A stretch of DNA of 64,000 nt from an uncultured Aquitalea sp. (GTDB taxonomy: Bacteria > Pseudomonadota > Gammaproteobacteria > Burkholderiales > Chromobacteriaceae): NCBI RefSeq assembly GCF_945957525.1, contig NZ_CAMFLA010000004.1, positions 1 to 64,000 of the forward strand, written 5' to 3'. The notes beneath the pieces were generated by a model, which saw only the letters and a list, made by a program, of their open reading frames with translations, did no database searches and had not been told where the DNA came from. Made by a program: the position numbers and the translations under genes. The number at the start of each line of letters is the position of its first letter. Within the stretch, counting starts at the first letter, position 1. Positions 1 to 64,000 of the stretch are shown here, one piece after another.

Positions 1-402
1 GCCAAGGTGGGCGGGGCCAAGGGCAATACCACTCTGACAACCTTTGATGGCCGCTACATGATCAAGCGGGCCGTGTCTGACACGCTGACCTTTGATGAAG
101 GCCTGCAGGCTGCAAAGGCCCTGATTGATGAATGCGTGCATGAGTGGACCGAAGGTGCCCGCAGCGAGATCCGCGCCCTGATCAATGATGCCTTCAATGT
201 GGACAAGGAAGGCAAGATCAGCACCGGCCGCATCCTGTCCCTGCGCCGCCTGGATATTCAGGACGAGAAGTGGCAGCGCGCCATGGCGGCCCTATCTGAC
301 TCGGTTCGGGTGCAGTGCTCCAAGAGCTACATCCGCGTGTACGAGCGTATCGGCGACACCGACCAGTATCGGCCGATCTCTCTTGATATTGCGGGGGTGT
401 GA
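1..402 (+). CDS. DUF3164 family phage protein, 5'-truncated by the window
   Basis: The reading frame is open to the first base of the window, so the apparent GTG start at 7 is probably internal and the true start is upstream. The visible 133 residues are mostly helical and match the C-terminal half of DUF3164 proteins, a family of unknown function found in the early region of Mu-like phages. It stops one base before the next gene starts. Family assignment is from recognition of the sequence pattern (TFDGRYMIKRAV near the visible start). Confidence 0.75.
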   Translation, partial: AKVGGAKGNTTLTTFDGRYMIKRAVSDTLTFDEGLQAAKALIDECVHEWTEGARSEIRALINDAFNVDKEGKISTGRILSLRRLDIQDEKWQRAMAALSDSVRVQCSKSYIRVYERIGDTDQYRPISLDIAGV

Positions 403-403
403 G

Positions 404-850
404 ATGGCCGACCGTAACGACATTCTCGTGCAATGCACCCGGTGCCGAAACAAGCACCAACAATCAGAGCGCATTGCACTGCCATCTGAGCTTGGTCACT
501 CCAGGGTTTGCCCGCGTTGTGGCTGCAAAAGCTACTACGACATGACGCCGCAAGTAGCCTGGTGCTGGGCATCTGGGCTGATTGAGATGGGCACCGAGGA
601 GCAGGTGCCCGAGGGGGGGATCATCATCGCGCGCGGCCCCAAGGCCTTCCTGAAGGGCGAGTTGTTAGCTGCCGCCCGGCATGGCTGGGAGCGCGACCAG
701 TTGCTGGTGCCAGGTGTACCCGAGGCGGCAAATCAGCGTGAGGCCGCTGAAGCGCTGGACAAGTTTCTGGCATGGCGTGGCAAGAGCAATGGCCGGCGCG
801 GGAGCAATGGCGTGATTTATAGCCAGCCAGGCAAGCCGATGGATTGCTGA
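404..850 (+). CDS. phage zinc-ribbon protein of unknown function
   Basis: 148 residues. The ATG at 404 is chosen over an in-frame start at 185 because the latter would overlap the upstream gene by about 220 bases. Two CxxC knuckles near residues 9-12 and 32-37 (CTRC ... CPRCGC) make a likely zinc ribbon; the rest has no recognised domain. It lies one base after the DUF3164 stop, so is probably translationally coupled in the early operon. Zinc binding is inferred from cysteines only. Confidence 0.7.
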   Translation: MADRNDILVQCTRCRNKHQQSERIALPSELGHSRVCPRCGCKSYYDMTPQVAWCWASGLIEMGTEEQVPEGGIIIARGPKAFLKGELLAAARHGWERDQLLVPGVPEAANQREAAEALDKFLAWRGKSNGRRGSNGVIYSQPGKPMDC

Positions 851-953
851 CATGGGTCAGCCAATCGTTGGCAACTGGAAACTTCTAATCCGCAACCTCA
901 GAACCAGAAACATTCCAAAGCATTCGATTTTTTACCTGCTCAAGGAGCAAAGC

Positions 954-1244
954 ATGACCAAGCAAGAACTGATCGACAGCATCACTGAAGCCATGAAAAT
1001 CCGCTACGACCGCGCAGTAAGCAAGGCAGACGTCTCTGCATTCCTAGACTCTTTGAGCGATGTAGCCACCGTGAGCCTAAAGGCCGGAGAGGACGTAATG
1101 CTACCAGGTCTCGGCAAATTGGTAGTGAAGGAAAAGGCAGCGCGTGCTGGCCGTAACCCGCAGACCGGCGAAACGATCCAGATCGCAGCTAAACGGGTGG
1201 CTGCATTCAGCCCTACCAAGGCGCTGAAAGACGCGCTGGAGTAA
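954..1244 (+). CDS. HU/IHF-family DNA-binding protein
   Basis: 96 residues, usual length for HU. The start at 954 follows AAGGAG at 942-947; the longer in-frame ORF from 852 has no ribosome site. The N-terminal helices (TKQELIDSITEAM) and the beta-arm segment ending GRNPQTGET are characteristic of bacterial histone-like proteins. HU is needed by Mu for assembly of the transpososome, so a phage copy in the early region could help transposition or nucleoid packaging. That role is inferred from family knowledge. Confidence 0.9.
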   Translation: MTKQELIDSITEAMKIRYDRAVSKADVSAFLDSLSDVATVSLKAGEDVMLPGLGKLVVKEKAARAGRNPQTGETIQIAAKRVAAFSPTKALKDALE

Positions 1245-1254
1245 CCAGTGCGAA

Positions 1255-1291
1255 ACCGCCGAGAGGCGGTCTGCCAGGCGTGGTTGCCTGG
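1255..1291 (+). other. two adjacent perfect hairpins in an early-region spacer
   Basis: ACCGCC (1255-1260) pairs with GGCGGT (1265-1270) around a GAGA tetraloop, and CCAGGC (1274-1279) pairs with GCCTGG (1286-1291). No U tract follows, so these are not typical intrinsic terminators. They sit between the HU gene and the next ORF and may stabilise or pause the early transcript. Confidence 0.5.
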
Positions 1292-1315
1292 TACTGATGA
1301 GCAGCCGAGGAAAAC

Positions 1316-1744
1316 ATGAAACTGACCAAAGAACAAAAGCAGGAACTGATCGACAAGCTGACTAGCCCGTGGGGCCGGGTAAGCCTCCTATGTGATGGCC
1401 ATAAAGTGGATCTGGTCGTGAAGCGTTACAAGGGAATGAGATATCGCGTGACCACATATGTGGATGGTCGCTGGGAGGGTAAGTGGGTGTCGGGTAAGGA
1501 GGCATATCCCGAACAGAAATTCCTGAACAAGCAAGTACGCCCAGCGTGCCCAAAGAAAGATAAGGCGGCAATGGAGAAGGCAGTAGGCAAGCGCTACTTC
1601 AAAAAAATGTGTGCTGAAGAACCCTACTGGACCAAGACCATCACGCTCTATGACGTGACCTGGGCAAGTGGCCGCTCCGCTATCAACCACCTGTGCAAGG
1701 TCTGCGGCTCCATCCAGATCGCACCCGAAGAAGCCACCGCTTAG
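1316..1744 (+). CDS. hypothetical Mu-like phage protein
   Basis: 142 residues beginning MKLTKEQKQELIDKL, preceded by CCGAGGAA as a plausible ribosome site. Lysine-rich, soluble, no signal peptide or membrane segment. A single CxxC (LCKVCG) lies near the C-terminus. Proteins of this look occur between HU and GemA in Mu-like prophages, but no function is known to me. Confidence 0.75.
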   Translation: MKLTKEQKQELIDKLTSPWGRVSLLCDGHKVDLVVKRYKGMRYRVTTYVDGRWEGKWVSGKEAYPEQKFLNKQVRPACPKKDKAAMEKAVGKRYFKKMCAEEPYWTKTITLYDVTWASGRSAINHLCKVCGSIQIAPEEATA

Positions 1745-1755
1745 AACCCGGTGTC

Positions 1756-1877
1756 GAGCCTGCCTTACAGGCTCCGCAACGTGTTTTAACCCATGCAGTC
1801 GTGAGCGGCCGGCCCCGATCAACGTACCGGGGTGCGCCGTCCTCTGAAACCGGCTCGGCCGCTCAGCGAGTGCATGG
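1756..1877 (+). ncRNA. candidate structured RNA in the leader of gemA
   Basis: The 152-base spacer before gemA folds strongly by inspection. GAGCCTG (1756-1762) pairs with CAGGCTC (1768-1774). Then a nested element: CCATGCA (1791-1797) with TGCATGG (1871-1877), inside it GAGCGGCCG (1803-1811) with CGGCCGCTC (1856-1864), and inside that CCCCG (1813-1817) with CGGGG (1828-1832). All arms are perfect. The outermost stem ends 19 bases before the gemA ATG, so it could control gemA or act as a separate RNA. No known family was recognised. Confidence 0.5.
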
Positions 1878-1896
1878 ACCAACGGAGACCAAGGAA

Positions 1897-2313
1897 ATGA
1901 CTGATCGCCGCAAGGCCATGATCGCCAAGATCAAGATTGCCCAGCAGCAGCTACAGATGGCTGATGACAGCTACCGCGCCATGCTGGCACGCCTGACCGA
2001 TGGCAAAACCAGCAGCACCAAACTGACTCTGCAGCAACTGGATGACGTGCTGGCCGAAATGAAGCGCTTGGGCTTTGTGCAAAAGCCCGCGCAAAAACAT
2101 GGCCGCCGGCCGCGCACGAAGGACACCCGCGAGACCATCATGGCCAAGATTGAGGCGCAGCTGACTACCGCTGACCGCCCTTGGGCGTACGCACATGCAA
2201 TGGCCAAGCGTATGTACAAGATCGAAAAGCTGGAGTGGCTGGAGTACGAACAGTTGCACGGCCTGATGGTAGCCCTGGTCTATGACGCAAAACGGAATGG
2301 GAGGCCTGCATGA
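1897..2313 (+). CDS. gemA: GemA-like regulatory protein (Mu gp16, DUF1018)
   Basis: 138 residues from ATG 1897, after AAGGA at 1891-1895. A longer in-frame reading from 1693 would run through the upstream gene end and the structured spacer and is rejected. The N-terminal KAMIAKIKIAQQQLQM and central 'LQQLDDVLAEMKRLGF' match the GemA/DUF1018 pattern. In Mu, GemA modulates host gene expression and DNA topology. Its last four bases overlap the start of the Mor-like gene (ATGA), so the two are coupled. Confidence 0.85.
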   Translation: MTDRRKAMIAKIKIAQQQLQMADDSYRAMLARLTDGKTSSTKLTLQQLDDVLAEMKRLGFVQKPAQKHGRRPRTKDTRETIMAKIEAQLTTADRPWAYAHAMAKRMYKIEKLEWLEYEQLHGLMVALVYDAKRNGRPA

Positions 2314-2765
2314 AACGTACTGAATACGAGATTGTGCGGGCAGCACACCTGCTGCCGGATAACGCTAAAGAGTTGGTCAACCTGCTCACTCTTCCGGTGA
2401 CTCTGAAGTTGGTTGAGGCGTATGGGGGAACTCACTTTCCTATCCCCAAGACCGCAAGAGCAGAGGGGCAGTACTTTTCCGCGCTGGCGGAGGCGGTTGG
2501 AGTTGATGCTGCCGGCACGCTGGTACGCAGATTCGGAAATACTCGACTTTATGTACCGAAGTGCGCCAAGGCCTTGCGTGCCCTGCGTGATGCGAACATT
2601 CGCGCTGACTACGACAAGAGTTGTACCGAGTTGGGGCATAATGCCACTGTCAATAATGTTTTAGTGCCGAAGTATGGCCTGTGCGACAGGCGTATCGAGA
2701 AAATTTTGGAAAGGCCGGATGATCTGCTTCCGGTCGCAGATGAGCTGCAGGGCAGCCTCTTCTAA
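2310..2765 (+). CDS. Mor-like middle/late transcription activator
   Basis: 151 residues. The C-terminal part (after 'TELGHNATVNNVLVPKYG') looks like the helix-turn-helix of the Mor/C activator family, which binds as a dimer upstream of phage promoters; family members are about 130-150 residues. Position directly after gemA is that of Mu mor. No second C-type activator is seen in the window, so this protein may drive all later transcription; that is inference. Overlaps gemA by ATGA. Confidence 0.75.
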   Translation: MKRTEYEIVRAAHLLPDNAKELVNLLTLPVTLKLVEAYGGTHFPIPKTARAEGQYFSALAEAVGVDAAGTLVRRFGNTRLYVPKCAKALRALRDANIRADYDKSCTELGHNATVNNVLVPKYGLCDRRIEKILERPDDLLPVADELQGSLF

Positions 2766-2777
2766 GAGGGTATTGCA

Positions 2778-3323
2778 ATGAAAATAGGTAAGCTGATTGT
2801 AGTGAGCGTTGTCTTGGGTGTAGTCGCTATCGGTGGTTTCATTGGCTACAAAGAGTATGCATTCAAGAAGGAGCAGGCTGAAAGTGAACGCCTTGCCAAA
2901 ATACACCAGGAATCCGAAAAAATGCGGAGAGTGATAGAGCTGCAGGGGGTACTCGCTTATCTCAATCAGCTTCACTCAGACTTTGCTAAAGCTGTGGTTT
3001 CGATGAAATTAGCAGGTAGTGTCTTGGAAATTCAAAACCTGACCAAATCGAATACATCGGAGCTGCCCAAGGTAACAGCCACTCTACGGGATGTACAAAA
3101 ATTGGTCGAAATGACCCCTGAGAAGGGATGCGTGACACCGGCAAAGCAGCGCTTGCAAAGCGGCATTCCCTCAGTAATAGAAGCTTTTGATCTGATTGCG
3201 TTGTCTCAAGAAAGTGAGGCAGATGAAAAAATGAAGGCCGCAAAGCTAAAATTTGCTGAGTACAACGAGCTGCATGATGCATGCCTAAAAGCAACGACAG
3301 ATGAACTGAGAAACATTAGATGA
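2778..3323 (+). CDS. hypothetical single-pass membrane protein
   Basis: 181 residues. Residues about 4-24 (KLIVVSVVLGVVAIGGFIGY) form one hydrophobic segment followed by a charged, coiled-coil-like stretch and a mostly helical soluble domain predicted to face the periplasm. Base composition is less GC-rich than neighbouring phage genes, which hints at an accessory gene. It sits between the Mor-like gene and the lysis block. No family recognised; an exclusion or host-modifying role is possible but unproven. Confidence 0.7.
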   Translation: MKIGKLIVVSVVLGVVAIGGFIGYKEYAFKKEQAESERLAKIHQESEKMRRVIELQGVLAYLNQLHSDFAKAVVSMKLAGSVLEIQNLTKSNTSELPKVTATLRDVQKLVEMTPEKGCVTPAKQRLQSGIPSVIEAFDLIALSQESEADEKMKAAKLKFAEYNELHDACLKATTDELRNIR

Positions 3324-3324
3324 C

Positions 3325-3345
3325 AGCCCCGCCCCGAGCGGGGCT
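3325..3345 (+). terminator. GC hairpin after the early block
   Basis: AGCCCCG (3325-3331) pairs with CGGGGCT (3339-3345), followed by TATCATTTAT, a weak U-rich tail. It probably ends the transcript from the Mor-containing block, just before the lysis genes. Confidence 0.5.
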
Positions 3346-3354
3346 TATCATTTA

Positions 3355-3370
3355 TACCGAACCCTTTCCC
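3355..3370 (+). repeat. copy 1 of a 16-base prophage direct repeat
   Basis: TACCGAACCCTTTCCC is found here and again at 20211-20226. Both copies are in short spacers immediately upstream of a gene block (lysis genes here, connector/tail genes there). Likely a regulatory site, perhaps for the Mor-like activator. Confidence 0.5.
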
Positions 3371-3431
3371 AGTCTGGCCTCCCACCTCAAATCCCTACGA
3401 TTTCCCCTGACGCAACACACCAGGAGACATC

Positions 3432-3953
3432 GTGTCCCGCCCCATCAATCTGATTGTGATCCACTGCTCGGCTACTCCGAATGGCCGTCAGCTCGGATCA
3501 GCCAACACGTCGGCCGCGCAAGTCATTGACGGCTGGCATGCCCAGCGCGGCTTTCATCGCCAGCCTGCCGCCATCGCCGCTTATAACCCCCAGCTCAAAG
3601 CCATCGGTTACCACTTTGTCCTAGACGTCGACGGCACCAAGAACACCGGTCGTGCGCTGGATGAAGTCGGAGCACATGTCGCCGGCTTCAATGCCAACTC
3701 CATCGGTATCTGCATGGCCGGCACCGATGCGTACTCCACGGCTCAGTGGGGTGCACTGACCTCTCTGGTCAAAGCACTGAAAGAGAAATATCCGGCAGCG
3801 CGCATCGTTGGCCATCGCGATCTGTCCCCGGATCTGAACGGTGACGGGACCATCGAACCCAGCGAGTGGGCCAAAACCTGCCCCGGTTTCACCGTCGCGG
3901 ACTGGCTGGCTGCAGGTATGAAGCCGCAGCCCAAAAACATCCTGGCCAGCTAA
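3432..3953 (+). CDS. endolysin, T7-lysozyme-like N-acetylmuramoyl-L-alanine amidase
   Basis: 173 residues, GTG start after CAGGAG. Amidase_2 fold: H11 (VIHCSAT), H128 (GHRD) and C150 occupy the zinc-ligand positions of T7 lysozyme, and Y60 is in the expected GYHF context. Between the last two ligands is an inserted 12-residue loop, 134-145, with D134, N136, D138, G139, I141, E145, the exact spacing of an EF-hand calcium loop. There is no signal peptide, so release should depend on a holin. First gene of the lysis block. Confidence 0.92.
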   Translation: MSRPINLIVIHCSATPNGRQLGSANTSAAQVIDGWHAQRGFHRQPAAIAAYNPQLKAIGYHFVLDVDGTKNTGRALDEVGAHVAGFNANSIGICMAGTDAYSTAQWGALTSLVKALKEKYPAARIVGHRDLSPDLNGDGTIEPSEWAKTCPGFTVADWLAAGMKPQPKNILAS

Positions 3954-4132
3954 TGCACCGGCCACTCATTTACCTGTTGCTGCATGCCCAAGCAGCCCAC
4001 CATCTTCCACCATTTCCCTGGCGGATGATTGAACACCAGGCATCACCGGTAGGCCATCGCGGACCTAGCGGTGTAGCCAAGGCCTGGCGCGCAGCAGCCA
4101 AGAGAAGGAACCGCCGTCGTGCAACTCGCTGA
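3954..4132 (+). CDS. small basic protein of the lysis block
   Basis: 59 codons. The ATG overlaps the amidase stop (TAATG) and the 3' end overlaps the next gene by 14 bases, filling what would otherwise be an empty 165-base gap. The N-terminus is moderately hydrophobic (PLIYLLLHAQ) and the C-terminus is strongly basic (AAKRRNRRRAT). No recognised domain. Coupling on both sides supports a real gene, but only its context argues for a lysis role. Confidence 0.55.
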
Positions 4133-4358
4133 CATCCTCACAAACCCGGTTACCCAGCGCCTGTCGCAGAGCAAGTTCTGCATCGCCGTCGCTCTGGTGG
4201 CCACCACCTTTGCCTTGGTCTGGGAGGTGGTTCATGGCCGCGCAACCGAATGGCTGTATGGCCTCTACCTTGCCGCATGGGTGACTCATGCCCAAGCCAG
4301 CAAGCGGGCTGCGATCTCTCGCGATGCGCTTACCACTCCGAAAGGCGGTGAACAGTGA
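4119..4358 (+). CDS. small two-helix membrane protein, candidate holin
   Basis: 79 residues, GTG start. Two hydrophobic segments, about residues 18-38 (KFCIAVALVATTFALVWEVV) and 43-57 (TEWLYGLYLAAWV), with a charged C-terminus, give a class II holin-like topology. It lies between the endolysin and the spanin genes, where a holin is expected, and its stop overlaps the Rz-like start. Holin function is inferred from size, topology and position. Confidence 0.65.
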   Translation: MQLADILTNPVTQRLSQSKFCIAVALVATTFALVWEVVHGRATEWLYGLYLAAWVTHAQASKRAAISRDALTTPKGGEQ

Positions 4359-4954
4359 GCCTGACTGATTTTGTTGTCCCCAGCTGGGCCAAGGCGCTGC
4401 TGCTATGCGCCGCCATTGGTGGCGTGCTCTACAAGGTGGACCAGCACGGATTTGCCGCCGGCGAAGCGGCCGCCTATGCCTCAGAAGCCAAGTCGCGAGC
4501 ATCACTGGTCAAGGGCTATGAAGACCGCATCCAGGGGCTGCTCGCTGAAAAAATTGCCGAACGCGATGCCGCGTTACGCGATCAACAGGCGGTGCTGGAT
4601 CAGGCTAACCGGGTTGGCACTGCATTGCTGGAAGAGCGCGCAAAGCTGACCGCAATGCAAAAGACCCTGCGAAAGGAGATTCCCCATGTCGCACAAACTG
4701 ATGGTGCTCGCTGGACTGGTCTTGGTCCTGCAAGCCTGCGGCTCTACGCCGCCTACCTCGGCTACTCAGGTTATTCGGGTCTGCCCGCACCCCACCCCGG
4801 AGATGCTGCAAAAGCAGACCAAGCCGCCGGCACCGACAGCGGGATACCTCCAGCAGACCTCTTAGCCCACGCCGCCGACTATGGCGAATGGTGCCGGAAG
4901 CTTGAGAGCCAAGTAGATGCCTTCATCACCTTGTATGGAGGCAGTCATGAGTGA
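4355..4954 (+). CDS. Rz-like inner-membrane spanin
   Basis: 199 residues. One N-terminal membrane anchor at about residues 10-26 (SWAKALLLCAAIGGVLY) and a long alpha-helical, coiled-coil periplasmic part (AEKIAERDAALRDQQAVLDQ) are typical of i-spanins, which bridge to an outer-membrane lipoprotein and fuse the membranes in the last lysis step. The o-spanin is encoded within this gene in the +1 frame (4686-4865). The C-terminal portion is longer than in lambda Rz. Confidence 0.85.
   Translation: MSLTDFVVPSWAKALLLCAAIGGVLYKVDQHGFAAGEAAAYASEAKSRASLVKGYEDRIQGLLAEKIAERDAALRDQQAVLDQANRVGTALLEERAKLTAMQKTLRKEIPHVAQTDGARWTGLGPASLRLYAAYLGYSGYSGLPAPHPGDAAKADQAAGTDSGIPPADLLAHAADYGEWCRKLESQVDAFITLYGGSHE
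4686..4865 (+). CDS. Rz1-like outer-membrane lipoprotein spanin, embedded in Rz
   Basis: 59 residues, entirely inside the Rz-like gene in the +1 frame. Starts MSHKLMVLAG, then a hydrophobic stretch and a lipobox LQAC with the acceptor C18, followed by a short proline-rich mature part (STPPTS, KPPAPTAG). This is the classic nested Rz/Rz1 arrangement. The lipoprotein should be anchored in the outer membrane and bind the C-terminus of the Rz protein. Confidence 0.85.
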   Translation: MSHKLMVLAGLVLVLQACGSTPPTSATQVIRVCPHPTPEMLQKQTKPPAPTAGYLQQTS

Positions 4955-5150
4955 TCTGGGGATTGTGCAGAACGACCAGGGCGATCTGCTGGACGTACTG
5001 GAGACCAAGGGAGCAGAGCTGACCCGTCTGCTAGCTCAGATCGAAGGTCTGGGCGGCGACAAGGCTTGTGCTGCCGAGGCGGCAAAACGCTTGGCCGAAT
5101 GCCTGTTCTGGGCTGACCGTGCGACGCAGGTGTTCGATGGATCCATTTGA
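4947..5150 (+). CDS. small helical phage protein
   Basis: 67 residues from ATG 4947, which overlaps the Rz stop; an upstream in-frame start at 4917 would lie deeper in Rz and is less likely. Two amphipathic helices (ETKGAELTRLLAQIEGLG and AEAAKRLAECLFWADRATQ) suggest a helical hairpin. Function not recognised. Its stop overlaps the next gene by 14 bases. Confidence 0.7.
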   Translation: MSDLGIVQNDQGDLLDVLETKGAELTRLLAQIEGLGGDKACAAEAAKRLAECLFWADRATQVFDGSI

Positions 5151-5346
5151 TCGTGCACAAGCACTGGAGCTAGAAATGCGAGAGGCCCTGATTGCCGAAC
5201 AGCGCGCTCTGGCTCCGTGGGGTAAGCCAGCTACGCACTGCGTAGATTGTGGCAACGAAATCCCGCTGGAGCGCCAGCAAGCAGCACCGGGTCTGCGCTG
5301 CACACATTGTCAGAGCGCCATCGAGCGCCGAGGGGGGAGCCGGTGA
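5137..5346 (+). CDS. TraR/DksA-type C4 zinc-finger protein
   Basis: 69 residues. A four-cysteine finger CVDCGNEIP...CTHC in the C-terminal half is diagnostic of the TraR/DksA family; an N-terminal helical hairpin precedes it. TraR-like proteins bind the RNA polymerase secondary channel and mimic DksA with ppGpp; phage copies are common near the lysis or packaging genes. The ATG at 5137 overlaps the preceding gene, and the TGA stop overlaps the next GTG start. Confidence 0.88.
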   Translation: MDPFDRAQALELEMREALIAEQRALAPWGKPATHCVDCGNEIPLERQQAAPGLRCTHCQSAIERRGGSR

Positions 5347-5717
5347 CGGTCACTGTTGATTTTTGGCATCTGGTCGGTTTGCTGCTGGGCTTTCTGAGTG
5401 TGCTTTTCACCTTCGGCAAGCTATTGCTGGGCCAGATTGAGCAGCGTCTCGACCAGCGCTTCAAAGCCATTGATGAGGCAAACAATGCTACCAGCACCCA
5501 CTGGGACACGCGCTTTGCCGAGTTGATGGAACAGAACCGACGCGAGGCAGATGGCTGGCAACGCATCGAAAAAGACTTCCTGCGTTTCCAGGCTGACCTG
5601 CCACTGCAATACGTGCGCCGGGAAGACTACGTCCGCAACCAGACCGTGATCGAGGCCAAGCTGGATAGCCTCGCCCTCAAAATCGAAAACGTCCAATTGA
5701 AAGGACTGCAGCAATGA
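5343..5717 (+). CDS. DUF2730 family phage membrane protein (Mu gp25-like)
   Basis: 124 residues from GTG 5343, sharing GTGA with the upstream stop; the longer frame from 5247 would overlap the TraR-like gene. One hydrophobic segment (HLVGLLLGFLSVLFTFGKLL, about residues 8-28) is followed by a coiled coil. The C-terminal YVRREDYVRNQ motif is typical of DUF2730. Family function unknown; it consistently lies upstream of the small terminase gene in Mu-like phages. Confidence 0.75.
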   Translation: MTVTVDFWHLVGLLLGFLSVLFTFGKLLLGQIEQRLDQRFKAIDEANNATSTHWDTRFAELMEQNRREADGWQRIEKDFLRFQADLPLQYVRREDYVRNQTVIEAKLDSLALKIENVQLKGLQQ

Positions 5718-6025
5718 ATATCGATGCCGCAAAAATCCGCCGCGAAAGCCTGCGCTGGTACCTGGTACTGGCGGTGTACAACGCCCGTCCTACTGAAGTT
5801 GTCGAGGATGTGATCCAGCAAACCATGCGCGCCATCTACCCTGACGTATCGCCGCTGGAGGTGCGCAAGGAGTTGGACTATCTGGAAGACCGCGCCATGG
5901 TAAAGCTACGCAAAGAGCCTGCCGGTCGCTGGTGGGCGGATATCACCCGCTATGGCGTGGACCTGGCCGAGTACACCATCGACTGCCAACCCGGTATCGC
6001 ACGCCCTGAAAAATACTGGAACTGA
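5714..6025 (+). CDS. Mu gp26-like protein
   Basis: 103 residues, ATGA overlap with the gene before. Predicted mostly helical with a winged-helix-like middle (PLEVRKELDYLEDRAMVKLRKE). Similar proteins occupy this position between DUF2730 and the small terminase in Mu relatives. DNA binding is possible given the shape but is not demonstrated. Confidence 0.7.
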   Translation: MNIDAAKIRRESLRWYLVLAVYNARPTEVVEDVIQQTMRAIYPDVSPLEVRKELDYLEDRAMVKLRKEPAGRWWADITRYGVDLAEYTIDCQPGIARPEKYWN

Positions 6026-6026
6026 T

Positions 6027-6596
6027 ATGGCCGCACGCACCAGCGTTTCCATGCTGCCGGCCGAGGTGCGCGCCTGGCTGGACCAGTCCCTGGTTGACGG
6101 CAATTTCAGTGGCTACCAGGCACTGGAGGAGCTGCTGCGCGACAAGGGCTACAGCATCAGCAAGTCGGCTATTCACCGCTATGGCCAGAAGATCGAACGC
6201 CGCTTTGCTGCGATCCGCGCCAGTACCGAAGCGGCCAAGCTGCTGACACAGGGCGCATCGGATGACACTGACACCCGCTCTGAAGCCTTGCTTGCCATGG
6301 TGCAGACCGGGCTGTTTGAATCCATCGTCAATCTGCAGGAAGCCAGTGACGAGGATATCTCCAATGAAGACCGGATCGCCATTCTGTCCAAGGTGGCCAA
6401 GAACATCGCCACCTTGAGCCGAGCCAGTGTCAACCAGAAGAAATTCCGTCTGGAAGAGGAAGCACGCATCGAGCAGAATGCCCGCGCTGCGCTGCTGGCA
6501 GAACAGGAGCAGAAGCTGGAGGAACTGCGTGGCTCGGATGGCATGAGCGAACAGATGGAAAGCAGCATCCGTCGCATCCTGCTGGGTAAAGAGTGA
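6027..6596 (+). CDS. small terminase subunit, DUF3486 (Mu gp27-like)
   Basis: 189 residues from ATG 6027. N-terminal region (LPAEVRAWLDQSLVDGNFSG ... SKSAIHRYGQKIE) is the DUF3486 helix-turn-helix and the C-terminal half is a long charged coiled coil. In Mu-like phages this protein recognises the pac end for headful packaging. Its TGA overlaps the large terminase start region. Confidence 0.88.
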   Translation: MAARTSVSMLPAEVRAWLDQSLVDGNFSGYQALEELLRDKGYSISKSAIHRYGQKIERRFAAIRASTEAAKLLTQGASDDTDTRSEALLAMVQTGLFESIVNLQEASDEDISNEDRIAILSKVAKNIATLSRASVNQKKFRLEEEARIEQNARAALLAEQEQKLEELRGSDGMSEQMESSIRRILLGKE

Positions 6597-8227
6597 TGAC
6601 AGAACCCGTACAGCAAGCCCCGTTAAAAGCCCTGGGCAGCCCGCGCAAAATTAACCTGGCCGAGGAGCTGGAGCTGGCCGGGGTGGTGGTGCCGCAGGAA
6701 GTAGCCGAAGCCATTCCAGCCGAGCAGCCAGTTTTTCTGCCCTACCAGCAGCGCTGGTTTGAGGACGAGTCTCAGATCATGATCGCTGAGAAGTCGCGCC
6801 GTACCGGTCTGACCTGGGCAGAAGCCGGCCGCAACGTGGTGAAGGCCGCCCGGCCGCGCCGTCGCCAGGGCTGCAATACCTTCTATGTCGGCTCCAAGAA
6901 AGAGATGGCGCTGGAGTACATCGCCGCCTGCGCGCTGTTCGCCAAGGCCTTCAACGAGCTGGCCAAGGCTGACGTGTACGAGCAGACATTCTGGGATGAG
7001 GGCAAGCAGGAGGAAATCCTCTCCTACATGATCCGCTTCCCCAAGTCGGGTTTCAAAATCCAGGCACTGTCCAGTCGGCCATCCAATCTGCGTGGTCTGC
7101 AGGGTGATGTGGTGATTGATGAGGCGGCCTTCCATGAATCCCTCGAGGAGCTGCTCAAGGCCGCCCTGGCATTGACCATGTGGGGCAACAAGGTCCGGCT
7201 GATCAGCACCCATAACGGGGTCGAGAATCTGTTCAATGAGCTGATCCTGGAAGCCCGTGCCGGCAAGCGAGACTACAGCATCCACCGCATCACGCTGGAC
7301 GATGCGATTGCCGATGGCCTGTACAAGCGCATCTGCTACGTCACCAACCAGGAGTGGTCGGCTGAGGCTGAGGCGAAGTGGCGGGCTGATCTGTACAAGA
7401 ATGCCCCGAACCCCGAGTCGGCGGACGAGGAGTACGGCTGCGTCCCCAAGAATAGTGGCGGTAACTGGCTCTCCAGTCTGCTGATTGAAAAGCGCATGTC
7501 TGCCGATACTCCGGTACTGCGCTATGAGTGCCCGGCTGGCTTTGAACTGGAACCGGACCATGTCCGTGCCAGCCACTGCCAGGACTGGATTGATTCGGTG
7601 CTGCAGCCGGAGCTGGATAAGCTGCCCAAGGGGGGGCGTAGCTTTGATGGTGAGGACTTTGCCCGCAGTGGTGACTTGTCGGTCCATGTCCCCTTGATTG
7701 AGATGCAGAACCTGGTCAAGCGCGTGCCATTCATCCTGGAAATGCGCAATGTGCCCTTCCGCCAGCAAGAGCAAATCACCTTCCACTTGCTGGATAACCT
7801 GCCGGGCTTTGCCGGTGGCGCATTTGATGCCCGAGGCAATGGCCAATATCTGGCCGAAGTAGCCATGCAGCGCTACGGGGCGGACCGCATCCACCAGGTG
7901 ATGCTGTCGGAGAGCTGGTACCGCGAACACATGCCCCCGGTAAAAGCCGCCCTCGAGGACGGCGACCTGGACGGGCTACCAAAAGACAAGGATGTGCTGG
8001 CCGACATGCGCGCCGTGCAGATCATCAAGGGGGTGCCGCGTATCCCGGATACCCGCACTACCGGTGAAGACAAGGGCAAGCGCCACGGCGACGTGGCTGT
8101 TGGGGTGGCCTTGGCCGTGTATGCGGCCCGCGTGATTGATGCCGCTCCGCTGGCCACCCGAGGGTATCGCGGTCTGCCGCGCAGCGGCTTCAGCGGCTCC
8201 AGTCGCTTCGGGCGAGGTACTTGGTAA
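6593..8227 (+). CDS. large terminase subunit (Mu gp28-like)
   Basis: 544 residues. The ATPase part has a Walker A-like motif at about residues 66-74 (EKSRRTGLT) and a Walker B VVIDEA at 173-178; the C-terminal half holds acidic residues of the RNase H-like nuclease (GEDFARSGDLSV). It translocates DNA into the prohead and makes the headful cut. Starts at 6593; a second ATG at 6596 is equally possible. Length matches the Mu family. Confidence 0.93.
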   Translation: MMTEPVQQAPLKALGSPRKINLAEELELAGVVVPQEVAEAIPAEQPVFLPYQQRWFEDESQIMIAEKSRRTGLTWAEAGRNVVKAARPRRRQGCNTFYVGSKKEMALEYIAACALFAKAFNELAKADVYEQTFWDEGKQEEILSYMIRFPKSGFKIQALSSRPSNLRGLQGDVVIDEAAFHESLEELLKAALALTMWGNKVRLISTHNGVENLFNELILEARAGKRDYSIHRITLDDAIADGLYKRICYVTNQEWSAEAEAKWRADLYKNAPNPESADEEYGCVPKNSGGNWLSSLLIEKRMSADTPVLRYECPAGFELEPDHVRASHCQDWIDSVLQPELDKLPKGGRSFDGEDFARSGDLSVHVPLIEMQNLVKRVPFILEMRNVPFRQQEQITFHLLDNLPGFAGGAFDARGNGQYLAEVAMQRYGADRIHQVMLSESWYREHMPPVKAALEDGDLDGLPKDKDVLADMRAVQIIKGVPRIPDTRTTGEDKGKRHGDVAVGVALAVYAARVIDAAPLATRGYRGLPRSGFSGSSRFGRGTW

Positions 8228-8246
8228 TGAATAGGGAGTGCAAAAC

Positions 8247-9794
8247 ATGGCGCAAATTGTAGGGCCGGATGGTCAACCGATTAACACGGGTCTGCTTAAA
8301 ACCACAATCGCCACTCCGTCGCTGACTGGTGTACGACAGATCGTGGCCAGCCATACCCAGGGGCTGGATCCGGTCATGCTGGGTCACATCCTGCGCAGGG
8401 CCGTCGACGGCGATGCTGGTGCATATCTCCGTCTTGCAGAAGATATGGAAGAAAAGTACCTCCACTACGGCTCGGAGCTGACTACGCGCAAGCGCGCCCT
8501 GGTCGGGCTTGAGCTGTTTGTGGAGCCAGCCGGCGATGATCCGGCCAGTACGGCAGCCGCAGAGCTGGTGCGCGAAGCACTGCCGGTCGTAAAGGAATCC
8601 TTGTTCGACGTGCTGGATGCTATCGGCAAGGGCTACTCGGTTCACGAGATTGACTGGGATCTTAGCGAGAAACAGTGGATGCCGAAGGGTCTGTCCTACC
8701 TGCAACCCTACTGGCTCCAGACGCGCCGGGACGCACCTGACACATTGTTCCTGCGCGCGGACTTTGACCCCTATGGCACACCACTTACTCCGTTCAAGTT
8801 TGTCGTGCATAAGGCCAAAGCCAAGTCAGGCGTCCTGATTCGTGGTGGCTTGGCGCGGATGGCCACGTGGGCCTTCCTGTTCAGCAACTATGCGGTCAAG
8901 GACTGGGTTGTATTTGCCGAGGCTTACGGCCAGCCGCTGCGGGTGGGTAAGTACGACGCCAACGCGACCCCACAGGATATTGATGTGCTGCTGGCAGCAC
9001 TTCGTAGTCTGGGTACCGACGCTGCAGCTGTGATTCCGAAGAACATGGAGATCGACTTTGTCGACGCCGGCAACAAGACGGCCTCGGTTGATATCTATGC
9101 ACGGCTCGCGGAGTACTTCGACAAGCAGACCAGCAAGGTGGTGCTGGGGCAGACGCTGTCGACCAATACGGGCGGTGCGGATGGCGGTGGTGCCTATGCC
9201 TTGGGCAAGGTCCACAACGAGGTGCGCGAGGACATCCTCGACTCGGATGTCGAGCAGCTTGAAAGCACATTGCAACGGGACTTCGTCCGGCCCATCGTGG
9301 ATCTGAATCAAGGGCCGCAGACTATCTATCCCAAGATCCGGGTCAGGGTGAACAAGCCAGAAGATCTGACAGCACTTGCCGGCGTGGTGGACACCTTGGT
9401 CCGGGCTGGCCTGCCTCTGGGGCAAGAGTCCATGTATGCGCGCTTTGGGCTGACGCAACCCAAGGCCGATGAGCCGTTGCTGGTACCGATTGACACCCCG
9501 GCCACGCAACAGGCCATGAATCGCTACCGCGCCATGAATACAAACGGTAGCGTCCAGACGGATCCCATGGCCCCGCTCCTTGCACAACTGACTCAGCAAG
9601 CCAGCGACCCGATGCAGAACATCCTGCAAACGATACGACAGGCACTGCATGATGCTCCGGATCTGGAGAGCTTCCAGCAGTGGCTGGTGAACGGGTTTGG
9701 CGACTTGCCGACCACCCAGCTGCAGCGGGTAATGAATACCGCGTTTAGCCTGGCGGAGCTGTCAGGCCGCTATGAGGTCAGCAATGGCCGATAA
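8247..9794 (+). CDS. portal protein, DUF935 (Mu gp29-like)
   Basis: 515 residues from ATG 8247, preceded by AGGGAG; a GTG at 8238 is the alternative. Contains the DUF935 pattern (DMEEKYLHYGSELTTRKRALVG near residues 60-85 and 'GQTLSTNTGG' near residue 295). Twelve copies form the ring through which DNA enters. Overlaps the next gene by eleven bases. Confidence 0.92.
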   Translation: MAQIVGPDGQPINTGLLKTTIATPSLTGVRQIVASHTQGLDPVMLGHILRRAVDGDAGAYLRLAEDMEEKYLHYGSELTTRKRALVGLELFVEPAGDDPASTAAAELVREALPVVKESLFDVLDAIGKGYSVHEIDWDLSEKQWMPKGLSYLQPYWLQTRRDAPDTLFLRADFDPYGTPLTPFKFVVHKAKAKSGVLIRGGLARMATWAFLFSNYAVKDWVVFAEAYGQPLRVGKYDANATPQDIDVLLAALRSLGTDAAAVIPKNMEIDFVDAGNKTASVDIYARLAEYFDKQTSKVVLGQTLSTNTGGADGGGAYALGKVHNEVREDILDSDVEQLESTLQRDFVRPIVDLNQGPQTIYPKIRVRVNKPEDLTALAGVVDTLVRAGLPLGQESMYARFGLTQPKADEPLLVPIDTPATQQAMNRYRAMNTNGSVQTDPMAPLLAQLTQQASDPMQNILQTIRQALHDAPDLESFQQWLVNGFGDLPTTQLQRVMNTAFSLAELSGRYEVSNGR

Positions 9795-11079
9795 CGCCCC
9801 GCCACTGAGCGCCGTCTTCAAGGCGCCTTGGCAGACACAGCTGGATTTTTTCAGGCAGAAGCTCAACCTGCCGACCGAGGCCTGGACCGACATCATGAAG
9901 GCACAGCACGACCGCGCCTTTGTGGTTGCCGGTGCCATGGCTGGCGACTTGCTGGAGGATCTGCGCCAGGTGGTGGACAAGGCGGTCGCTGGCGGCAGTA
10001 CGTTGGCCGATTTCAGGCGGGACTTTGACAGCATCGTCAGTCAGCACGGCTGGGACTATACCGGTGGCCGGAACTGGAGAACCAATGTCATCTACCAGAC
10101 CAACCTGACCACCAGCTATGCCGCCGGCCGTTACCAGCAGTTGACTGATCCGGACATGCTGTCAGTTCGGCCATACTGGCGCTACCGCCATTCAGACTCA
10201 GTCCTGCGGCCGAGACCACAGCATCTTGCCTGGAACGGTCTTATCCTGCGTGCCGACGACCCGTGGTGGCAGACCCATTACCCACCGAACGGGTGGGGAT
10301 GCCAATGCACCATACAGGCAGTATCCGAGCGAGAGTTACGCGAGAAATACGGCAAGAGCGGGCCAGATCAGGCTCCAGTGATTGAGACGAGGAAGATCGT
10401 GCTGGAGGATGGCAGCTCCAGTTATGTCCCGGTCGGCATCGACTACGGCTGGGACTATGCGCCGGGTCAAGCCAACCTTGGCCGTCTGTTGCTGGACAAG
10501 GCCGCAACGACATCAGCCCCTATCGGCGCGGCAGCCATCGACAGCGCTGTTCAGCACATCCTGGCACTGGACAACGTCGTCCAGGAGCGCTGGCAGCCCT
10601 TGGTTAAGCGCATCTATCCGGATCCGTCTGCTTACCAGCCGACCAAGATCCGGATCAATATCGGCGCGCTGTCGCCGGAGCTGGTCCGCACAATTGGCTG
10701 GGTTCGAGGCGAAGAGCTAGCCACGGCAGTCATCAGCGTGAATGACCATGAAATCAAGCACGGACTGAGGGATATTGGCGGTAAGGCAGACAAGCGCATC
10801 AGCCTGCAAGATGCACTGCAGGCCGTGACAGGAATGTGGAAACCGGACCGGGTGTACCAGCAGATCAATCAAGGGGCACCTGAGCCTGTTTATCTGGCGG
10901 TGTGGCCCTCAGTGGATGGCAATCGCTATGTGAAGGCCGCCATCAACATCAACTACCGTACCAAAGACAAGGATGCAGCCGGCAAGCGTTTTACATTGCA
11001 GACCAATACGCTGCTGACGCTAGGCTATGTAGATTTGCGGGATCTGGATAATCCGCAGCTCTACCAGCGGATTCTATGA
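9784..11079 (+). CDS. gpF-like minor head protein with C-terminal nuclease-like domain
   Basis: 431 residues from ATG 9784. The N-terminal half is the Mu gpF/SPP1 gp7 morphogenesis domain (NVIYQTNLTTSYAAGRY, PYWRYRHS, GWGCQC). After about residue 260 comes an extra domain with IRINIGALSPE, an H-x2-KH segment (DHEIKHG) and a terminal YVDLRDLDNP. Similar C-terminal fusions on gpF-type proteins are known as PBECR, small toxin-like RNase domains. The nuclease assignment is from resemblance and needs profile comparison. A strong ribosome site (AAAGGAG) lies just after the stop for the next small ORF. Confidence 0.85.
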   Translation: MADNAPPLSAVFKAPWQTQLDFFRQKLNLPTEAWTDIMKAQHDRAFVVAGAMAGDLLEDLRQVVDKAVAGGSTLADFRRDFDSIVSQHGWDYTGGRNWRTNVIYQTNLTTSYAAGRYQQLTDPDMLSVRPYWRYRHSDSVLRPRPQHLAWNGLILRADDPWWQTHYPPNGWGCQCTIQAVSERELREKYGKSGPDQAPVIETRKIVLEDGSSSYVPVGIDYGWDYAPGQANLGRLLLDKAATTSAPIGAAAIDSAVQHILALDNVVQERWQPLVKRIYPDPSAYQPTKIRINIGALSPELVRTIGWVRGEELATAVISVNDHEIKHGLRDIGGKADKRISLQDALQAVTGMWKPDRVYQQINQGAPEPVYLAVWPSVDGNRYVKAAININYRTKDKDAAGKRFTLQTNTLLTLGYVDLRDLDNPQLYQRIL

Positions 11080-11091
11080 AAGGAGAAGTAA

Positions 11092-11184
11092 CCGTGCCGG
11101 CAGGACGCCACCCCCTGCGTGTGCACGCCCCGAAGGCCTACGGGGGTTGCAATACGTACAGCGATTTCACGTATTCCGGCACGG
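11092..11184 (+). ncRNA. candidate three-way-junction RNA upstream of gpG
   Basis: CCGTGCCGG (11092-11100) pairs perfectly with CCGGCACGG (11176-11184). Inside are ACCCCC (11110-11115) with GGGGGT (11142-11147), itself enclosing the hairpin GCGT/ACGC (11117-11128), and AATACGT (11151-11157) with ACGTATT (11169-11175), which stacks directly on the outer stem. The element ends ten bases before the gpG start codon. It also contains the 34-codon leader ORF. Confidence 0.55.
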
Positions 11185-11198
11185 CTAATTCATTATGA
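11094..11198 (+). CDS. 34-codon leader ORF coupled to gpG
   Basis: GTG at 11094 follows AAAGGAG (11079-11085) at good spacing, runs 34 codons through the structured element and ends in TGA at 11196-11198, overlapping the gpG ATG (ATGA). gpG itself has no visible ribosome site, so it is probably translated by re-initiation after this ORF. The peptide (MPAGRHPLRVHAP...) has no recognised domain. It could be a regulatory leader or a true tiny protein. Confidence 0.5.
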   Translation: MPAGRHPLRVHAPKAYGGCNTYSDFTYSGTANSL

Positions 11199-11746
11199 GT
11201 GATAACTCGTTTCAGATCCAAGTCACCAACGATGCGATCGGCGATGCGTTGACCAGGCTGTTGGAGGAAAGCCGCAATCTGCGGCCGGCGCTGCTGGACT
11301 TTGCTGAATGGGCGAAGGCGGAGACAGATCAGCATTTTATTGACCAGGTAGACTGGCGTGGCCAGCCTTGGGCACCCAATGCCAAGGCGACCTTAACGCA
11401 GTATCTCCGTACGCACGGTGGTACCAGGAACTACAAGAAAGACGGCTCGCTGAGTAAGGCCGGCGAAAAACGATTGGGAGCCAAACGGATCCTGCAGGTG
11501 TCCGGCAACCTGCGCCGCGCCGCCTTCAGCTTTGATGCCACGGCTACTGGGCTTCGATTTGGGCCATGGGGCAATGGCTTGGATGCCTACGCCGCCATCC
11601 AGCAGCTCGGCGGCCAAACCGGTCGAGGACTTAAGGTCACCATTCCGGCCCGCCAGTATCTGCCAGTGGATAGCGAAGGTAACCTTGACCCTGTCGCCGA
11701 AGCCAGGCTGCTCGAGCTGCTGGTGGAGCACTTTTCAGCTGGGTAA
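11195..11746 (+). CDS. virion morphogenesis protein (Mu gpG-like)
   Basis: 183 residues. Phage virion morphogenesis / tail completion family: 'ADFAEWAKAE...DWRGQPWAPN' type N-terminus and 'RILQVSGNLRRAAFSF' in the middle, then PARQYLP. Mu gpG is needed for joining heads and tails. The ATG overlaps the stop of the leader ORF and lacks its own Shine-Dalgarno sequence. It is the last phage-sense gene before the reverse-strand cargo. Confidence 0.88.
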   Translation: MSDNSFQIQVTNDAIGDALTRLLEESRNLRPALLDFAEWAKAETDQHFIDQVDWRGQPWAPNAKATLTQYLRTHGGTRNYKKDGSLSKAGEKRLGAKRILQVSGNLRRAAFSFDATATGLRFGPWGNGLDAYAAIQQLGGQTGRGLKVTIPARQYLPVDSEGNLDPVAEARLLELLVEHFSAG

Positions 11747-11774
11747 AAAAAAGCCGCCTGGTTGAGTAGGCGGC
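11745..11774 (-). terminator. intrinsic terminator on the minus strand
   Basis: GCCGCCT (11753-11759) pairs with AGGCGGC (11768-11774); on the minus strand it is followed by a run of eight U (A tract at 11745-11752). It would stop cargo transcription before it enters gpG antisense. Confidence 0.65.
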
Positions 11775-12245
11775 ATGAAGCGGAATTTGGAGGATCGCTA
11801 TGGTCCCCTAGGGAAGCCAAGGGGGAACGAAGTTCCACTTTCATCATTGACGGCGCTATGCCTAGCTTCAAGGAAAATCACCAAAATACGTATTTGTACT
11901 GAGTCGGGTTATTGAAGCAATAAAAAGGCCGCCCCAGTCAGGAGCGGCCAAACATCGAACTTGCTAACACAACCTTGGATGCAGCCCAAAGATGATGTCA
12001 CTTACCCATATCAGAAACAAGTTAGCCTTTCGACCTAGTCGCAGCCCCCAAGCAGGCTCGTAAACGCCCACAGTGACGCTATCATCAGCGGATAGGACAA
12101 GGACTGCAACGATACTTTTTAATCGCGCCAGCCCCCGTTAACTCACGTTAATTAGGTACTTCAAATACCATAGTGGCTTAGGGACTGTTTGAAACCATGC
12201 AAAATCCTGTCTAGACGTTGCGCCGGGGTGCAATGGAGCGGTGGT
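11747..12245. other. 499-base spacer between gpG and the cargo chemoreceptor
   Basis: Apart from the two minus-strand terminators no ORF of convincing length or codon usage is seen on either strand. Composition is less GC-rich than the flanking phage genes. It probably contains the left junction of the cargo insertion. Confidence 0.5.
11921..11949 (-). terminator. second intrinsic terminator on the minus strand
   Basis: GGCCGC (11927-11932) pairs with GCGGCC (11944-11949), extendable by three inner pairs, and reads into UUUUUAUU on the minus strand. Together with the one at 11745 it isolates the cargo from late phage transcription. Confidence 0.7.
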
Positions 12246-13370
12246 TCAGCGCTGACTGATGCCTTGAAGTTGGTCGCTGATGTTTTGTGCAGTGGCGGCC
12301 TGTTCTTCTGAGGCGTGGGCAATCTCGAAAGTGAAATCACGCATGTGATTTACCTCTTCCACAATGGCGGCGATGGCGTTTTGCGCCCGCTGGAAATCCT
12401 CTTCGGTGTCGCGCACCTTGTCGCGCCCGTCGCCCATCGAGGTAATGTTCACCTGAACTTCTTGCTGGATGTCGCGAATCATGCCGCCGATTTCCGCCGT
12501 GGCTTTGGCCGTGCGTTCGGCCAACTTGCGCACCTCGTCGGCGACGACGGCGAAGCCCCGGCCCATTTCACCGGCGCGTGCGGCTTCGATGGCGGCGTTC
12601 AGCGCCAGCAGGTTGGTCTGGTCGGCAATGTCCTTGATCACGTTGACGATCTGGCCGATGGTTTCCGAGCGTTTGCCCAGCGAGGTGAGATTGTCTGCGG
12701 TTTCTGTCACCAGAGAGCTGACGTCCTTCATGCCGGTTGCGTTGGTCTGAACGATGTCTCGCCCCTCAAAGGCGCGTTTCAGCATCAGCTCCGCGGACTC
12801 CGACGCCGAGGCAGTTCGCACCGCCACCATTTCGATGGTGGCGCTCATGGCCTGCATATTGACCGATATCTCGTCGATGCGCGCTTCCAGAAACTCTCGT
12901 CTTTTATCGTTGGCTTCTCTTAGCGATTGGGCTTCCAGTTCGGCGCTGACATCCTGAAAACTGGCCATGAAGCACAGCAATTTGCCGGGATCGCGCTCGC
13001 TCCAGACGGGGAAGACTTTGGTTTTGAAAGTGACCTGGCCCACAGGAATATAAGCTTCATGGTTTTCCATGCGGCGCGAGGCCAGATCCGAGAGGATGCG
13101 GCGAATGCGTTCCGGGTCGCGGTGGAACTGATGGATGGAGTGCTGGAAAGCCTTGTTGACGTCCACGCCCCCGCGAAACTTCTGATTCATCATGTCCCTG
13201 TGCCGGTTCAATGTTTCCCGGGCCGTGCGGTTCATGTAGAAAATGGTGTTCTCCGGCGTGGTATCCGCCAGCATGATCAGATTGTCGACGTTATCCAGTA
13301 CGGATTTGAACTGATGCAACTGCTCTTCATCCTGAGCGGTACTGTCTTTGCTTTTCTTGAAACCGAACAT
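12246..13370 (-). CDS. soluble methyl-accepting chemotaxis-type protein, prophage cargo
   Basis: 374 residues. Start at 13370 follows AGGAG on the minus strand; an upstream in-frame extension to 13502 has no such site. No membrane segment. Residues about 15-145 form a PAS-like sensor ([14 protein letters not shown], ending [10 protein letters not shown]), then the MCP signalling coiled coil with the invariant tip around residues 246-285 ([20 protein letters not shown]). It lacks a C-terminal CheR/CheB pentapeptide. It should sense a cytoplasmic signal and talk to CheA/CheW. It lies downstream of the cyclase gene in the same orientation, opposite to all phage genes. Confidence 0.92.
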
Positions 13371-13696
13371 GACGATACATCTCCTAAGTATATGTTTGTC
13401 AGGCAGAGACAGCGCCGATGCCTTTCTTGGAGCCACAAACGGAATCTCATGGGAGCCCTGAACCAAGACGCGCCAACGCAGGCCGTAGGCGGGGCACGAC
13501 ATGGCAACGCAAGATTTGAAAGAAGTGGGTCTTGATTTCTACTTGTTCTTGTTTGTTATAGATTGATGGCATCGTGCCGATTTTGGCAATCGAATCTTTT
13601 GCCGCAGGCACATCTTGAACGTCATTCGTAAAAAAAAAGTTGCAGGGATGCTTTCTGGGCGGGCTTAGCGCCGGAGGTTGCGAGATAGACTTCAGT
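13371..13696. other. 326-base spacer between the two cargo genes
   Basis: Leader region of the chemoreceptor gene on the minus strand. It is comparatively AT-rich and has an A9 run at 13631-13639. No ORF, no terminator with a strong stem and no c-di-GMP riboswitch could be recognised. Confidence 0.4.
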
Positions 13697-14635
13697 CTAA
13701 GCTTGCCGCTTCTGCCTTTTCTCTTCAAACATCAGATGATCTGCATGGCTCCATGCAGCCTGGAGTGACCTTTTAGGCGAACGAATGGCCATACCTTGTG
13801 ATGCGTTGATGCCCTCTGCAGCCAAATTGTTGCGCAACCTGACCGCTAAAGCTTTAGCTTCCTTGCTATCACACTCAACAAAAATAATGCCGAATTCATC
13901 ACCACCTAATCTGGCAAGAATATCGCATGATCTTATTGAGGCCTGCATCACACGTGCCGCACGACTGATGAGCTGGTCACCCGCATCATGTCCAAGGCTG
14001 TCATTCACCACTTTCAGTTGATCCAGGTCGATAACCACGGCAGCCACAGGTGACCCATACCGACGTGCTCGTTCTTCTTCTTTTATCAAAAGCAAATCCC
14101 ATGCACGGCGGTTGAACAATCCGGTCATGCCATCTGTGTGAGCTTCAATCTCCAGCTTTTCAATACGCCGTTGTTCTGAGTTGATCATCAACTCATTTGC
14201 CAGAATGGTGCTAAGCAAACTGGCCAAGAGTTCAATCATGTCTTGGTATTGCAATATTTCAGCGGGTTGCGGATCTGGGTCGATGGCACACAAAGTGCCA
14301 AAGAGTGATCCATCCCGCTGCATTAACGGTGTCCCGATATATGCCCTAATCGGAACCTGTTGGCCGATAGGAGCTTCTGCGTAAGATGGCACCAAACTCG
14401 AGTCAGGTGCAATTCTTGGGCCATAACCTTTAACCATCCTTGAGCAAAAAGAATCTGTCCACTTAAAAACGGTGCCCTGGGAAACATCATATTTATCAGT
14501 TTGCACTGACAATACAATCCAATCATTCCCCTCAACTCTTGTAACCATCCAAAGGCCAAACCCAAGAGTTTCATGTAAATAGTTTAAAATTGCATTGCTT
14601 GCACTTTCAAATGTGTGCTGGCTAGTCAATTCCAT
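13697..14635 (-). CDS. GAF-GGDEF diguanylate cyclase, prophage cargo
   Basis: 312 residues, AAGGAG before the ATG. Residues about 5-150 are a GAF domain (GFGLWMVTRVEG, YIGTPLMQRDGSLFGTLCAID); residues 160-310 are GGDEF. The active loop GGDEF is at 244-248 and a product-inhibition RxxD (RSCD, 235-238) stands the canonical five residues upstream, so catalysis and feedback look intact. It should make cyclic di-GMP from GTP. The gene is clearly less GC-rich than its phage neighbours, indicating separate acquisition. Confidence 0.93.
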   Translation of the reverse strand: MELTSQHTFESASNAILNYLHETLGFGLWMVTRVEGNDWIVLSVQTDKYDVSQGTVFKWTDSFCSRMVKGYGPRIAPDSSLVPSYAEAPIGQQVPIRAYIGTPLMQRDGSLFGTLCAIDPDPQPAEILQYQDMIELLASLLSTILANELMINSEQRRIEKLEIEAHTDGMTGLFNRRAWDLLLIKEEERARRYGSPVAAVVIDLDQLKVVNDSLGHDAGDQLISRAARVMQASIRSCDILARLGGDEFGIIFVECDSKEAKALAVRLRNNLAAEGINASQGMAIRSPKRSLQAAWSHADHLMFEEKRQKRQA

Positions 14636-14789
14636 CGCTTGGTTTCTCCTTTCAATGACCCAGTATGAATATGGCGAGATCAGATTAAAAATAGATGGTT
14701 TACGCTAGGACTGCTTAGTCGTTCTGCAAAACACTAAGTAACTCTACCGAACACATTCCCCCGTTTTTGGATTTGTGTAGCTGCCCACA

Positions 14790-15848
14790 ATGCAGCCCAT
14801 GAACCCGATCCGCCTCGCCCTCTCCAGGGCATTCAACCATGCCACCTTGCCTGCCGGTATGCAGCGGGCCAGTTGCGCCATGTCGCTGCCTTTGGGCGTG
14901 GATGGCGAAGTGCCCGAGTGGTGTCCCGTCATTCCTGCCGGCACCTTCTCCGGCCGGGATGGCCGTGGCCCTTGGCACGCTGACATCAATGCGATTCTGA
15001 CCGAGTTCGCCGCTAACCAGGCACAGGGCATCGAGCCTGTCGTGGACTACGACCACCTCAGCATGGTGTGTCTGGAAACCGGCCAGCGCGCCCCGGCCGC
15101 AGCCTGGGTCAAGCAGCTGCAAGACCGGGATGGTGAGACTTGGGCCCGGATGGAGTGGAATGCCGCCGCCAGCGCAGCCATTCAGGCCAAGGAGTGGCGT
15201 TATCTGTCACCCGTTTTCGATTTTGACGCCAGCGGCCGCGTGGTCCGCCTGGTATCCGTGGGGCTGACCAACAACCCGAATCTGTTTCTACGTGCCCTCA
15301 ACTCACAGGAGAACCGCATGGACCCGATTGACCAATTGCTGCAGCAGCTCGGCGTCAGTATCACTGACGCTATGGATGCCGCCAGCAAGCTTGCTGCCGC
15401 GCTGTCCGCCATCCAGACCTTGCAGTCGGTCACTGCATCGACTCAGACCGCCATGAATAGCCTGCGTCAGGCTACCGGCGCAGCTGCTGATGCAGACCTC
15501 ATCACGGTAGCCAACAGCATCATGTCCAGCTTCGTGCCCCGCGCCGAGTACGAGCGGGTGGCCAACAGCCTGGCGCAACTGCAGCAGGGTAGTCGCGAGA
15601 GCGAACTGGACAAGGCACTGGATGACGCCATCAAGGGCGGCAAGATCGCCCCCGCTTCGCGCAGTTACTTCCGCGCCATGGCCAGCCAGGACATGAAGGC
15701 CTTCCAGGACTTCATTAAAGGAGCGCCGGCGATCATTCAGCCCGGTGCGACGGAAACCAGCCGCGCGGCCAATACCCAGCAAGCAGACCAAGGCAAAGGC
15801 GACAACGCTCTGATCGCCAATGCCAAAGCCCGCGCAGCTGCCAAGTAA
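14790..15848 (+). CDS. Mu gpI-like prohead protease with scaffold domain
   Basis: 352 residues (or 349 from ATG 14799). N-terminal half is the Mu I protease: 'VDYDHLS' with the active-site His, 'WAR MEW' strand and 'YLSPVFDFD' with the serine, ending LTNNPNLFLRAL. The C-terminal half is a Gln/Ala-rich helical scaffold like Mu gpZ, also made separately from an internal start at 15318. Neither N-terminal ATG has a good ribosome site, perhaps because the cargo insertion replaced the original leader. Confidence 0.9.
   Translation: MQPMNPIRLALSRAFNHATLPAGMQRASCAMSLPLGVDGEVPEWCPVIPAGTFSGRDGRGPWHADINAILTEFAANQAQGIEPVVDYDHLSMVCLETGQRAPAAAWVKQLQDRDGETWARMEWNAAASAAIQAKEWRYLSPVFDFDASGRVVRLVSVGLTNNPNLFLRALNSQENRMDPIDQLLQQLGVSITDAMDAASKLAAALSAIQTLQSVTASTQTAMNSLRQATGAAADADLITVANSIMSSFVPRAEYERVANSLAQLQQGSRESELDKALDDAIKGGKIAPASRSYFRAMASQDMKAFQDFIKGAPAIIQPGATETSRAANTQQADQGKGDNALIANAKARAAAK
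15318..15848 (+). CDS. scaffold protein from internal start in the protease gene (Mu gpZ-like)
   Basis: In frame with the protease, ATG 15318 is preceded at ideal spacing by AGGAG (15307-15311), a stronger signal than the protease start has. The product is 176 residues (MDPIDQLLQQLG...). In Mu and lambda the scaffold is made from such a nested in-frame gene and is degraded by the protease after prohead assembly. Confidence 0.75.
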   Translation: MDPIDQLLQQLGVSITDAMDAASKLAAALSAIQTLQSVTASTQTAMNSLRQATGAAADADLITVANSIMSSFVPRAEYERVANSLAQLQQGSRESELDKALDDAIKGGKIAPASRSYFRAMASQDMKAFQDFIKGAPAIIQPGATETSRAANTQQADQGKGDNALIANAKARAAAK

Positions 15849-15885
15849 CCGTTATTCAGTGGCCATCGGCCCGTAAAGGAACGAC

Positions 15886-16281
15886 ATGAAAACCCTGACG
15901 ATCAATCAGACCCTGCCGCCGCAGATCCCGCTGATCGGCGAACCGGACGAATACGGCGAAACCGTGCAAGTCGGTCCGGATGCGCTGCCTGCCGGCACCA
16001 TTCTCGGTGTGGCAACGCTGGACGATGAGCTGGCCGTGCCGTGGAAAGCGGGTGACAACCCGCTGGCGTACGTGCTGGGGGTCACTCGCAAAGACCTGCC
16101 TGCAGCCGATGCCGGCATTGCCTCCCGTGACGTAGGCACCGCCGCCGGTGACTGCGTGGTGGCGCTGGATACCCTGCCCGAACTGCAGGCTGCCCAGTCC
16201 AGCCAACCGGCTCACTTCCGCCACGTCAGTCGCCAACTGTCGGCCCGTGGTATCCGTATCGTCCTGCGCGCCGGCGACTAA
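15886..16281 (+). CDS. probable capsid decoration protein (lambda gpD-like)
   Basis: 131 residues, AAAGGA before ATG. All-beta pattern with PAGTILGV, a central 'DNPLAYVLGV' and the C-terminal 'ARGIRIV' resembles the head-decoration family of lambda gpD (PAGTxLG ... AxGIL ... GIxI). It sits directly upstream of a lambda gpE-type capsid gene, as gpD does. Assignment rests on pattern and position. Confidence 0.65.
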   Translation: MKTLTINQTLPPQIPLIGEPDEYGETVQVGPDALPAGTILGVATLDDELAVPWKAGDNPLAYVLGVTRKDLPAADAGIASRDVGTAAGDCVVALDTLPELQAAQSSQPAHFRHVSRQLSARGIRIVLRAGD

Positions 16282-16320
16282 GCGTCACCGTCCCGCTTTC
16301 TATCGCAAAGGAAATTCGAC

Positions 16321-17349
16321 ATGCCCCAATCCATTGCAGACCTGCTGCAGGATCCGGCGTTTAGCGTCGCCAGCCTGACTGACGCCATCCGACTGTTGCC
16401 CAACACCTATTCCAAGGTAGGTCAGAGCGGCATCTTCGTGCGCAAGGGCGTGAATGCCCGCACCGTCGCACTGGAATACGCCGGCGGCCGCATCCATCTG
16501 CTGGCCAACCAGGACGTCGGCAGCCCTGGTCAGCGCACCAAGCGCGACAAGCGCAACGTGAAGTACTTTGGTGTCCCGCACATTCCACACGATGACACCA
16601 TTTTGGCAGCGGAGCTGATTGGCTCCCGCGCCTTTGGCAGCAGCGATACGCTGACGGTGTCGGATGTGGCCAACGTGATCAACAACCACCTGCAGGACAT
16701 GAAGGTCCGCCATGACCTGACTCAGGAATGGATGATGCTGGGTGCCATCAAGGGCAAGATTCTGGATGGCGACGGCGAGCTGATGTACGACCTGTTCAAG
16801 GAGTTCAACCTCCAGAAGAAGGTGATTGAATTCAAGTTGTCGGATCCGGCCTTTAACGTGAAGAAGGCCTGCGCCGACGTGTGCCGCCATATTGAGAAGA
16901 ACCTGTTGGGTGATATCTCGACCGGCATCAAGACCTGGGTCGATGCGGACTTCATGGATGCATTCACCACTCATCCGAATGTGGAAAAGGCGTTCCAGGG
17001 CTGGGCGGCCGCGCAGGAGAACATTGGTGGCGATGTCCGCAGTGGCTTCAAGTTCGGTGGCATCACCTTTGAAGAATACACCGGCGAAGTCCCGAAGGCG
17101 GACGGCAAGACCATGGTGCCGCTGATCAATGCCGGCACTGGCCATGCTATCCCGCTCGGTACGCGTCAGACCTTCCTGATGTATGACGCGCCGGCAGACT
17201 TCATGGAGGCGGTCGGCACGCTGGGGCAGCCGTACTACGCCAAGATCCGGAACACGGACTTTGATCGCGGTGTGGACATGCACACCCAGTCCAACCCGTT
17301 GCCGCTGTGCGCCCGTCCGGGCGTGCTGGTGGAACTCAAACTGACCTGA
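16321..17349 (+). CDS. major capsid protein, lambda gpE type
   Basis: 342 residues. The C-terminal half carries hallmarks of the Phage_cap_E family: an FxxY-G strand (FEEYTGEVPKADG), 'IPLGTRQTFLMYDAPADFME', 'TLGQPYYAKI' and the end 'QSNPLPLCARPGVLVEL'. This is not the Mu gpT pattern, although the protease upstream is Mu-like. 415 copies would be expected in a T=7 shell. Good ribosome site (AAAGGA). Confidence 0.88.
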   Translation: MPQSIADLLQDPAFSVASLTDAIRLLPNTYSKVGQSGIFVRKGVNARTVALEYAGGRIHLLANQDVGSPGQRTKRDKRNVKYFGVPHIPHDDTILAAELIGSRAFGSSDTLTVSDVANVINNHLQDMKVRHDLTQEWMMLGAIKGKILDGDGELMYDLFKEFNLQKKVIEFKLSDPAFNVKKACADVCRHIEKNLLGDISTGIKTWVDADFMDAFTTHPNVEKAFQGWAAAQENIGGDVRSGFKFGGITFEEYTGEVPKADGKTMVPLINAGTGHAIPLGTRQTFLMYDAPADFMEAVGTLGQPYYAKIRNTDFDRGVDMHTQSNPLPLCARPGVLVELKLT

Positions 17350-17353
17350 TGAC

Positions 17354-17468
17354 GCCGTAAGGCGAGAGAGAGACAGCGACCGGCGCAGTGTGGGGACACT
17401 GCGCCGGCCAGCTGACTGCAGACCGTAGCTGCAAGCCAACCCGAGGCTGCCACTTTCGTGCACGAAAG
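17354..17468 (+). ncRNA. candidate structured RNA downstream of the capsid gene
   Basis: A perfect 12-pair stem, CCGGCGCAGTGT (17380-17391) with ACACTGCGCCGG (17396-17407) closed by GGGG, dominates the spacer. TGCAG/CTGCA (17417-17421 with 17429-17433) and the palindrome CTTTCGTGCACGAAAG (17453-17468) form further hairpins. No U tract follows the 12-pair stem. Computational RNA surveys have described a conserved motif downstream of gpT-type capsid genes in Mu-like phages; whether this is that motif cannot be decided here. Confidence 0.55.
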
Positions 17469-17506
17469 CCTGGCCAGTTTACCGGGTTTTAAAGACCTTG
17501 CAGAGA

Positions 17507-17704
17507 ATGGAAAACGAAATTCGCTGTGGCCAATGCGGCCGCAAACTGGCGGAAGGCCAGTACCTGACCCTTCACATCAAATGCCCGCGCTGCCGGGCGA
17601 TGAATCACTTCAAGGCCACGAGCCACACTCCAGAGCACCAGGGCGTGCCAGACAGGACACGACCTGATGCAAAACCTACCGATCATTCCGTGGCTCGGCG
17701 GTAA
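17507..17704 (+). CDS. com: Com-family zinc-finger translational regulator
   Basis: 65 residues from ATG 17507. Four cysteines in CGQC ... CPRC (residues 5-8 and about 24-27) match Mu Com, a small zinc protein that binds the mom mRNA and opens its start region. The 'IKCPRCRAMNHF' segment is very Com-like. Here the partner, overlapping the com 3' end by 38 bases, is a Dam-type methylase instead of mom. Confidence 0.85.
   Translation: MENEIRCGQCGRKLAEGQYLTLHIKCPRCRAMNHFKATSHTPEHQGVPDRTRPDAKPTDHSVARR
17641..17664 (+). promoter_or_regulatory. stem-loop at the methylase translation start, candidate Com target
   Basis: GGGCGTG (17641-17647) pairs with CACGACC (17658-17664) with one G-A mismatch; the ten-base loop contains AGGA, the ribosome site of the ATG at 17667. 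It resembles in placement the mom translation-inhibitor stem that Com opens. Confidence 0.45.
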
Positions 17705-18425
17705 GCGCCGCCTTGCCAAAACCTTGCTGCCGCTGTTCCCGGAGCACACCTGCTATGTGGAGCCGTTTTGCGGGGCGGCAGCCCTCTATTTCATGAAGGC
17801 GCCTTCCAAGGTCGAGGTGCTCAACGACGTCTCCGGGGACGTCGTGAACCTCTATCGGGTGGTTCGCCACCATCTGGAGGAATTCACCAGGCAATTCAAA
17901 TGGGCCTTGATCTCGCGTGAGATGTACAAGTGGCTGCAGATCACCCCGGAAGAAACCCTCACCGACATCCAGCGTGCCGCCCGTTTCTACTACCTGCAGA
18001 AAATGGCCTTTGGGGCCAAGGTGCAGGGACGTAACTTTGGCACTGCCGCCACCACGCCACCCCGGCTAAATCTATTGCGCCTCGAGGAGGAGCTGTCTGC
18101 GGCGCATCTGCGCTTGTCCCGAACCTACATTGAGCATCTGGACTGGAAAGCCTGCATGCAAAAATACGACAGGCCGGGCACCCTGTTCTACGCCGATCCG
18201 CCGTACTGGCAGACGACTGGTTACGGTGTTCCTTTCGGGTTTGAGGAGTATGTCGCGCTGGCGGAATTCATGCGTACCTGCCAGGGAAAGGTCATCCTCA
18301 GCATCAATGACCACCCGGACATCCGTGACGTGTTCTCCAGTTTCAGGACCGAGCAAGTAGCGATCCAGTACAGCGTCAATGCGAACAAAAGCAAGCCCAG
18401 CTCCGAGCTGATCATACGCAACTGA
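17667..18425 (+). CDS. Dam-type adenine-N6 DNA methyltransferase
   Basis: 252 residues, D12-class. The SAM-binding N-terminus WLGGKRRLAK (9-18), VEPFCGAAAL (31-40) and the catalytic DPPY (177-180) are all present. It probably methylates phage DNA late in infection, protecting it against host restriction, which is what mom does in Mu by a different modification. Recognition sequence cannot be told from sequence; GATC is only a guess. Translation probably depends on the overlapping com. Confidence 0.9.
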   Translation: MQNLPIIPWLGGKRRLAKTLLPLFPEHTCYVEPFCGAAALYFMKAPSKVEVLNDVSGDVVNLYRVVRHHLEEFTRQFKWALISREMYKWLQITPEETLTDIQRAARFYYLQKMAFGAKVQGRNFGTAATTPPRLNLLRLEEELSAAHLRLSRTYIEHLDWKACMQKYDRPGTLFYADPPYWQTTGYGVPFGFEEYVALAEFMRTCQGKVILSINDHPDIRDVFSSFRTEQVAIQYSVNANKSKPSSELIIRN

Positions 18426-18532
18426 GATTGCAATGTGCTTTGTGGTGGGAGTTATTTTGAAATCGAAAATCGGGATGGTAACGTATGCATACGGTTTAAA
18501 TTTAACCGGAAATTTTGCATATGAGGTTGCAG

Positions 18533-18892
18533 ATGAATTTTTTTGATTACATCACCGCACTTGTACGGGATGGCGGAAAATCCTTCCTGATGCTGGCTGC
18601 AGTCTATTGTCTTGCCCGGCTTGCCATTGAAAGCGGATTGGAAAAGGGGGCGGCTCTCTCCCATGCCGTCATCGCTGCCATACTGCTGTTGTGGATAGTG
18701 GTCCCCAATGGCTGGACCGAACTTTCCTATCAACTCGGGGCGGTCCCCAGTTTTGAGGATCTGCGTGCAGGGAGAAGCCCAGAAGTCGTGGCTCAAGTCC
18801 TGACGTTTGAATTCTGGGGGAGCGTGCTCGGTATTGTGGCCGGTTTCCTTGTCTGGATCGGACTCATTGAACCGCGCAGGTGGGGATACTGA
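18533..18892 (+). CDS. hypothetical membrane protein, accessory
   Basis: 119 residues from ATG 18533 (GAGG six bases upstream; 18521 is an alternative). Three hydrophobic segments, about residues 17-33, 41-58 and 93-113. The 107-base spacer after the methylase is AT-rich. It is followed at once by a strong terminator, so it closes a transcription unit. No family recognised. Confidence 0.65.
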   Translation: MNFFDYITALVRDGGKSFLMLAAVYCLARLAIESGLEKGAALSHAVIAAILLLWIVVPNGWTELSYQLGAVPSFEDLRAGRSPEVVAQVLTFEFWGSVLGIVAGFLVWIGLIEPRRWGY

Positions 18893-18901
18893 TCTTGAGA
18901 T

Positions 18902-18929
18902 AAAGCCTGCCGGCTGGCAGGCTTTTTTT
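18902..18929 (+). terminator. strong intrinsic terminator inside the late region
   Basis: AAAGCCTGCC (18902-18911) pairs with GGCAGGCTTT (18916-18925) and runs into U4 more. It ends the head/com/dam transcript, so the genes beyond need their own promoter or antitermination. Confidence 0.85.
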
Positions 18930-18943
18930 ATGACGTTTCCGGG

Positions 18944-18957
18944 TTGTCATGTGACAA
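18944..18957 (+). promoter_or_regulatory. 14-base palindrome upstream of the exonuclease gene
   Basis: TTGTCA-TG-TGACAA is a perfect dyad between the terminator and the ribosome site of the gene at 18982. It could be an operator for a dimeric repressor. Confidence 0.4.
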
Positions 18958-18981
18958 TGCCAGCCAAAGGAGACTTGTCGC

Positions 18982-19587
18982 ATGACCACCATCCCTGCTC
19001 TGATTTCCCTGGATATCGAAACCCTACACCAGAAGGTACCCGAGGCAGCCGTGATCGCTATTGGCGCGGCCCTGTTCGTCGATGGTGTCGAGCAAACCGA
19101 CCTGCGTCTGTCACTTCTGATTGATGTAGATGATACGTTGAAGTACGGCATCAGCGATGTTGACACCATGCTCTGGCACATCAAGCAGGGCCATGAGCAC
19201 GTGGCCGGGCTGGGTTTGTTCCAAGACAGGTCCACGCACTTGCTGAGGGATGCGCTGAATCAGTTATCTGACTGGATTGCCAGTGCAAAAGCTGTTGCAA
19301 CATCCGCCCAAATTATCACTCGGGACCCTGATTTCGATATTGCCATCCTGAATGACAAGTATCAGGCGCTTGGCCTCATTCCTCCATGGCGCTTCTATGA
19401 GCCCCGGAGTCATCGCACCCGCGAAGAAGATCTGCGCTGGATGCAGGAGTTGCTGGGTATTGAAGTTGCGCCAACATATACCAAGTACACCAAGGTAGCC
19501 CATGATGCACTGGCCGATGCTGTGAGTCAGGGAGAGTACTTATGCATGCTGTATCGATCCATCATGGAAGTCACGAGGAAGAAATAG
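18982..19587 (+). CDS. DEDD-family 3'-5' exonuclease-like protein
   Basis: 201 residues, AAAGGAG before the ATG. RNase H-like exonuclease motifs are in order: SLDIET (D11, E13), TRDPDFDIAIL (D117/D119) and AHDALADA (H174, D175/D179). This resembles the phage exonucleases of the Rv2179c/exonuclease VIII group that digest single-stranded DNA or RNA. It stands as an accessory gene between capsid and connector genes. Substrate unknown. Confidence 0.8.
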   Translation: MTTIPALISLDIETLHQKVPEAAVIAIGAALFVDGVEQTDLRLSLLIDVDDTLKYGISDVDTMLWHIKQGHEHVAGLGLFQDRSTHLLRDALNQLSDWIASAKAVATSAQIITRDPDFDIAILNDKYQALGLIPPWRFYEPRSHRTREEDLRWMQELLGIEVAPTYTKYTKVAHDALADAVSQGEYLCMLYRSIMEVTRKK

Positions 19588-19600
19588 TTAAAGTGGTGGA

Positions 19601-19630
19601 TTGACATCGAATGCCAATGTCGTTGTTAAT
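19601..19630 (+). promoter_or_regulatory. sigma70-type promoter for an accessory gene
   Basis: TTGACA (19601-19606), 18-base spacer, GTTAAT (19625-19630). The -35 is perfect and the position fits a start just upstream of ATG 19650. A constitutive promoter here would let the next gene be expressed from the silent prophage. Confidence 0.55.
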
Positions 19631-19649
19631 GCGGATCCTGGTGAAAAGC

Positions 19650-19913
19650 ATGCATCAGACATCCTCGATATCAAGACACTATGCTGGAGCTATTTTGGAT
19701 AACAAGCTGCACGGCCATTTGGGTTACTTTCGCAACAATACGGAGTTAATGACCATTCTTCGCTCGGCGTCTTCATTTGAAGAGGCATTCAGCCTTGTTG
19801 AGGCATGGTTCGATATGGGGGAGCTTCATCTGTCATCACCAGAGAGGCATGAATTGATGGTTGCAGTGCGCGTAATGTATAAAGGGATTCCACCTCAAAA
19901 GCATGATCAGTAG
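19650..19913 (+). CDS. hypothetical accessory protein
   Basis: 87 residues from ATG 19650. The longer frame from 19611 would begin upstream of the inferred transcription start. Soluble, helical, no recognised domain (SSFEEAFSLVEAWFDMGELH). Lower GC and its own promoter make it a candidate lysogenic-expression gene. Confidence 0.55.
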   Translation: MHQTSSISRHYAGAILDNKLHGHLGYFRNNTELMTILRSASSFEEAFSLVEAWFDMGELHLSSPERHELMVAVRVMYKGIPPQKHDQ

Positions 19914-19969
19914 GGTTAAGCTGGTAACCAAACCGAGATAGCTCTGAAAATAGCTTTCAGGAGGCCAGA

Positions 19970-20203
19970 GTGGGCACTCACCCCATGATTGCTTTGTTTG
20001 AAGCACATGCCCAAATGCTGGATGCGTGTGGCCGGCAAACGAACGTCGAAGACGCCACGGTCATGCTGGCCGTTTGGCTTTCCCTGAATCAGGGCATTTT
20101 GTCTGAAGACGATATGGCGCAACTCGTTGAAGTCGGCGGCATCCTCTTCCGTGAAGGCCTTGAGCACCGCCTACAGCAGCGGCTCAAAGACATTGGCCGC
20201 TAG
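19970..20203 (+). CDS. hypothetical small phage protein
   Basis: 77 residues, GTG start after a strong AGGAGG. Helical and acidic, no recognised domain. It ends eight bases before the second 16-base repeat that precedes the connector/tail block. Confidence 0.65.
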   Translation: MGTHPMIALFEAHAQMLDACGRQTNVEDATVMLAVWLSLNQGILSEDDMAQLVEVGGILFREGLEHRLQQRLKDIGR

Positions 20204-20210
20204 CGCCAGC

Positions 20211-20226
20211 TACCGAACCCTTTCCC
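20211..20226 (+). repeat. copy 2 of the 16-base prophage direct repeat
   Basis: Identical to 3355-3370 (TACCGAACCCTTTCCC). It lies 38 bases before the connector gene start, in the only spacer between the accessory genes and the tail operon, which needs a promoter because of the terminator at 18902. Confidence 0.5.
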
Positions 20227-20243
20227 CGCTTTTTGCTTTCCCC

Positions 20244-20266
20244 CATGCCCGCACAATGCGGGCATG
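20244..20266 (+). promoter_or_regulatory. hairpin that sequesters the start codon of the DUF1320 gene
   Basis: CATGCCCGC (20244-20252) pairs perfectly with GCGGGCATG (20258-20266) around ACAAT. The last three bases of the stem are the ATG of the following gene, and no purine-rich ribosome site is visible upstream. Confidence 0.5.
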
Positions 20267-20695
20267 TCTACTTCTACTCCCTACATCACCGCGCAAAGCC
20301 TGGAAGAGCGTTTCGGCCAAGGCTTTCTGCTCGCGGTGACGGACCCGACCAATACCGGCGAGATTGATCAGCCGAAGGTAAGCCGCGCGCTGGCGGATGC
20401 TGCCGACCTGATCGACTCCTATATCGGCAAGCGCTATGTGCTGCCAGTACCGACCGTGCCGCCGTCGCTCGGGCGCGTTGCCGCTGATCTGGTCCGCTAC
20501 TTCCTGATGACAGATGCGCCTGGTGAGGAAGTCACTGCGCGCTACAAGGACGGGGTGCAATGGTTAAAAAACGTATCTACCGGTCTAGTTTCGCTCGGTC
20601 TGCCGGAAGCCAAGGCACCTGCTAGCGCGACCGGCAAGGTGATTGTGGACGGATCTCGCCGCCTGTTCACCCGCCGCACCATGAGGGGCTACTGA
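20264..20695 (+). CDS. head-tail connector, DUF1320 (Mu gp36-like)
   Basis: 143 residues. 'PYITAQSLEERFG' at the N-terminus and 'VSRALADAADLIDSYIGKRY' are characteristic of DUF1320. It is thought to sit under the portal. The start codon lies in a strong hairpin. Overlaps the next gene by one base. Confidence 0.9.
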   Translation: MSTSTPYITAQSLEERFGQGFLLAVTDPTNTGEIDQPKVSRALADAADLIDSYIGKRYVLPVPTVPPSLGRVAADLVRYFLMTDAPGEEVTARYKDGVQWLKNVSTGLVSLGLPEAKAPASATGKVIVDGSRRLFTRRTMRGY

Positions 20696-21114
20696 TGCGC
20701 CCGGACCACCTCGCATTGGGCCGGCTGATCACCCAGCGGCTCAAGGCCGAGATACAGGATGTGCGCAATATTGCCCTGCGTAGCGATCTGCCGGACCTCT
20801 CCGGGCAAGGACTGGTATCACCGTCCCTGTATGTCATCTACGTCCGGGACGCCATCCCGCAAAACGGGGACGCGCCGGATGGCATGGAACACCTGGTGCA
20901 GCAGTGGATGGTGGTGCTGGCCGTACAAGGGACGCCTGACCAACTTCTTACTACGGCAGGCGACCTGCTGGCCAAGGTCAGAGAGGCGCTGCTTGGCTGG
21001 TCGCCGGATCCAGGCCTGTATGACCCGATCAAGGGAGCAACGCCGCCGGCTGCCATTTACCCCAATGGTTGGGGTTTCTTCCCCCTGATGTTTAACGCCG
21101 ACTTTTACGCATAG
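20695..21114 (+). CDS. tail terminator-like protein (Mu gp37 / DUF1834)
   Basis: 139 residues. 'RLITQRLKAEI..VRNI' N-terminus and C-terminal 'WGFFPLMFNADFYA' fit the gp37 family, placed between connector and tube genes. Such proteins cap the tail for joining to the head. Confidence 0.8.
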   Translation: MRPDHLALGRLITQRLKAEIQDVRNIALRSDLPDLSGQGLVSPSLYVIYVRDAIPQNGDAPDGMEHLVQQWMVVLAVQGTPDQLLTTAGDLLAKVREALLGWSPDPGLYDPIKGATPPAAIYPNGWGFFPLMFNADFYA

Positions 21115-21122
21115 GAGGCCAC

Positions 21123-21302
21123 ATGGAAACCCGAGTGAAGTTGCTCCGGGAGCATACCCACGCCGGGGAGACGCATCCGGCTGACGCCGAGTTGCATGTT
21201 AACGAGCACGTGGCCGACTGGATGCAGCAGCACCAGATTGCCGAACCCGCTCCCCGCAGTACCAAACCCAGCATTAACAACCCGCAGGAGACCGAAGCAT
21301 GA
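21123..21302 (+). CDS. DUF7210-like small phage protein (Mu gp38-like)
   Basis: 59 residues, TAGGAGG seven bases before ATG. The sequence KLLREHTHAGETH ... 'ADWMQQHQIAEP' matches the short family that follows gp37 in Mu-like phages (KVKLLxxHTHAG ... AxWLxxxGxA). Its TGA overlaps the next ATG. Function unknown. Confidence 0.8.
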   Translation: METRVKLLREHTHAGETHPADAELHVNEHVADWMQQHQIAEPAPRSTKPSINNPQETEA

Positions 21303-22054
21303 GTTTCGCAGCCTTTTTGCCGGATACCCAAAAGCACTCGTTTTCGGTTTCCGGCCAGTTTTTGATGTCCGCCTATGGCGAGGACAAGTACACGCCCTTC
21401 GCCATGGTGGAAACCGCCGACCTGACCATTGAGCAGGAAACCCAGGAGCTGGCCGACTCGTATTCGGGTTCGGGCAATTACGACAAGCTCTACAACGTCA
21501 AGGCCGTGACGCTGGACTTTGCCGTCAAGACCTTCCAGCCGGACATCATCGCCGAGATGACCCAAGGCGCAGCGACCACGCGCGACGAGAAGACGGTCAC
21601 TGATGAAGAGCAGACCGCTGCGCTTGGTCAGTTGGTGCCGCTCAAAAACATCGGTGCGGGTGACTACCAGGTCATGCCTTCCGCCGGTGGCCAGCCGTAT
21701 GTGGCTGGCAAGGATTACTTCCCGACCGCACTCGGCATCATCCCGCTCAAGGGCGGCAGCATCGTAGAAGGATCGAAGATCAAGATCAGCTACAAGTCGC
21801 GCGCTGCCAGCGTCGTGGACTGGCTGGTGGGCTCCGGTAAAGAGCGCAGCCTGCTCTTTCACGGAATTAACAAGGCCAACCGCCGGGACGTGGTAGTGGA
21901 GGTGTTCCGGGGCAAGTTCGGTTTCCCGGACAAATACGCCCTGCTGGGCAAGGACTTTCGCAGCAGCTCGCTGAAGTTCGAAGTGCTGGCGGATCCGCGC
22001 CAGACCGGTGACGGCATTTCCCAGTGGGTCCGCGAGACGCTGCTCACCACCTGA
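21299..22054 (+). CDS. major tail tube protein
   Basis: 251 residues. All-beta, with no sheath gene nearby. 'VETADLTIEQETQELADSYSG' and 'VKAVTLDFAVKTFQPDIIAEM' are typical of siphovirus tube proteins. It should polymerise around the tape measure to form the tail. Confidence 0.8.
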   Translation: MSFAAFLPDTQKHSFSVSGQFLMSAYGEDKYTPFAMVETADLTIEQETQELADSYSGSGNYDKLYNVKAVTLDFAVKTFQPDIIAEMTQGAATTRDEKTVTDEEQTAALGQLVPLKNIGAGDYQVMPSAGGQPYVAGKDYFPTALGIIPLKGGSIVEGSKIKISYKSRAASVVDWLVGSGKERSLLFHGINKANRRDVVVEVFRGKFGFPDKYALLGKDFRSSSLKFEVLADPRQTGDGISQWVRETLLTT

Positions 22055-22099
22055 TCTTCACCCTGATGGGCGTGGCGCTGCCACGCCCTGGAGCAGTCC

Positions 22100-22465
22100 A
22101 TGCGTATCGAAAAAACCATCCCCATCGGCGAGCACAGCATCACCATCCGCGAACTGACCGTCGGCGATATCCGCGCCATTTTGCTCGAGGCGGCCAACCA
22201 GCAGGGGCAACTCATTGATCCCGCAGCCAGCGATGCCGTTGAGGTCATCCTGGCGTCAATGCTGCTGCCTGATGCCAACCTGCAGGAACTGTTGGCCATG
22301 GCCCCCATGGGGCCGGCTGTCCTGGACAGCTTGACCGACTCGGAGCTGCAAGCGTTACGCGACAAGTGCAAGGAGCTGAACCCGCTTTTTTTCGGGATGC
22401 GGGATCGGCTGCAGGCTGCGAAGGATCGGGCGGAGATAGCCGCCCTGACCCAGTTGAGCAACTGA
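22100..22465 (+). CDS. tail assembly chaperone, upstream frame (gpG analogue)
   Basis: 121 residues. 'IPIGEHSITIRELTVGDIRAIL' N-terminus is that of tail chaperones. The gene precedes the tape measure and overlaps a second frame that lacks its own ribosome site and starts only by slippage. Ends LTQLSN at 22465. Confidence 0.85.
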   Translation: MRIEKTIPIGEHSITIRELTVGDIRAILLEAANQQGQLIDPAASDAVEVILASMLLPDANLQELLAMAPMGPAVLDSLTDSELQALRDKCKELNPLFFGMRDRLQAAKDRAEIAALTQLSN

Positions 22466-22584
22466 CCCAACTCGAAATCAATCTCGGTCGTCTGATCGAG
22501 GCCAAGCACCCGAACGCTGCCGCCTATCCGCTGCGTTTTTTTCAATCCGTGATTGATGATCTGAACCGCCGAGCCAACGCATGA
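22100..22584 (+). CDS. tail assembly chaperone, -1 frameshift fusion (gpGT analogue)
   Basis: Frame 0 is read to TTC at 22391-22393, then shifts back one base, adding 63 residues (RDAGSAAGCEG ... VIDDLNRRANA) to give about 161 in total. The shift site T TTT TTC (22387-22393) is a canonical slippery heptamer in the right phase within a T7 run. Lambda G/GT and most siphophages make a minor fusion this way to chaperone the tape measure. The extension stops four bases inside the tape measure start. Confidence 0.8.
22387..22393 (+). other. slippery heptamer for programmed -1 frameshift
   Basis: T TTT TTC in the phase X XXY YYZ. GC-rich sequence with pairing potential follows within ten bases. Confidence 0.75.
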
Positions 22585-25500
22585 AAACCCTGGAATACCT
22601 GATCAAAGCCAATGCCTCCGACTTCGTCACTGCCGTGACCAAGGCGGAGACGGTCTATAGCCAGGCATTGAAAGGGATGGGAGAAAAGGCCCGGCAGGTC
22701 AGTCTGTTCAAGCTGGCCAAGGAAGACGTCAGCAGCACCGGCACCGCGCTCTTGAAGCTGAAAGCGACTGCTGAGAAAGTGCGCAAGGCTCTCGGTGAAG
22801 ATGGCGGCAACCTGCAGCAGCGCCAGCAGCTGCTACAGACCGAAGCTGCCATTTCCAAGACCGAGGCTGCCATGCGTGGCCAAGTCTCGGCGGTCGTTTC
22901 CATGCGCCAGTCGCTGGCGGCTGCCGGAGTCGATACCCGCAATCTGGCTGCTGAGCAGGAGAAGATGGCGGCGGCAATTGCCAAAGCGTCTGGCGCTGTC
23001 ATCCAGACCCGCAGGCTGGGTGCCGCGCGAGATGTGCTGGGCGTCCGTTCCAATCTGGAGATCAATCGTGAGATCAGCCTGGTGCAGGCGGCATATGACC
23101 GGCTGGCCAAAGCTGGATCACTGTCGCATTCCGAGCTGGATCGCGCGGCGGCAGCCACTCGGGCCAAGATCGCTGACTTGCGGCAGGAACTGCGCGGTGG
23201 TGCGGTGGAGGCGCAACTGCTGATGGCTCCGCCGGCAGCCGTGAATCAGGTACGCCGGACCGGCAATGCCCGCGAAGTGCTGGGCGTCCGCTCGCAAGTT
23301 GATATCCAGCGCGAGATGCAGCAAGTCAATGCCGCCTTCTCGCGCCTTGCTGGCAACCCCAACGTCAGCATGGCCGAACTGGCTCGCGCATCGGCCGCAG
23401 CCAAGACGCGCATCGCGGAGTTGCGGGCAGAACTGCAAGGTGCCTTGCCTGGTAGCAGCTTCCTCAACACCGCCGCCGGCAAGTTTGCCGCAATGGCCGG
23501 AGCCGTGCTGTCGCTGAACGCGGCCCTGTCCCTGACCAAGTCGATCCTGTCGACGGCTGGCCAGTTTGAGACGCTACGCACCCAGCTGACAGCTGTCGAG
23601 AAGTCGGCCACCAAGGGTGGTGAAGCCTTCAAGTACATCCAGCGTCAGGCGATGAATACGCCGTTTCAGGTGACCAACCTGACCCAGACCTATATCCGCC
23701 TCAAAAACTTTGGTCTGGACCCGACCAAGGGTTCCATGCAGGCCATCATTGATCAGGCTGCCAAGCTGGGTGGCTCGCAGGAGATGCTGGAGCGCATCAC
23801 GCTCGCTCTGGGCCAGGCCTGGACCAAGCAGAAGCTGCAGGGCGAAGAGATCATGCAGCTCAATGAAGCCGGCGTACCGGTCTGGGATCTGCTCTCGCGC
23901 GCCATGGGTAAGACGTCGGCTGAGCTGATGAAGATGTCCGAGAATGGCCAACTGGGTCGTGACGCCATCGAAGGCTTGATGGTAGCCATGGAGAAAGATG
24001 CCGCCGGCGTCGCCGCCCAGCAGATGGCGACGTGGAATGGCATCGTCTCCAACGCCATCGACCTCTGGCAGGCCTTCCTGGACGACATCGGCCAGGCCGG
24101 GCTGCTGCAATTCGCCAAGGAGCAGATCACAGCGCTGACCCAGGCACTCGGGCGTATGAAGGAGACCGGGGAACTGGGCCAGATCGCCCGTGATATCGCT
24201 GATGCGCTGACCGCACTGGGCAAGGCGGCGCTGGCCACGGGGCGATTCCTGGTTGAACATCGCGACGCCATTGCCGGCATCGCCCTCATCTATGGCGGAC
24301 TCGCAGGCAAGCGACTGTTTGTTGGGCTGGCCGAGGATCTGCTGAAGTTCGCTGCCGCCGCCCGTAAAGCCGCTGCCGCGCTGGCGGCGATGAAAGAGGC
24401 CGAGACGATTGGCGATGTGCTCAGCCTGGCCAAGGGCGGAGTCGCGCGCAAGGCGGTCAAGCCGGCCGCTAGTGTCTCGCAGGTTGCCGTTGGTGCTGAG
24501 GGCATGGTGGACGTTTACCGATTGGCCAAGACAGCGCCAGGCACTGCGGGTGAAGTTGTAGCAACCGGCAGCGCAGTGGCGCAAGCCGGACTATTGAGCA
24601 AAGCCAGCAAGCTGGCTGGCGACACCATCGCAAAGAGTGCGCAGGTAGCAAGCAAAGGCTGGAGTGGGCTGACCGCTGAAATGACGTATGGCGGCAGCCG
24701 TGTGATGCCGCTGCTGGGGACTGTTGCGACCAAGGTGACTTTGATTGGCTCGGTTATGGCGCTCGCCTACCAAGTCGCGACTAAGGTCATCCCCGATACC
24801 ATCGCCCTGCATGAGCTGGAGTCGGCAGCGCTGGCGCGCAAAGAGGAGCACCTGAAGGAGATTATTCGCCTGCAGCGTGAGGCGGCTCGCGATAAAGATG
24901 GCAAGCCTTCTTACAGCACCGGCTCGGCGACTCGCATCCTGTCCAAAGAAGAGCTGATGGCCATGACCGAGGATCAGCTCAAGGCATACAACGAGAACGT
25001 CCAGCGCGCCTATGACCTGCAGCACAGGATGGCGGTGGCCAGAGCGCAGGAAGTCACCCATGCTGGCGGCAACTCTGATGCCGACCAGCAATACCAGGAT
25101 CGCCTGAAGGAAGCGAGTCTCTACAAAAAAGCATTGAATGATGTCGCTGCCGTCAAGGCTGAACGCCTGAAGATGGAAACGGACGGCGCTGCTGTGTTGA
25201 AGGCAGCCAGGCAGGGCGCACTGGAGAATCTTGCCGCCGACCTCGCGCGTGAGCAAAAGCTGTATGAGCGCGCTAACGAGCAACTACAGGCTGCAGTTGC
25301 CGCGCGCCAAAAGCACCAGGACAGTTGGGCGGCGAATAAGGCAGTGGACCCAGCTGCCAAGGCTGCGGAGCCACAAGGCGTCACTGACTACTACGATGGG
25401 CTGCGCAAAGCCCAGGACCTAGCGAGAAAGGCGTTGGATAGTCAGCGGCTGGCCAGCAAAACCGGTCTTGATGGCGACATGCGGGCAGCCACTCGCGATG

Positions 25501-26510
25501 CGACAGCGGCTGAGACTGCCTTCAGTAAGCTGATGGACACCATCAATGCCCTGCGCAGCAGCGGCAAGATCACCCAAGGCGAATTCAACCTGTTCAACGA
25601 TCAGGCCAGCCGGGCACAGGACACACTGGATGCCGGGCAGGAGAAGAATGCCAAAGTCTCTCTGGCCGAGAGCCTCGCCCTGCTTCAGTCGATCAAGGAT
25701 GCTGCCGACCGGGTGAAAAAGCTGGATATCAACTTCTCGTTTAACGAGAAGGAGGCCATTCGGGAGCTGGACAGCATCATGACCAAGATTCAACAGGAGG
25801 CTGCACTACGCAAGGTCAATATTGGTGTTGATGTAGCGACTGACGCCAAGAACCGCACAGAGGCGCGGCAAGGGCTGGGGTTGCCTGAGCGACCGCTCTC
25901 CGAGCTGAATCCCGGCCCAACGACAGAGGGTAGCAGCAAGCCGTCGCCGACAGTCGCGCCGCAGGTCGACACGCCGAAGTCCCAATCGAATCTCAGCCAG
26001 TATCTGGATGAGACCCAGCAGCAACTGAATCGGCGACCGCTCAAGATCCCGGTCAACTACGTGGGCGGCAACGATATGGCCGCCAACCTGCAGGCTGCGC
26101 GCATGCAGGCCGGTCTCCCCATCCAGTCCAATGCCGAAGGTGGTGCCATTCAAGGCCCCGGCACCGGCACATCCGACAGCATCCTCAGTTGGTTAAGCAA
26201 TGGTGAATTCGTGGTGAAGGCAGCAGCAACCCAGTACTACGGGCCGGAATTGCTGCATGCGATCAACCAGCGCCGCTTGCCTCGCTTTGCCCAGGGCGGC
26301 ATGGCAGGCAGCCTGCCGGCAGTCAGCCGCGCGGTATCAGCCATGCCCTCCCTGCAGGCGGATACCAGTAGTGCCGCCGGCCCGTCTGGCCATACGTTCA
26401 ATCTCTGGCTGCCAGGCGAATCCGCACCCATTGCCATGCAGGCCCCGGATACGTCGGTTAAACAGCTGCATGATGCCGCGTTAAAACACAACCTTAAATT
26501 CGGCAAATAA
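22581..26510 (+). CDS. tape measure protein
   Basis: 1309 residues, the longest gene in the window. N-terminal coiled coils, then a hydrophobic mid-region (about residues 565-770, including KVTLIGSVMALAYQV) and further coiled coils; C-terminal 'GGAIQGPGTGTSDSILSWLSNGEFVV' is the conserved end of many tape measures. Residues near 143-220 are repeated 81 residues later. By lambda's ratio of about 0.15 nm per residue the tail would be near 190-200 nm, an estimate only. Confidence 0.95.
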   Translation: MKTLEYLIKANASDFVTAVTKAETVYSQALKGMGEKARQVSLFKLAKEDVSSTGTALLKLKATAEKVRKALGEDGGNLQQRQQLLQTEAAISKTEAAMRGQVSAVVSMRQSLAAAGVDTRNLAAEQEKMAAAIAKASGAVIQTRRLGAARDVLGVRSNLEINREISLVQAAYDRLAKAGSLSHSELDRAAAATRAKIADLRQELRGGAVEAQLLMAPPAAVNQVRRTGNAREVLGVRSQVDIQREMQQVNAAFSRLAGNPNVSMAELARASAAAKTRIAELRAELQGALPGSSFLNTAAGKFAAMAGAVLSLNAALSLTKSILSTAGQFETLRTQLTAVEKSATKGGEAFKYIQRQAMNTPFQVTNLTQTYIRLKNFGLDPTKGSMQAIIDQAAKLGGSQEMLERITLALGQAWTKQKLQGEEIMQLNEAGVPVWDLLSRAMGKTSAELMKMSENGQLGRDAIEGLMVAMEKDAAGVAAQQMATWNGIVSNAIDLWQAFLDDIGQAGLLQFAKEQITALTQALGRMKETGELGQIARDIADALTALGKAALATGRFLVEHRDAIAGIALIYGGLAGKRLFVGLAEDLLKFAAAARKAAAALAAMKEAETIGDVLSLAKGGVARKAVKPAASVSQVAVGAEGMVDVYRLAKTAPGTAGEVVATGSAVAQAGLLSKASKLAGDTIAKSAQVASKGWSGLTAEMTYGGSRVMPLLGTVATKVTLIGSVMALAYQVATKVIPDTIALHELESAALARKEEHLKEIIRLQREAARDKDGKPSYSTGSATRILSKEELMAMTEDQLKAYNENVQRAYDLQHRMAVARAQEVTHAGGNSDADQQYQDRLKEASLYKKALNDVAAVKAERLKMETDGAAVLKAARQGALENLAADLAREQKLYERANEQLQAAVAARQKHQDSWAANKAVDPAAKAAEPQGVTDYYDGLRKAQDLARKALDSQRLASKTGLDGDMRAATRDATAAETAFSKLMDTINALRSSGKITQGEFNLFNDQASRAQDTLDAGQEKNAKVSLAESLALLQSIKDAADRVKKLDINFSFNEKEAIRELDSIMTKIQQEAALRKVNIGVDVATDAKNRTEARQGLGLPERPLSELNPGPTTEGSSKPSPTVAPQVDTPKSQSNLSQYLDETQQQLNRRPLKIPVNYVGGNDMAANLQAARMQAGLPIQSNAEGGAIQGPGTGTSDSILSWLSNGEFVVKAAATQYYGPELLHAINQRRLPRFAQGGMAGSLPAVSRAVSAMPSLQADTSSAAGPSGHTFNLWLPGESAPIAMQAPDTSVKQLHDAALKHNLKFGK
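23007..23450 (+). repeat. 81-codon imperfect tandem repeat inside the tape measure gene
   Basis: 'GTGCTGGGCGTCCG' recurs with a period of 243 bases (23034 and 23277). The protein units are RRLGAARDVLGVRSNLEI... and RRTGNAREVLGVRSQVDI..., both continuing to an 'AKIADLRQEL / TRIAELRAEL' helix. Confidence 0.75.
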
Positions 26511-26513
26511 ACC

Positions 26514-27032
26514 ATGAATGCAAATCGCAATGCACAGTTTTTTGCACTGGATGGGCTCAAGGTGCCGATCCTGGCTACGGTCAAGGTTCAGCAGACCTAC
26601 GAAACGCTGGGCGGCCGAGACTTGTCGCGTTCCAGGAATGGCCGCGCCCGGCTGCAGGTGCATTGGCAAAAGCTCAAGACCGTGCTTAGCGGCAGCGGCT
26701 GGCGGGTTGCGCCGTTTTCAGGCGTGGACCAGACGGTGCTGCACACGCTGGATTGCGTGTCGGCCCGCGCGCTGCAGTCAGCCCAGCCGGTGTTTCAGTT
26801 GCCGGCCCAACGGCAGGACATCCCGCCGCGCGGCTTTGCCGTAGTGGGCGGCGAGCTGGTTCGCACAGCATCTGCATTGAATGGTTCCACGCTGGCGTTG
26901 ACTCCCCACCCACAGGCCGACAGCTATGTCTGCTGGTACTGGCCGCAGCTGACCGGCTACCTGACGCTGACAGAGCAAGGAGATCCGCGCGGCGGAGACT
27001 ACAACTGGACGCTAACGCTGGAAGAGGCTTGA
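26514..27032 (+). CDS. minor tail protein
   Basis: 172 residues, four bases after the tape measure. Beta-rich, soluble, no recognised motif. Order (tape measure, this protein, large hub-like protein) suggests a distal tail or tip component. Confidence 0.65.
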   Translation: MNANRNAQFFALDGLKVPILATVKVQQTYETLGGRDLSRSRNGRARLQVHWQKLKTVLSGSGWRVAPFSGVDQTVLHTLDCVSARALQSAQPVFQLPAQRQDIPPRGFAVVGGELVRTASALNGSTLALTPHPQADSYVCWYWPQLTGYLTLTEQGDPRGGDYNWTLTLEEA

Positions 27033-27033
27033 G

Positions 27034-29265
27034 ATGATCAACGGCTCTGCCCTCAATAGTAGCGCTATCAATGCCCTGGCCAGCGCCGGGGGTGTAGCGC
27101 CGCAACCCGACACCGGCGCACTTGCCGTACCGGTTGTATTGAGCGTGACCGGCTTGCCGAGCGGGCAACTGTCGGTACAGGTGGCGCTGACTGTGCTGCC
27201 AAAGTCACTCGCTGCCAGCGGTTGGGATGTACGTCTTGTCGTCGGTGAGACGGACTTATCGGACAGATTGCAGGGCACGATTGAAATCGAAGCCGAAGAA
27301 GGTGCGGCGCGGATCGCCAGCGTCACGCTCAGCCTAGTCGCCGGCGACACGCTGGCCAGCTACAGCGGTCAGGTCATGTTAGTGGAAGCCCGCCCCGCGC
27401 CGGGGGCAGCTTGGGTGCGGCGCTTCAGCGGCAAGGTCATGCTGCCGGTGCCGGATCTGGAGTCTGGGACGATGGTGCTGCATGCCGCTGATCGCCGGCA
27501 TGACTTGCTGGCCAGCACCAGTCGCGCTGATCTGGCGGCAATGCTCGGCGGGTACTGGTCGGATCTGGTGGAAAGCGAAGCGGCCAATAGCTTGCAGTAT
27601 GCCGAAGCACGGCTGGCTACGGTGGCCGGCAGTTGGGATCTGGATGCCTTCGGCAATCCTCGCATGACGCTCTGGAATCGTAGTGGTACCGATGTCACGG
27701 TCACCGACGACGACATCATCGACGGCACGCTGCAGCCCCGGCCGGTGAGCCTGACTGACGTGGTCAATCTGGTGACAAATGACACGGTCAGTCTGGGCGG
27801 CGTGTCGGCTACAGCCATTTGCGGGCTGGTACACAATGCCGCAAACGATACCGGCAAAAGTGCGACTGACAATATCACCGCCAATAACCGGCCGCTGATT
27901 GGCGGTACGGTTGAGCCTGGTGCAGTGGTGACAGTCACGCTGGCTGGTCAGAGCATGACCACCGCAGCCGGCGCAGATGGCAAGTTTCAGGTGCAGCCCC
28001 GACTCCCACTGGCACTGGGTGTGCATACGCCACACATCCATGTTGAGGGCAGCTGGACGTGGGAGGCCTGGGGCACGTCTTTTGTCGTGGCCAGCAAGGC
28101 TGAGGCTGACCTTGGCGCAGCCACTGCCCCGGTGGTCGAGAAGGTGGCCAGCACGGATGTCAGCTTCGAATATCGCTACTACCGGCTGCACCAGAAAAAA
28201 TCCATCTACCAGTGGTCCATGGGGATCACCTATCCCGAACTGGTCTTGGGGCGAAACCATCACGCTTTCATCCTTCCGGAACGCCAGCTGTTCGAAAGCG
28301 CCGCCAGCCAATCCGGTTGGACGCTAAACAAGGCCACCTACACTTCGCCGAAACAAGGCACGCAGGTGGTGGGCTACGTCGACACCAATGGCATCGTGCA
28401 TGAGGGCAGCTCCAGTAGCGGTACCGATGTCGCCGAGGTGCTGATCTACAAAAACGAGTACACCGGGGATCCGGCTGCAGACCCACGCTGTGAGTCCGCC
28501 ACGCTGGAATTGACCAGACGCGTTGCTCAGCCTGTAACCGAACGCTGGCGGATCAGCGTTTCCGCGCCGGACTCTATTGCGCGACTCGGCACCCGCAAAG
28601 CGCAGGGCCAAACGGCGGCGGCCGATGCGACCAGCCATTTCAACGCCGATGCCTGGGAAAAAGACATCAAGGCTGAACCCGTAATTACAGACTCGACGGA
28701 CTTGGTATCACTGCCCGGCATGTCACGTGCGGATGCTGAAAACGCCATCCTCTACCTTGCGGCCAAGGCGAGGCGCCAGATACTGGCCAGCCATCGCGCC
28801 AGCCGCGTGGCCATGACGCTGTGGGCTGACCTGACCATGGATCTGACCCGACGCTATGAGGTGTCCACGCATGACCTGCATGCAGTCGGTAAGGTTGCCC
28901 GTTTTGTTGAGCGATACAGCATCCAGACCGGTCAGTCCCGCATGGAGGTAGAGCTGGCCATCTCGTCGCTCGTGGCTGCGGGTACCGCTCCGGATGATCC
29001 CTTGCTCAGCCCGGTCATCACCGGCGCAGCCAACTACAGCGGTAGTCAGAATGCGGCAGTCCCGTCGGCATGGGAGGGTCGTGGCAGCTTGATTGACGGA
29101 ACGGCATGGACGACGGGAGCAATGGGCGACAGGGACTCGCAATACCCGCGCTCGGTCTCCCTGTCGACACCGCCCGTCGATGCCTACCTGACAGACCCTG
29201 TCGACCGGCTAATGAGCTACGCCTTGTCGGTCGCCATTCCCGTTGATCCGTTCGAATTGAGGTAA
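27034..29265 (+). CDS. large tail-tip protein with inserted Ig-like domain
   Basis: 743 residues. The first 240 residues resemble a tail hub (LVVGETDLSDRLQGTIEIEAEEG). Residues about 270-337 look like a bacterial Ig-like repeat: NDTGKSATDNITANNRP, GGTVEPGAVVTV, then a D-G turn and LGVHTP, the pattern seen repeatedly in surface adhesins. The rest is a beta-rich tip domain. Likely part of the host-contacting tip. Confidence 0.75.
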   Translation: MINGSALNSSAINALASAGGVAPQPDTGALAVPVVLSVTGLPSGQLSVQVALTVLPKSLAASGWDVRLVVGETDLSDRLQGTIEIEAEEGAARIASVTLSLVAGDTLASYSGQVMLVEARPAPGAAWVRRFSGKVMLPVPDLESGTMVLHAADRRHDLLASTSRADLAAMLGGYWSDLVESEAANSLQYAEARLATVAGSWDLDAFGNPRMTLWNRSGTDVTVTDDDIIDGTLQPRPVSLTDVVNLVTNDTVSLGGVSATAICGLVHNAANDTGKSATDNITANNRPLIGGTVEPGAVVTVTLAGQSMTTAAGADGKFQVQPRLPLALGVHTPHIHVEGSWTWEAWGTSFVVASKAEADLGAATAPVVEKVASTDVSFEYRYYRLHQKKSIYQWSMGITYPELVLGRNHHAFILPERQLFESAASQSGWTLNKATYTSPKQGTQVVGYVDTNGIVHEGSSSSGTDVAEVLIYKNEYTGDPAADPRCESATLELTRRVAQPVTERWRISVSAPDSIARLGTRKAQGQTAAADATSHFNADAWEKDIKAEPVITDSTDLVSLPGMSRADAENAILYLAAKARRQILASHRASRVAMTLWADLTMDLTRRYEVSTHDLHAVGKVARFVERYSIQTGQSRMEVELAISSLVAAGTAPDDPLLSPVITGAANYSGSQNAAVPSAWEGRGSLIDGTAWTTGAMGDRDSQYPRSVSLSTPPVDAYLTDPVDRLMSYALSVAIPVDPFELR

Positions 29266-29267
29266 CG

Positions 29268-29657
29268 ATGGCAATCACTTTTGCACTGTATTACGACGCC
29301 GGACGTACAAACCTGGTCGATACCTTGCGACTTAGCGGCATCAATGACGACCTTGCTGCCCCGGTGCAGATGCCACTATTTGTCGGACCAGCTGCCGGCA
29401 AGCGGGCGATGTCGGCTGATGGCCAGGCTATCCAGTTGATGCTGGGTGGGACATCTGACATCTCGGCCGGTGCTTGGAAACTGTCGCTGACGCAGAGCGG
29501 CTTGGCGACAGCTATCCCAGGCACGGCATTGCAGCTTCCGTCACAACTGGATGGGGTGCTTGGTTTCTGGCTGGAGGTGGACTGCCGGGGCATCGCGCTG
29601 GGAGAGCACACCGGTATCACGTTTCAATCCACCCTGATCAAGGAGGTCAGCCTGTGA
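29268..29657 (+). CDS. hypothetical tail protein
   Basis: 129 residues, starting two bases after the upstream stop region. Beta-rich (ITFALYYDAGRTNLVDTLRL), no recognised domain. The TGA overlaps the GTG start of the next gene. Presumed tip component by position. Confidence 0.65.
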   Translation: MAITFALYYDAGRTNLVDTLRLSGINDDLAAPVQMPLFVGPAAGKRAMSADGQAIQLMLGGTSDISAGAWKLSLTQSGLATAIPGTALQLPSQLDGVLGFWLEVDCRGIALGEHTGITFQSTLIKEVSL

Positions 29658-29983
29658 GCGGACTCACTCGTGAAGAAGCGGCAACGATAGGCAAAACCTT
29701 GCAGCAGCCGCAGGACAGACAGAAGCGGCTCCCGCCCTTGCCAGCCAAAGGCGGCATTCCCGGCCAGACGGGCAAGGCAGTCGCGCCAGCAAGCAGCAAA
29801 GCCTCTGCAGGGAGTGGCATCGACTCGCCGCTGACGGAACAGTCGCGCGAGTATTACCCAACGACAACTGCGGTGACCACGGATGGCTTGCTGCAGGTTG
29901 CCTATCAGCCGATCAAGTCGGTGACATTCAAAGACGCGTCCAAGCGCGAAGTGGTGCTCAACTATGCGAACCCTGCAGGCTGA
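29654..29983 (+). CDS. hypothetical tail-associated protein
   Basis: 109 residues from GTG 29654 after AAGGAGG; the longer frame from 29474 overlaps the preceding gene and is rejected. N-terminal third is basic and low in complexity (QQPQDRQKRLPPLPAKGG). No recognised domain. Confidence 0.6.
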   Translation: MSGLTREEAATIGKTLQQPQDRQKRLPPLPAKGGIPGQTGKAVAPASSKASAGSGIDSPLTEQSREYYPTTTAVTTDGLLQVAYQPIKSVTFKDASKREVVLNYANPAG

Positions 29984-31370
29984 TCTGGTTGGGCCGCTGC
30001 CCTTCGCTTACGGACGGACGGGGCATTGTCAGCATGGCCTGTGTCGCAATGGGGTGTTAACGCTGCCGAATGGCGCAACGGTGCCTTATGCGCAGCCGAC
30101 GCGCGGCGATTGCTATCGCATCGACGTGCCGGGCTTTGTGCCACCTGCTGATGCGGGCCTGCCAGCAGAGCAGGCTGCCGGGCACTGGTGGTTGAGCTAT
30201 GCCCTGTTCGCTGGCGGCAATCTCTACGGCCAGCCGCTCTATGCCGGCTGGAATCCCGATGCGACGGTGTTCATGTCCTTTGGTACGGGGCGGAATCTGG
30301 CCATCTGCTTCAATCGGGTGGTGGGCAAGGTGCAGTGGCGGCACTGGCCATCCGGCGAGGTCGTCAACGGGCCGGCGCTGGGATTTGACGGTATCGGCTA
30401 CTGGCGGCGAGTGTCGTTAAACGGGCATCGCGCTGTATTTATTGGCGGCGAGACGCAATTCCAGGTCGAGGTCGTTGGGCAGCTGCTCTGGCGGACGCCA
30501 GTCCAGTTTGTGGAGCTGTCGGTGTCGTGGCCAGCGGGCGGCTCGCCGCAGTTCATCCTGGCCCCGCTGGCCGCTGATGATGGCCACCCAGCGCAGTTTG
30601 ATGCTTTCAGCTATGACCGTGCGGTGTGGGTTGATCTCGGTGATACCGGCAAGGGCTTGCGCATGGAATCGGCCACCGCGCCGGCCGTGCCTTGGGGCTC
30701 GACATACGGCATGACGGCCAGCGGGCTGGCCACTTGGCCCGGCGGTGAGAACGTCACGCTGTATTACCCGCACGATCACACATTCAGCAAGGTCATCGGC
30801 TTTGCCTACCGCGCCGGCCAGCCGGTGGCGGTATCGGTGACGGCGCGCAGCCGGCTGACGCAGAGCTACAGCATCAGTGTGCTGGAGAGCTTGCCCGATG
30901 GCGCAATCCGGCGCGTACGCATCGCCAATGCCGCCCACCGCACGGTGACGGCCGCGCTCAAGATCGACGGCGTGGCCATCATGGAGCGGAGCTGGGGCAA
31001 GGATGTCTGGAATAGCTGGGTAGAAAGCTCGGACGGCTTCAATGCCGACCATGACGCTCACGGCGCGCCGGTGACGGGTGGTGGTGCGCTCAATGCCGGC
31101 GATACGGCGTTTCCCTGGGTTGGCGGCTACCAGCTGACGCAGGATCTGTTCGTTGCACTGTGGCAAGAAACACCCTCGCTATGCCGTTGGCGGCTGATCG
31201 ATATCGACGGCGGCCAGCATGGGGAGGGGGATCTGCCTGGCAACTGGTTTGGCTCGCTGGTGGATCATCTGGAGCCGCCGCTGGTGGCCTCTCGTCATCC
31301 GGTCGATGGCCGGGTGGCCGTCGACGTCGGCGAAGGGCTGCGCCCGCCGCCGGGGCTGTGCTGGGTTTAG
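29964..31370 (+). CDS. hypothetical large tail protein
   Basis: 468 residues. Beta-rich, many Trp and Gly; a central cluster 'SVSWPAGGSPQFILAPL' and end 'GLRPPPGLCWV'. Overlaps the preceding gene by 20 bases. Probably a receptor-proximal tip protein in the place of the B3/D3112 tail-tip genes; no family recognised. Confidence 0.7.
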   Translation: MRTLQADLVGPLPFAYGRTGHCQHGLCRNGVLTLPNGATVPYAQPTRGDCYRIDVPGFVPPADAGLPAEQAAGHWWLSYALFAGGNLYGQPLYAGWNPDATVFMSFGTGRNLAICFNRVVGKVQWRHWPSGEVVNGPALGFDGIGYWRRVSLNGHRAVFIGGETQFQVEVVGQLLWRTPVQFVELSVSWPAGGSPQFILAPLAADDGHPAQFDAFSYDRAVWVDLGDTGKGLRMESATAPAVPWGSTYGMTASGLATWPGGENVTLYYPHDHTFSKVIGFAYRAGQPVAVSVTARSRLTQSYSISVLESLPDGAIRRVRIANAAHRTVTAALKIDGVAIMERSWGKDVWNSWVESSDGFNADHDAHGAPVTGGGALNAGDTAFPWVGGYQLTQDLFVALWQETPSLCRWRLIDIDGGQHGEGDLPGNWFGSLVDHLEPPLVASRHPVDGRVAVDVGEGLRPPPGLCWV

Positions 31371-31378
31371 GAGAAACA

Positions 31379-32053
31379 ATGTTCGGACTTTACAACAACC
31401 TTGAGGCCAGTCTTGATGGCCTGCCAGGCTCTGCCTTTGATACGCCGGATGCATTCTTGAATACGGTGTGGCCGGGCATTGCGTCTGACCTGTCCACGGC
31501 AGGTCATATCAAGCTGGTGGTCTGCATCGAGGCGCAAGACAAGAGTCAGCGCGAGCTGGTGATGATGCGGACCTCAGAGGCGCAGCTGCTGCGGGCGGTC
31601 GAGGCAACCTATCTTGCCGGCGGCTGGGTGCAGCAGGCTTATGACTGGTCGTCGACGCCCTGCCGCGTCTACCTGACGGTGACGGCAGACATGCTGAGGC
31701 CGGCGCTGGGCTGGGCATTCTTCCGCTCTACCGGCATGTATGAAGGCCAAGTCCTGATTGATCGGCCCGACATGCAGATCGACCTGACGCCCTACCAGTC
31801 GCCGGACCCGTTTTATTTGATGCTGAGCCCGGATGCGACTTATCCGGGCGATCAGATCCATCTGACCCTGTCGCGGTTCTCGGATCCGGTGCAGATCGGA
31901 GGCACTGCCGGCCGCTGGAAGATGGCGGACGGTTCTGCCGTGGTGTGGCCGCAGCTTGGCAATGGTCAGGTGCGGCTGTTGCACATCGATGCCTGGCTTG
32001 ATCGCGTCAACTGCTGTGCTTATATCAAGCACATGATCGCCGTTCCCGCATAG
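31379..32053 (+). CDS. hypothetical tail protein
   Basis: 224 residues from ATG 31379, after TAGGAG. An extension in frame to 31160 overlaps the upstream gene and has a low-complexity Arg/Gly translation, so is rejected. 'MFGLYNNLEASLDGLPGSAF' N-terminus; beta-rich C-terminus. Tail location by position. Confidence 0.7.
   Translation: MFGLYNNLEASLDGLPGSAFDTPDAFLNTVWPGIASDLSTAGHIKLVVCIEAQDKSQRELVMMRTSEAQLLRAVEATYLAGGWVQQAYDWSSTPCRVYLTVTADMLRPALGWAFFRSTGMYEGQVLIDRPDMQIDLTPYQSPDPFYLMLSPDATYPGDQIHLTLSRFSDPVQIGGTAGRWKMADGSAVVWPQLGNGQVRLLHIDAWLDRVNCCAYIKHMIAVPA
31998..32026 (+). promoter_or_regulatory. possible promoter for the accessory gene at 32084
   Basis: TTGATC (31998-32003), exactly 17 bases, TATATC (32021-32026); four of six matches in each box. 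It lies in the 3' end of the tail gene. Confidence 0.35.
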
Positions 32054-32083
32054 TGGACATGCGTCTGTACTGGTTTCACATAT

Positions 32084-32602
32084 ATGATGGCGCGTAAAGG
32101 TGCAAACGATGAGGCCGTTGTGGACTTTAAAGATATAGTAACAATGGTGGCAGCAAGCATTGCCGCCCTTTGCAGTGCTATCAACCTATGGAAGACGCAG
32201 TTCAGTGGCAAAGACTCTGTAAGGGTAGAGTTCGGCCCGCTCACTCCTGATTGGGTTATGGAGGAAACAATGGTGGCTGTCATCAGCCGATCCAGCCATC
32301 GAGTTGAGGTTATTGACTATGGTTTCATTGAGCCAGATTTTCAGTTTACCTCTATCCCTGGTCTGTCCAGTGCTTGTGACCTGCAAGGGGTGTCTACGGC
32401 ATTTATAGGTAGTATGAAAATGGAAAGGTATGGGGATACGTTAGAGGCTGGATATGTGCGCAAGCATAAGCCCATTGGTTGCTACGCCAGAATATCCACG
32501 CGGACGAGGCCATTTGTGCACTTTTCGGATGAGGTCCGGCGATGGAGGCGGCTCCTGTTCGCAGTCCGTCTTTGGTTCTCCCCTAATTACCATTCGTGGT
32601 GA
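32084..32602 (+). CDS. accessory membrane-anchored protein (moron)
   Basis: 172 residues, or 171 from the second ATG. One N-terminal hydrophobic helix (DIVTMVAASIAALCSAINLW) and a cytoplasmic or periplasmic domain of mixed strands. AT-richer than the tail genes on either side, without an evident ribosome site, and closed by a 14-pair terminator. This is the architecture of a moron expressed in the lysogen. Similar single-helix proteins exist in prophages; function unknown. Confidence 0.65.
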   Translation: MMARKGANDEAVVDFKDIVTMVAASIAALCSAINLWKTQFSGKDSVRVEFGPLTPDWVMEETMVAVISRSSHRVEVIDYGFIEPDFQFTSIPGLSSACDLQGVSTAFIGSMKMERYGDTLEAGYVRKHKPIGCYARISTRTRPFVHFSDEVRRWRRLLFAVRLWFSPNYHSW

Positions 32603-32637
32603 TTGACGAACAGCTTCCCCCCTGTCGTATCAATAAC

Positions 32638-32677
32638 AACACCGGACAATGCTCGCCATTGTCCGGTGTTTTGTTTT
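32638..32677 (+). terminator. very strong intrinsic terminator within the tail region
   Basis: AACACCGGACAATG (32638-32651) pairs with CATTGTCCGGTGTT (32657-32670), 14 pairs, loop CTCGC, then UUGUUUU. It would also stop read-through into the fibre genes unless late transcription is antiterminated. Confidence 0.9.
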
Positions 32678-32688
32678 GAGAGACTGCC

Positions 32689-33045
32689 TTGCTTCCCTAC
32701 ATCCGAAAAGAGCCGCTGCAGATTGTTCAGGGATGCACTTTCACGCATGCCTGGGACTGGTTTGCAGGTGGCAAACCGGTCGACCTGACCGGTGCCGAGT
32801 TTGAGCTGGTGGCCAAGCTCAGCACCGATGATCCCAACGTGCTGCTGCATCTCACGACCAGCAACGGTGGCATCGTCGCTGGCGGCAACACAATCCAGCT
32901 TTTTATTGATGACTCTGGGACACGGCAGCTTGCCTGGCGCGATGCCGTCTTTGATCTGCGTATCCGCTGGCCAGGCTCGGAGCCGCGTCGCATTGATCCC
33001 TTCATGTCGGGTCGCATTACCGTCCGACCGGGAGTGTTGGCATGA
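32689..33045 (+). CDS. hypothetical tail/baseplate protein
   Basis: 118 residues, TTG start after GAGAG. 'LQIVQGCTFTHAWDWFAGGKPVDLTGAEF' resembles small fibre-attachment proteins that precede collar or fibre genes. Overlaps the next small gene by ATGA. Confidence 0.65.
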   Translation: MLPYIRKEPLQIVQGCTFTHAWDWFAGGKPVDLTGAEFELVAKLSTDDPNVLLHLTTSNGGIVAGGNTIQLFIDDSGTRQLAWRDAVFDLRIRWPGSEPRRIDPFMSGRITVRPGVLA

Positions 33046-33221
33046 ATGAAGTCATTGAGCTGTTGCCGGATCCTGCTCGCGAAGTACTGGAAACCACCGC
33101 CATCGAAAAAGAGATCGTCGTCGAGGCTGCCCGACAGGGACCACCGGGTCCGCCCGGCCCGTCGCTGGAAGACACCTTTGATATCGATCTGGTGCTCCTG
33201 TACCAGATCGCCAAACTTTAA
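33042..33221 (+). CDS. 59-residue collagen-like protein next to fibre genes
   Basis: Starts MNEVIELLPD, ATGA overlap with the gene before and followed by AGGAG of the next gene. Centre GPPGPPGP (residues 33-40) is three Gly-X-Y triplets, as in short phage fibre linkers. C-terminus ends YQIAKL. Probable trimerising linker in the tail tip. Confidence 0.65.
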   Translation: MNEVIELLPDPAREVLETTAIEKEIVVEAARQGPPGPPGPSLEDTFDIDLVLLYQIAKL

Positions 33222-33233
33222 CAGGAGACCTCC

Positions 33234-33722
33234 ATGTCCCTTACTGCTCGAATCACTGCGTTGTCTCAGGCCATGGCTGGCGACGTCAAATCCATCAACG
33301 CCGTTATCGGTTTGTTGAGTGCACTGAATACCGCCAACAAAACCAGCATCGTCGCCTCTATTAATGAAGTGTTAGCCTTGGCGCAGAACGCCTCTTCCAG
33401 TGCCTGCGCATCGATCAGCGACACAACGACCGAGACCGGTAAGACCTGGTCATCCAGCAAGATCACCGACAAGCTGGTAGCGCTCAAGGCCGAGATTCTT
33501 GGTGGGGCCAGTTCTGCTTACGACACATTGCTGGAGATTGAACAGAAGCTGGGCAGTGATGACACCGCGCTCGCAGGCCTACTGCAAGCGGTGGGTAATC
33601 GTATTGCCTTCGACCAAGCACAATCGCTGACCACCGCGCAGAAACTGCAGGCATGCAATAACCTTGGCGTCGGTGATCCGGAAACCGACTTTTTGGCTGC
33701 CTACAACACGGCAAAAAGTTAA
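33234..33722 (+). CDS. short tail-fibre protein
   Basis: 162 residues, CAGGAG before ATG. N-terminus MSLTARITALSQAMAGDVKS recurs in the next gene, so both may bind the same site on the tail. Helical, Ala/Thr-rich, ending 'LGVGDPETDFLAAYNTAKS', typical of fibre shafts that lack a receptor-binding head. Confidence 0.75.
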   Translation: MSLTARITALSQAMAGDVKSINAVIGLLSALNTANKTSIVASINEVLALAQNASSSACASISDTTTETGKTWSSSKITDKLVALKAEILGGASSAYDTLLEIEQKLGSDDTALAGLLQAVGNRIAFDQAQSLTTAQKLQACNNLGVGDPETDFLAAYNTAKS

Positions 33723-33728
33723 TTTCCT

Positions 33729-34613
33729 ATGAGCTTGGTTGCGCGCATCAATGCCCTTATTGCCGCCGTTGGGGCGGACATGAAGGCTGTGCTACTGAAG
33801 TCGGGCGGCATGCTGACCGGTCCTGTCAATGCCAATAAGGGGGCGGACCTTGCCAGCGCTGCAACAGTCGCTATCGGCGCGGCGACCGGCGAGTATGTCA
33901 CCATCACCGGCAGTACGCCGATTACCGCCTTTGATGTCATCCAGGCTGGCGCGAATCGGACTGTACGCTTCGCCGGCAGCCTGGTTCTGACACATAACGC
34001 CACCAAGCTGATCTTGCCTGGAGGGGCATCCATAGCGACGCTTGCTGGCGACGTGGCAACCTTCCGCAGTGAGGGCGGCGGCAACTGGCGCTGTGTCGGT
34101 TACCAGCGGGCAGATGGCAGCGCGCTGCAATCTGGGGCGCGGATGATCCTGTATGGCCCGGTAGCAGCGACTAGCGGTGCCTCCATCGACTTTACTGGAA
34201 TCCCTGCCTGGGCCAAAAAACTCACCCTGACCCTGCATGGCGTCATGCTCAACTCCACGACGCCACCGATTGTGCAGCTGGGCTCCGGCGCTGTCGCAAC
34301 GTCCGGTTACGGCGGGGCGTCAGCCATTGCCTACGATAGCAACCCGCCCGCCATCGCCAATCACTCCAGCGGCTTCAAGCTGACGCCGGTTCATCTGAGC
34401 TATTTCGTGTATGGGGGGCAAGTAACCTTCACCCTGTCGGGGAATAACGTCTGGTGCGCAGAGGGAATCCAGGGTCAGGGCGACTCTGTACGCATGGAGT
34501 GGACTGCGGGCTCAGTTGCCTTGTCGGGTCCGCTAGACCGCTTGCGGCTTACTTCGGTGTCCGGTGTCGATCAGTTTTCGGCTGGGCAGGTTTCCGTTTT
34601 GATTGAGGGCTGA
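33729..34613 (+). CDS. tail-fibre protein with receptor-binding C-terminus
   Basis: 294 residues. N-terminus MSLVARINALIAAVGADMKA parallels the preceding gene; the middle has 'GGMLTGPVNANKGADLASAATVAIG', a common phage fibre repeat; the C-terminal 150 residues are beta-rich and probably recognise the host. Likely main adhesin. Confidence 0.85.
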   Translation: MSLVARINALIAAVGADMKAVLLKSGGMLTGPVNANKGADLASAATVAIGAATGEYVTITGSTPITAFDVIQAGANRTVRFAGSLVLTHNATKLILPGGASIATLAGDVATFRSEGGGNWRCVGYQRADGSALQSGARMILYGPVAATSGASIDFTGIPAWAKKLTLTLHGVMLNSTTPPIVQLGSGAVATSGYGGASAIAYDSNPPAIANHSSGFKLTPVHLSYFVYGGQVTFTLSGNNVWCAEGIQGQGDSVRMEWTAGSVALSGPLDRLRLTSVSGVDQFSAGQVSVLIEG

Positions 34614-34614
34614 C

Positions 34615-34896
34615 ATGAACAGGATTGAGGTGGATGTTACGACGGGCGAGGAGCGCGTCATCGCGATGACTGCGCAGGAGATTGATGCCGCGCTCGCGGC
34701 ATCCCTGTCAGCCAGCCGAGAAGCTGAGCGAGATAGTATCGCGCACAGGCTCAGCCTCATTGATACCCTGTCCATCCGGCCGCTACGGGCGCAGTTGGTT
34801 GGGGAAGCCAGCGATCAGGATGCAGAGAAGCTTAGGGCGCTTGAGGAGGAGGCATCTGATCTGCGAAGCCAGTTAGCCAAACTGGTGCAATCGTAA
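34615..34896 (+). CDS. fibre-assembly-like coiled-coil protein
   Basis: 93 residues from ATG 34615. Helical throughout; 'EEASDLRSQLAKLV' end. Located directly after the fibre gene where chaperones (tfa) are found, although the sequence is not clearly Tfa. Last prophage gene. Confidence 0.65.
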   Translation: MNRIEVDVTTGEERVIAMTAQEIDAALAASLSASREAERDSIAHRLSLIDTLSIRPLRAQLVGEASDQDAEKLRALEEEASDLRSQLAKLVQS

Positions 34897-34932
34897 AACT
34901 GCCCGAGGGCCAGATAGTGATTTGCTCGACGA

Positions 34933-34987
34933 TTTGCACTGATGTTCCTGCATGTCAGTGCAAAATTACGTGCAAAGTGCTGCAAAG
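34933..34987. repeat. cluster of TGCAAA sites near the prophage right end
   Basis: TTTGCACTGA (34933-34942) and TCAGTGCAAA (34955-34964) form a perfect 10-base inverted repeat; GTGCAAA occurs at 34958 and 34970, and TGCAAAG at 34981. Ends of Mu-like phages hold repeated transposase sites, so this is a candidate for those. Within 34897-35142 no gene was seen. Confidence 0.45.
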
Positions 34988-35142
34988 GTTCGTGCGCGGT
35001 TACAGTAACATTGGCATCGTTCATTGAGTTCCGATCCAGAGTATAGGAAGCCAAGAAGAAAATTGAACTCTTATCGCCAATGTGTAGGAGTGTTGTGTAG
35101 AACTCAGGGGCAAAAAAGCCTTATAGAACCTGAATTTACTGT

Positions 35143-35165
35143 AAAAACAACACTTTAGGGGTGTT
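35143..35165 (-). terminator. terminator of tRNA-Ser
   Basis: On the minus strand AACAC pairs with GTGTT around a seven-base loop and is followed by GUUUUU. It abuts the tRNA 3' end, so the prophage did not disrupt the tRNA transcript. Confidence 0.65.
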
Positions 35166-35256
35166 TGGCGGAGAGGGGGGGATTCGAACCCCCGTTAGGG
35201 TATTACCCTAAACACGCTTTCCAGGCGTGCGACTTAAACCACTCATCCACCTCTCC
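35166..35256 (-). tRNA. tRNA-Ser (GGA)
   Basis: 91 bases including an encoded CCA. Acceptor GGAGAGG pairs with CCUCUCC; T arm GGGGGUUCGAAUCCCCC; long variable arm UAGGGUAAUACCCUA typical of class II serine tRNA; anticodon loop CUGGAAA with anticodon GGA, reading UCC/UCU. Confidence 0.97.
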
Positions 35257-35301
35257 AGATGGTTTGCCGAAGCGGCGTTCGCCGCATCAACAGAGAAGCG
35301 C

Positions 35302-35330
35302 ATGATACCGACGATCAGCAGGTTTGACAA
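35302..35330 (-). promoter_or_regulatory. promoter of tRNA-Ser
   Basis: On the minus strand TTGTCA (35330-35325), exactly 17 bases, TATCAT (35307-35302); five of six matches in each box, 46 bases from the mature 5' end. Confidence 0.75.
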
Positions 35331-35388
35331 GCCCGCTGCCCCCAAGGCATGGTAATCGGCTGTTGCTGACTACTGCCGGACTACTGCC

Positions 35389-35904
35389 ATGCCGCCCATC
35401 ATTACCCCCCGCCTCCGCCTGAGGGAATTCACCATTGACGATGCTCAATTGGTGCTTGATCTGCTCAACGATCCGGATTTCATCCGCTTTGTGGCCGACA
35501 AGGGCGTGCGTACCCTCGACGATGCCGTGCGCTATCTCACCGAAGGGCCGCTGACCAGCTACGCCGACAACGGCTTTGGCCTGTGGTGCGTGGAACGGCT
35601 GGACAACGACGAAGGCATTGGGATGTGCGGGCTGATTCGCCGCCCCGACATGCCCTGGGAGGATGTGGGCTACAACTTCCTGCCAGCAGGACGCGGCCAA
35701 GGGTTTGCGCGCGAAGCGGCTGCCGCCTGCGTGCAATTTGGCTTGTCCGGATTGGGCCTGCAGCGGGTAGTCGCTTTCATCGATCCCGGCAATATCGCCT
35801 CCGCTCGCGTGCTGGAAGCCGCAGGCCTGCGTTTCTGCGGGCCGTTCGACTTTCCCGGCGCAAGCGGCCCCACCCACTTGTACTCCACCCATCCCGAGAA
35901 CTAA
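35389..35904 (+). CDS. GNAT acetyltransferase, RimJ/RimL type
   Basis: 171 residues. Starts 'TPRLRLREFTIDDA', the common beginning of the family, with the acetyl-CoA loop GRGQGFA near residue 104 and 'NIASARVLEAAGLRFCG' near residue 140. It should acetylate an amine of a protein N-terminus or small molecule; substrate unknown. Monocistronic, closed by a strong stem-loop. Confidence 0.9.
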   Translation: MPPIITPRLRLREFTIDDAQLVLDLLNDPDFIRFVADKGVRTLDDAVRYLTEGPLTSYADNGFGLWCVERLDNDEGIGMCGLIRRPDMPWEDVGYNFLPAGRGQGFAREAAAACVQFGLSGLGLQRVVAFIDPGNIASARVLEAAGLRFCGPFDFPGASGPTHLYSTHPEN

Positions 35905-35992
35905 GCGTTCCCATTTGCCCGTTGTTGCCGATCAGCAGGGACTGGCGCGCTCCGCACAGGGCTATGAGCCCAGGCGGCGAAACAGGCGCAGC

Positions 35993-36034
35993 AACGGCTT
36001 CCGCACGCTATTTCTGGCGCGGAAGCCGTTTTCC
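35993..36034. terminator. bidirectional stem-loop between convergent genes
   Basis: AACGGCTTCCGC (35993-36004) pairs with GCGGAAGCCGTT (36019-36030), 12 pairs, between the acetyltransferase and the convergent DJ-1-like gene. Confidence 0.7.
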
Positions 36035-36060
36035 CCAGGGCCTGTTTGACCTCTCGGGCC

Positions 36061-36762
36061 TCAGGCCACAAGCACAGGTTGCGCTTGTAACGCGCGCACC
36101 AAACAGCTGGCCACTTCTCCGGCCGAAGCCGGGTTCTGGCCGGTAATGAGGCGGCCGTCCATCGCCACGTGCGACACCCACGGTTCAGCGGCCTTGCGGT
36201 AAAGCGCACCGCGTCCCAACAGCTCGGTTTCCGTCAGGAAAGGCACCACCTGATCTTGCCCGCACAAGGCTTCCTCCTCATTGGAAAAGCCGGTGATCTC
36301 GCGTCCATATATAAGATGATCCCCGCTGGCGAGACGGATATTGAGCAGGCCTGCCACGCCGTGGCCCACCGCCGCCACATAGCCGTCGTGCTCAAAAATA
36401 TAACGGGCAATCGCCTGCAAACCGGGGCTGGTGGGCAGATCCCACAGCGCGCCGCGACCGCCGGCATAGTAGACCGCCAGATAGTCGGCCGCCCTCACCT
36501 CCTCCGGCGCCAATGACAGGCTAAGCCGGCGCATGAAGCCCTTGTCCTGATACCAGGCCCATTCCATTTCTCCGGCCAGCTGCAGGCTGAGCGGATCCAG
36601 CGGGGTATAGCCGCCGCGCGGGCTGATATAATCCACCTGATAGCCCGCCTGCTCCACCCTGCTGACGAAGTGCACCACCTCGCCCAGCCAGATGCCTGCC
36701 GCCCGGTTCTGTTCGGGGTATCTCTCTACGCCGGTCATCGCCACCAATAGCTTTTTTCTCAT
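36061..36762 (-). CDS. DJ-1/PfpI-like protein without catalytic cysteine
   Basis: 233 residues from the ATG at 36762; an upstream ATG at 36792 lacks the AAGGGA site. The fold signature is present ('DYISPRGGYTPLDP', 'YYAGGRGALWDL'), but the nucleophile elbow normally reading A-x-C-H-G is AVGHG, with Gly at position 133. Thus the usual Cys of glyoxalase/protease-type members is lost. It is divergent from an AraC regulator, a common pairing. It may be a ligand-binding or chaperone form. Confidence 0.85.
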   Translation of the reverse strand: MRKKLLVAMTGVERYPEQNRAAGIWLGEVVHFVSRVEQAGYQVDYISPRGGYTPLDPLSLQLAGEMEWAWYQDKGFMRRLSLSLAPEEVRAADYLAVYYAGGRGALWDLPTSPGLQAIARYIFEHDGYVAAVGHGVAGLLNIRLASGDHLIYGREITGFSNEEEALCGQDQVVPFLTETELLGRGALYRKAAEPWVSHVAMDGRLITGQNPASAGEVASCLVRALQAQPVLVA

Positions 36763-37028
36763 GGTTTTCCCTTTTCTGTCCGATATCGCCATTGAATGTC
36801 ATGCTTTTTTCTTAGCCATCAGTCGCTTGCAATAATCTTTTACTTGAAACTGTATTTAGAGCTTGATATTGCCGACGCATTGGCAACAATGACTGTAGGA
36901 GCCGCTACAGGGCGCGACAATGCCGGATTCTGCGTCTTGTATGCCTGATTCTCCGACAGCGACCGTTCGCCGCTTCAAACGCGACTCGCCTATGACAGAC
37001 TGTCTGCAAAAAAACGGAAAGACACATC

Positions 37029-37931
37029 ATGTTGCCTGTTGAAGATCGTGCGCAGACACTCGCCAGCCTGCTGATGAAGCAGGCTGTGAGAGAAGGGGTT
37101 ACCTCCACCGCGCTGGACGGCGTCAGCCTGATCCGCGCGGAAAACACCATGCCCGCCGCCCCCGTACTGCAGGAGCCGATGGTGGTCATCGTTGGCCAGG
37201 GTTGCAAAACGGGACAACACGGCCAGCAAGTGCTGGTGCTGGACCCACAACATTTCCTGATGGCGGCCACGCCGCTGCCTTTTCGCTGTGAAACGCCCTC
37301 CAGCGGCCAACCCATGCTGGCGCTGGCCATCAGGGTGGACCCGGTCATGGTGGGCGATCTGGTGATGCGGCTGGATTGCCGCCAGCCGGGCCGTGGGGAA
37401 GCCTCGGCCGGAATGTACCGGTGCCCGGTGGACAACCCGATACTGGATGCGTCCATCCGTCTGGTGGAGTGCCTGGCTTCGCCAAGGGATTGCGCCGTGC
37501 TGGGGCCGGAGCGCGTCAGGGAGGTGTTGTACCGGGTGATTTCCTCGGACGACGGCCAGTCGCTGCAAACTCTGTTTGCCCGCCACGGGCGGCTGCGGCA
37601 GATACGCAAGGCCATCGAGCATATCCAGCAGCACTACCGTCAGGCCCTGTTTGTGCCGCAATTGGCCAACGCCGCCGGCATGAGCCCTTCCGCCTTCCAC
37701 AGTCACTTCAAGGAGCTGACCGGCTGCACGCCCTTGCAGTACCTGAAAAACACGCGGTTGCACAAGGCGCGCCTGCTATTGGCGCACGAAGGCCTCAGCG
37801 TGAGCCAGGCCGCCTATGCCGTGGGTTACGCCAGCCCGTCCCAGTTCAGTCGGGAGTTCAAGCGCATGTTCGGCCTGCCGCCGCTGGAAGAAGCTCGCCG
37901 CCTGCGCGACAGCGTCAGTGCGCAATCCTAA
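37029..37931 (+). CDS. AraC-family transcriptional regulator
   Basis: 300 residues. N-terminal AraC_N ligand domain (residues 20-170) and two helix-turn-helix motifs: 'FVPQLANAAGMSPSAFHSHF' and 'SVSQAAYAVGYASPSQFSREF', the classical C-terminal pair. It is transcribed divergently from the DJ-1-like gene with a 266-base AT-rich spacer, so probably controls it. The first 20 residues of the downstream stem-loop follow directly. Confidence 0.93.
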   Translation: MLPVEDRAQTLASLLMKQAVREGVTSTALDGVSLIRAENTMPAAPVLQEPMVVIVGQGCKTGQHGQQVLVLDPQHFLMAATPLPFRCETPSSGQPMLALAIRVDPVMVGDLVMRLDCRQPGRGEASAGMYRCPVDNPILDASIRLVECLASPRDCAVLGPERVREVLYRVISSDDGQSLQTLFARHGRLRQIRKAIEHIQQHYRQALFVPQLANAAGMSPSAFHSHFKELTGCTPLQYLKNTRLHKARLLLAHEGLSVSQAAYAVGYASPSQFSREFKRMFGLPPLEEARRLRDSVSAQS

Positions 37932-37934
37932 GCA

Positions 37935-37966
37935 AGGTTGGCCGAAGGCCGCGCTTCGGCCAACCT
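37935..37966. repeat. hairpin made of two inverted GTTGGCCGAAG words
   Basis: AGGTTGGCCGAAG (37935-37947) pairs perfectly with CTTCGGCCAACCT (37954-37966) four bases after the regulator stop. No U tract. The arms are two inverted copies of an 11-mer that occurs at seven further places in the host half (43493, 44195, 49917, 51358, 53768, 55500, 58989). Confidence 0.7.
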
Positions 37967-38096
37967 GCCACACGGCCTTGTGTCGCTCTGCAACAGAGGG
38001 GCCCGCGCGCACCGCCAGTTCAGGAAGTGACAAGACGCAAAGCTGAAGCCGGCAGATGACCGCCGATGCCGATGAAGCGTCATGCTGGGCAAAACC

Positions 38097-38120
38097 AAGG
38101 CCACCTCATCGGGCGGCCTT
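38097..38120. terminator. stem-loop between convergent genes
   Basis: AAGGCC (38097-38102) pairs with GGCCTT (38115-38120), with two more inner pairs, followed by AUCUUU. It lies between the AraC gene and the DDAH gene. Confidence 0.5.
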
Positions 38121-38141
38121 ATCTTTAAAATGCCAGCGCGT

Positions 38142-38903
38142 TCAGAACCGCAGCGACAGGCAGCTGACGCCGCCATCCAGTTTCTCGAACTCGCTCATCG
38201 GCACCTCCAGCACTGTCATGCCGCGGCGCTCGATTTCCGCGCGGATCACCGGAAAGCCGGCCGGCATGATTACCTTGTCGTTGACCCGGATGGCGTTGGC
38301 GGCATAAGCCTGTTCCGGCGGTACGGCGATGATGTCGAAAGCGGCGAATTCAGGCCTGGAAAGAAACTCGCCGGTAGCCAGCAGCACATTGTCTTCCAGA
38401 TAGCTGCAACCGGTTTTCAAGTGCAGGAACTCGGTCAGCGGCACCGCGCTGCCGCTCAGGCCGTAGCGTTGCAGAATGGCGATCAGCTGCTCGGCACCGG
38501 CGGCATTGGTGCGGCCGGACAGGCCGATGTAGTAGTGACGACCCACCATCATCACGTCGCCGCCCTCTAGTGTGCCCGGCGCTTCGATGCGCTCCACGCA
38601 CTCATAGAAACGACTTGCCACCGGCTCCATCAGGGCAGCCTCGCCGCGACGGGAATCCGCCCCAGGGCGCGTTACCACCACACAGTGGGGCGTGCACAAG
38701 GCGGCGTCCTCCACGAATACCGAATCCGGATAAGCATCCAGTGGTGGCAGGATGGTAAGCGCCACCCCGCACTGGCGCAGCGCAGCGATGTACTGCTCAT
38801 GCTGGCTCATGGCCAGCGCCAGATCGGGCAAGCCGAGATTGGCGCTGGTGATGCCCTCGATCAGGGACTGACAAGGCGTACGGACAATGACGTGCTGGAA
38901 CAT
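38142..38903 (-). CDS. dimethylarginine dimethylaminohydrolase-like (DDAH) protein
   Basis: 253 residues from the ATG at 38903, after AGGAGG. Guanidine-modifying fold: 'SVFVEDAAL' near residue 62, 'GTLEGGDVMMV' and 'GLSGRTN' substrate loops, and nucleophile C248 in the terminal GGVSC. DDAH cleaves methylated arginine to citrulline and amine. The family also includes arginine deiminase relatives, so the exact substrate is open. Confidence 0.88.
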   Translation of the reverse strand: MFQHVIVRTPCQSLIEGITSANLGLPDLALAMSQHEQYIAALRQCGVALTILPPLDAYPDSVFVEDAALCTPHCVVVTRPGADSRRGEAALMEPVASRFYECVERIEAPGTLEGGDVMMVGRHYYIGLSGRTNAAGAEQLIAILQRYGLSGSAVPLTEFLHLKTGCSYLEDNVLLATGEFLSRPEFAAFDIIAVPPEQAYAANAIRVNDKVIMPAGFPVIRAEIERRGMTVLEVPMSEFEKLDGGVSCLSLRF

Positions 38904-39072
38904 GCGGCCTCCTTGAGCGGGAATGAAATGCCAGCCTCCCCTATCGCAAGCCGACAATCAAGCCGGTGCGGTGGAAAACCCACTGCGCGGCACGCCGTGG
39001 CAACAGCAGAGCGCAAGTCGCGGCTATCCATCCCGGACGCCAACAACAAGCCAACAACAGCCTGGCCCTGCG

Positions 39073-39933
39073 TCAATGCGCTGGCTTGCCGGCATGATGC
39101 GCCGACGCCCACACCGTGGCGACAAGAATCACCGCGCCGCCTGCCAGCATTCGCGCGTCCGGCGCTTCGGCAAACAGCATCCAGGCCAGGCCAATGCCGT
39201 AGACCGGCTCCAGCGCGGACACCACCGCCGCCAGACGGGCAGGCACGCTGCGCAGGCTGGCGATGAACAGGCCATGCGCCAGCGCAGTAAAGACCACGCC
39301 CAGCAAAAGCAGCCGCCACCAGTCCGCCGCCGGTGCCGCCCACAACAGCGGCCAGCCCACCGGTGCCAGCAGCAAGGCAGCCACCCCGTTTTGCCAGAAC
39401 GCCACCCGCACCGGGCCGTAAACGGCAAGCTTGCGGTTGGCCAGCGCCAGCAAGGCGAACAGCAACCCGGACAGCACTGCCCACAACAGCCCCTGCGTGG
39501 CCGCGCTGCCAAAACGGTACTCCGGCACCACCAGCAACAAACCCACCGTCACCAGCGCGATCATCAGCTTGTCCTGCCGACTGGAACGCTCGCCGGTAGC
39601 CATGGGCTCCAGCAAGGCGACAAATACCGGAAAAGACGCAAAGCCCAGCAAGCCCACCGCCACGCTGGACAGCGCGATAGCGTGGAAAAAAGTCCACCAG
39701 TGCGCCGCCAGCAAAGCGCCGGACAAAAGAAACCGTCCGACATCGACGCGCGACACCGCCAGCGACACGCCCCGCCAGCGTGCAAACAGCAGCAAGGCCA
39801 GCGCGGCAAACACGGTGCGCCCCGCCACGATAACCCAGGCCCCGCCGCCAACAGTCTTGCCGAACAAGCCCGCCACGCCGAACAACAGCACAGCAAGGTG
39901 CAGGAACACCATGTTTTGTCTGGAATCGCTCAT
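39073..39933 (-). CDS. DMT-superfamily transporter (EamA)
   Basis: 286 residues from the ATG at 39933. Ten hydrophobic helices in two EamA halves ('LLFGVAGLFGKTVGGGAWVIV' and 'GLLWAVLSGLLFALLALAN'). Such transporters export amino acids or metabolites; substrate unknown. It lies downstream of the antiporter gene in the same direction. Confidence 0.88.
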   Translation of the reverse strand: MSDSRQNMVFLHLAVLLFGVAGLFGKTVGGGAWVIVAGRTVFAALALLLFARWRGVSLAVSRVDVGRFLLSGALLAAHWWTFFHAIALSSVAVGLLGFASFPVFVALLEPMATGERSSRQDKLMIALVTVGLLLVVPEYRFGSAATQGLLWAVLSGLLFALLALANRKLAVYGPVRVAFWQNGVAALLLAPVGWPLLWAAPAADWWRLLLLGVVFTALAHGLFIASLRSVPARLAAVVSALEPVYGIGLAWMLFAEAPDARMLAGGAVILVATVWASAHHAGKPAH

Positions 39934-39973
39934 ACCGCTACCACAAGGCAAGCAAGAAAAACAGGAAAGGAAA

Positions 39974-39994
39974 CGGGCCGCGCTCGGCGGCCCG
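39974..39994 (-). terminator. stem-loop after the antiporter gene
   Basis: CGGGCCGC (39974-39981) pairs with GCGGCCCG (39987-39994); on the minus strand a U/C-rich tract follows. Confidence 0.5.
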
Positions 39995-40023
39995 ACATCG
40001 GCCTTCACAGGCCCCGGCCCCCA

Positions 40024-41115
40024 TCAGGGGAAGATGGTCATGAACAGATAAGTGGCGAACAGCACCAGATGCACCACCCCTTGCAGAATGGTGGTGCGTC
40101 CCAGGCCCAGCGACAGAATGGCCACCATCATGGACAGGCTCAACAGCACCGTGGACTTGGCGTCGATGCCCAGCGCCAGCGGCCAGCCATTGAGGATGGA
40201 CACAATGGCCACCGCCGGAATGGACAGGCCAATACTGGCCAGCGCCGAACCCAGCGCCAGATTGAGACTGGTTTGCAGACGATCGGCGCGGGCGGCACGC
40301 CAGGCGGCCAGCCCCTCCGGCATCAGCACGATGGATGCGATGATGACGCCCACCAGCGCCGCCGGCGCGCCGACCGCAGCCACGCCGGCTTCGATCATCG
40401 GCGAGATGGACTTGGCCAGCAGCACCACCGAAACCAGCCCCACCACCAGGCAGAGCAAGCTGGCCAGCGCCACCTTGTTGCTGGGCGGCGCGGCGTGGGC
40501 GTCCTCGTCGGCGGCGGCGTTTTCCGGCAGGAAATAATCGCGGTGGCGCACGGTTTGCACAAACACGAAAGCGCCATACAGCACCAGCGACGACACCGCA
40601 ACAAAACCCAGCTGGCGGGCGTTGTAGTACGGGCCGACGATGGTGGTGGTGAAATTGGGCAAGATCAGCGTCAGGCCGATAATGGCCACCAGCGTGGACA
40701 GCGCGGCGTTGACGCCGCGCAGGGTAAAGCGCTGCTCGCCGTGCTTGCGACCGCCGGCCAGCAGGCACAGGCCGACAATGCCGTTGAGGATGATCATCAC
40801 CGTGGCGAAGATGGTATCTCGCGCCAGTGCCGAAGTGGCCTCGCCCCCCGACACCATCAAGGTGACGATCAGCGCCACTTCGATGGCGGTTATTGCGCCG
40901 GCCAGCACCAGCGTGCCGAAGGGTTCGCCCACGCGGTGGGCCACCACTTCCGCGTGATGCACGGCAGCCACCACGCCGGCCAGCAGGCCGGCCGCCAGCA
41001 GCGCCGGATAGAAACCACCCAGACTCAGGCCGGCCGCGCTGCCCGCCAGCAGCAGCCAGCCCAACAGGGGCGTGGCGATGGTCCATGCAGGTAAAGTTTC
41101 AGAATGCTGACTCAT
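40024..41115 (-). CDS. chaA: Ca2+/H+ antiporter ChaA-like
   Basis: 363 residues from the ATG at 41115, after AAGGA. Eleven hydrophobic helices; acidic loop 'ENAAADEDAHAAPP' in the middle separates two CaCA repeats ('GAITAIEVALIVTLM' and 'GSALASIGLSIPAVAIV'). It exchanges Ca2+ or Na+/K+ for protons at alkaline pH. Confidence 0.87.
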   Translation of the reverse strand: MSQHSETLPAWTIATPLLGWLLLAGSAAGLSLGGFYPALLAAGLLAGVVAAVHHAEVVAHRVGEPFGTLVLAGAITAIEVALIVTLMVSGGEATSALARDTIFATVMIILNGIVGLCLLAGGRKHGEQRFTLRGVNAALSTLVAIIGLTLILPNFTTTIVGPYYNARQLGFVAVSSLVLYGAFVFVQTVRHRDYFLPENAAADEDAHAAPPSNKVALASLLCLVVGLVSVVLLAKSISPMIEAGVAAVGAPAALVGVIIASIVLMPEGLAAWRAARADRLQTSLNLALGSALASIGLSIPAVAIVSILNGWPLALGIDAKSTVLLSLSMMVAILSLGLGRTTILQGVVHLVLFATYLFMTIFP

Positions 41116-41418
41116 CGTATTCCTTTTCAATAATTGGCTGATTTTTTTATTATCAGGATGGACATCCTGTGGAAAATTCAACTCAGACAAGGGTTTTCCA
41201 TTACTAGCCATTTTGTGCAAAATGCCAAAGTTCAGTATTTCATGACAAGAAAAAAACTTGCCGGGTTCCCGTACCGGGGCTTGTCATGCGTGCAGCCCTC
41301 CCCATCGCGGCTGTGATGGTTATAGCTTATTCAAGTGAATTGCTTGTTGCGATTCAGCGCAACATTCTGTCAGCATACGCACCGGGCATAAACACACAAA
41401 GATAATGGGGCTTCACAC
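41116..41418. other. 303-base divergent spacer with a 9-pair inverted repeat
   Basis: CATGACAAG (41241-41249) pairs with CTTGTCATG (41280-41288) around a 30-base loop that has its own CCGG/CCGG stem. The spacer separates the chaA start from the diguanylate cyclase start. No ORF; function of the structure unknown. Confidence 0.45.
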
Positions 41419-42651
41419 ATGCAAGTGAGCGGCAAGTATGTCGAGTCAGTCGCCACGCTGTGCATATTTTTTGCCTTTGCGACCGTGCTTACGCTGCTAC
41501 TGCATCGCAAGAACGCCAGCCCCAGCACCCGCTGCGCGGCCCTGGCGCAAATGGCCACCGTGGCCGGAGCCTTGGTGATTTACTGCCGGGACATTTTCCC
41601 GGCCCAGCTGGTTTTCGCTCTGTCAAACTCCCTATTCGAGGCTTGTATCTTTAGCTGTCTGCTGGGGGTGATCTACTATCACCGACTGGAGAAAACACTG
41701 CGGCCGCTGATGCAAGCTGTCGCCGCCGGCCTGGTCCTGTGCGGCGGCCTGATGGCGTCGATTCCGCTACTGACAGCGCAATACCGCTACCGCATGCTGA
41801 TGACCATGCCGTTTTTTTGCCTGGCGTACGGTCTGATTGCTTGGGTGATTGCACGCCGGCGAACGCCTTATCGTCCCATTTCACAAAGCATTTCTTTCTA
41901 TCTGGCCATAACCGGCCTGCTTTGTTCGCTGCTGCGCCTGATCGATGCCGGCACCATCACCGACATGTTCCCGCCGCCTTCGCATGTGAATTTCCAGTCC
42001 ATGCTGATGAACATTCTGGCGCTGACCATGTTCGGCACTGCGTTGACGCTGGTTTTCTGGCAGATCGAAGCGCAGAACCAACGCCTGCGGCAACTAGCGG
42101 AACATGACGGTCTGACCGGGCTGCAGAATCGTCGCAGCTTCATGGAGCAATGCCGGCAAAGACTGCAACAATCGCGCCCGGTTGCGCTGCTGATTTTCGA
42201 CATAGACCACTTCAAGCAGATCAACGACCGCTTCGGCCATATGTATGGCGACAAAGTGCTGCGGGAGTTGGGCGAGCACCTGCGGACATTCGCCCGGCGC
42301 GACGATTTGCTGGCCCGCTACGGCGGCGAGGAATTTTGCCTGTTTTCGCACGATGCCACTCTGGACCAGCTTGCCAGTTTAGCCGAGCGGCTGCGCGCCA
42401 GCGTGGCTGGTCTCCGATTTGGCGAGGGGCCGGACTGCGTCATGCGTATCACCATCAGCATTGGCGGCGTGGCCCACCCAGGGCCGGATACCGCCCTGAC
42501 GCTGGAAAGCCTGTTGCAAACGGCGGATGCCCGGCTATACATGGCCAAGCGCAGCGGCCGCAACCAGGCCATCGTGGGCGACGCGCTGATCGAAGCCGTC
42601 GCAGAAACCAATCAACGCCTGCCCGTTTCGGCCAACCATCCATCAAGCTGA
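41419..42651 (+). CDS. membrane diguanylate cyclase
   Basis: 410 residues. Six to seven hydrophobic helices in the first 215 residues, then a GGDEF domain: 'DGLTGLQNRRSF', 'FDIDHFKQINDRFGH', and the active GGEEF; RRDD five residues before it is an intact inhibitory site. It should make c-di-GMP in response to a membrane signal. Second such enzyme in the window besides the prophage one. Confidence 0.93.
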   Translation: MQVSGKYVESVATLCIFFAFATVLTLLLHRKNASPSTRCAALAQMATVAGALVIYCRDIFPAQLVFALSNSLFEACIFSCLLGVIYYHRLEKTLRPLMQAVAAGLVLCGGLMASIPLLTAQYRYRMLMTMPFFCLAYGLIAWVIARRRTPYRPISQSISFYLAITGLLCSLLRLIDAGTITDMFPPPSHVNFQSMLMNILALTMFGTALTLVFWQIEAQNQRLRQLAEHDGLTGLQNRRSFMEQCRQRLQQSRPVALLIFDIDHFKQINDRFGHMYGDKVLRELGEHLRTFARRDDLLARYGGEEFCLFSHDATLDQLASLAERLRASVAGLRFGEGPDCVMRITISIGGVAHPGPDTALTLESLLQTADARLYMAKRSGRNQAIVGDALIEAVAETNQRLPVSANHPSS

Positions 42652-42743
42652 AAGCGGCTGACAAAACCTTAGCAGGCTCCTGAGCGCAGCCAGTACACGG
42701 CGTACGGCAAGCACAGGGATTTTGCTGGCCAGCCCAGGGCCAG

Positions 42744-43697
42744 CTAGCCCGCCTGTCCCAGAATGTAGCGCGCACTGGCTTCATCCGTGACCAGCCCGGT
42801 GAGCCAGCCGCCCCGCAAAACGGCTAGAATGGCCGCCGCCTTGCGTTCGCCGCCGGCGAAAGCAATCACCGGCCGGCGGGGCGGGCGCTCCAGCGGCAGA
42901 CTGGTAATGCGCTGCTGGATGGGACTGTCCACCAATTCGCCCGCTTCATTGATGGGCCGGCCGATCAACTCGGCCACTGCGTTGGCGGATTTCAACCGCG
43001 CAATCTCGGCGCTATCCAGAAAGCCGTCCGCCTGCAAGGCGCAGCCTTCGTCAATGGTGCCCACGCCGATAAAAGTCACATCGGCCTTTTGCCCCATTTC
43101 CGCCACCACCCGGTACAAGCGGTGATTGCACCACATGCTGCGATCTTCCGCGCTGTCGGCGTACAGGGGGGCGGGCAAGAGGAAGTAGCGGCTCTGGGTT
43201 TTTTCCGAAGCCGGCAGCGCCACATCGTAGCGATTGGAAGAACCATCATGGGCAATGGTGCCTATCAGGGACACCAGCCGGTGCTGCGGGCACACCAATT
43301 CGGCCATTTCCTCGATGATGGCCTTGAGCGTCCGCCCCGACCCCAGCTCTACCACCATCGGTTTTTCCACGTCCAGATAGCGCTCAAACACTGCTGCGCC
43401 AGCCACCGCCAGCTTGCGATGAAGCTCGGCGGCGCTGTCGCCGTCGGCCGGCACCACCTCGCACATGGCCAGCCCGAACCGCTGGCGCAGCGCTTCGGCC
43501 AACTCCAGACATTCCGCCACCGGGTGATGCACCGTCACCTTGACCAATCCGCGCTCCACCGCGCTGGCCACCAGTCGCTGCGCCACCTGGCGCGACACAT
43601 TCAGCTGGTCCGCCACTTCGTTTTGCGTTTTCCCCGCCACGTAATACAACCAGGCGGCGCGCGCCGCCTGGTCAAACTTTTCCTGCTGCTTGGGCAT
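42744..43697 (-). CDS. SorC-family sugar-binding regulator of the polyol operon
   Basis: 317 residues. N-terminal helix-turn-helix (KTQNEVADQLNVSRQVAQRLV, residues about 23-43) and a C-terminal sugar-phosphate-binding domain ('VVELGSGRTLKAIIEEM', 'TFIGVGTIDEGC'), the plan of SorC/DeoR regulators such as Rhodobacter SmoC. It is transcribed divergently from the operon and should respond to a polyol or its phosphate. Confidence 0.9.
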   Translation of the reverse strand: MPKQQEKFDQAARAAWLYYVAGKTQNEVADQLNVSRQVAQRLVASAVERGLVKVTVHHPVAECLELAEALRQRFGLAMCEVVPADGDSAAELHRKLAVAGAAVFERYLDVEKPMVVELGSGRTLKAIIEEMAELVCPQHRLVSLIGTIAHDGSSNRYDVALPASEKTQSRYFLLPAPLYADSAEDRSMWCNHRLYRVVAEMGQKADVTFIGVGTIDEGCALQADGFLDSAEIARLKSANAVAELIGRPINEAGELVDSPIQQRITSLPLERPPRRPVIAFAGGERKAAAILAVLRGGWLTGLVTDEASARYILGQAG

Positions 43698-43878
43698 GTT
43701 TCCCCCTCTTCTTTTGACTGTCGCTGCCCGAAATCCGCTTGCCGTTTATCACTGGCTTCGCCGCCGGCGTCAAGTACGGCGCGCTTTTGCGCCCTTGCCG
43801 GCAGGTTTGACTATGTGCGGCAAGTGCGTAAATGAATCATGGTGCTTTGCAACATCCCCGCTTTCCGCTCAGAGCTGC

Positions 43879-43928
43879 TTGACACGGTTTTCCATTTTAC
43901 CGAATATTTGCCCACAACAAGAGCAAAT
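43879..43928 (+). promoter_or_regulatory. promoter and likely SorC operator of the polyol operon
   Basis: TTGACA (43879-43884), 18 bases, AATATT (43903-43908). Overlapping it, ATTTGC (43906-43911) and GCAAAT (43923-43928) form an inverted repeat with 11 bases between; a direct AAATGC repeat follows. Position over the -10 fits control by the divergent regulator. Confidence 0.55.
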
Positions 43929-43964
43929 GCCCAAATGCATCTGCCGCTACAACGGAGACATGCA

Positions 43965-44738
43965 GTGAAACTCACCCATAAAACGGCCATCCTCACCGGA
44001 TCGGCCAACGGAATCGGCCTGGCCGTCGCCCGCCGCTACCTGCAAGAAGGCGCTTGCTGCCTGCTGGCCGACTTGCGCCTGAGCGAAGGCATGCAAGAGC
44101 TGGTCCGGCAATTTCCCGGCCAGACTGCGCTGATAGCCGCCGATGTCACGCTCGAAGCGGACATCGACCGCATCATCGCCGCCGCCGTCTCTCGCTTCGG
44201 CCAACTGGACATCCTCTACAACAACGCCGCCATCTTCGACCTCGCCCCGCTGCTGGACGCCAGCCGCGACAGCTACGACCGCCTGTTCAACGTCAATGTG
44301 AAGGGCATGTTCTTCCTGATGCAGGCTGCCGCCCGCCAGATGGTGAAGCAGGGCCGGGGCGGCAAGATCGTCAACCTGTCCTCGCAGGCCGGGCGTCGGG
44401 GCGAAGCGCTGGTATCCCATTACTGCGCCACCAAGGCGGCCGTGATCAGCTATACCCAATCGGCCGCGCTAGCGCTGGCCGAGCACGGCATCAACGTCAA
44501 CGCCATCGCCCCCGGCGTGGTGGATACCCCGATGTGGTCGGAGGTGGACGCGCTGTTCGCCCGCTACGAAGGCCTGCAGCCCGGTGAGAAAAAACGCCGA
44601 GTGGGCGAAGCCGTTCCGCTGGGCCGCATGGGCCGCCCGGACGACCTGGTGGGCGCCGCCGTGTTTCTGGCCTCCGCCGACGCCGACTACATCACCGCCC
44701 AGACGCTGAATGTGGACGGCGGCAACTGGATGAGCTGA
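43965..44738 (+). CDS. short-chain dehydrogenase, sorbitol dehydrogenase-like
   Basis: 257 residues from GTG 43965 (GGAG seven bases upstream); the longer frame from 43839 includes the promoter and is rejected. TGSANGIG (11-18), NNAA (86-89), S140, Y153, K157 give the classical SDR set. First gene of the operon; by analogy with SmoS it oxidises D-sorbitol (or galactitol) to a ketose using NAD. Confidence 0.88.
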   Translation: MKLTHKTAILTGSANGIGLAVARRYLQEGACCLLADLRLSEGMQELVRQFPGQTALIAADVTLEADIDRIIAAAVSRFGQLDILYNNAAIFDLAPLLDASRDSYDRLFNVNVKGMFFLMQAAARQMVKQGRGGKIVNLSSQAGRRGEALVSHYCATKAAVISYTQSAALALAEHGINVNAIAPGVVDTPMWSEVDALFARYEGLQPGEKKRRVGEAVPLGRMGRPDDLVGAAVFLASADADYITAQTLNVDGGNWMS

Positions 44739-44833
44739 CCCCCTCCCCCGAATCCCCATCCGCAGGCCGGCGGACATCACCGGCCATTGCTGCACCTTGC
44801 TGTACTACAACACCAATGAGGAGACAGACGAAC

Positions 44834-46162
44834 ATGCAACTGCAAGCACCCGCATTTTCCTTCGGCAAACTGGCGCTGGCCTGCGGCTTCGCCCTGACGG
44901 CGCTGTCCGCCGGCGCGGCCACCACGCTGACCATCGCCGCGCTGAACAACCCGGACATGGTTGAACTGAAAAAGCTGTCGCCGGCTTTCGAAAAACAGAA
45001 TCCGGACATCAAGCTCAACTGGGTGGTGCTGGAAGAAAACGTGCTGCGCCAACGCGTCACCACCGACATCGCCACCAATAGCGGCAAGTTCGACGTGATG
45101 ATGATCGGCACGTACGAAGCGCCGATCTGGGCGAAAAAAGGTTGGCTGTACCCCATGGACAAGCTGTCCGCCGACTATGACGTCAACGACGTGGTGAAAA
45201 CCGCGCGCGACGGCCTGTCCTACGGCGGCAAGCTGTACGCTCTGCCCTTCTATGTGGAAAGTTCGATGACTTTCTACCGCAAGGACCTGTTCGCCAAACT
45301 GGGTCTGAACATGCCGGAAAAGCCCACCTACACCCAGATCGCCGAGTACGCCAAGGCGCTGAAGGAAAAAGGCGGCGTATACGGCATCTGTCTGCGCGGC
45401 AAGGCCGGCTGGGGCGAGAACATGGCCTACCTGAGCACGCTGGTGAACGCCAACGGCGGCCGCTGGTTTGACGAAAAGTGGCATGCCACCATCGACAGCC
45501 CGGAATGGAAAAAGTCGGTCAACTTCTATGTGGACCTGCTGAAGAATTACGGCCCGCCGGGAGCCAGCACCAACGGTTTCAATGAAAACCTGACCCTGTT
45601 CGCCAGCGGCAAGTGCGGCATGTGGATCGACGCCACCGTGGCGGCCGGCATGTTGTTCAATCCGAAGGAATCGCAAGTGGCCGACAAGGTGGGCTTCGCC
45701 ATGGCGCCAAGCGGGGTCACTGCCAAGGGCAGCAGCTGGCTGTGGTCCTGGTCGCTGGCCATCCCCAAGTCGTCCAAACAGGAACAAGCCGCCAAACAGT
45801 TTGTGCAGTGGGCCACCTCCAAGGAATACATCAAGCTGGTAGCGTCCGACCTGGGCTGGACTTCCGTTCCGCCGGGCACCCGCATCTCCACCTACAACCA
45901 GCCTGAATACCTGAAGGCCGCGCCTTTCGCCAAATTCGTGCTGAACGCCATTCAATCGGCCAACCCGAACGACGCCACGCTGAAGAAAGCGCCTTACAGC
46001 GGCATCCAGTTTGTCGGCATTCCCGAGTTCCAGTCCTTCGGCACCGTGGTGGGTCAGTCCATCTCCGGCGCACTGGCCGGCACCACCTCCGTGGATGCCG
46101 CGCTGAAGGCCGGCCAGGCTGCCGCCAACCGCGCGGTCGTCCAGGGCGGCTATCAGAAGTAA
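44834..46162 (+). CDS. mtlE: polyol ABC transporter substrate-binding protein
   Basis: 442 residues from ATG 44834. Signal peptide with 'LALACGFALTALSAGAA'; then the family-1 extracellular solute-binding fold ('TIAALNNPDMVELKKLSPAFEKQ', 'YAPFYVESSMTFYRKDLF'-type region). It matches MtlE/SmoE of mannitol/sorbitol systems by size and context. A 9-pair hairpin directly after the gene could raise its level over the permeases. Confidence 0.9.
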   Translation: MQLQAPAFSFGKLALACGFALTALSAGAATTLTIAALNNPDMVELKKLSPAFEKQNPDIKLNWVVLEENVLRQRVTTDIATNSGKFDVMMIGTYEAPIWAKKGWLYPMDKLSADYDVNDVVKTARDGLSYGGKLYALPFYVESSMTFYRKDLFAKLGLNMPEKPTYTQIAEYAKALKEKGGVYGICLRGKAGWGENMAYLSTLVNANGGRWFDEKWHATIDSPEWKKSVNFYVDLLKNYGPPGASTNGFNENLTLFASGKCGMWIDATVAAGMLFNPKESQVADKVGFAMAPSGVTAKGSSWLWSWSLAIPKSSKQEQAAKQFVQWATSKEYIKLVASDLGWTSVPPGTRISTYNQPEYLKAAPFAKFVLNAIQSANPNDATLKKAPYSGIQFVGIPEFQSFGTVVGQSISGALAGTTSVDAALKAGQAAANRAVVQGGYQK

Positions 46163-46189
46163 GCCAGTCTTACGACAACAACAAGACGG

Positions 46190-46212
46190 ACGGCGCGCCC
46201 GCCGCGCGCCGT
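46190..46212 (+). other. intra-operon hairpin after the binding-protein gene
   Basis: ACGGCGCGC (46190-46198) pairs with GCGCGCCGT (46204-46212), loop CCGCC, no U tract. Comparable stem-loops between malE and malF stabilise the upstream mRNA. Confidence 0.6.
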
Positions 46213-46254
46213 ACCGTTGTGCTTCCATTCACACTCTAGATTCCGGAGAGGCCC

Positions 46255-47190
46255 ATGCCATCATCCGCCCATACAGCCTTGCGCGCCGACGCTCCACCGG
46301 CCCAGGCCGCGCGCGGCCCCGGTCGCTGGACCCAACGCTGGCTGATGTCGCCCGCCGTGCTCAGCCTGCTGCTGTGGTCTGTTGTTCCCCTGCTGATGAC
46401 CATCTGGTTTTCGCTGATCCGCTACAACCTGCTAAGCCCGGACCAAACCGGCTTTGTCGGGCTAGACAACTACCGCTTCATGTGGAGCGATCCGTCCTTC
46501 TTCCCGTCCATTTTCAACACCCTGGTGCTGACCGTGTCGGTACTGCTGATTTCCGTTGTCGGCGGCGTACTGCTGGCCGTGCTGTTCGACCAGGAATTTC
46601 CCGGTCGCGGCGTGGCCCGCCTGCTGGTGATCGCACCCTTCTTCGTCATGCCCACCGTCAGCGCGCTGATCTGGAAAAACATGCTGTTGCACCCGGTATA
46701 CGGCCTGTTTGCCGCGGCGCTTCACGCCGTGGGCCTGCAACCGGTGGACTGGCTGGGCGAATACCCGATGTTTTCCATCATCCTGATCGTCAGCTGGCAA
46801 TGGCTGCCATTTGCTTTCCTGATCCTGCTGACCGCCATCCAGTCGCTGGACCCGGAGCAGAAAGAAGCCGCGCAGATCGACGGCGCCGGCCCGTTCTCGA
46901 TGTTTTTCTACATCGTGCTGCCCCACCTCAAGCGCGCCATCGGCGTGGTGGTGATGATTGAAACCATCTTCTTGTTGTCGATTTTCGCCGAGATCTACAC
47001 CACCACCTCGGGCGGTCCGGGCACGGCCACCACCACGCTGTCCTTCCTGATCTATTCGCTGGGCCTGCAGCAATTCGATGTGGGCATGGCGTCCACCGGC
47101 GGCATTCTGGCCGTGCTGCTGGCCAATATCGTGTCGGTGTTTCTGGTGCGCATGCTGGCCAACAACCTCAAGGGGGAGAACGAACGATGA
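46255..47190 (+). CDS. mtlF: polyol ABC transporter permease
   Basis: 311 residues, CGGAGAGG before ATG. Six membrane helices; the cytoplasmic EAA loop reads 'EQKEAAQIDGAGPF'. Belongs to the MalF-type binding-protein-dependent permeases. Its stop overlaps the next ATG (ATGA). Confidence 0.9.
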   Translation: MPSSAHTALRADAPPAQAARGPGRWTQRWLMSPAVLSLLLWSVVPLLMTIWFSLIRYNLLSPDQTGFVGLDNYRFMWSDPSFFPSIFNTLVLTVSVLLISVVGGVLLAVLFDQEFPGRGVARLLVIAPFFVMPTVSALIWKNMLLHPVYGLFAAALHAVGLQPVDWLGEYPMFSIILIVSWQWLPFAFLILLTAIQSLDPEQKEAAQIDGAGPFSMFFYIVLPHLKRAIGVVVMIETIFLLSIFAEIYTTTSGGPGTATTTLSFLIYSLGLQQFDVGMASTGGILAVLLANIVSVFLVRMLANNLKGENER

Positions 47191-48011
47191 ACCGCTCCGC
47201 ATCCCGCAACTTGCGCTACGGCCTGACCACGGCGCTGGCCTGGACGGTGGCCATCCTGGTGTTCTTTCCCATCTTCTGGATGATGATCACCGCCTTCAAA
47301 ACCGAAGAGCAGGCCTATCAGCTGAGCGTGTTCTTCACGCCCACGCTGCAAAGCTTCCGCGACGTGTTCGCCCGCAGCGACTACCTGGCCTTTGCCGGCA
47401 ACTCCATCGCCATTTCGGTGGGCGTCACCGTACTGAGCCTGCTGGTGGCCATTCCAGCCGCCTATAGCATGGCCTTTTTCCCGGGCCCCAAAACGCAGAA
47501 GCTGCTGCTGTGGATGATGTCCACCAAGATGATGCCTTCGGTGGGCGTGCTGCTGCCGGTGTATCTGCTGTGGAAGAACATCGGCCTGTTGGACACCCTC
47601 AGCGGCCTGATCATCATCTATACGCTGATCAATCTGCCTATCGCGGTATGGATGACCTACACCTACTTCTGCGAAGTACCGAAGGAAATCCTCGAAGCCT
47701 CGCGCATCGACGGCGCCAGCACCTGGCAGGAGATCGTCCACCTGCTGATGCCGATGTCGCTGCCGGGCCTGGCTTCCACCGCCCTCTTGTTGTTGATCCT
47801 GTCCTGGAACGAAGCTTTCTGGAGCATCAACCTCTCCAGCGCGCACGCCGCGCCCCTGACGGTGTTCATCGCCTCGTACTCCAGCCCCGAGGGCCTGTTC
47901 TGGGCCAAGCTGTCCGCCGCCTCGCTGCTGGCCGTCGCCCCCATCATGGTGCTGGGCTGGCTGACGCAGAAACAGCTGGTGCGCGGCCTGACTTTCGGAG
48001 CGGTGAAGTGA
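47187..48011 (+). CDS. mtlG: polyol ABC transporter permease
   Basis: 274 residues. Six helices; EAA loop 'EILEASRIDGASTW'. MalG-type partner of the preceding permease. Overlaps with both neighbours (ATGA before, GTGA after) indicate tight coupling. Confidence 0.9.
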   Translation: MNRSASRNLRYGLTTALAWTVAILVFFPIFWMMITAFKTEEQAYQLSVFFTPTLQSFRDVFARSDYLAFAGNSIAISVGVTVLSLLVAIPAAYSMAFFPGPKTQKLLLWMMSTKMMPSVGVLLPVYLLWKNIGLLDTLSGLIIIYTLINLPIAVWMTYTYFCEVPKEILEASRIDGASTWQEIVHLLMPMSLPGLASTALLLLILSWNEAFWSINLSSAHAAPLTVFIASYSSPEGLFWAKLSAASLLAVAPIMVLGWLTQKQLVRGLTFGAVK

Positions 48012-48688
48012 GCCGGACATTCACCCATCTCATCAGCGATTGCGACGGCGTACTGCTGGACACCGAATCCGTCGCCTTTGACGTGCTGCAACGCGAGCTG
48101 GCCGACCACTTGCCGGGCCAGGATGTGGCCGCCATCATCCGCCCCCGGTTGGGCCTGACCCTGCCCGACCTCTTGGCCGACATCGCCCGCCATCATGCGC
48201 TGTCGCTGGCAGCGCTGGACATTCCGGCCATGCGCGACCGGGTGGAAAACGAAGTGGCCGAGCGACTGCAGGCCGTACCAGGCGTCAAAGAGGCGCTGGA
48301 AGCCATCCCCCTGCCCAAATCCGTGGCCAGCAACAGCGCCGGCCATCGGGTGCGCGCCGCACTGCGGCACGCCGGGCTGGCAACTCAATTCGGCGATCGC
48401 GTGTTTTGCGCCGACGAAGTGGGCGCCGCCAAACCCGACCCGGCCTTGTATCTGGCAGCCTGCCGCGCCGCCGGCGCAGCGCCGGAACAGTGCCTGGTAG
48501 TGGAGGACAGCGTCACCGGTGTCAGCGCCGCTGTGGCCGCCGGCATGACAGTGCTGGGCTTTACCGGCGCCGGCCACGTGGAAGACGGCCAAGCGGACAA
48601 GCTGCTGGCCTGCGGCGCGGCGCTCACTTTCAACGACATGGCGCAACTGCCGGCCTTGATAAGCCGACTGCGCCGCCACGAACAATGA
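48008..48688 (+). CDS. HAD-superfamily phosphatase of the polyol operon
   Basis: 226 residues from GTG 48008, overlapping the permease stop; the much longer frame from 47510 is a shadow of mtlG. DCDGVLLDTES gives nucleophile D11 and acid D13; 'KSVASNSAGHRV' and 'GAAKPDPALY' complete the beta-phosphoglucomutase-like HAD set. A HAD gene sits between mtlG and mtlK in pseudomonad mannitol operons too. Probably removes phosphate from dead-end sugar phosphates. Confidence 0.88.
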   Translation: MSRTFTHLISDCDGVLLDTESVAFDVLQRELADHLPGQDVAAIIRPRLGLTLPDLLADIARHHALSLAALDIPAMRDRVENEVAERLQAVPGVKEALEAIPLPKSVASNSAGHRVRAALRHAGLATQFGDRVFCADEVGAAKPDPALYLAACRAAGAAPEQCLVVEDSVTGVSAAVAAGMTVLGFTGAGHVEDGQADKLLACGAALTFNDMAQLPALISRLRRHEQ

Positions 48689-48727
48689 CAAGAGCGGCCA
48701 GCAGGCCGCTGTGAGGAGAACCCCATC

Positions 48728-49861
48728 ATGGCAAGCGTTACCCTGAAGAACATCAGCAAGCGCTACGGCGACAGCCCGGAAGTGATGCGCGACATCAATC
48801 TGGACATCGCCGACGGCGAATTCGTCGTCTTCGTCGGCCCCAGCGGCTGCGGCAAATCCACCCTGCTGCGCATGATCGCCGGGCTGGAAGACATCAGCGG
48901 CGGCGATCTGGCCATCGGCGACGAACGCGTCAACGACGTGCCGCCGTCCAAGCGCGGCATCGCCATGGTGTTCCAGTCCTACGCGCTCTACCCGCACATG
49001 AGCCTGTACGACAATATGGCCTTCGGACTGAAGCTGGCCGGCAAATCGAAAGAAGAAATCCACAAGGCCGTGACCAAGGCCGCCGCCATCCTGCACATCG
49101 ACCATCTGCTGGACCGCAAACCCAAAGCCTTGTCCGGCGGCCAGCGCCAGCGTGTGGCCATTGGCCGCGCCATCACCCGCGAGCCCAAGGTATTTTTGTT
49201 TGACGAACCCCTGTCTAATCTGGACGCGGCCTTGCGCGTGAAAATGCGGCTGGAGTTTTCCCGCCTGCATCAGGATCTGAAAACCACCATGATCTACGTC
49301 ACTCACGACCAGGTGGAAGCCATGACCCTGGCCGACAAGATCGTGGTGCTGTCCGCTGGCCGCATCGAACAGGTGGGCAGCCCGAAAACCCTGTACCACC
49401 ACCCGGCCAACCGTTTTGTCGCTGGCTTCATCGGCTCGCCCAAGATGAACTTCATCGATGGCGTGGTGGCAAGCGCTGACAACCAGAACGTGGTGGTGGA
49501 CATCAAGGGCGGCGGCCGCCAGACCGCCTGCGTCAATGGCGAATCGCTGCGTCCGGGCGATGCGGTCACGCTGGGCGTACGCCCGGAATACCTGCAACTG
49601 GACAGTGAAGACCCGAGCATCGGCGGTACGGTCACCACCGTGGAAGGCTTGGGCGACTTCTCTTATCTGTACGCCGAATCGCCGGCCTCGGAAGAGCCGC
49701 TGGTCAGCCGCATTCCCGACACCATGGAAGTGGCCAACAGCAGTCGTGTGGGCTTCAGCATCAAACCCCATCACTGCCACCTGTTCAACAAGGAGGGCCT
49801 GGCCATGCCGCGAACCACGCCGGCGCAAAGCCGCAACGGCAGCCCCGCGCTGACCTCCTGA
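48728..49861 (+). CDS. mtlK: polyol ABC transporter ATPase
   Basis: 377 residues. Walker A GPSGCGKST (37-45), signature LSGGQ (135-139), Walker B VFLFDEP (155-161), and a C-terminal regulatory OB domain as in MalK/UgpC. It powers the MtlEFG importer. Confidence 0.93.
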   Translation: MASVTLKNISKRYGDSPEVMRDINLDIADGEFVVFVGPSGCGKSTLLRMIAGLEDISGGDLAIGDERVNDVPPSKRGIAMVFQSYALYPHMSLYDNMAFGLKLAGKSKEEIHKAVTKAAAILHIDHLLDRKPKALSGGQRQRVAIGRAITREPKVFLFDEPLSNLDAALRVKMRLEFSRLHQDLKTTMIYVTHDQVEAMTLADKIVVLSAGRIEQVGSPKTLYHHPANRFVAGFIGSPKMNFIDGVVASADNQNVVVDIKGGGRQTACVNGESLRPGDAVTLGVRPEYLQLDSEDPSIGGTVTTVEGLGDFSYLYAESPASEEPLVSRIPDTMEVANSSRVGFSIKPHHCHLFNKEGLAMPRTTPAQSRNGSPALTS

Positions 49862-49978
49862 ACCCCTTGCCGCCGGCCCCCGCCAGCGGCTGAACCCCTT
49901 TCGTCGCCCCCGCCCTGTTGGCCGAAGCCAGGGCGCGGGCCGGCTGCGCCATCAAAACAACGCCTACAGGAATCCACC

Positions 49979-51382
49979 ATGAGCGACTCTCGCCAACCTT
50001 ATGCCGACTGCTGGCTGCACATCGGTGCCGGCTCCTTTCACCGCGCCCATCAGGCCTGGTATCTGGACCAGCTGGAGAAGCACGGCCAGACGCCGTGGGA
50101 GCTGGCGCTGGCCAACATCCGCGCCGACATGGCCCCGCTGCTGGACAAGCTGGCGGCCCAGCACGGCGAGTACACGCTGGAAACCATCTCTCCGGCCGGC
50201 GAGCACCGCTACGAAGTGATTCGCGCCATCCGCACCATCCTGCCGTGGGAAGCCGACCTGGCCTCGCTGATCGCCAAGGGTGCGCAGGCCGGTACGCGCG
50301 TCATCTCCTTCACCGTGACCGAAGGCGGCTACTATCTTGACCAGCACCTGCAGCTGGACACGGCCAACGCCGACCTGGCGGCGGACCTGAACGGCGGCCT
50401 CAACACCATCTACGGAGCCATTGCCGCCATCCTGCGCGCGCGCAGCGCGGCTGGCGATGCCCCGGTGACCCTGCTCAACTGCGACAACCTGCGCCACAAC
50501 GGCGAGCGCTTTCGCAGCGGCCTGCAACAATTCCTCAGCCTGCGCGGTGAAACCACGCTGCTGGCCTGGGTGGAAAAACACACCAGCTCGCCCAACACCA
50601 TGGTGGATCGCATCACTCCACGCCCTACCCCGGAAGTGGTGGCCCGGGTAGAGGCCGCTACCGGCCGCCACGACCCCTGCGCCATCATGGCCGAACCTTT
50701 CATCCAGTGGGTGGTAGAGGACAATTTCATCGGCGGTCGTCCAGCGCTGGAGGCGGTAGGCGTGGAAATGGTGGCCTCGGTACTGCCTTATGAAGAAGCG
50801 AAGATCCGCATCCTCAACGCCAGCCACAGTTGTATCGCTTGGGCCGGCACGCTGATCGGCCTCGGCTACATCCATGAAAGCACTGCGGTGGACTCCATCC
50901 GCGAACTGGCATGGCGCTACGTCACCCATGACGTCATCCCCTGCCTCAGCCCCAGCCCGCTGGATCTCGCCGCCTATCGCGACACCGTGCTCGACCGTTT
51001 CAGCAACCCCTATATTCTGGACAGCAACCAGCGCGTGGCCGCGGACGGCTTCTCCAAAGTGCCGGGTTTCATCGCGCCCACGCTGCAACAATCCGTCGCC
51101 GCCGGCCGCCAACCGGTGGATACCGCCGTGCTGCCCGCGCTTTTCCTGCGTTTTCTGCAGCGCTGGCAGGCGCAGAGCCTTCCCTACGACTATCAGGACG
51201 GTATCATGGACGCGTCGGCCTGCCGCCGCATGCTGGCCGCCGACGATGTGGCAGGCGCTTACGCCGCCGACCCCATGCTGTGGGGCGAACTGGCCGGCAC
51301 CGACACCCTGCGCGCCCTGCTCGACGCCGCGCTGACCCGGGTGGACGACTGGTACAAGTTGGCCGAAGTCCCGCAGCACTGA
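49979..51382 (+). CDS. mtlD: mannitol 2-dehydrogenase
   Basis: 467 residues. N-terminal nucleotide motif [11 protein letters not shown] (15-25) and 'FTVTEGGY' near residue 110 are those of long-chain polyol dehydrogenases; '[11 protein letters not shown]' and 'NTMVDRITP' complete the family pattern. It oxidises D-mannitol (also D-arabitol) to D-fructose (D-xylulose) with NAD. One GTTGGCCGAAG word lies at its 3' end. Confidence 0.93.
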
Positions 51383-51399
51383 ATCACTCGGAGAGAGGG

Positions 51400-52866
51400 A
51401 TGTATCTAGGAATCGATCTGGGCACTTCCGAAGTCAAGGTAGTGCTGCTGGACGGCCAAGGCGAAATCCGGGCCGTGGCCGGAGAAGCACTGGAAGTGTC
51501 CCGCCCCAGGGCGGGGTGGTCCGAGCAACACCCGGACGACTGGTGGCGCGCCACTTGCCTTGCCGTGGCCAGGCTGAAAGACAAAGCGCCGCAAGCCTTC
51601 GCCACTGTGCGCGCCATCGGTCTGTCCGGCCAGATGCACGGCGCGGTGTTGCTGGACGATCAGGACGCCGTGTTGCGACCGGCCATTTTGTGGAACGACC
51701 TGCGCAGCGTGGCCGAATGCGACGAACTCACCGTCAACGCGCCGCAGCTGCACGAAGTGGCCGGCAATCTGGCCATGCCCGGCTTCACTGCGCCCAAGCT
51801 GCTGTGGGTGGCCCGCCATGAGCCGGAAACCTTTGCCGCCACACGCTGCGTGCTGCTGCCCAAGGATTACCTGCGCTTCAAACTCAATGGCCGCAAGGTG
51901 TGCGATACCTCGGACGCCTCCGGCACCCTGTGGCTGGATGTGGCGCGCCGCGACTGGTCGGACGTACTTCTGTCCGCCACCGGCCTTAGCCGCAGCCAGA
52001 TGCCGGCGCTGGTGGAAGGCATTGCCTCCTCCGGCACGCTGCTGCCGGCAGTGGCCGCCGACTGGGGCTTGTCGGCCGAAGTCATCGTTGCAGGCGGCGC
52101 GGGCGACGGCGCCGCCAGCGCCATCGGTATCGGCGCGGTTGAACCAGGCGACGGCTTCCTGTCGCTGGGCACCTCCGGCGTGCTGTTTGTGGTGGATGAC
52201 CGCTTTCGCCCCAATCCGGCCTCGGCGCTGCACACCTTTTGCCATGCTTTGCCGGGCCGCTGGAATCAGATGAGCGTGATGTTGGCCGCCGCCAGCTGTC
52301 TGCGCTGGTTCTGCCGCCTGGTCAGCGTGGACGAAGCCACGCTGCTGCAAGAAATCGAAGCGCTGGACGCCGATGCGCAATTGAGCGCGCCCCTGTTCCT
52401 GCCTTACCTGTCCGGCGAGCGCACCCCGCACAACGACCCCTTCGCCCCCGGCGTATTCTGGGGATTGACCCAGGCACACGGTCGCGCCGCGCTCGGCTAC
52501 GCCGTGCTGGAAGGCGTGGCCTTCGGCATGGTGGACGGGCTGGACGCGCTGCGCGCGGCCGGCAGCGATGTGTCCGAATTGTCGCTGGTGGGCGGCGGCG
52601 CGCGCAGCCCGTTCTGGGCGCAGCTGCTGGCGGATGCCTTGTCCGTCGCCATCGTCACCCATGTGGGCGGCGAAGCCGGCGGCGCGCTGGGCGCGGCCCG
52701 GCTGGGCTGGCTGGCTGATGGCGGCGATATCGCCGCCGTCTGCACCCGCCCGCCGGTCAAAGCCATCCATCAACCCTGCGCCGACCGTCACGCCGCCCTG
52801 CAAGACAGGTTGCGCCTGTTCCGCGACATTTACCGCCAGCGCCCAGAGGCGCTGCGCCCATCCTGA
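51400..52866 (+). CDS. mtlY: xylulokinase
   Basis: 488 residues from ATG 51400 after GAGAGAGG; the frame open to 51280 is the end of mtlD. FGGY kinase: '[10 protein letters not shown]' phosphate loop, 'GLSGQMHG' and '[10 protein letters not shown]', the xylulose signature. It phosphorylates D-xylulose derived from arabitol, feeding the pentose phosphate route. Confidence 0.92.
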
Positions 52867-52874
52867 GTCCCATC

Positions 52875-53852
52875 ATGAACCAGCTTGAAAAACTCAAGGC
52901 CCATACCGTGGTGGTGGCCGACACCGGCGACTTCCAGCTGCTGGAGCAATACACCCCGCGCGACGCCACCACCAACCCATCGCTGATCCTCAAAGCCTCA
53001 CAAAGCCCTGCCTATCGCGGACTGGTGATAGACACGCTGCGCGAACTACGCCATCTGCCGGCGGCCGAACAGATCGACGCGCTGCTGATCGCCTTCGGCC
53101 TGAAGATTCTGGACAAGGTGCCCGGCCGCGTTTCCACCGAAGTGGACGCCCGCCTCTCCTTTGACACCGCCGCCACCGTAGCCAAAGCCCGCCAGCTGAT
53201 GGCCGCCTACGCCGCCGCCGGCGTATCGCGCGGGCGCGTACTGATCAAGATAGCCGCCACTTGGGAAGGCATTCAGGCCGCCGCCATTCTTGAAGCCGAG
53301 GGCATAAACTGCAACCTCACCTTGCTGTTCTCGCCGGTGCAGGCCGCCGCTTGCGCCCAGGCTGGCGTAACGCTGATTTCCCCCTTCGTTGGCCGTATCT
53401 ACGACTGGTACAAGAAGCAGGCCGGCACGGGGTGGAACGAAGCCGCCCAGGCCGGCGCCAACGACCCTGGCGTGCGCTCGGTGCGCCGCATTTACCAGCT
53501 GTTTCGCCAACACGGCTTCGTCACCGAAGTCATGGGCGCCAGCTTCCGCAATACTGGGCAGATCCTCGCGCTGGCCGGCTGCGACCTGCTCACTATCAGC
53601 CCGGACCTGCTGCAACAACTGCGCGATAGCGACGGCGACGCTCCGCGCCGGCTTTTCGCCGACCTGCCGGATGCAGCCGATGCGCTGCCCGCCAGCCTGC
53701 TGGATGACGCGAGACATGAAAGCCGTTTCCGCTTCCTGCTCAACGACGACGCCATGGCCAGCGAGAAGTTGGCCGAAGGCATCCGTCTGTTTGCCGCCGA
53801 TACGGTCAAGCTGGAAAACTGGCTGGCGGCGCTGCATGAAGGGAGCGTCTGA
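52875..53852 (+). CDS. tal: transaldolase
   Basis: 325 residues, eight bases after the kinase. Type-1 TalB pattern: '[10 protein letters not shown]' and '[13 protein letters not shown]' with Schiff-base K125; D16 near the N-terminus. It interconverts sugar phosphates of the pentose phosphate route. A transaldolase inside a mannitol operon links xylulose 5-phosphate to glycolysis. Confidence 0.92.
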
Positions 53853-54787
53853 TGTTTCTCGTCTGCGGTGAAGCCCTGTTTGATTTCTTTGTCGAGCCCG
53901 ACGCAGCCGCCTGGCCGCGCTTGAGCTATCAAGCCGTGCCCGGCGGCTCTCCCTTCAACGTGGCCATCGGCCTGGCCCGGCTGGGTCAGCGCTCGGCACT
54001 GCTGGGCGGCATTTCGGAAGACTATCTGGGCAGACAATTGCTGGAGGTGCTGCGCCGGGAAAATGTCGACGACAACCTGCTCAAGCGCCGAGCACTGCCC
54101 ACTACGCTGGCGCTGGTGGGGCTGGACGCCACCGGCCATCCGCAATACAGCTTTTATGGCGACAAAGCGCCGGAAGCCAGCCTCACCGAGGGCGAGCTGC
54201 CTGCACTGGACGACAGCGTTCTGGGCATCCATGCGGGGTCTTATTCACTGGTGCGCTCCCCCACCGCCGAAGCCCTTCAGGCACTGGTAATACGCGAATG
54301 CCAACAGCGGCTGATCACGCTGGACCCCAACATCCGCCTCAATGTCGAGCCGGATCTGGCGCGTTGGCGCGAGGTGCTGGCGGTGCACGCCGCGCACGCC
54401 CACCTGATCAAAGTCAGCGATGAAGATTTGACTCTGCTGTACCCGGAAGACACGCCGGCAGCAGCCGCCCGTCGCTGGCTCAGCCCCAACTGCCCGCTGG
54501 TGATCATGACCCGCGGCGGCCAGGGCGCCAGTGTGTTTTCCGCCGCGCATGGCGAATGGCATGTTGCGGCGCAGACCATTGCCGTGGTGGACACCGTCGG
54601 CGCGGGCGACACCTTCCAGGCTGCCCTGCTGTGCTGGCTTGCGGAGCACGACCACGCTCGCCCGGACGCCATCGGCCAACTGGACAAGGCGCAGATCGAC
54701 GCCATGGTTCGCTTCGCCATCCGCGCCGCCGCCATCACCTGCACCCGGCGCGGCCCCGACCTGCCCCGGCGCGCCGATCTGGCCTGA
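53852..54787 (+). CDS. mtlZ: fructokinase (PfkB family)
   Basis: 311 residues; start ATG shares a base with the transaldolase TGA (TGATG). 'GGSPFNVAIGLARLG' sugar-binding motif and 'DTVGAGDTFQAAL' near residues 247-259 with the catalytic Asp. It phosphorylates the fructose made by the two dehydrogenases. Last gene; a terminator follows. Confidence 0.92.
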   Translation: MFLVCGEALFDFFVEPDAAAWPRLSYQAVPGGSPFNVAIGLARLGQRSALLGGISEDYLGRQLLEVLRRENVDDNLLKRRALPTTLALVGLDATGHPQYSFYGDKAPEASLTEGELPALDDSVLGIHAGSYSLVRSPTAEALQALVIRECQQRLITLDPNIRLNVEPDLARWREVLAVHAAHAHLIKVSDEDLTLLYPEDTPAAAARRWLSPNCPLVIMTRGGQGASVFSAAHGEWHVAAQTIAVVDTVGAGDTFQAALLCWLAEHDHARPDAIGQLDKAQIDAMVRFAIRAAAITCTRRGPDLPRRADLA

Positions 54788-54807
54788 CCCCCCACACGCC
54801 CACTGCC

Positions 54808-54842
54808 GGCCATGCCCGCGTTCTGCGCCGGCATGGCCTTTT
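54808..54842 (+). terminator. terminator of the polyol operon
   Basis: GGCCATGCC (54808-54816) pairs with GGCATGGCC (54830-54838), then UUUUC. Confidence 0.8.
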
Positions 54843-54981
54843 CATTACCGACAAAACAAGACAAAACCCTACGTTAAAGACGAGATTGACCGATTGACAT
54901 GCCAAAACATGCAAATTCAATGCGCTATAACAAAATGGCATTTCACCGCGCCAATCAACAATAAAACGGGCAGACATCACC

Positions 54982-56601
54982 ATGAACATCTCTCAGCGAC
55001 TGGCCATCACCCTGGGCATCGCCTTGCTGGCCCTCATCGCCATCGGCGGCTCCGGCCTCATGCAACTCAACAGCGCCAACCAGCGCTTCGATTACATGAA
55101 CGCCAATACTTTCCCAAGCATCCACAATCTGGACGCCATGCAAGGCAGCCTGACCAACGCGCGGCTGGCCACCTATCGTCACGTCATCGCCGCGTCGGCC
55201 GATGAAAAAGCCAAACACCAGCAAACCATCGATGAATCCGATAAAAAGATGAACGACATGCTGGCGGATTACGAAAAGAACCTGCTTTCTTCGGATAGCG
55301 ACAAGCAGATGCTGGATAAGGACCGCGCGCTGATGAAGGAGTATCAGTCCACGCGCGACAGCGTGCTGAAGGTATCCCGCGACGGGCAGAACGCCGAGGC
55401 GCAGAAAATGCTGCTGGGCGGCACGGTGTCGGCCGGTGCCCGCGCCATGCAGCAACAACTGAACGAGCACATCGAATTCAACTACAAGAACGCCGCAAAG
55501 TTGGCCGAAGACAATCGCTCCGCCTATAAATCGGCCTTCGCTTTGTCCATGAGCGTGATCGCCGGCGGCGTACTGATCTGCGTCGCACTGGGCTGGCAGC
55601 TGTTCAGCCACATCCGCGCGAGCCTGTCCGGCATCCGCGACACCATGCTGAAAGTGGGCGAGTCGCTGGACTTCCGTCTGCGCGTCGCCGTACTGCGCAA
55701 GGATGAAGTGGGCCAGACTGCCTCCGCCTTCAACAACCTGCTGCAGCAATTGCAGCAAAGCTTCCTCACCATCCGCCGCGGCATCGAGGCAGTGGACGGC
55801 TCGATTGAAAACATGGCCACCAACACCACGGAAATCGCCCGCAGCTCCGAACTGCAAAGCGAGGCGGCCTCCGCTATGGCGGCCGCCATCGAGGAAATGA
55901 CGGTCAGCATCAACCACGTAGCCGACCGCGCGCTGGAAGCCAACAACCAGACCAGCGCCGCCGGCAGCATTGCCCAGGAAGGCGGCAAAGTGATCGACTC
56001 CACGGTAGCCGGCATTAATGCGGTATCCGGCTCTGTCAGCGACGCCGCCGGCCACATCGACCAGCTCAAGGCCGACAGCCAGACCATCGCCACCGTGATG
56101 GGCATCATCAAGGACATTGCCGAACAGACCAATCTGCTGGCGCTCAACGCCGCCATCGAGGCCGCCCGCGCCGGCGAAATGGGCCGCGGTTTTGCCGTGG
56201 TGGCCGACGAAGTGCGCAAACTGGCCGAGCGCACGGCGCGCTCCACTACCGAGATATCTTCGGTCATCGTCAAGATGGAGCAAGGCACGCAGGAAGCGGT
56301 AGGCAGCATGGAAGTGGTGGTGGAAAGGGCCAATCGCGAGGCCGACGGCGCCCGTCAGGCCAGCGAGGCCATCGAGCAGATTCGCCGCAACACCCGTGAA
56401 GCGATGGCGCTGGTACAGGATATTTCCGGCAGCATCGTCGAGCAGACCAGCACCAGTACCGCCATTGCCCAGCGGGTGGAGCAAATCGCCCAGATGGCGG
56501 AAGAGAACTCCTCCGCGGCCAGCAGTTCCGCCGATGCGGCTCGCGAGCTGCATCAGCAAGCACGCAGCATTCTGGGGACCGTGGCGCAATATCAGGTGTA
56601 G
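54982..56601 (+). CDS. transmembrane methyl-accepting chemotaxis protein
   Basis: 539 residues. Helix 1 at about 8-28, a four-helix-bundle sensor (4HB_MCP) to about 185, helix 2 at about 187-207, HAMP, then the signalling domain with tip '[20 protein letters not shown]'. Ends without a tethered pentapeptide. Position beside the polyol operon suggests a possible role in taxis to sugars, unproven. Confidence 0.95.
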
Positions 56602-56634
56602 CAGCGCGTCGGCGTCCGGCTTGTCAATAATCCG

Positions 56635-56657
56635 AAAGCCCCGCCAAGCGGGGCTTT
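56635..56657 (+). terminator. terminator of the chemoreceptor gene
   Basis: AAAGCCCCGC pairs with GCGGGGCTTT around CAA, with U at the end of the stem. Confidence 0.8.
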
Positions 56658-56712
56658 CAGGCTGCCGAGAAAGCCATCGGCCAAGCTAGGTCATTCAATG
56701 TCACGTAGAAAG

Positions 56713-56812
56713 GCTGACAAAAATCAGTATCACGGCCGAGGCAAGGCGCGCCGACGCGGGCAGTAATGAGTACGGCAAGGAGGCGCAACGCAGCATCAGG
56801 CGTGTTGTCAGC
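56713..56812. repeat. about 100-base dispersed repeat element, copy A
   Basis: Spacer 56602-56937 has no gene. It holds an element bounded by GCTGAC (56713-56718) and GTCAGC (56807-56812), with core GTACGGCAAGGAGGCGC. A related core in opposite orientation is at 58838-58927. Such elements recall intergenic repeats of Neisseriales, but only two are seen here. Confidence 0.45.
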
Positions 56813-56937
56813 AGCTCATATTGATTCTGCTCCACAGCCTTGCCATTGGCTCCCCCGCCCTTGCCTTGCAATGGCGCCTGGCTTTCGGATCTGGCAACAA
56901 TCACCGCGCTGCAATCTGACGCAGACGGTGCTTGCCG

Positions 56938-57846
56938 TCAGCCAGCAAGCCCGTCGGCGCGTCGCAGGTCGGCCAGATAATCCGCCACTTCGCCTTGCAG
57001 CCAACTGGTAAACACCTCCTGCTTGGCGCGGGCGCTTTCCCGCACCGGCCACACCAGCCAGCACGGATAGGGGTAAGGCGCGACGATATCGGTCAGCCTG
57101 ACCAGTTGGCCGCTGTCCAGATCGCGCTGCACCAGGCTGCGCCTCTCCAGCGTGATGCCCAAACCCTGGCGCACCATGCCGAGAATCAGATTGGAATCGT
57201 TGATCCACATGCTGGCCTCGCCCGGCTCGTCGATGCCCGCCAGCTGGCACCAGGGCTGCCAGCTTTCCACCGAACGGATCAACGGCCCAGCCATGATTTC
57301 CTGCGGCGTCTTCGGCAAACGTCCGCCATTGAAGGCGGGCGACGCCACCATCAGCAACTCGTCGTCAAACAGCTTCAGCTGACGCAAGCCCTCCCAGTCG
57401 CCTTGCCCGATGCGGATGCCCACATCCACCAGCCCCTGACGCAGGTCCTGAATATCCAGACTGGCGCGAATACTGACGCGATAACGCGGATACAGGGCCT
57501 GGAAACGGTGCAAGCGCGGCAGCAGCCATTGCGCGCCGAACGAGGGCAACACCGCCAGCGCCAGATCGCTCTCGCGCGGTCGCGCCTGAATCAGCCGGGT
57601 CGCCTCGCTGAGCTCGCCCAAACCGCTGCGCACCTGCAGCGCATAAAAGCGCCCTTCCTCGGTCACGCGCAAACCGCGTCCTTCACGCACAAACAAGGGC
57701 AGGCCCAGCATATCCTCCAGCAGGCGGATCTGCTGGCTGATGGCCGAGTGGGTAACGTGCAATTCTTCGGCGGCGCGGGTAATGCCGCCCAGACGGGCGA
57801 CGGCTTCGAAGCTGCGCAGGGCAGCCAGTGGCGGCAGGGCTTTCAT
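56938..57846 (-). CDS. LysR-family transcriptional regulator (GcvA-like)
   Basis: 302 residues. N-terminal winged helix (LPPLAALRSFEAVARLGGIT, 'TRAAEELHVTHSAISQQIRLLE') and C-terminal effector domain. Divergent from a DUF2917 and GST gene pair, which it likely regulates. Confidence 0.92.
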   Translation of the reverse strand: MKALPPLAALRSFEAVARLGGITRAAEELHVTHSAISQQIRLLEDMLGLPLFVREGRGLRVTEEGRFYALQVRSGLGELSEATRLIQARPRESDLALAVLPSFGAQWLLPRLHRFQALYPRYRVSIRASLDIQDLRQGLVDVGIRIGQGDWEGLRQLKLFDDELLMVASPAFNGGRLPKTPQEIMAGPLIRSVESWQPWCQLAGIDEPGEASMWINDSNLILGMVRQGLGITLERRSLVQRDLDSGQLVRLTDIVAPYPYPCWLVWPVRESARAKQEVFTSWLQGEVADYLADLRRADGLAG

Positions 57847-57938
57847 GTAAGAAAAACTAACACATTTCGGCAGAAATCATCAATTTTCCTTTTTATTTCA
57901 CCTGCTTATAGTAGCAATACTGCTTGAGGAGAAATCAA

Positions 57939-58199
57939 ATGGAACATGTGCTGCATCTTGGCCTGCAACGCCACGAGCTCGTGGTGCTGCAAATGGCACA
58001 CCCCGGCCGGGCGGTCGCCGTCAGCGGCTCGCACTGGCTCACCATCAACGGGCTGGATATCTGCCTGCATGCCGGCCAGCATGCGCTGCTGCCTGCCGGT
58101 AAACTCTTGCTGGAAGGCGATGGACGCTTGGATCTGCAAGGCCTGCCCGCAAAAGAGCGCGCAGGAAATGGCCTGAAACTGGGCCTGATTTCGGTTTGA
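57939..58199 (+). CDS. DUF2917 family protein
   Basis: 86 residues from ATG 57939 after GAGGAG. The pattern 'VSGSHWLTINGLDICLHAGQ' is that of DUF2917, a short cupin-like family often found beside LysR regulators. Function unknown. The GST gene follows after 19 bases. Confidence 0.82.
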   Translation: MEHVLHLGLQRHELVVLQMAHPGRAVAVSGSHWLTINGLDICLHAGQHALLPAGKLLLEGDGRLDLQGLPAKERAGNGLKLGLISV

Positions 58200-58218
58200 A
58201 TATTATTGGGGAGGCAAT

Positions 58219-58827
58219 ATGCAACTGATTGGCATGCTCGATTCACCCTACGTCAGAAGGGTGGCGATTTCTTTGCGGTTGTTGGGCGTACCGTGCGAGC
58301 ACCGTCCCTTGTCGGTGTTTCGCCACATGCGGGAGTTCCGGCAAATCAATCCTGTCATCAAGGTACCGACCCTGGTGTGCGACGACGGCGAAACATTGAT
58401 GGATTCCAGCCTGATTCTGGACTATCTGGAAAGACTGACCCCGCCGGAACGGCGACTGACGCCGGAAAGCCTGCCGCAACGGCAGCGCTGCTTGCACGGC
58501 ACCGGGTTGGCGCTGGCCGCCATGGAGAAAGCAGTACAGGCCTTTTACGAATGCCAGTTGCGCCCGGCCGACGCGCGCCATGCGCCGTGGCTGGAGCGCG
58601 TCGCGGAGCAGTTGCTGGCCGCCTGCGCCGGCATGGAGGCCTATCTGCAAACAACGCCGCCAGACGCGGCCCGGCCGGATCAGGCCAGTCTCAGCATCGC
58701 CGTGGCCTGGCGCTTCATTGTGGAGCGTGTGCCGGAACACGTGGCCGCTTCCTCTTTCCCCGCACTGGCCAACTGGAGCGCGGCGGCGGAAGGGCACCCC
58801 GATTTTCTGGCCTGCCCTTTCGAATAA
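58219..58827 (+). CDS. glutathione S-transferase
   Basis: 202 residues. N-terminal thioredoxin fold with 'LDSPYVRRVAISLRLLG' (S9 as likely catalytic residue), 'KVPTL' cis-Pro and 'DSSLILDYLE'; C-terminal helical domain. Detoxification or stress role. Confidence 0.92.
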   Translation: MQLIGMLDSPYVRRVAISLRLLGVPCEHRPLSVFRHMREFRQINPVIKVPTLVCDDGETLMDSSLILDYLERLTPPERRLTPESLPQRQRCLHGTGLALAAMEKAVQAFYECQLRPADARHAPWLERVAEQLLAACAGMEAYLQTTPPDAARPDQASLSIAVAWRFIVERVPEHVAASSFPALANWSAAAEGHPDFLACPFE

Positions 58828-58837
58828 CACCGGCTAC

Positions 58838-58927
58838 AAAACCTCCGAGCCTGCGGCGCCTCTCCTTGCCGTACGCCGAGCGCGGCCTGCGCCAGCCCGC
58901 CCCGCCTCAGCTTCTTTGCGAGGTTTT
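58838..58927. repeat. dispersed repeat element, copy B
   Basis: Bounded by AAAACCTC (58838-58845) and GAGGTTTT (58920-58927). Its reverse complement contains GTACGGCAAGGAGAGGCGC, close to the core of the copy at 56713. Confidence 0.45.
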
Positions 58928-58954
58928 GACAGCGGCCTTCCGCGCACGCAAGAA

Positions 58955-58983
58955 AAAACGCCATCCTTCCCGGATGGCGTTTT
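58955..58983. terminator. bidirectional terminator between GST and RidA genes
   Basis: CGCCATCC (58959-58966) pairs with GGATGGCG (58972-58979), flanked by A on one side and U on the other, so it works for both convergent genes. Confidence 0.85.
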
Positions 58984-59009
58984 GCATGGTTGGCCGAAGA
59001 CCGGCCAGC

Positions 59010-59357
59010 TTAACTGGCGGCCACCAGTTTGATTTCGATCTTCCAGGCCGGGTTGGCCAGCTTGGCCTGCACCGTGGCGCGCGCCGGCACATTGCCCTGC
59101 GGAATCCAGGCATCCCAGGCAGCGTTCATGGCGTCGTAGTCGGCCAGATCCGCCAAGAAAATGGTGACATCGACAATGCGGTTCTTGTCCGAACCCAGCT
59201 CGGCCAGCAGCGCGTCGATCTGACCCAGCACGTTCTCGGTCTGGGCCTTGGCGTCGGCGTCAACGTTTTCCGGCACTTGGCCGGCCAGGAAGATCAGACC
59301 GTTGCTCACCACGGCTTCGGCCAGACGGGCGCCTTGCTTGTGACGGTAGAGGCTCAT
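59010..59357 (-). CDS. ridA: RidA/YjgF-family enamine deaminase
   Basis: 115 residues from the ATG at 59357, after AAAGGAG. 'GLIFLAGQVPENV' and 'PARATVQAKLANPAWKIEIK' are hallmarks, with the arginine that binds carboxylate at about 96. Removes reactive enamine intermediates of amino acid metabolism. Confidence 0.92.
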   Translation of the reverse strand: MSLYRHKQGARLAEAVVSNGLIFLAGQVPENVDADAKAQTENVLGQIDALLAELGSDKNRIVDVTIFLADLADYDAMNAAWDAWIPQGNVPARATVQAKLANPAWKIEIKLVAAS

Positions 59358-59444
59358 GAGAACTCCTTTCAGGGGTGATATCGGCGGAGACGGCTCCTAT
59401 GGGCCAGCCGTCCGCCGCGAATGACGATTGGACCGCCGCTGCGA

Positions 59445-60620
59445 TCAAGCCAGCGCGGTACGACGCAGATTAAGCGAAAACTGTTGCAAGGCGGCGATGC
59501 CCGACGCCTCGGCGCGGGCGCACCAATCCTGCAGCTCTTGCAGCAATTGCTCGCGCGTCAGTGAAGAGCGCTCCCACAAGCGGGTCAGCTCCTGGCGCAT
59601 GGCGTACACGGTGGCCAACACCTGGCTTTGCGCCAGCAGATCGTCCAACTGGCGGCGATCCGCTTCCTTGGTGTCCTTGGCGTCCTGTTTCAGCCATTTC
59701 TTCATCTTGCGCTGCAAGGCGGCCGCGTTCGGCAAACTGGCGTTTTCCAGCTCGGCGCGACATACCGCCTTCAATTCGCGGGCATAACGCGAAGCGATGG
59801 CGTAGCGGTTTGCGATGATGGCCTGCAGGCGTTCCAAGTCGATCTGGTCGCGGCCATCCTCCAGCGCGATGCGCGGCGCGGTTCTGCGCACCTTGGCCAG
59901 ACCCAGCATCTCCAGGATGCGGATATACATCCAGCCGATGTCGAATTCGTACCACTTGTAGGAGAGCTTGGCGGAGGTGCCGAATGTATGGTGGTTGTTG
60001 TGCAGCTCTTCGCCGCCCACCAGGATGCCCCAGGGGAAGATATTGGTGGAGGCGTCTTCGTTCTCGAAATTGCGATAGCCCCAATAATGACCAATGCCGT
60101 TGATGACGCCGGCGGCCCAGAACGGAATCCACATCATCTGTACCGCCCAGATGGACAGCCCCACCACGCCGAACAACAGCAAGTCGATGACAAGCATCAG
60201 CACAATGCCCACGCCCCGGCGCTTGTCGTACACCTCGCGCTCCAGCCAGTCGTCAGGGGTGCCGTGGCCGAATTTTTCCATGATGACCTGGTCCTTGCAG
60301 GCTGCGCGATACAACTCCACCCCCTCCCACAACACTTTGCGGATGCCCAGGATCTGCGGGCTGTGCGGATCGTCCGGCGTTTCGCATCGCGCATGGTGCT
60401 TGCGATGAATGGCGGCCCACTCCTTGGTGACCATGCCGGTGGTCAGCCACAGCCAGAAACGGAAGAAGTGACTGGGAGCCGGGTGCAGGTCCAGCGCGCG
60501 GTGCGCCTGGTGGCGGTGCAGAAAAATGGTGACCGACGCGATGGTGACATGTGTCAGCGCCAGCGCCGCGATGATGTTGCCCCACCAGGGCAGATCCAGA
60601 ATGCCGTTGAACCAGTGCAT
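59445..60620 (-). CDS. membrane fatty-acid desaturase (delta-9 type)
   Basis: 391 residues from the ATG at 60620; the frame is open to 60668. Three histidine boxes: HRHQAH (35-40), HRKHH (72-76), HNNHH (207-211), with four hydrophobic helices. The 150-residue C-terminal helical tail is longer than usual. Introduces a double bond into acyl chains using a di-iron centre. Confidence 0.92.
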   Translation of the reverse strand: MHWFNGILDLPWWGNIIAALALTHVTIASVTIFLHRHQAHRALDLHPAPSHFFRFWLWLTTGMVTKEWAAIHRKHHARCETPDDPHSPQILGIRKVLWEGVELYRAACKDQVIMEKFGHGTPDDWLEREVYDKRRGVGIVLMLVIDLLLFGVVGLSIWAVQMMWIPFWAAGVINGIGHYWGYRNFENEDASTNIFPWGILVGGEELHNNHHTFGTSAKLSYKWYEFDIGWMYIRILEMLGLAKVRRTAPRIALEDGRDQIDLERLQAIIANRYAIASRYARELKAVCRAELENASLPNAAALQRKMKKWLKQDAKDTKEADRRQLDDLLAQSQVLATVYAMRQELTRLWERSSLTREQLLQELQDWCARAEASGIAALQQFSLNLRRTALA

Positions 60621-60740
60621 GTGCGCCAAATACCTCGAATCTCGTAATGAACCCTGCATTTTATACAATCAACCCCACCATGTCAGACTGTTTTCCATGG
60701 TTCGCCCCGGCCCCGGCTTGGTGTACCATAGGGCCTTCAC

Positions 60741-62345
60741 TTGACCCACACACTCAAGAAAACGCTTGTGTTTGCAAAACAACGTCTGATCATCGCAGGG
60801 GCCGCCATTGGCGGCCTGCTGGCGCTCAACGGCGCGGCGGCCTACTGGGCCGGCGTCAAAGCCGAGGACACGCTGGAAGAGCAGCATCGCATGCTGGCCG
60901 GCCTGCCGCTGTTCCAGGTGAAGTCCCACACCTACGAACGCGGCTGGTTCTCCTCCACCGAGACCACCGAACTGGTGTTCAACCGCCGGCTGTCCGGGCC
61001 GTACGAGTCCATGCTGCCGGACAATTTCAAGCCGCTGCTGAACTCCACTATCCGTTTCACCAACCATGTGAAGCACGGTCCCTTCCCCGGCCTTGGCAGC
61101 TTTGACTTCCGCCCTGCCCGCGCGCTGGTGACGACCGAGTTCGACATGAGCGACGCCACCCGCAAAACGCTGAAAACGTTCTTCGGCGAGAAAGAACCCA
61201 TCACGGTAATCAACCGGCTGGGCTTCGGCGGCGGTGGCGAGCTGAACATCAATGTGCCCTCCTTCGACTACGAAGAAGCCCTGTCCGGCGTGAAGATGAA
61301 GTGGAAGGGCTTCGACATGAAGCTCGACTACGCCTCCGGCTACAAGGAATACAAGACCGACGCCAATTCGCCGGGCTTCCTGCTTGAAGCTTCCAGCAAG
61401 GGCAGCTTGGCTTTCGACGGGGTACGCTACGTTTCCGACATCCGCCCCGGCGCCACCGGCATCAAGCTGGGCACCAGCGAACTGACCGTCGGCAATGTGC
61501 AGCTCAACTGGAAGGACAGCGTTCCTTACAGCATCAAGCTTAACGAGCTGGTGTACCTGATGACGCGTATGCGCGTGGGCGAGTTCATCAACCCCTCCGG
61601 CGAATTCAAACCGTCCTCGGTCACGCTGAAGAACTTCCGGTACCAGATCGTCAGCAGCGAGCAGGACGAATTCGTCAACACGCGCGGCAAACTGGACTTT
61701 GCCGAGTTCAACTACAACGACAAGCATTACGGTCCGATGCGGCTGGACATTTCGGCCAACCACCTGCACGGCCCCACCCTGCTGAAACTGGACCAGGCCA
61801 TCAGCCAGATTCCGTTCGAAGGCGTGGACCCGGCCGTGTTGCGCAAGCAGTATGTGGACACCATCAAGAAGAACGGCATTCCGCTGCTGACCAACAATCC
61901 CAAGCTGGTGATCAACGATTTCTACCTGAAGATGCCGTCGGGCGAGGCCATCCTTACCGGCAGCCTGGGTCTGAATGGTTTGCAAGAGGCCGATCTCAGC
62001 AACTCGGTGGCCTTCCTCAAGCGCTTTGAAGTGGACGCCAAGCTGAGCCTGCCGCGCCAGACGCTGGAAGACCTGGTGATTGCGCAAGCGCGCACGCTGT
62101 TCATGGTGGACCAGACTGCCGAAGTGCAACCCAACATGACCGAGGTGGAAGACTTGGCCCGCAGCCTGCTGGACAGCCAGCTGGCGCAGTGGGAGCAAGA
62201 AAAGTTCATTACTCAGGACAAGGGTCAGCTTTCCACCCAGCTGCATTTCAAGCAGGGCGCGCTCAGCATCAACAACAAGAAGGTGGGTCTGCCGTGGGAA
62301 GAAACGGAAGACCCGGCGCCTGCCGACGCTTCCGCCGCCAAGTAA
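60741..62345 (+). CDS. ydgA: YdgA/DUF945 family protein
   Basis: 534 residues from TTG 60741; GTG 60768 is an alternative. One N-terminal membrane helix (RLIIAGAAIGGLLALNGAAAY), then a periplasmic beta-rich domain: 'SHTYERGWFSSTETTEL' is the family signature. Function unknown; probably envelope related. Terminator follows. Confidence 0.88.
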   Translation: MTHTLKKTLVFAKQRLIIAGAAIGGLLALNGAAAYWAGVKAEDTLEEQHRMLAGLPLFQVKSHTYERGWFSSTETTELVFNRRLSGPYESMLPDNFKPLLNSTIRFTNHVKHGPFPGLGSFDFRPARALVTTEFDMSDATRKTLKTFFGEKEPITVINRLGFGGGGELNINVPSFDYEEALSGVKMKWKGFDMKLDYASGYKEYKTDANSPGFLLEASSKGSLAFDGVRYVSDIRPGATGIKLGTSELTVGNVQLNWKDSVPYSIKLNELVYLMTRMRVGEFINPSGEFKPSSVTLKNFRYQIVSSEQDEFVNTRGKLDFAEFNYNDKHYGPMRLDISANHLHGPTLLKLDQAISQIPFEGVDPAVLRKQYVDTIKKNGIPLLTNNPKLVINDFYLKMPSGEAILTGSLGLNGLQEADLSNSVAFLKRFEVDAKLSLPRQTLEDLVIAQARTLFMVDQTAEVQPNMTEVEDLARSLLDSQLAQWEQEKFITQDKGQLSTQLHFKQGALSINNKKVGLPWEETEDPAPADASAAK

Positions 62346-62361
62346 GCATTGGCTGCATGAG

Positions 62362-62389
62362 AAAGGGGACCTGGTCGGTCCCCTTTTTT
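62362..62389 (+). terminator. terminator of ydgA
   Basis: AAAGGGGACC (62362-62371) pairs with GGTCCCCTTT (62377-62386), then UUU. Confidence 0.85.
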
Positions 62390-62432
62390 GTGTTCGTCCT
62401 GAACGCGGCCCGCCAGGCGGCAGGCCGGTGTT

Positions 62433-62903
62433 TCAATCGTCCATCTGGCTTTGCAGATAGTTCGGCAAACCCACTTTGTCGATCAGGTCCAGCTGGGTTT
62501 CCAGCCAGTCCACGTGCTCTTCCTCGTTTTCGAGAATGCGCACAAACAGCTCGCGGCTCACGTAGTCTTTCACCGTCTCACAGTAGGCGGCCGCTTCGCG
62601 CAGCAAGGGAATGCCTTCCATTTCCAGCTTGAGATCGCACTCAAGCATTTCTTGCGCGTTTTCACCGATATAAAGCTTGCCGAGGTCTTGCAGATTGGGC
62701 AGCCCTTCCAGGAAGAGAATGCGCTCGATCAGCATGTCAGCATGCTTCATCTCATCGATGGATTCGTGGTATTCGTGGTCGTTGAGTTTTTTCAGGCCCC
62801 AGTTTTTGTACATGCGCGCATGCAGGAAATACTGGTTGATCGCAGTCAGCTCGTTTCTGAGCACCTGGTTGAGAAGTTTGATGACCTTCTTGTCGCCTTG
62901 CAT
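62433..62903 (-). CDS. bfr: bacterioferritin
   Basis: 156 residues from the ATG at 62903, after AGGAG; the frame extends to 62945. Ferroxidase ligands E18, E51, H54, E94, E127, H130 and heme ligand M52 are all present. 24-mer iron store. The adjacent upstream gene in the same direction is its ferredoxin. Confidence 0.96.
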
Positions 62904-62979
62904 GCCATGCTCCTGTCTGACGTTAGCAGGCGCTAAGTATGGCATAGGGGCAGGTCTTTACAAGAGCTGAGGAGAAGGT

Positions 62980-63177
62980 TCAGGCAGCAGCCAGCGCGTC
63001 CGGCTCGGCAATCTGGTACAGCGCTTCCTTGCGCACCCGGTTGGCTTCGCAAGCGCATTTGCCGCAGTCGGCGGATACACCCAGCTCGCGGCGCAGGTCG
63101 CTCATGCGTTCCGCTCCATGGCGAACGGCGGCGCGGATGTCATGGTCGGTGACGGCGTTGCAGAGGCAGACGTACAT
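62980..63177 (-). CDS. bfd: bacterioferritin-associated ferredoxin
   Basis: 65 residues from the ATG at 63177. Cluster ligands C4, C6, C38, C41 (MYVCLCN ... CGKC) bind a 2Fe-2S centre that reduces and releases iron from bacterioferritin. Upstream lies a promoter overlapped by a Fur-like box, so it is iron-repressed, opposite in logic to the store itself. Confidence 0.95.
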   Translation of the reverse strand: MYVCLCNAVTDHDIRAAVRHGAERMSDLRRELGVSADCGKCACEANRVRKEALYQIAEPDALAAA

Positions 63178-63225
63178 GGCAAGCTCGCTGGGCTGGAATA
63201 AAAATGAAAACAAGTCTCGTTTGCA

Positions 63226-63256
63226 ACGATAGGGCAAATGAGAATGAATGTCAATT
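63226..63256 (-). promoter_or_regulatory. bfd promoter with overlapping Fur-like box
   Basis: Minus strand: TTGACA (63254-63249), 17 bases, TATCGT (63231-63226). The plus-strand segment AATGAGAATGAATGTCAATT at about 63237-63256 resembles the Fur box. Confidence 0.65.
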
Positions 63257-63269
63257 AAAGGACGAGAAT

Positions 63270-63722
63270 ATGTCTCAATGGAAACCCAATGCCACCGTTG
63301 CAACACTGGTGGAGCACAATGGCCGCTTTCTGATGGTGGAAGAAGACACCGAAACCGGCAGGCGCTTTAATCAGCCGGCGGGCCATCTGGAACACGGCGA
63401 AAGCTTGCTGGACGCCGCCCTGCGCGAAACACGGGAGGAAACCGGCTGGGAGGTGGAACTGACGTATCTGGTTGGCGTTTATCTGGTGGACAAGCCCGAC
63501 AGCGACATCACATGGTTGCGGTTTGCCTTCGCCGCTCGCCCGCTGCGGGAGCTGGACGGCGCCACGCTCGACGAAGGGATTGTCAAGGCGCACTGGCTTA
63601 CCTACGATGAGATCGCCGCCCGCCAGTCGCAACATCGCAGTCCGGTTGTCCTGCAATGCCTGGACGACTACCTGCGCGGAGAACATCATCCGCTCTCCCT
63701 GCTGCACCGTATTCCCCTCTGA
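63270..63722 (+). CDS. NUDIX hydrolase (NudJ-like)
   Basis: 150 residues from ATG 63270 after AAGGA; the frame is open to 63204, within the bfd promoter. Nudix box 38-60 complete: G38, E44, R52, E53, E56, E57, G59. Likely hydrolyses nucleoside or thiamine pyrophosphates; NudJ-type genes often lie near mnmA. Confidence 0.92.
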   Translation: MSQWKPNATVATLVEHNGRFLMVEEDTETGRRFNQPAGHLEHGESLLDAALRETREETGWEVELTYLVGVYLVDKPDSDITWLRFAFAARPLRELDGATLDEGIVKAHWLTYDEIAARQSQHRSPVVLQCLDDYLRGEHHPLSLLHRIPL

Positions 63723-63746
63723 ACCCGGCGCGGCAAGGAGGCTTCC

Positions 63747-64000
63747 TTGCGCATTGCTTACCGCCTGTTGGCGGCCGCCCTCTTCTGGCTGGCCGCGGGC
63801 GCCGTCCATGCGTGGCCGGTACAGGTCTGTTATCATTACGGTTGCAGCAAACAGGCCACGGTGGACATCACCGACGAAGCGCGCGACTGGCTGGCCGGCC
63901 TGTTCAATCATCCGACGGACGCCGCCACGGAGCGCCGCCAGATCCAGCAGGCCGTTCTCGCCCTCTACTTGCTTTCCGCGCAAAAGAGCCCCATTTGGCA
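63747..64000 (+). CDS. exported protein, 3'-truncated by the window
   Basis: TTG start at 63747, after AAGGAGG at ideal spacing. A clear signal peptide (RIAYRLLAAALFWLAAGAVHA) is followed by 'WPVQVCYHYGCSKQA'. Two cysteines are adjacent in the mature N-terminus. Resembles conserved hypothetical exported proteins of betaproteobacteria. The end is outside the window. Confidence 0.7.
   Translation, partial: MRIAYRLLAAALFWLAAGAVHAWPVQVCYHYGCSKQATVDITDEARDWLAGLFNHPTDAATERRQIQQAVLALYLLSAQKSPIW

Follow-up and report, generated by a model that had tools for sequence, protein, structure and literature searches.

To our knowledge, words that tag DNA for uptake are firmly known from two bacterial families only. 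The Neisseriaceae word (DUS) is a 10- to 12-base, non-palindromic sequence that occurs on both strands in very many copies, and its dialects go by genus and lie one or two bases apart; in all eight published dialects +6 to +8 read CTG and +10 is A (Frye 2013). The DD region of the receptor ComP comprises four cysteines in two disulfides (Berry 2016). Specific binding of DUS is reported to require both disulfides. The Pasteurellaceae word (USS) is AAGTGCGGT or ACAAGCGGT with inner core GCGG, and its candidate receptor is PpdA/ComN. Chi and other polar chromosome words are also short and over-represented in one lineage. We describe here a word from a relative of the Neisseriaceae that shares the general features of DUS given above and differs from it at the core.

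The window is the whole 64-kb stretch of DNA analysed. The sequence-only reading had reported nine copies of the 11-mer GTTGGCCGAAG in it, and on recount every coordinate and strand was exact. The expectation of far fewer than one copy was also borne out: 100 dinucleotide shuffles gave a mean of 0.04 (largest 1), and when up to one mismatch was allowed there were 18 matches against 1.69 expected. The window also holds copies of the 10-mer GTTGGCCGAA followed by another base, and of a second form, GTTTGCCGAAG (10-mer GTTTGCCGAA). The features are as follows.

1 to 35165, no strand: prophage region (terminase, portal, head and tape-measure genes), left end unseen, as the contig begins here
12515 to 12525, minus: 10-mer GTTGGCCGAA (at 12516) followed by C, the only word of the prophage region, in a chemotaxis-receptor-like gene, frame TTG GCC GAA
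35262 to 35272, plus: second form GTTTGCCGAAG, at the prophage edge a few bases past a tRNA-Ser gene (35166-35256)
37935 to 37966, no strand: inverted pair of the 13-mer AGGTTGGCCGAAG (11-mers at 37937 plus and 37954 minus), a 13-pair hairpin behind a gene ending at 37931
39165 to 39175, minus: second form GTTTGCCGAAG in an EamA-type gene (39073-39933)
42626 to 42636, minus: 10-mer GTTGGCCGAA followed by A, in a GGDEF gene (41419-42651), strand opposite to the gene
43493 to 43503, minus: exact word in a gene with a putative sugar-binding domain (42744-43697), frame TTG GCC GAA
44195 to 44205, minus: exact word in a short-chain dehydrogenase gene (43935-44738), strand opposite to the gene
44860 to 44870, minus: second form GTTTGCCGAAG in a solute-binding-protein gene (44834-46162), strand opposite to the gene
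49917 to 49927, plus: exact word, intergenic (49861 to 49979)
51358 to 51368, plus: exact word near the 3′ end of a mannitol dehydrogenase gene (49979-51382), frame TTG GCC GAA
53768 to 53778, plus: exact word in a transaldolase/fructose-6-phosphate-aldolase-type gene (52875-53852), frame TTG GCC GAA
55500 to 55510, plus: exact word in a chemotaxis-receptor gene (54982-56601), frame TTG GCC GAA
57310 to 57320, minus: second form GTTTGCCGAAG in a LysR-type gene (56938-57846)
58989 to 58999, plus: exact word, intergenic (58827 to 59010)
59728 to 59737, minus: second-form 10-mer GTTTGCCGAA
61750 to 61760, minus: 10-mer GTTGGCCGAA followed by A, in a DUF945 gene (60741-62345), strand opposite to the gene
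62461 to 62470, minus: second-form 10-mer GTTTGCCGAA

By gene calls, four of the nine exact copies are intergenic (37937, 37954, 49917, 58989), in agreement with the three to four proposed from the letters, and five are genic. The claimed use of TTG for Leu within genes holds for four of these five, which share the frame TTG GCC GAA (Leu-Ala-Glu); the copy at 44195 runs antisense to its gene. The inverted pair folds as had been described (13 pairs, −29.2 kcal/mol, z −4.0); its hairpin has no T-run and is absent from the terminator-like sites.

Over-representation extends to the 4.05-Mb genome from which the window comes (G000), with 1069 copies of GTTGGCCGAAG against 5 of a reversed control, 1368 of GTTGGCCGAA against 21, and 616 of the second form against 8. 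The main form includes the palindromic GGCC; GTTTGCCGAA does not. A third-order Markov model, the comparison that the sequence-only reading had proposed, predicts 1.9 copies of GTTGGCCGAA where 150 occur, in 464 kb of G000 that are not a random sample, 320 kb being one contig. Genes hold 114 of the 150 copies, 71 of them in one common frame; intergenic density is 1.8 times the genic. Counts close to codon-preserving shuffles had been named beforehand as a refuting outcome, but such shuffles average 7.4 copies in genes (sd 2.4, maximum 15 in 100 shuffles). Positions 6-10, CCGAA, are near-invariant, and the CCG core shows hardly any substitution. The strong hairpin or terminator habit suggested by the window pair was not borne out, the association with terminators being weak: of 221 sites, 5 are inverted pairs, and one or two of these pairs adjoin four T, a share counted here only. 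No clear strand polarity was found in the 320 kb of one contig, which has steadily negative GC skew (77 plus, 91 minus; one 80-kb block has 17 against 32 copies by strand). Even forward and reverse counts genome-wide say nothing on polarity because contig orientation is arbitrary.

Exact GTTGGCCGAAG is absent from the prophage region, as claimed, and a single GTTGGCCGAA 10-mer is present. Equal density in prophages had been named beforehand as an outcome that would speak against a signal of this kind; the region holds 1 word against 18.1 expected (P 2.6e-7, for one prophage and one chromosome sample). A 14.5-kb stretch of the host rpoA/ribosomal-protein/EF-Tu region is also free of the word, so its absence alone is no marker of foreign DNA.

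One of three dialects (GTTGGCCGAA, GTTGGCCGCA, GTTGGCCGAG) occurs in 23 of the 61 genomes of the family to which the window genome belongs, and the 11-mer GTTGGCCGAAG reaches at least 100 copies in 8 of the 61. All 13 genomes of genus g10 carry 1871-2895 copies of GTTGGCCGCA, against 8-58 in the other 48; the two genomes of genus g4 carry 1940 and 1590 copies of GTTGGCCGAG, and none of the remaining 59 has more than 165. Carriers include Pseudogulbenkiania ferrooxidans 2002 and Gulbenkiania mobilis; Aquitalea palustris is wordless. The dialects are set apart by one base or a few, go by genus and follow phylogeny on an rpoB tree. Two genomes are left out of the tree: G044, whose rpoB is fragmented, and G009, which gave no match. 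Completeness is 80% for G044, with 7% contamination, and 84% for G046. Outside the family GTTGGCCGAA alone was counted, and it has at most 47 copies in each of 386 genomes from 50 other families of the order. The idea that Chromobacterium is a carrier was not borne out: five named loci (93 kb) have no GTTGGCCGAA; the genus of the window genome is that of the Aquitalea genomes. At homologous sites in wordless sister species the word is missing in 33 of 33 pairs, which represent 7 sites, some possibly paralogous, and remain from 57 after excluding 24 duplicate rows (L210).

Compared with DUS, AGGTTGGCCGAA aligns gap-free in the same 12-base frame, with the AG lead-in of most DUS dialects. C6 and G8 are kept, A10 is kept in two of the three dialects, the A/C variation at +9 is that of king3DUS, and two word forms in one genome are known also from Simonsiella. 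Further likenesses are copy numbers far beyond those that composition and codon models predict, scarcity of the word in newly acquired DNA (here one prophage region, with a constrained host region also word-free), and the presence of a ComP ortholog. The differences are the core, here CCG rather than CTG at +6 to +8, the change of A10 to G in the g4 (GAG) dialect GTTGGCCGAG, the other family, and the lack of a four-cysteine DD region in the ComP orthologs. Likeness to the nearest DUS dialect is 9/12, which 1% of shuffled 12-mers equal. The word may already stand, uninterpreted, in Table S1D of Frye 2013. USS is alike in kind of distribution and in presumed logic, but the word here is unrelated to it, has no GCGG and has another candidate receptor.

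The ComP ortholog of G000 is a pilin encoded on contig C9 at about 75207-75602. The Pfam family ComP_DUS was rejected as a receptor finder: it matches 61 of 61 genomes (60 above the cut-off) and in G000 ranks another, PilE-like pilin first (81.5 bits, against 41.9 for the ComP ortholog). Orthology was therefore decided by phmmer searches of PDB and by searches in the reverse direction. The best PDB matches are ComP structures (2m3k at 2e-10, then 5hz7 and 2nba), followed by a major pilin at 3.8e-5. In reverse, a ComP piece gave 42 matches among 137 extracted pilin-like sequences, the top 37 all of ComP class, and among the G000 sequences (four pilin loci) it matched this pilin alone. The PilE-like pilin does not match ComP. 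Other minor pilins occur in the same genomes.

ComP orthologs occur in nine of ten genera, and wordless genomes of Aquitalea, Chromobacterium and g7 have them too; genus g3 has no ComP-class gene in its 4 genomes, and no word. The DD region with four cysteines is absent, the 23 word-bearing orthologs having two or three cysteines. A loop N[TAV]D is found in 22 of 23 word-bearing orthologs against 2 of 19 wordless ones, a post hoc lead that rests on two independent tree pairs and was rejected as proof of co-evolution. ComEC and DprA were present in 22 of 22 genomes checked, with or without the word, and so do not discriminate.

Judged from sequence comparison, the word probably serves as a signal for DNA uptake in the manner of the Neisseriaceae DUS, with the ComP ortholog as candidate receptor, and is best read as part of a second branch of uptake signalling of the ComP/DUS kind. 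The results support the candidate uptake word of the sequence-only reading: since the dialects go by genus and the genome has a ComP ortholog, uptake is favoured over another signal. We propose that this minor type IV pilin would bind AGGTT[G/T]GCCGAAG on free DNA, that pilus retraction would pull the bound DNA in, and that ComEC/DprA-dependent transformation would recombine it. The word would accumulate because stretches bearing it would be taken up more often, such molecular drive raising it to about one per 2 kb, with genic copies mostly TTG-GCC-GAA, and recently arrived DNA would be word-poor.

The likeness to DUS could instead be convergence, the uptake word being read by another surface pilin such as a FimT/GspH-like minor pilin. 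We consider this unlikely. The additional minor pilins, the ComP orthologs in wordless genomes, their missing DD region, the differing core and the 1% of shuffled 12-mers that match some DUS equally well fit convergence; it is opposed by the reverse search, which finds just one of the G000 pilin-like sequences, by the joint absence of gene and word in g3, and by the loop difference, with its two independent tree pairs. A role in chromosome maintenance or recombination (Chi, KOPS, a nucleoid-protein or methylation site) is less plausible still. Chromosome-maintenance words can likewise be over-represented genome-wide, and the main form has its GGCC, but the second form lacks it. A polar Chi/KOPS-type word in particular is disfavoured by the lack of clear polarity (77 plus and 91 minus copies in the 320 kb examined), and the prophage scarcity and the spelling shifts between genera are also unlike such words; a word that changes by genus and is absent from sister species would not be expected of a kept system. 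Finally, a hairpin element with a terminator or regulatory role, or a side effect of preferred codons and peptides (Leu-Ala-Glu), is hardly credible despite the higher intergenic density, the window pair right behind a gene and the common frame of 71 of 114 genic copies, since codon-preserving shuffles (7.4 against 114) speak strongly against an origin in codon or peptide bias and the few inverted pairs (5 among 221 sites), with the window pair not among terminator-like sites, speak against a main role as terminator, while 114 of 150 copies lie in genes and the sister-species sites, some possibly paralogous, lack the word in all 33 pairs.

If the DUS-like reading is taken further, ComP-type tagged uptake may predate the split of Neisseriaceae and Chromobacteriaceae, with CCG words (AGGTTGGCCGAA, -GCA, -GAG) and a DD-less ComP; the word would then have been lost in Chromobacterium, g7, g3 and most Aquitalea, the receptor mostly remaining with changed loops. 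We give this origin an even chance: on the rpoB tree the history with the fewest changes has 3 and includes a single loss ahead of g7, g2 and g1 that is regained in G000, against 4 by our count for losses only. Were it true, the CTG core and the DD region would be specialities of the Neisseriaceae and not universal. A further set of uptake words in Neisseria relatives, with a changed core and genus dialects, would redate the origin of DUS and would show joint change of word and receptor to be possible at the core as well. Aquitalea would offer carrier and non-carrier species in one genus for testing word maintenance. In these genomes the word would mark long-resident as against recently acquired DNA, and it would guide laboratory transformation of carrier strains.

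The sequence-only reading had claimed nine exact copies of the 11-mer GTTGGCCGAAG in the window. All nine were confirmed in position and strand, against 0.04 in dinucleotide shuffles of the window. By our own gene calls four are intergenic and five genic, in agreement with the claimed share; in four of these five the reading frame gives TTG GCC GAA, which bears out the claimed use of TTG for Leu within genes. The inverted pair at 37935-37966 does fold into a 13-pair hairpin, where no T-run was found. A strong inverted-pair or terminator habit is not borne out in a larger sample of the genome: pairs at most 45 bases apart are few (5 among 221 sites), with four T adjoining one or two of them. 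Farther along the window a fatty-acid desaturase gene with an ISL3-transposase-like tail (59445-60620, minus strand) is ordinary, being of a known NCBIfam family.

The whole genome (G000, 4.05 Mb, with the window as positions 1-64000 of contig C4) contains 1069 exact copies of GTTGGCCGAAG (reversed control, 5), 1368 of its 10-mer GTTGGCCGAA (control, 21) and 616 of a second form with T at position 4, GTTTGCCGAA (control, 8). Finer counts come from a non-random sample of 464 kb, 320 kb of it from one contig, in which GTTGGCCGAA occurs 150 times against 1.9 expected under a third-order Markov model, the second form occurs 71 times against 1.8, and the mean density of GTTGGCCGAA plus second form is one per 2.0 kb. 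Noncoding DNA makes up 15.4% of the sample and holds 36 of its 150 copies of GTTGGCCGAA; the second form shows no intergenic enrichment there (11 of 71 between genes). When synonymous codons were exchanged inside each of 424 genes, 7.4 genic copies remained (sd 2.4 over 100 shuffles, maximum 15) against the 114 real ones, so that the excess expected over codon-preserving shuffles is present. Among Leu-Ala-Glu tripeptides 80 of 199 are spelled TTG GCC GAA, despite CTG being by far the commonest Leu codon.

Positions 6 to 10 (CCGAA) are rigid, every single substitution there occurring 0 to 2 times against 119 exact 11-mers in the sample, where position 4 tolerates T (49 copies) and position 11 tolerates A (15) or C (14). 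A and G are preferred upstream, giving the full form AGGTT[G/T]GCCGAAG. No clear strand polarity was found (77 plus and 91 minus over 320 kb with steadily negative GC skew), and one 80-kb block is imbalanced, with 17 and 32.

The prophage region is the first 35 kb of the window and ends beside a tRNA-Ser gene; its left end is beyond the contig, the contig start falling inside the prophage. Named PHROG matches among 10 tested genes were terminase, portal, two head or protease genes, a minor head protein and a tape-measure gene. The claimed scarcity of the word in this region is real: window positions 1-35262 contain one word, against 18.1 predicted from the rest of the sample (P 2.6e-7). That one, at 12516, falls within a methyl-accepting-chemotaxis-receptor-like gene (12246-13502, minus strand), which stands amid prophage head genes on the strand opposite to theirs. 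No word lies in a 14.5-kb stretch of contig C1 (about 34214-48761; L010, L011) that includes rpoA, secY and the genes for ribosomal proteins and EF-Tu, so strong sequence constraint can likewise leave DNA without words.

At least 100 copies of the 11-mer are found in eight of the 61 genomes of the family (G000, G035, G036, G037, G044, G045, G046 and G047), with 39 in G033, 34 in G034 and at most 19 in the remaining 51. This count misses some carriers because they use other spellings: unbiased 10-mer counting in 80 kb from each of 15 relatives gave GTTGGCCGAG in G033 (g4) and GTTGGCCGCA in both sampled genomes of genus g10. Over whole genomes, GTTGGCCGCA has 1871-2895 copies in all 13 genomes of g10, against 8-58 elsewhere in the family (48 genomes); GTTGGCCGAG has 1940 and 1590 in the two genomes that make up g4, against 165 at most elsewhere (59 genomes). 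One of the three dialects is thus present in 23 of the 61 genomes; GTTGGCCG is common to all three, and GTTGGCCGAA is common to five genera. The 38 wordless genomes are the remaining nine of Aquitalea (g1), 19 of g2, four of g3 and six of g7, and in seven sampled from them (three g1, two g2, one g3, one g7) no comparable word stood out. Genus g2 is taken as Chromobacterium, its ComP resembling five named Chromobacterium ComPs; in those five named loci (93 kb) GTTGGCCGAA, GTTTGCCGAA and GTTGGCCGCA are absent and GTTGGCCGAG occurs once. Outside the family GTTGGCCGAA, the one spelling counted, never exceeded 47 copies in 386 genomes from 50 other families (of 399 in the order-wide sample).

Other repeats came to light in these genomes. 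G038 (g7), which lacks the candidate uptake word, has another abundant word family around CTACGACGCG (L103-L106). G056 (g10) has a 15-copy repeat containing TTGGCGAAGTTG alongside its dialect GTTGGCCGCA (L107-L110). The Aquitalea genome G003 has a CRISPR-like array (L065, 15018-16605) of 26 copies of a 28-base repeat at steady 60-base spacing, with differing spacers.

In an rpoB tree of 27 genomes, G000 is sister of the eight other Aquitalea-genus genomes included. The shortest history of the word on this tree would have three changes, namely loss before g7, g2 and g1 and regain in G000, plus a change in g3; if G000 had kept the word and only losses occurred, four would be required by our own count. 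Where wordless Aquitalea genomes have a homologous site, they show the word broken in all 33 pairs compared (7 sites, of which some may be paralogous; duplicates dropped). Those genomes (G001-G009) have a mild excess of GTTTGCCGAA (25-66 copies; reversed control, 4-22), perhaps left over from a word since lost.

The candidate receptor is a pilin on contig C9, whose best PDB matches are three structures of ComP, the receptor of the Neisseriaceae uptake sequence DUS (2m3k at 2e-10, 5hz7 and 2nba), followed by a major pilin (3.8e-5); the Pseudogulbenkiania ortholog matches a ComP structure at 3.8e-13. A Neisseria ComP piece searched against 137 extracted pilin-like sequences gave 42 matches, the first 37 all of the ComP class, and the C9 pilin was the sole G000 sequence among them. 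The better Pfam match of G000 was rejected as ComP, being PilE-like with no match to ComP. The ComP class is found in all 13 g10 genomes, all six of g7, the g8 genome and none of four of g3, and in Aquitalea, Chromobacterium, Crenobacter, Gulbenkiania and Pseudogulbenkiania; its presence in wordless g7, Aquitalea and Chromobacterium means that it is not confined to carriers. ComEC and DprA are likewise present in all 22 tested genomes, carriers and non-carriers alike. In two loops, which in Neisseria ComP make contact with DNA, the orthologs of carriers are unlike those of non-carriers, a difference found post hoc and covering two independent pairs on the tree. Each of the 23 orthologs from carriers has two or three cysteines, against four in the DD region of Neisseria ComP (Berry 2016). 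The g7 genes (L173, L175, L183, L187, L191, L192) are strongly diverged; the Neisseria piece misses four of the six, and the search reported an internal stop in the G038 match.

AGGTTGGCCGAA equals AG-DUS at 8 of 12 positions. For AG-mucDUS and simDUS, in what we take to be their spellings, 9 of 12 are equal, and some DUS dialect is matched that closely by 1% of shuffled 12-mers. In DUS register the core of AGGTTGGCCGAA is CCG, against CTG in all eight DUS dialects. CTG is strictly required in DUS (Frye 2013), and the word is therefore not counted among the DUS dialects as these have been defined in print. GTTGGCCGAA and GTTGGCCGCA differ by the same A-to-C change that king3DUS shows at +9 (Frye 2013). 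Papers of 2024 and 2025 count eight DUS dialects; two of these papers state the CTG core, and the third takes CTG at positions 6-8 as its criterion when screening for further dialects.

The four 10-mer spellings, as whole words, are in no open-licence PubMed Central paper, and GTTGGCCGAAG gave only papers with unrelated titles among the matches listed there. One carrier, P. ferrooxidans 2002 (G045), is presumably the same strain as Lutiella nitroferrum 2002. The bare word may therefore stand in Table S1D of Frye 2013, which gives the over-represented 10-mers of five genomes without obvious DUS, including L. nitroferrum 2002, Pseudogulbenkiania sp. NH8B and C. violaceum. The same paper found no ComP in C. 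violaceum by BLAST and has the DUS system arise after the split from that species; it alone has the phrase 'uptake sequence' among the open-licence matches listed for that phrase with five genus names.

The genome word is thus real, strong and specific to the family, it forms dialects, and the genome of the window also encodes a ComP ortholog. Judged by sequence, the word would work like a DUS dialect; most likely it belongs to a second branch of such uptake signals, one whose core has changed.
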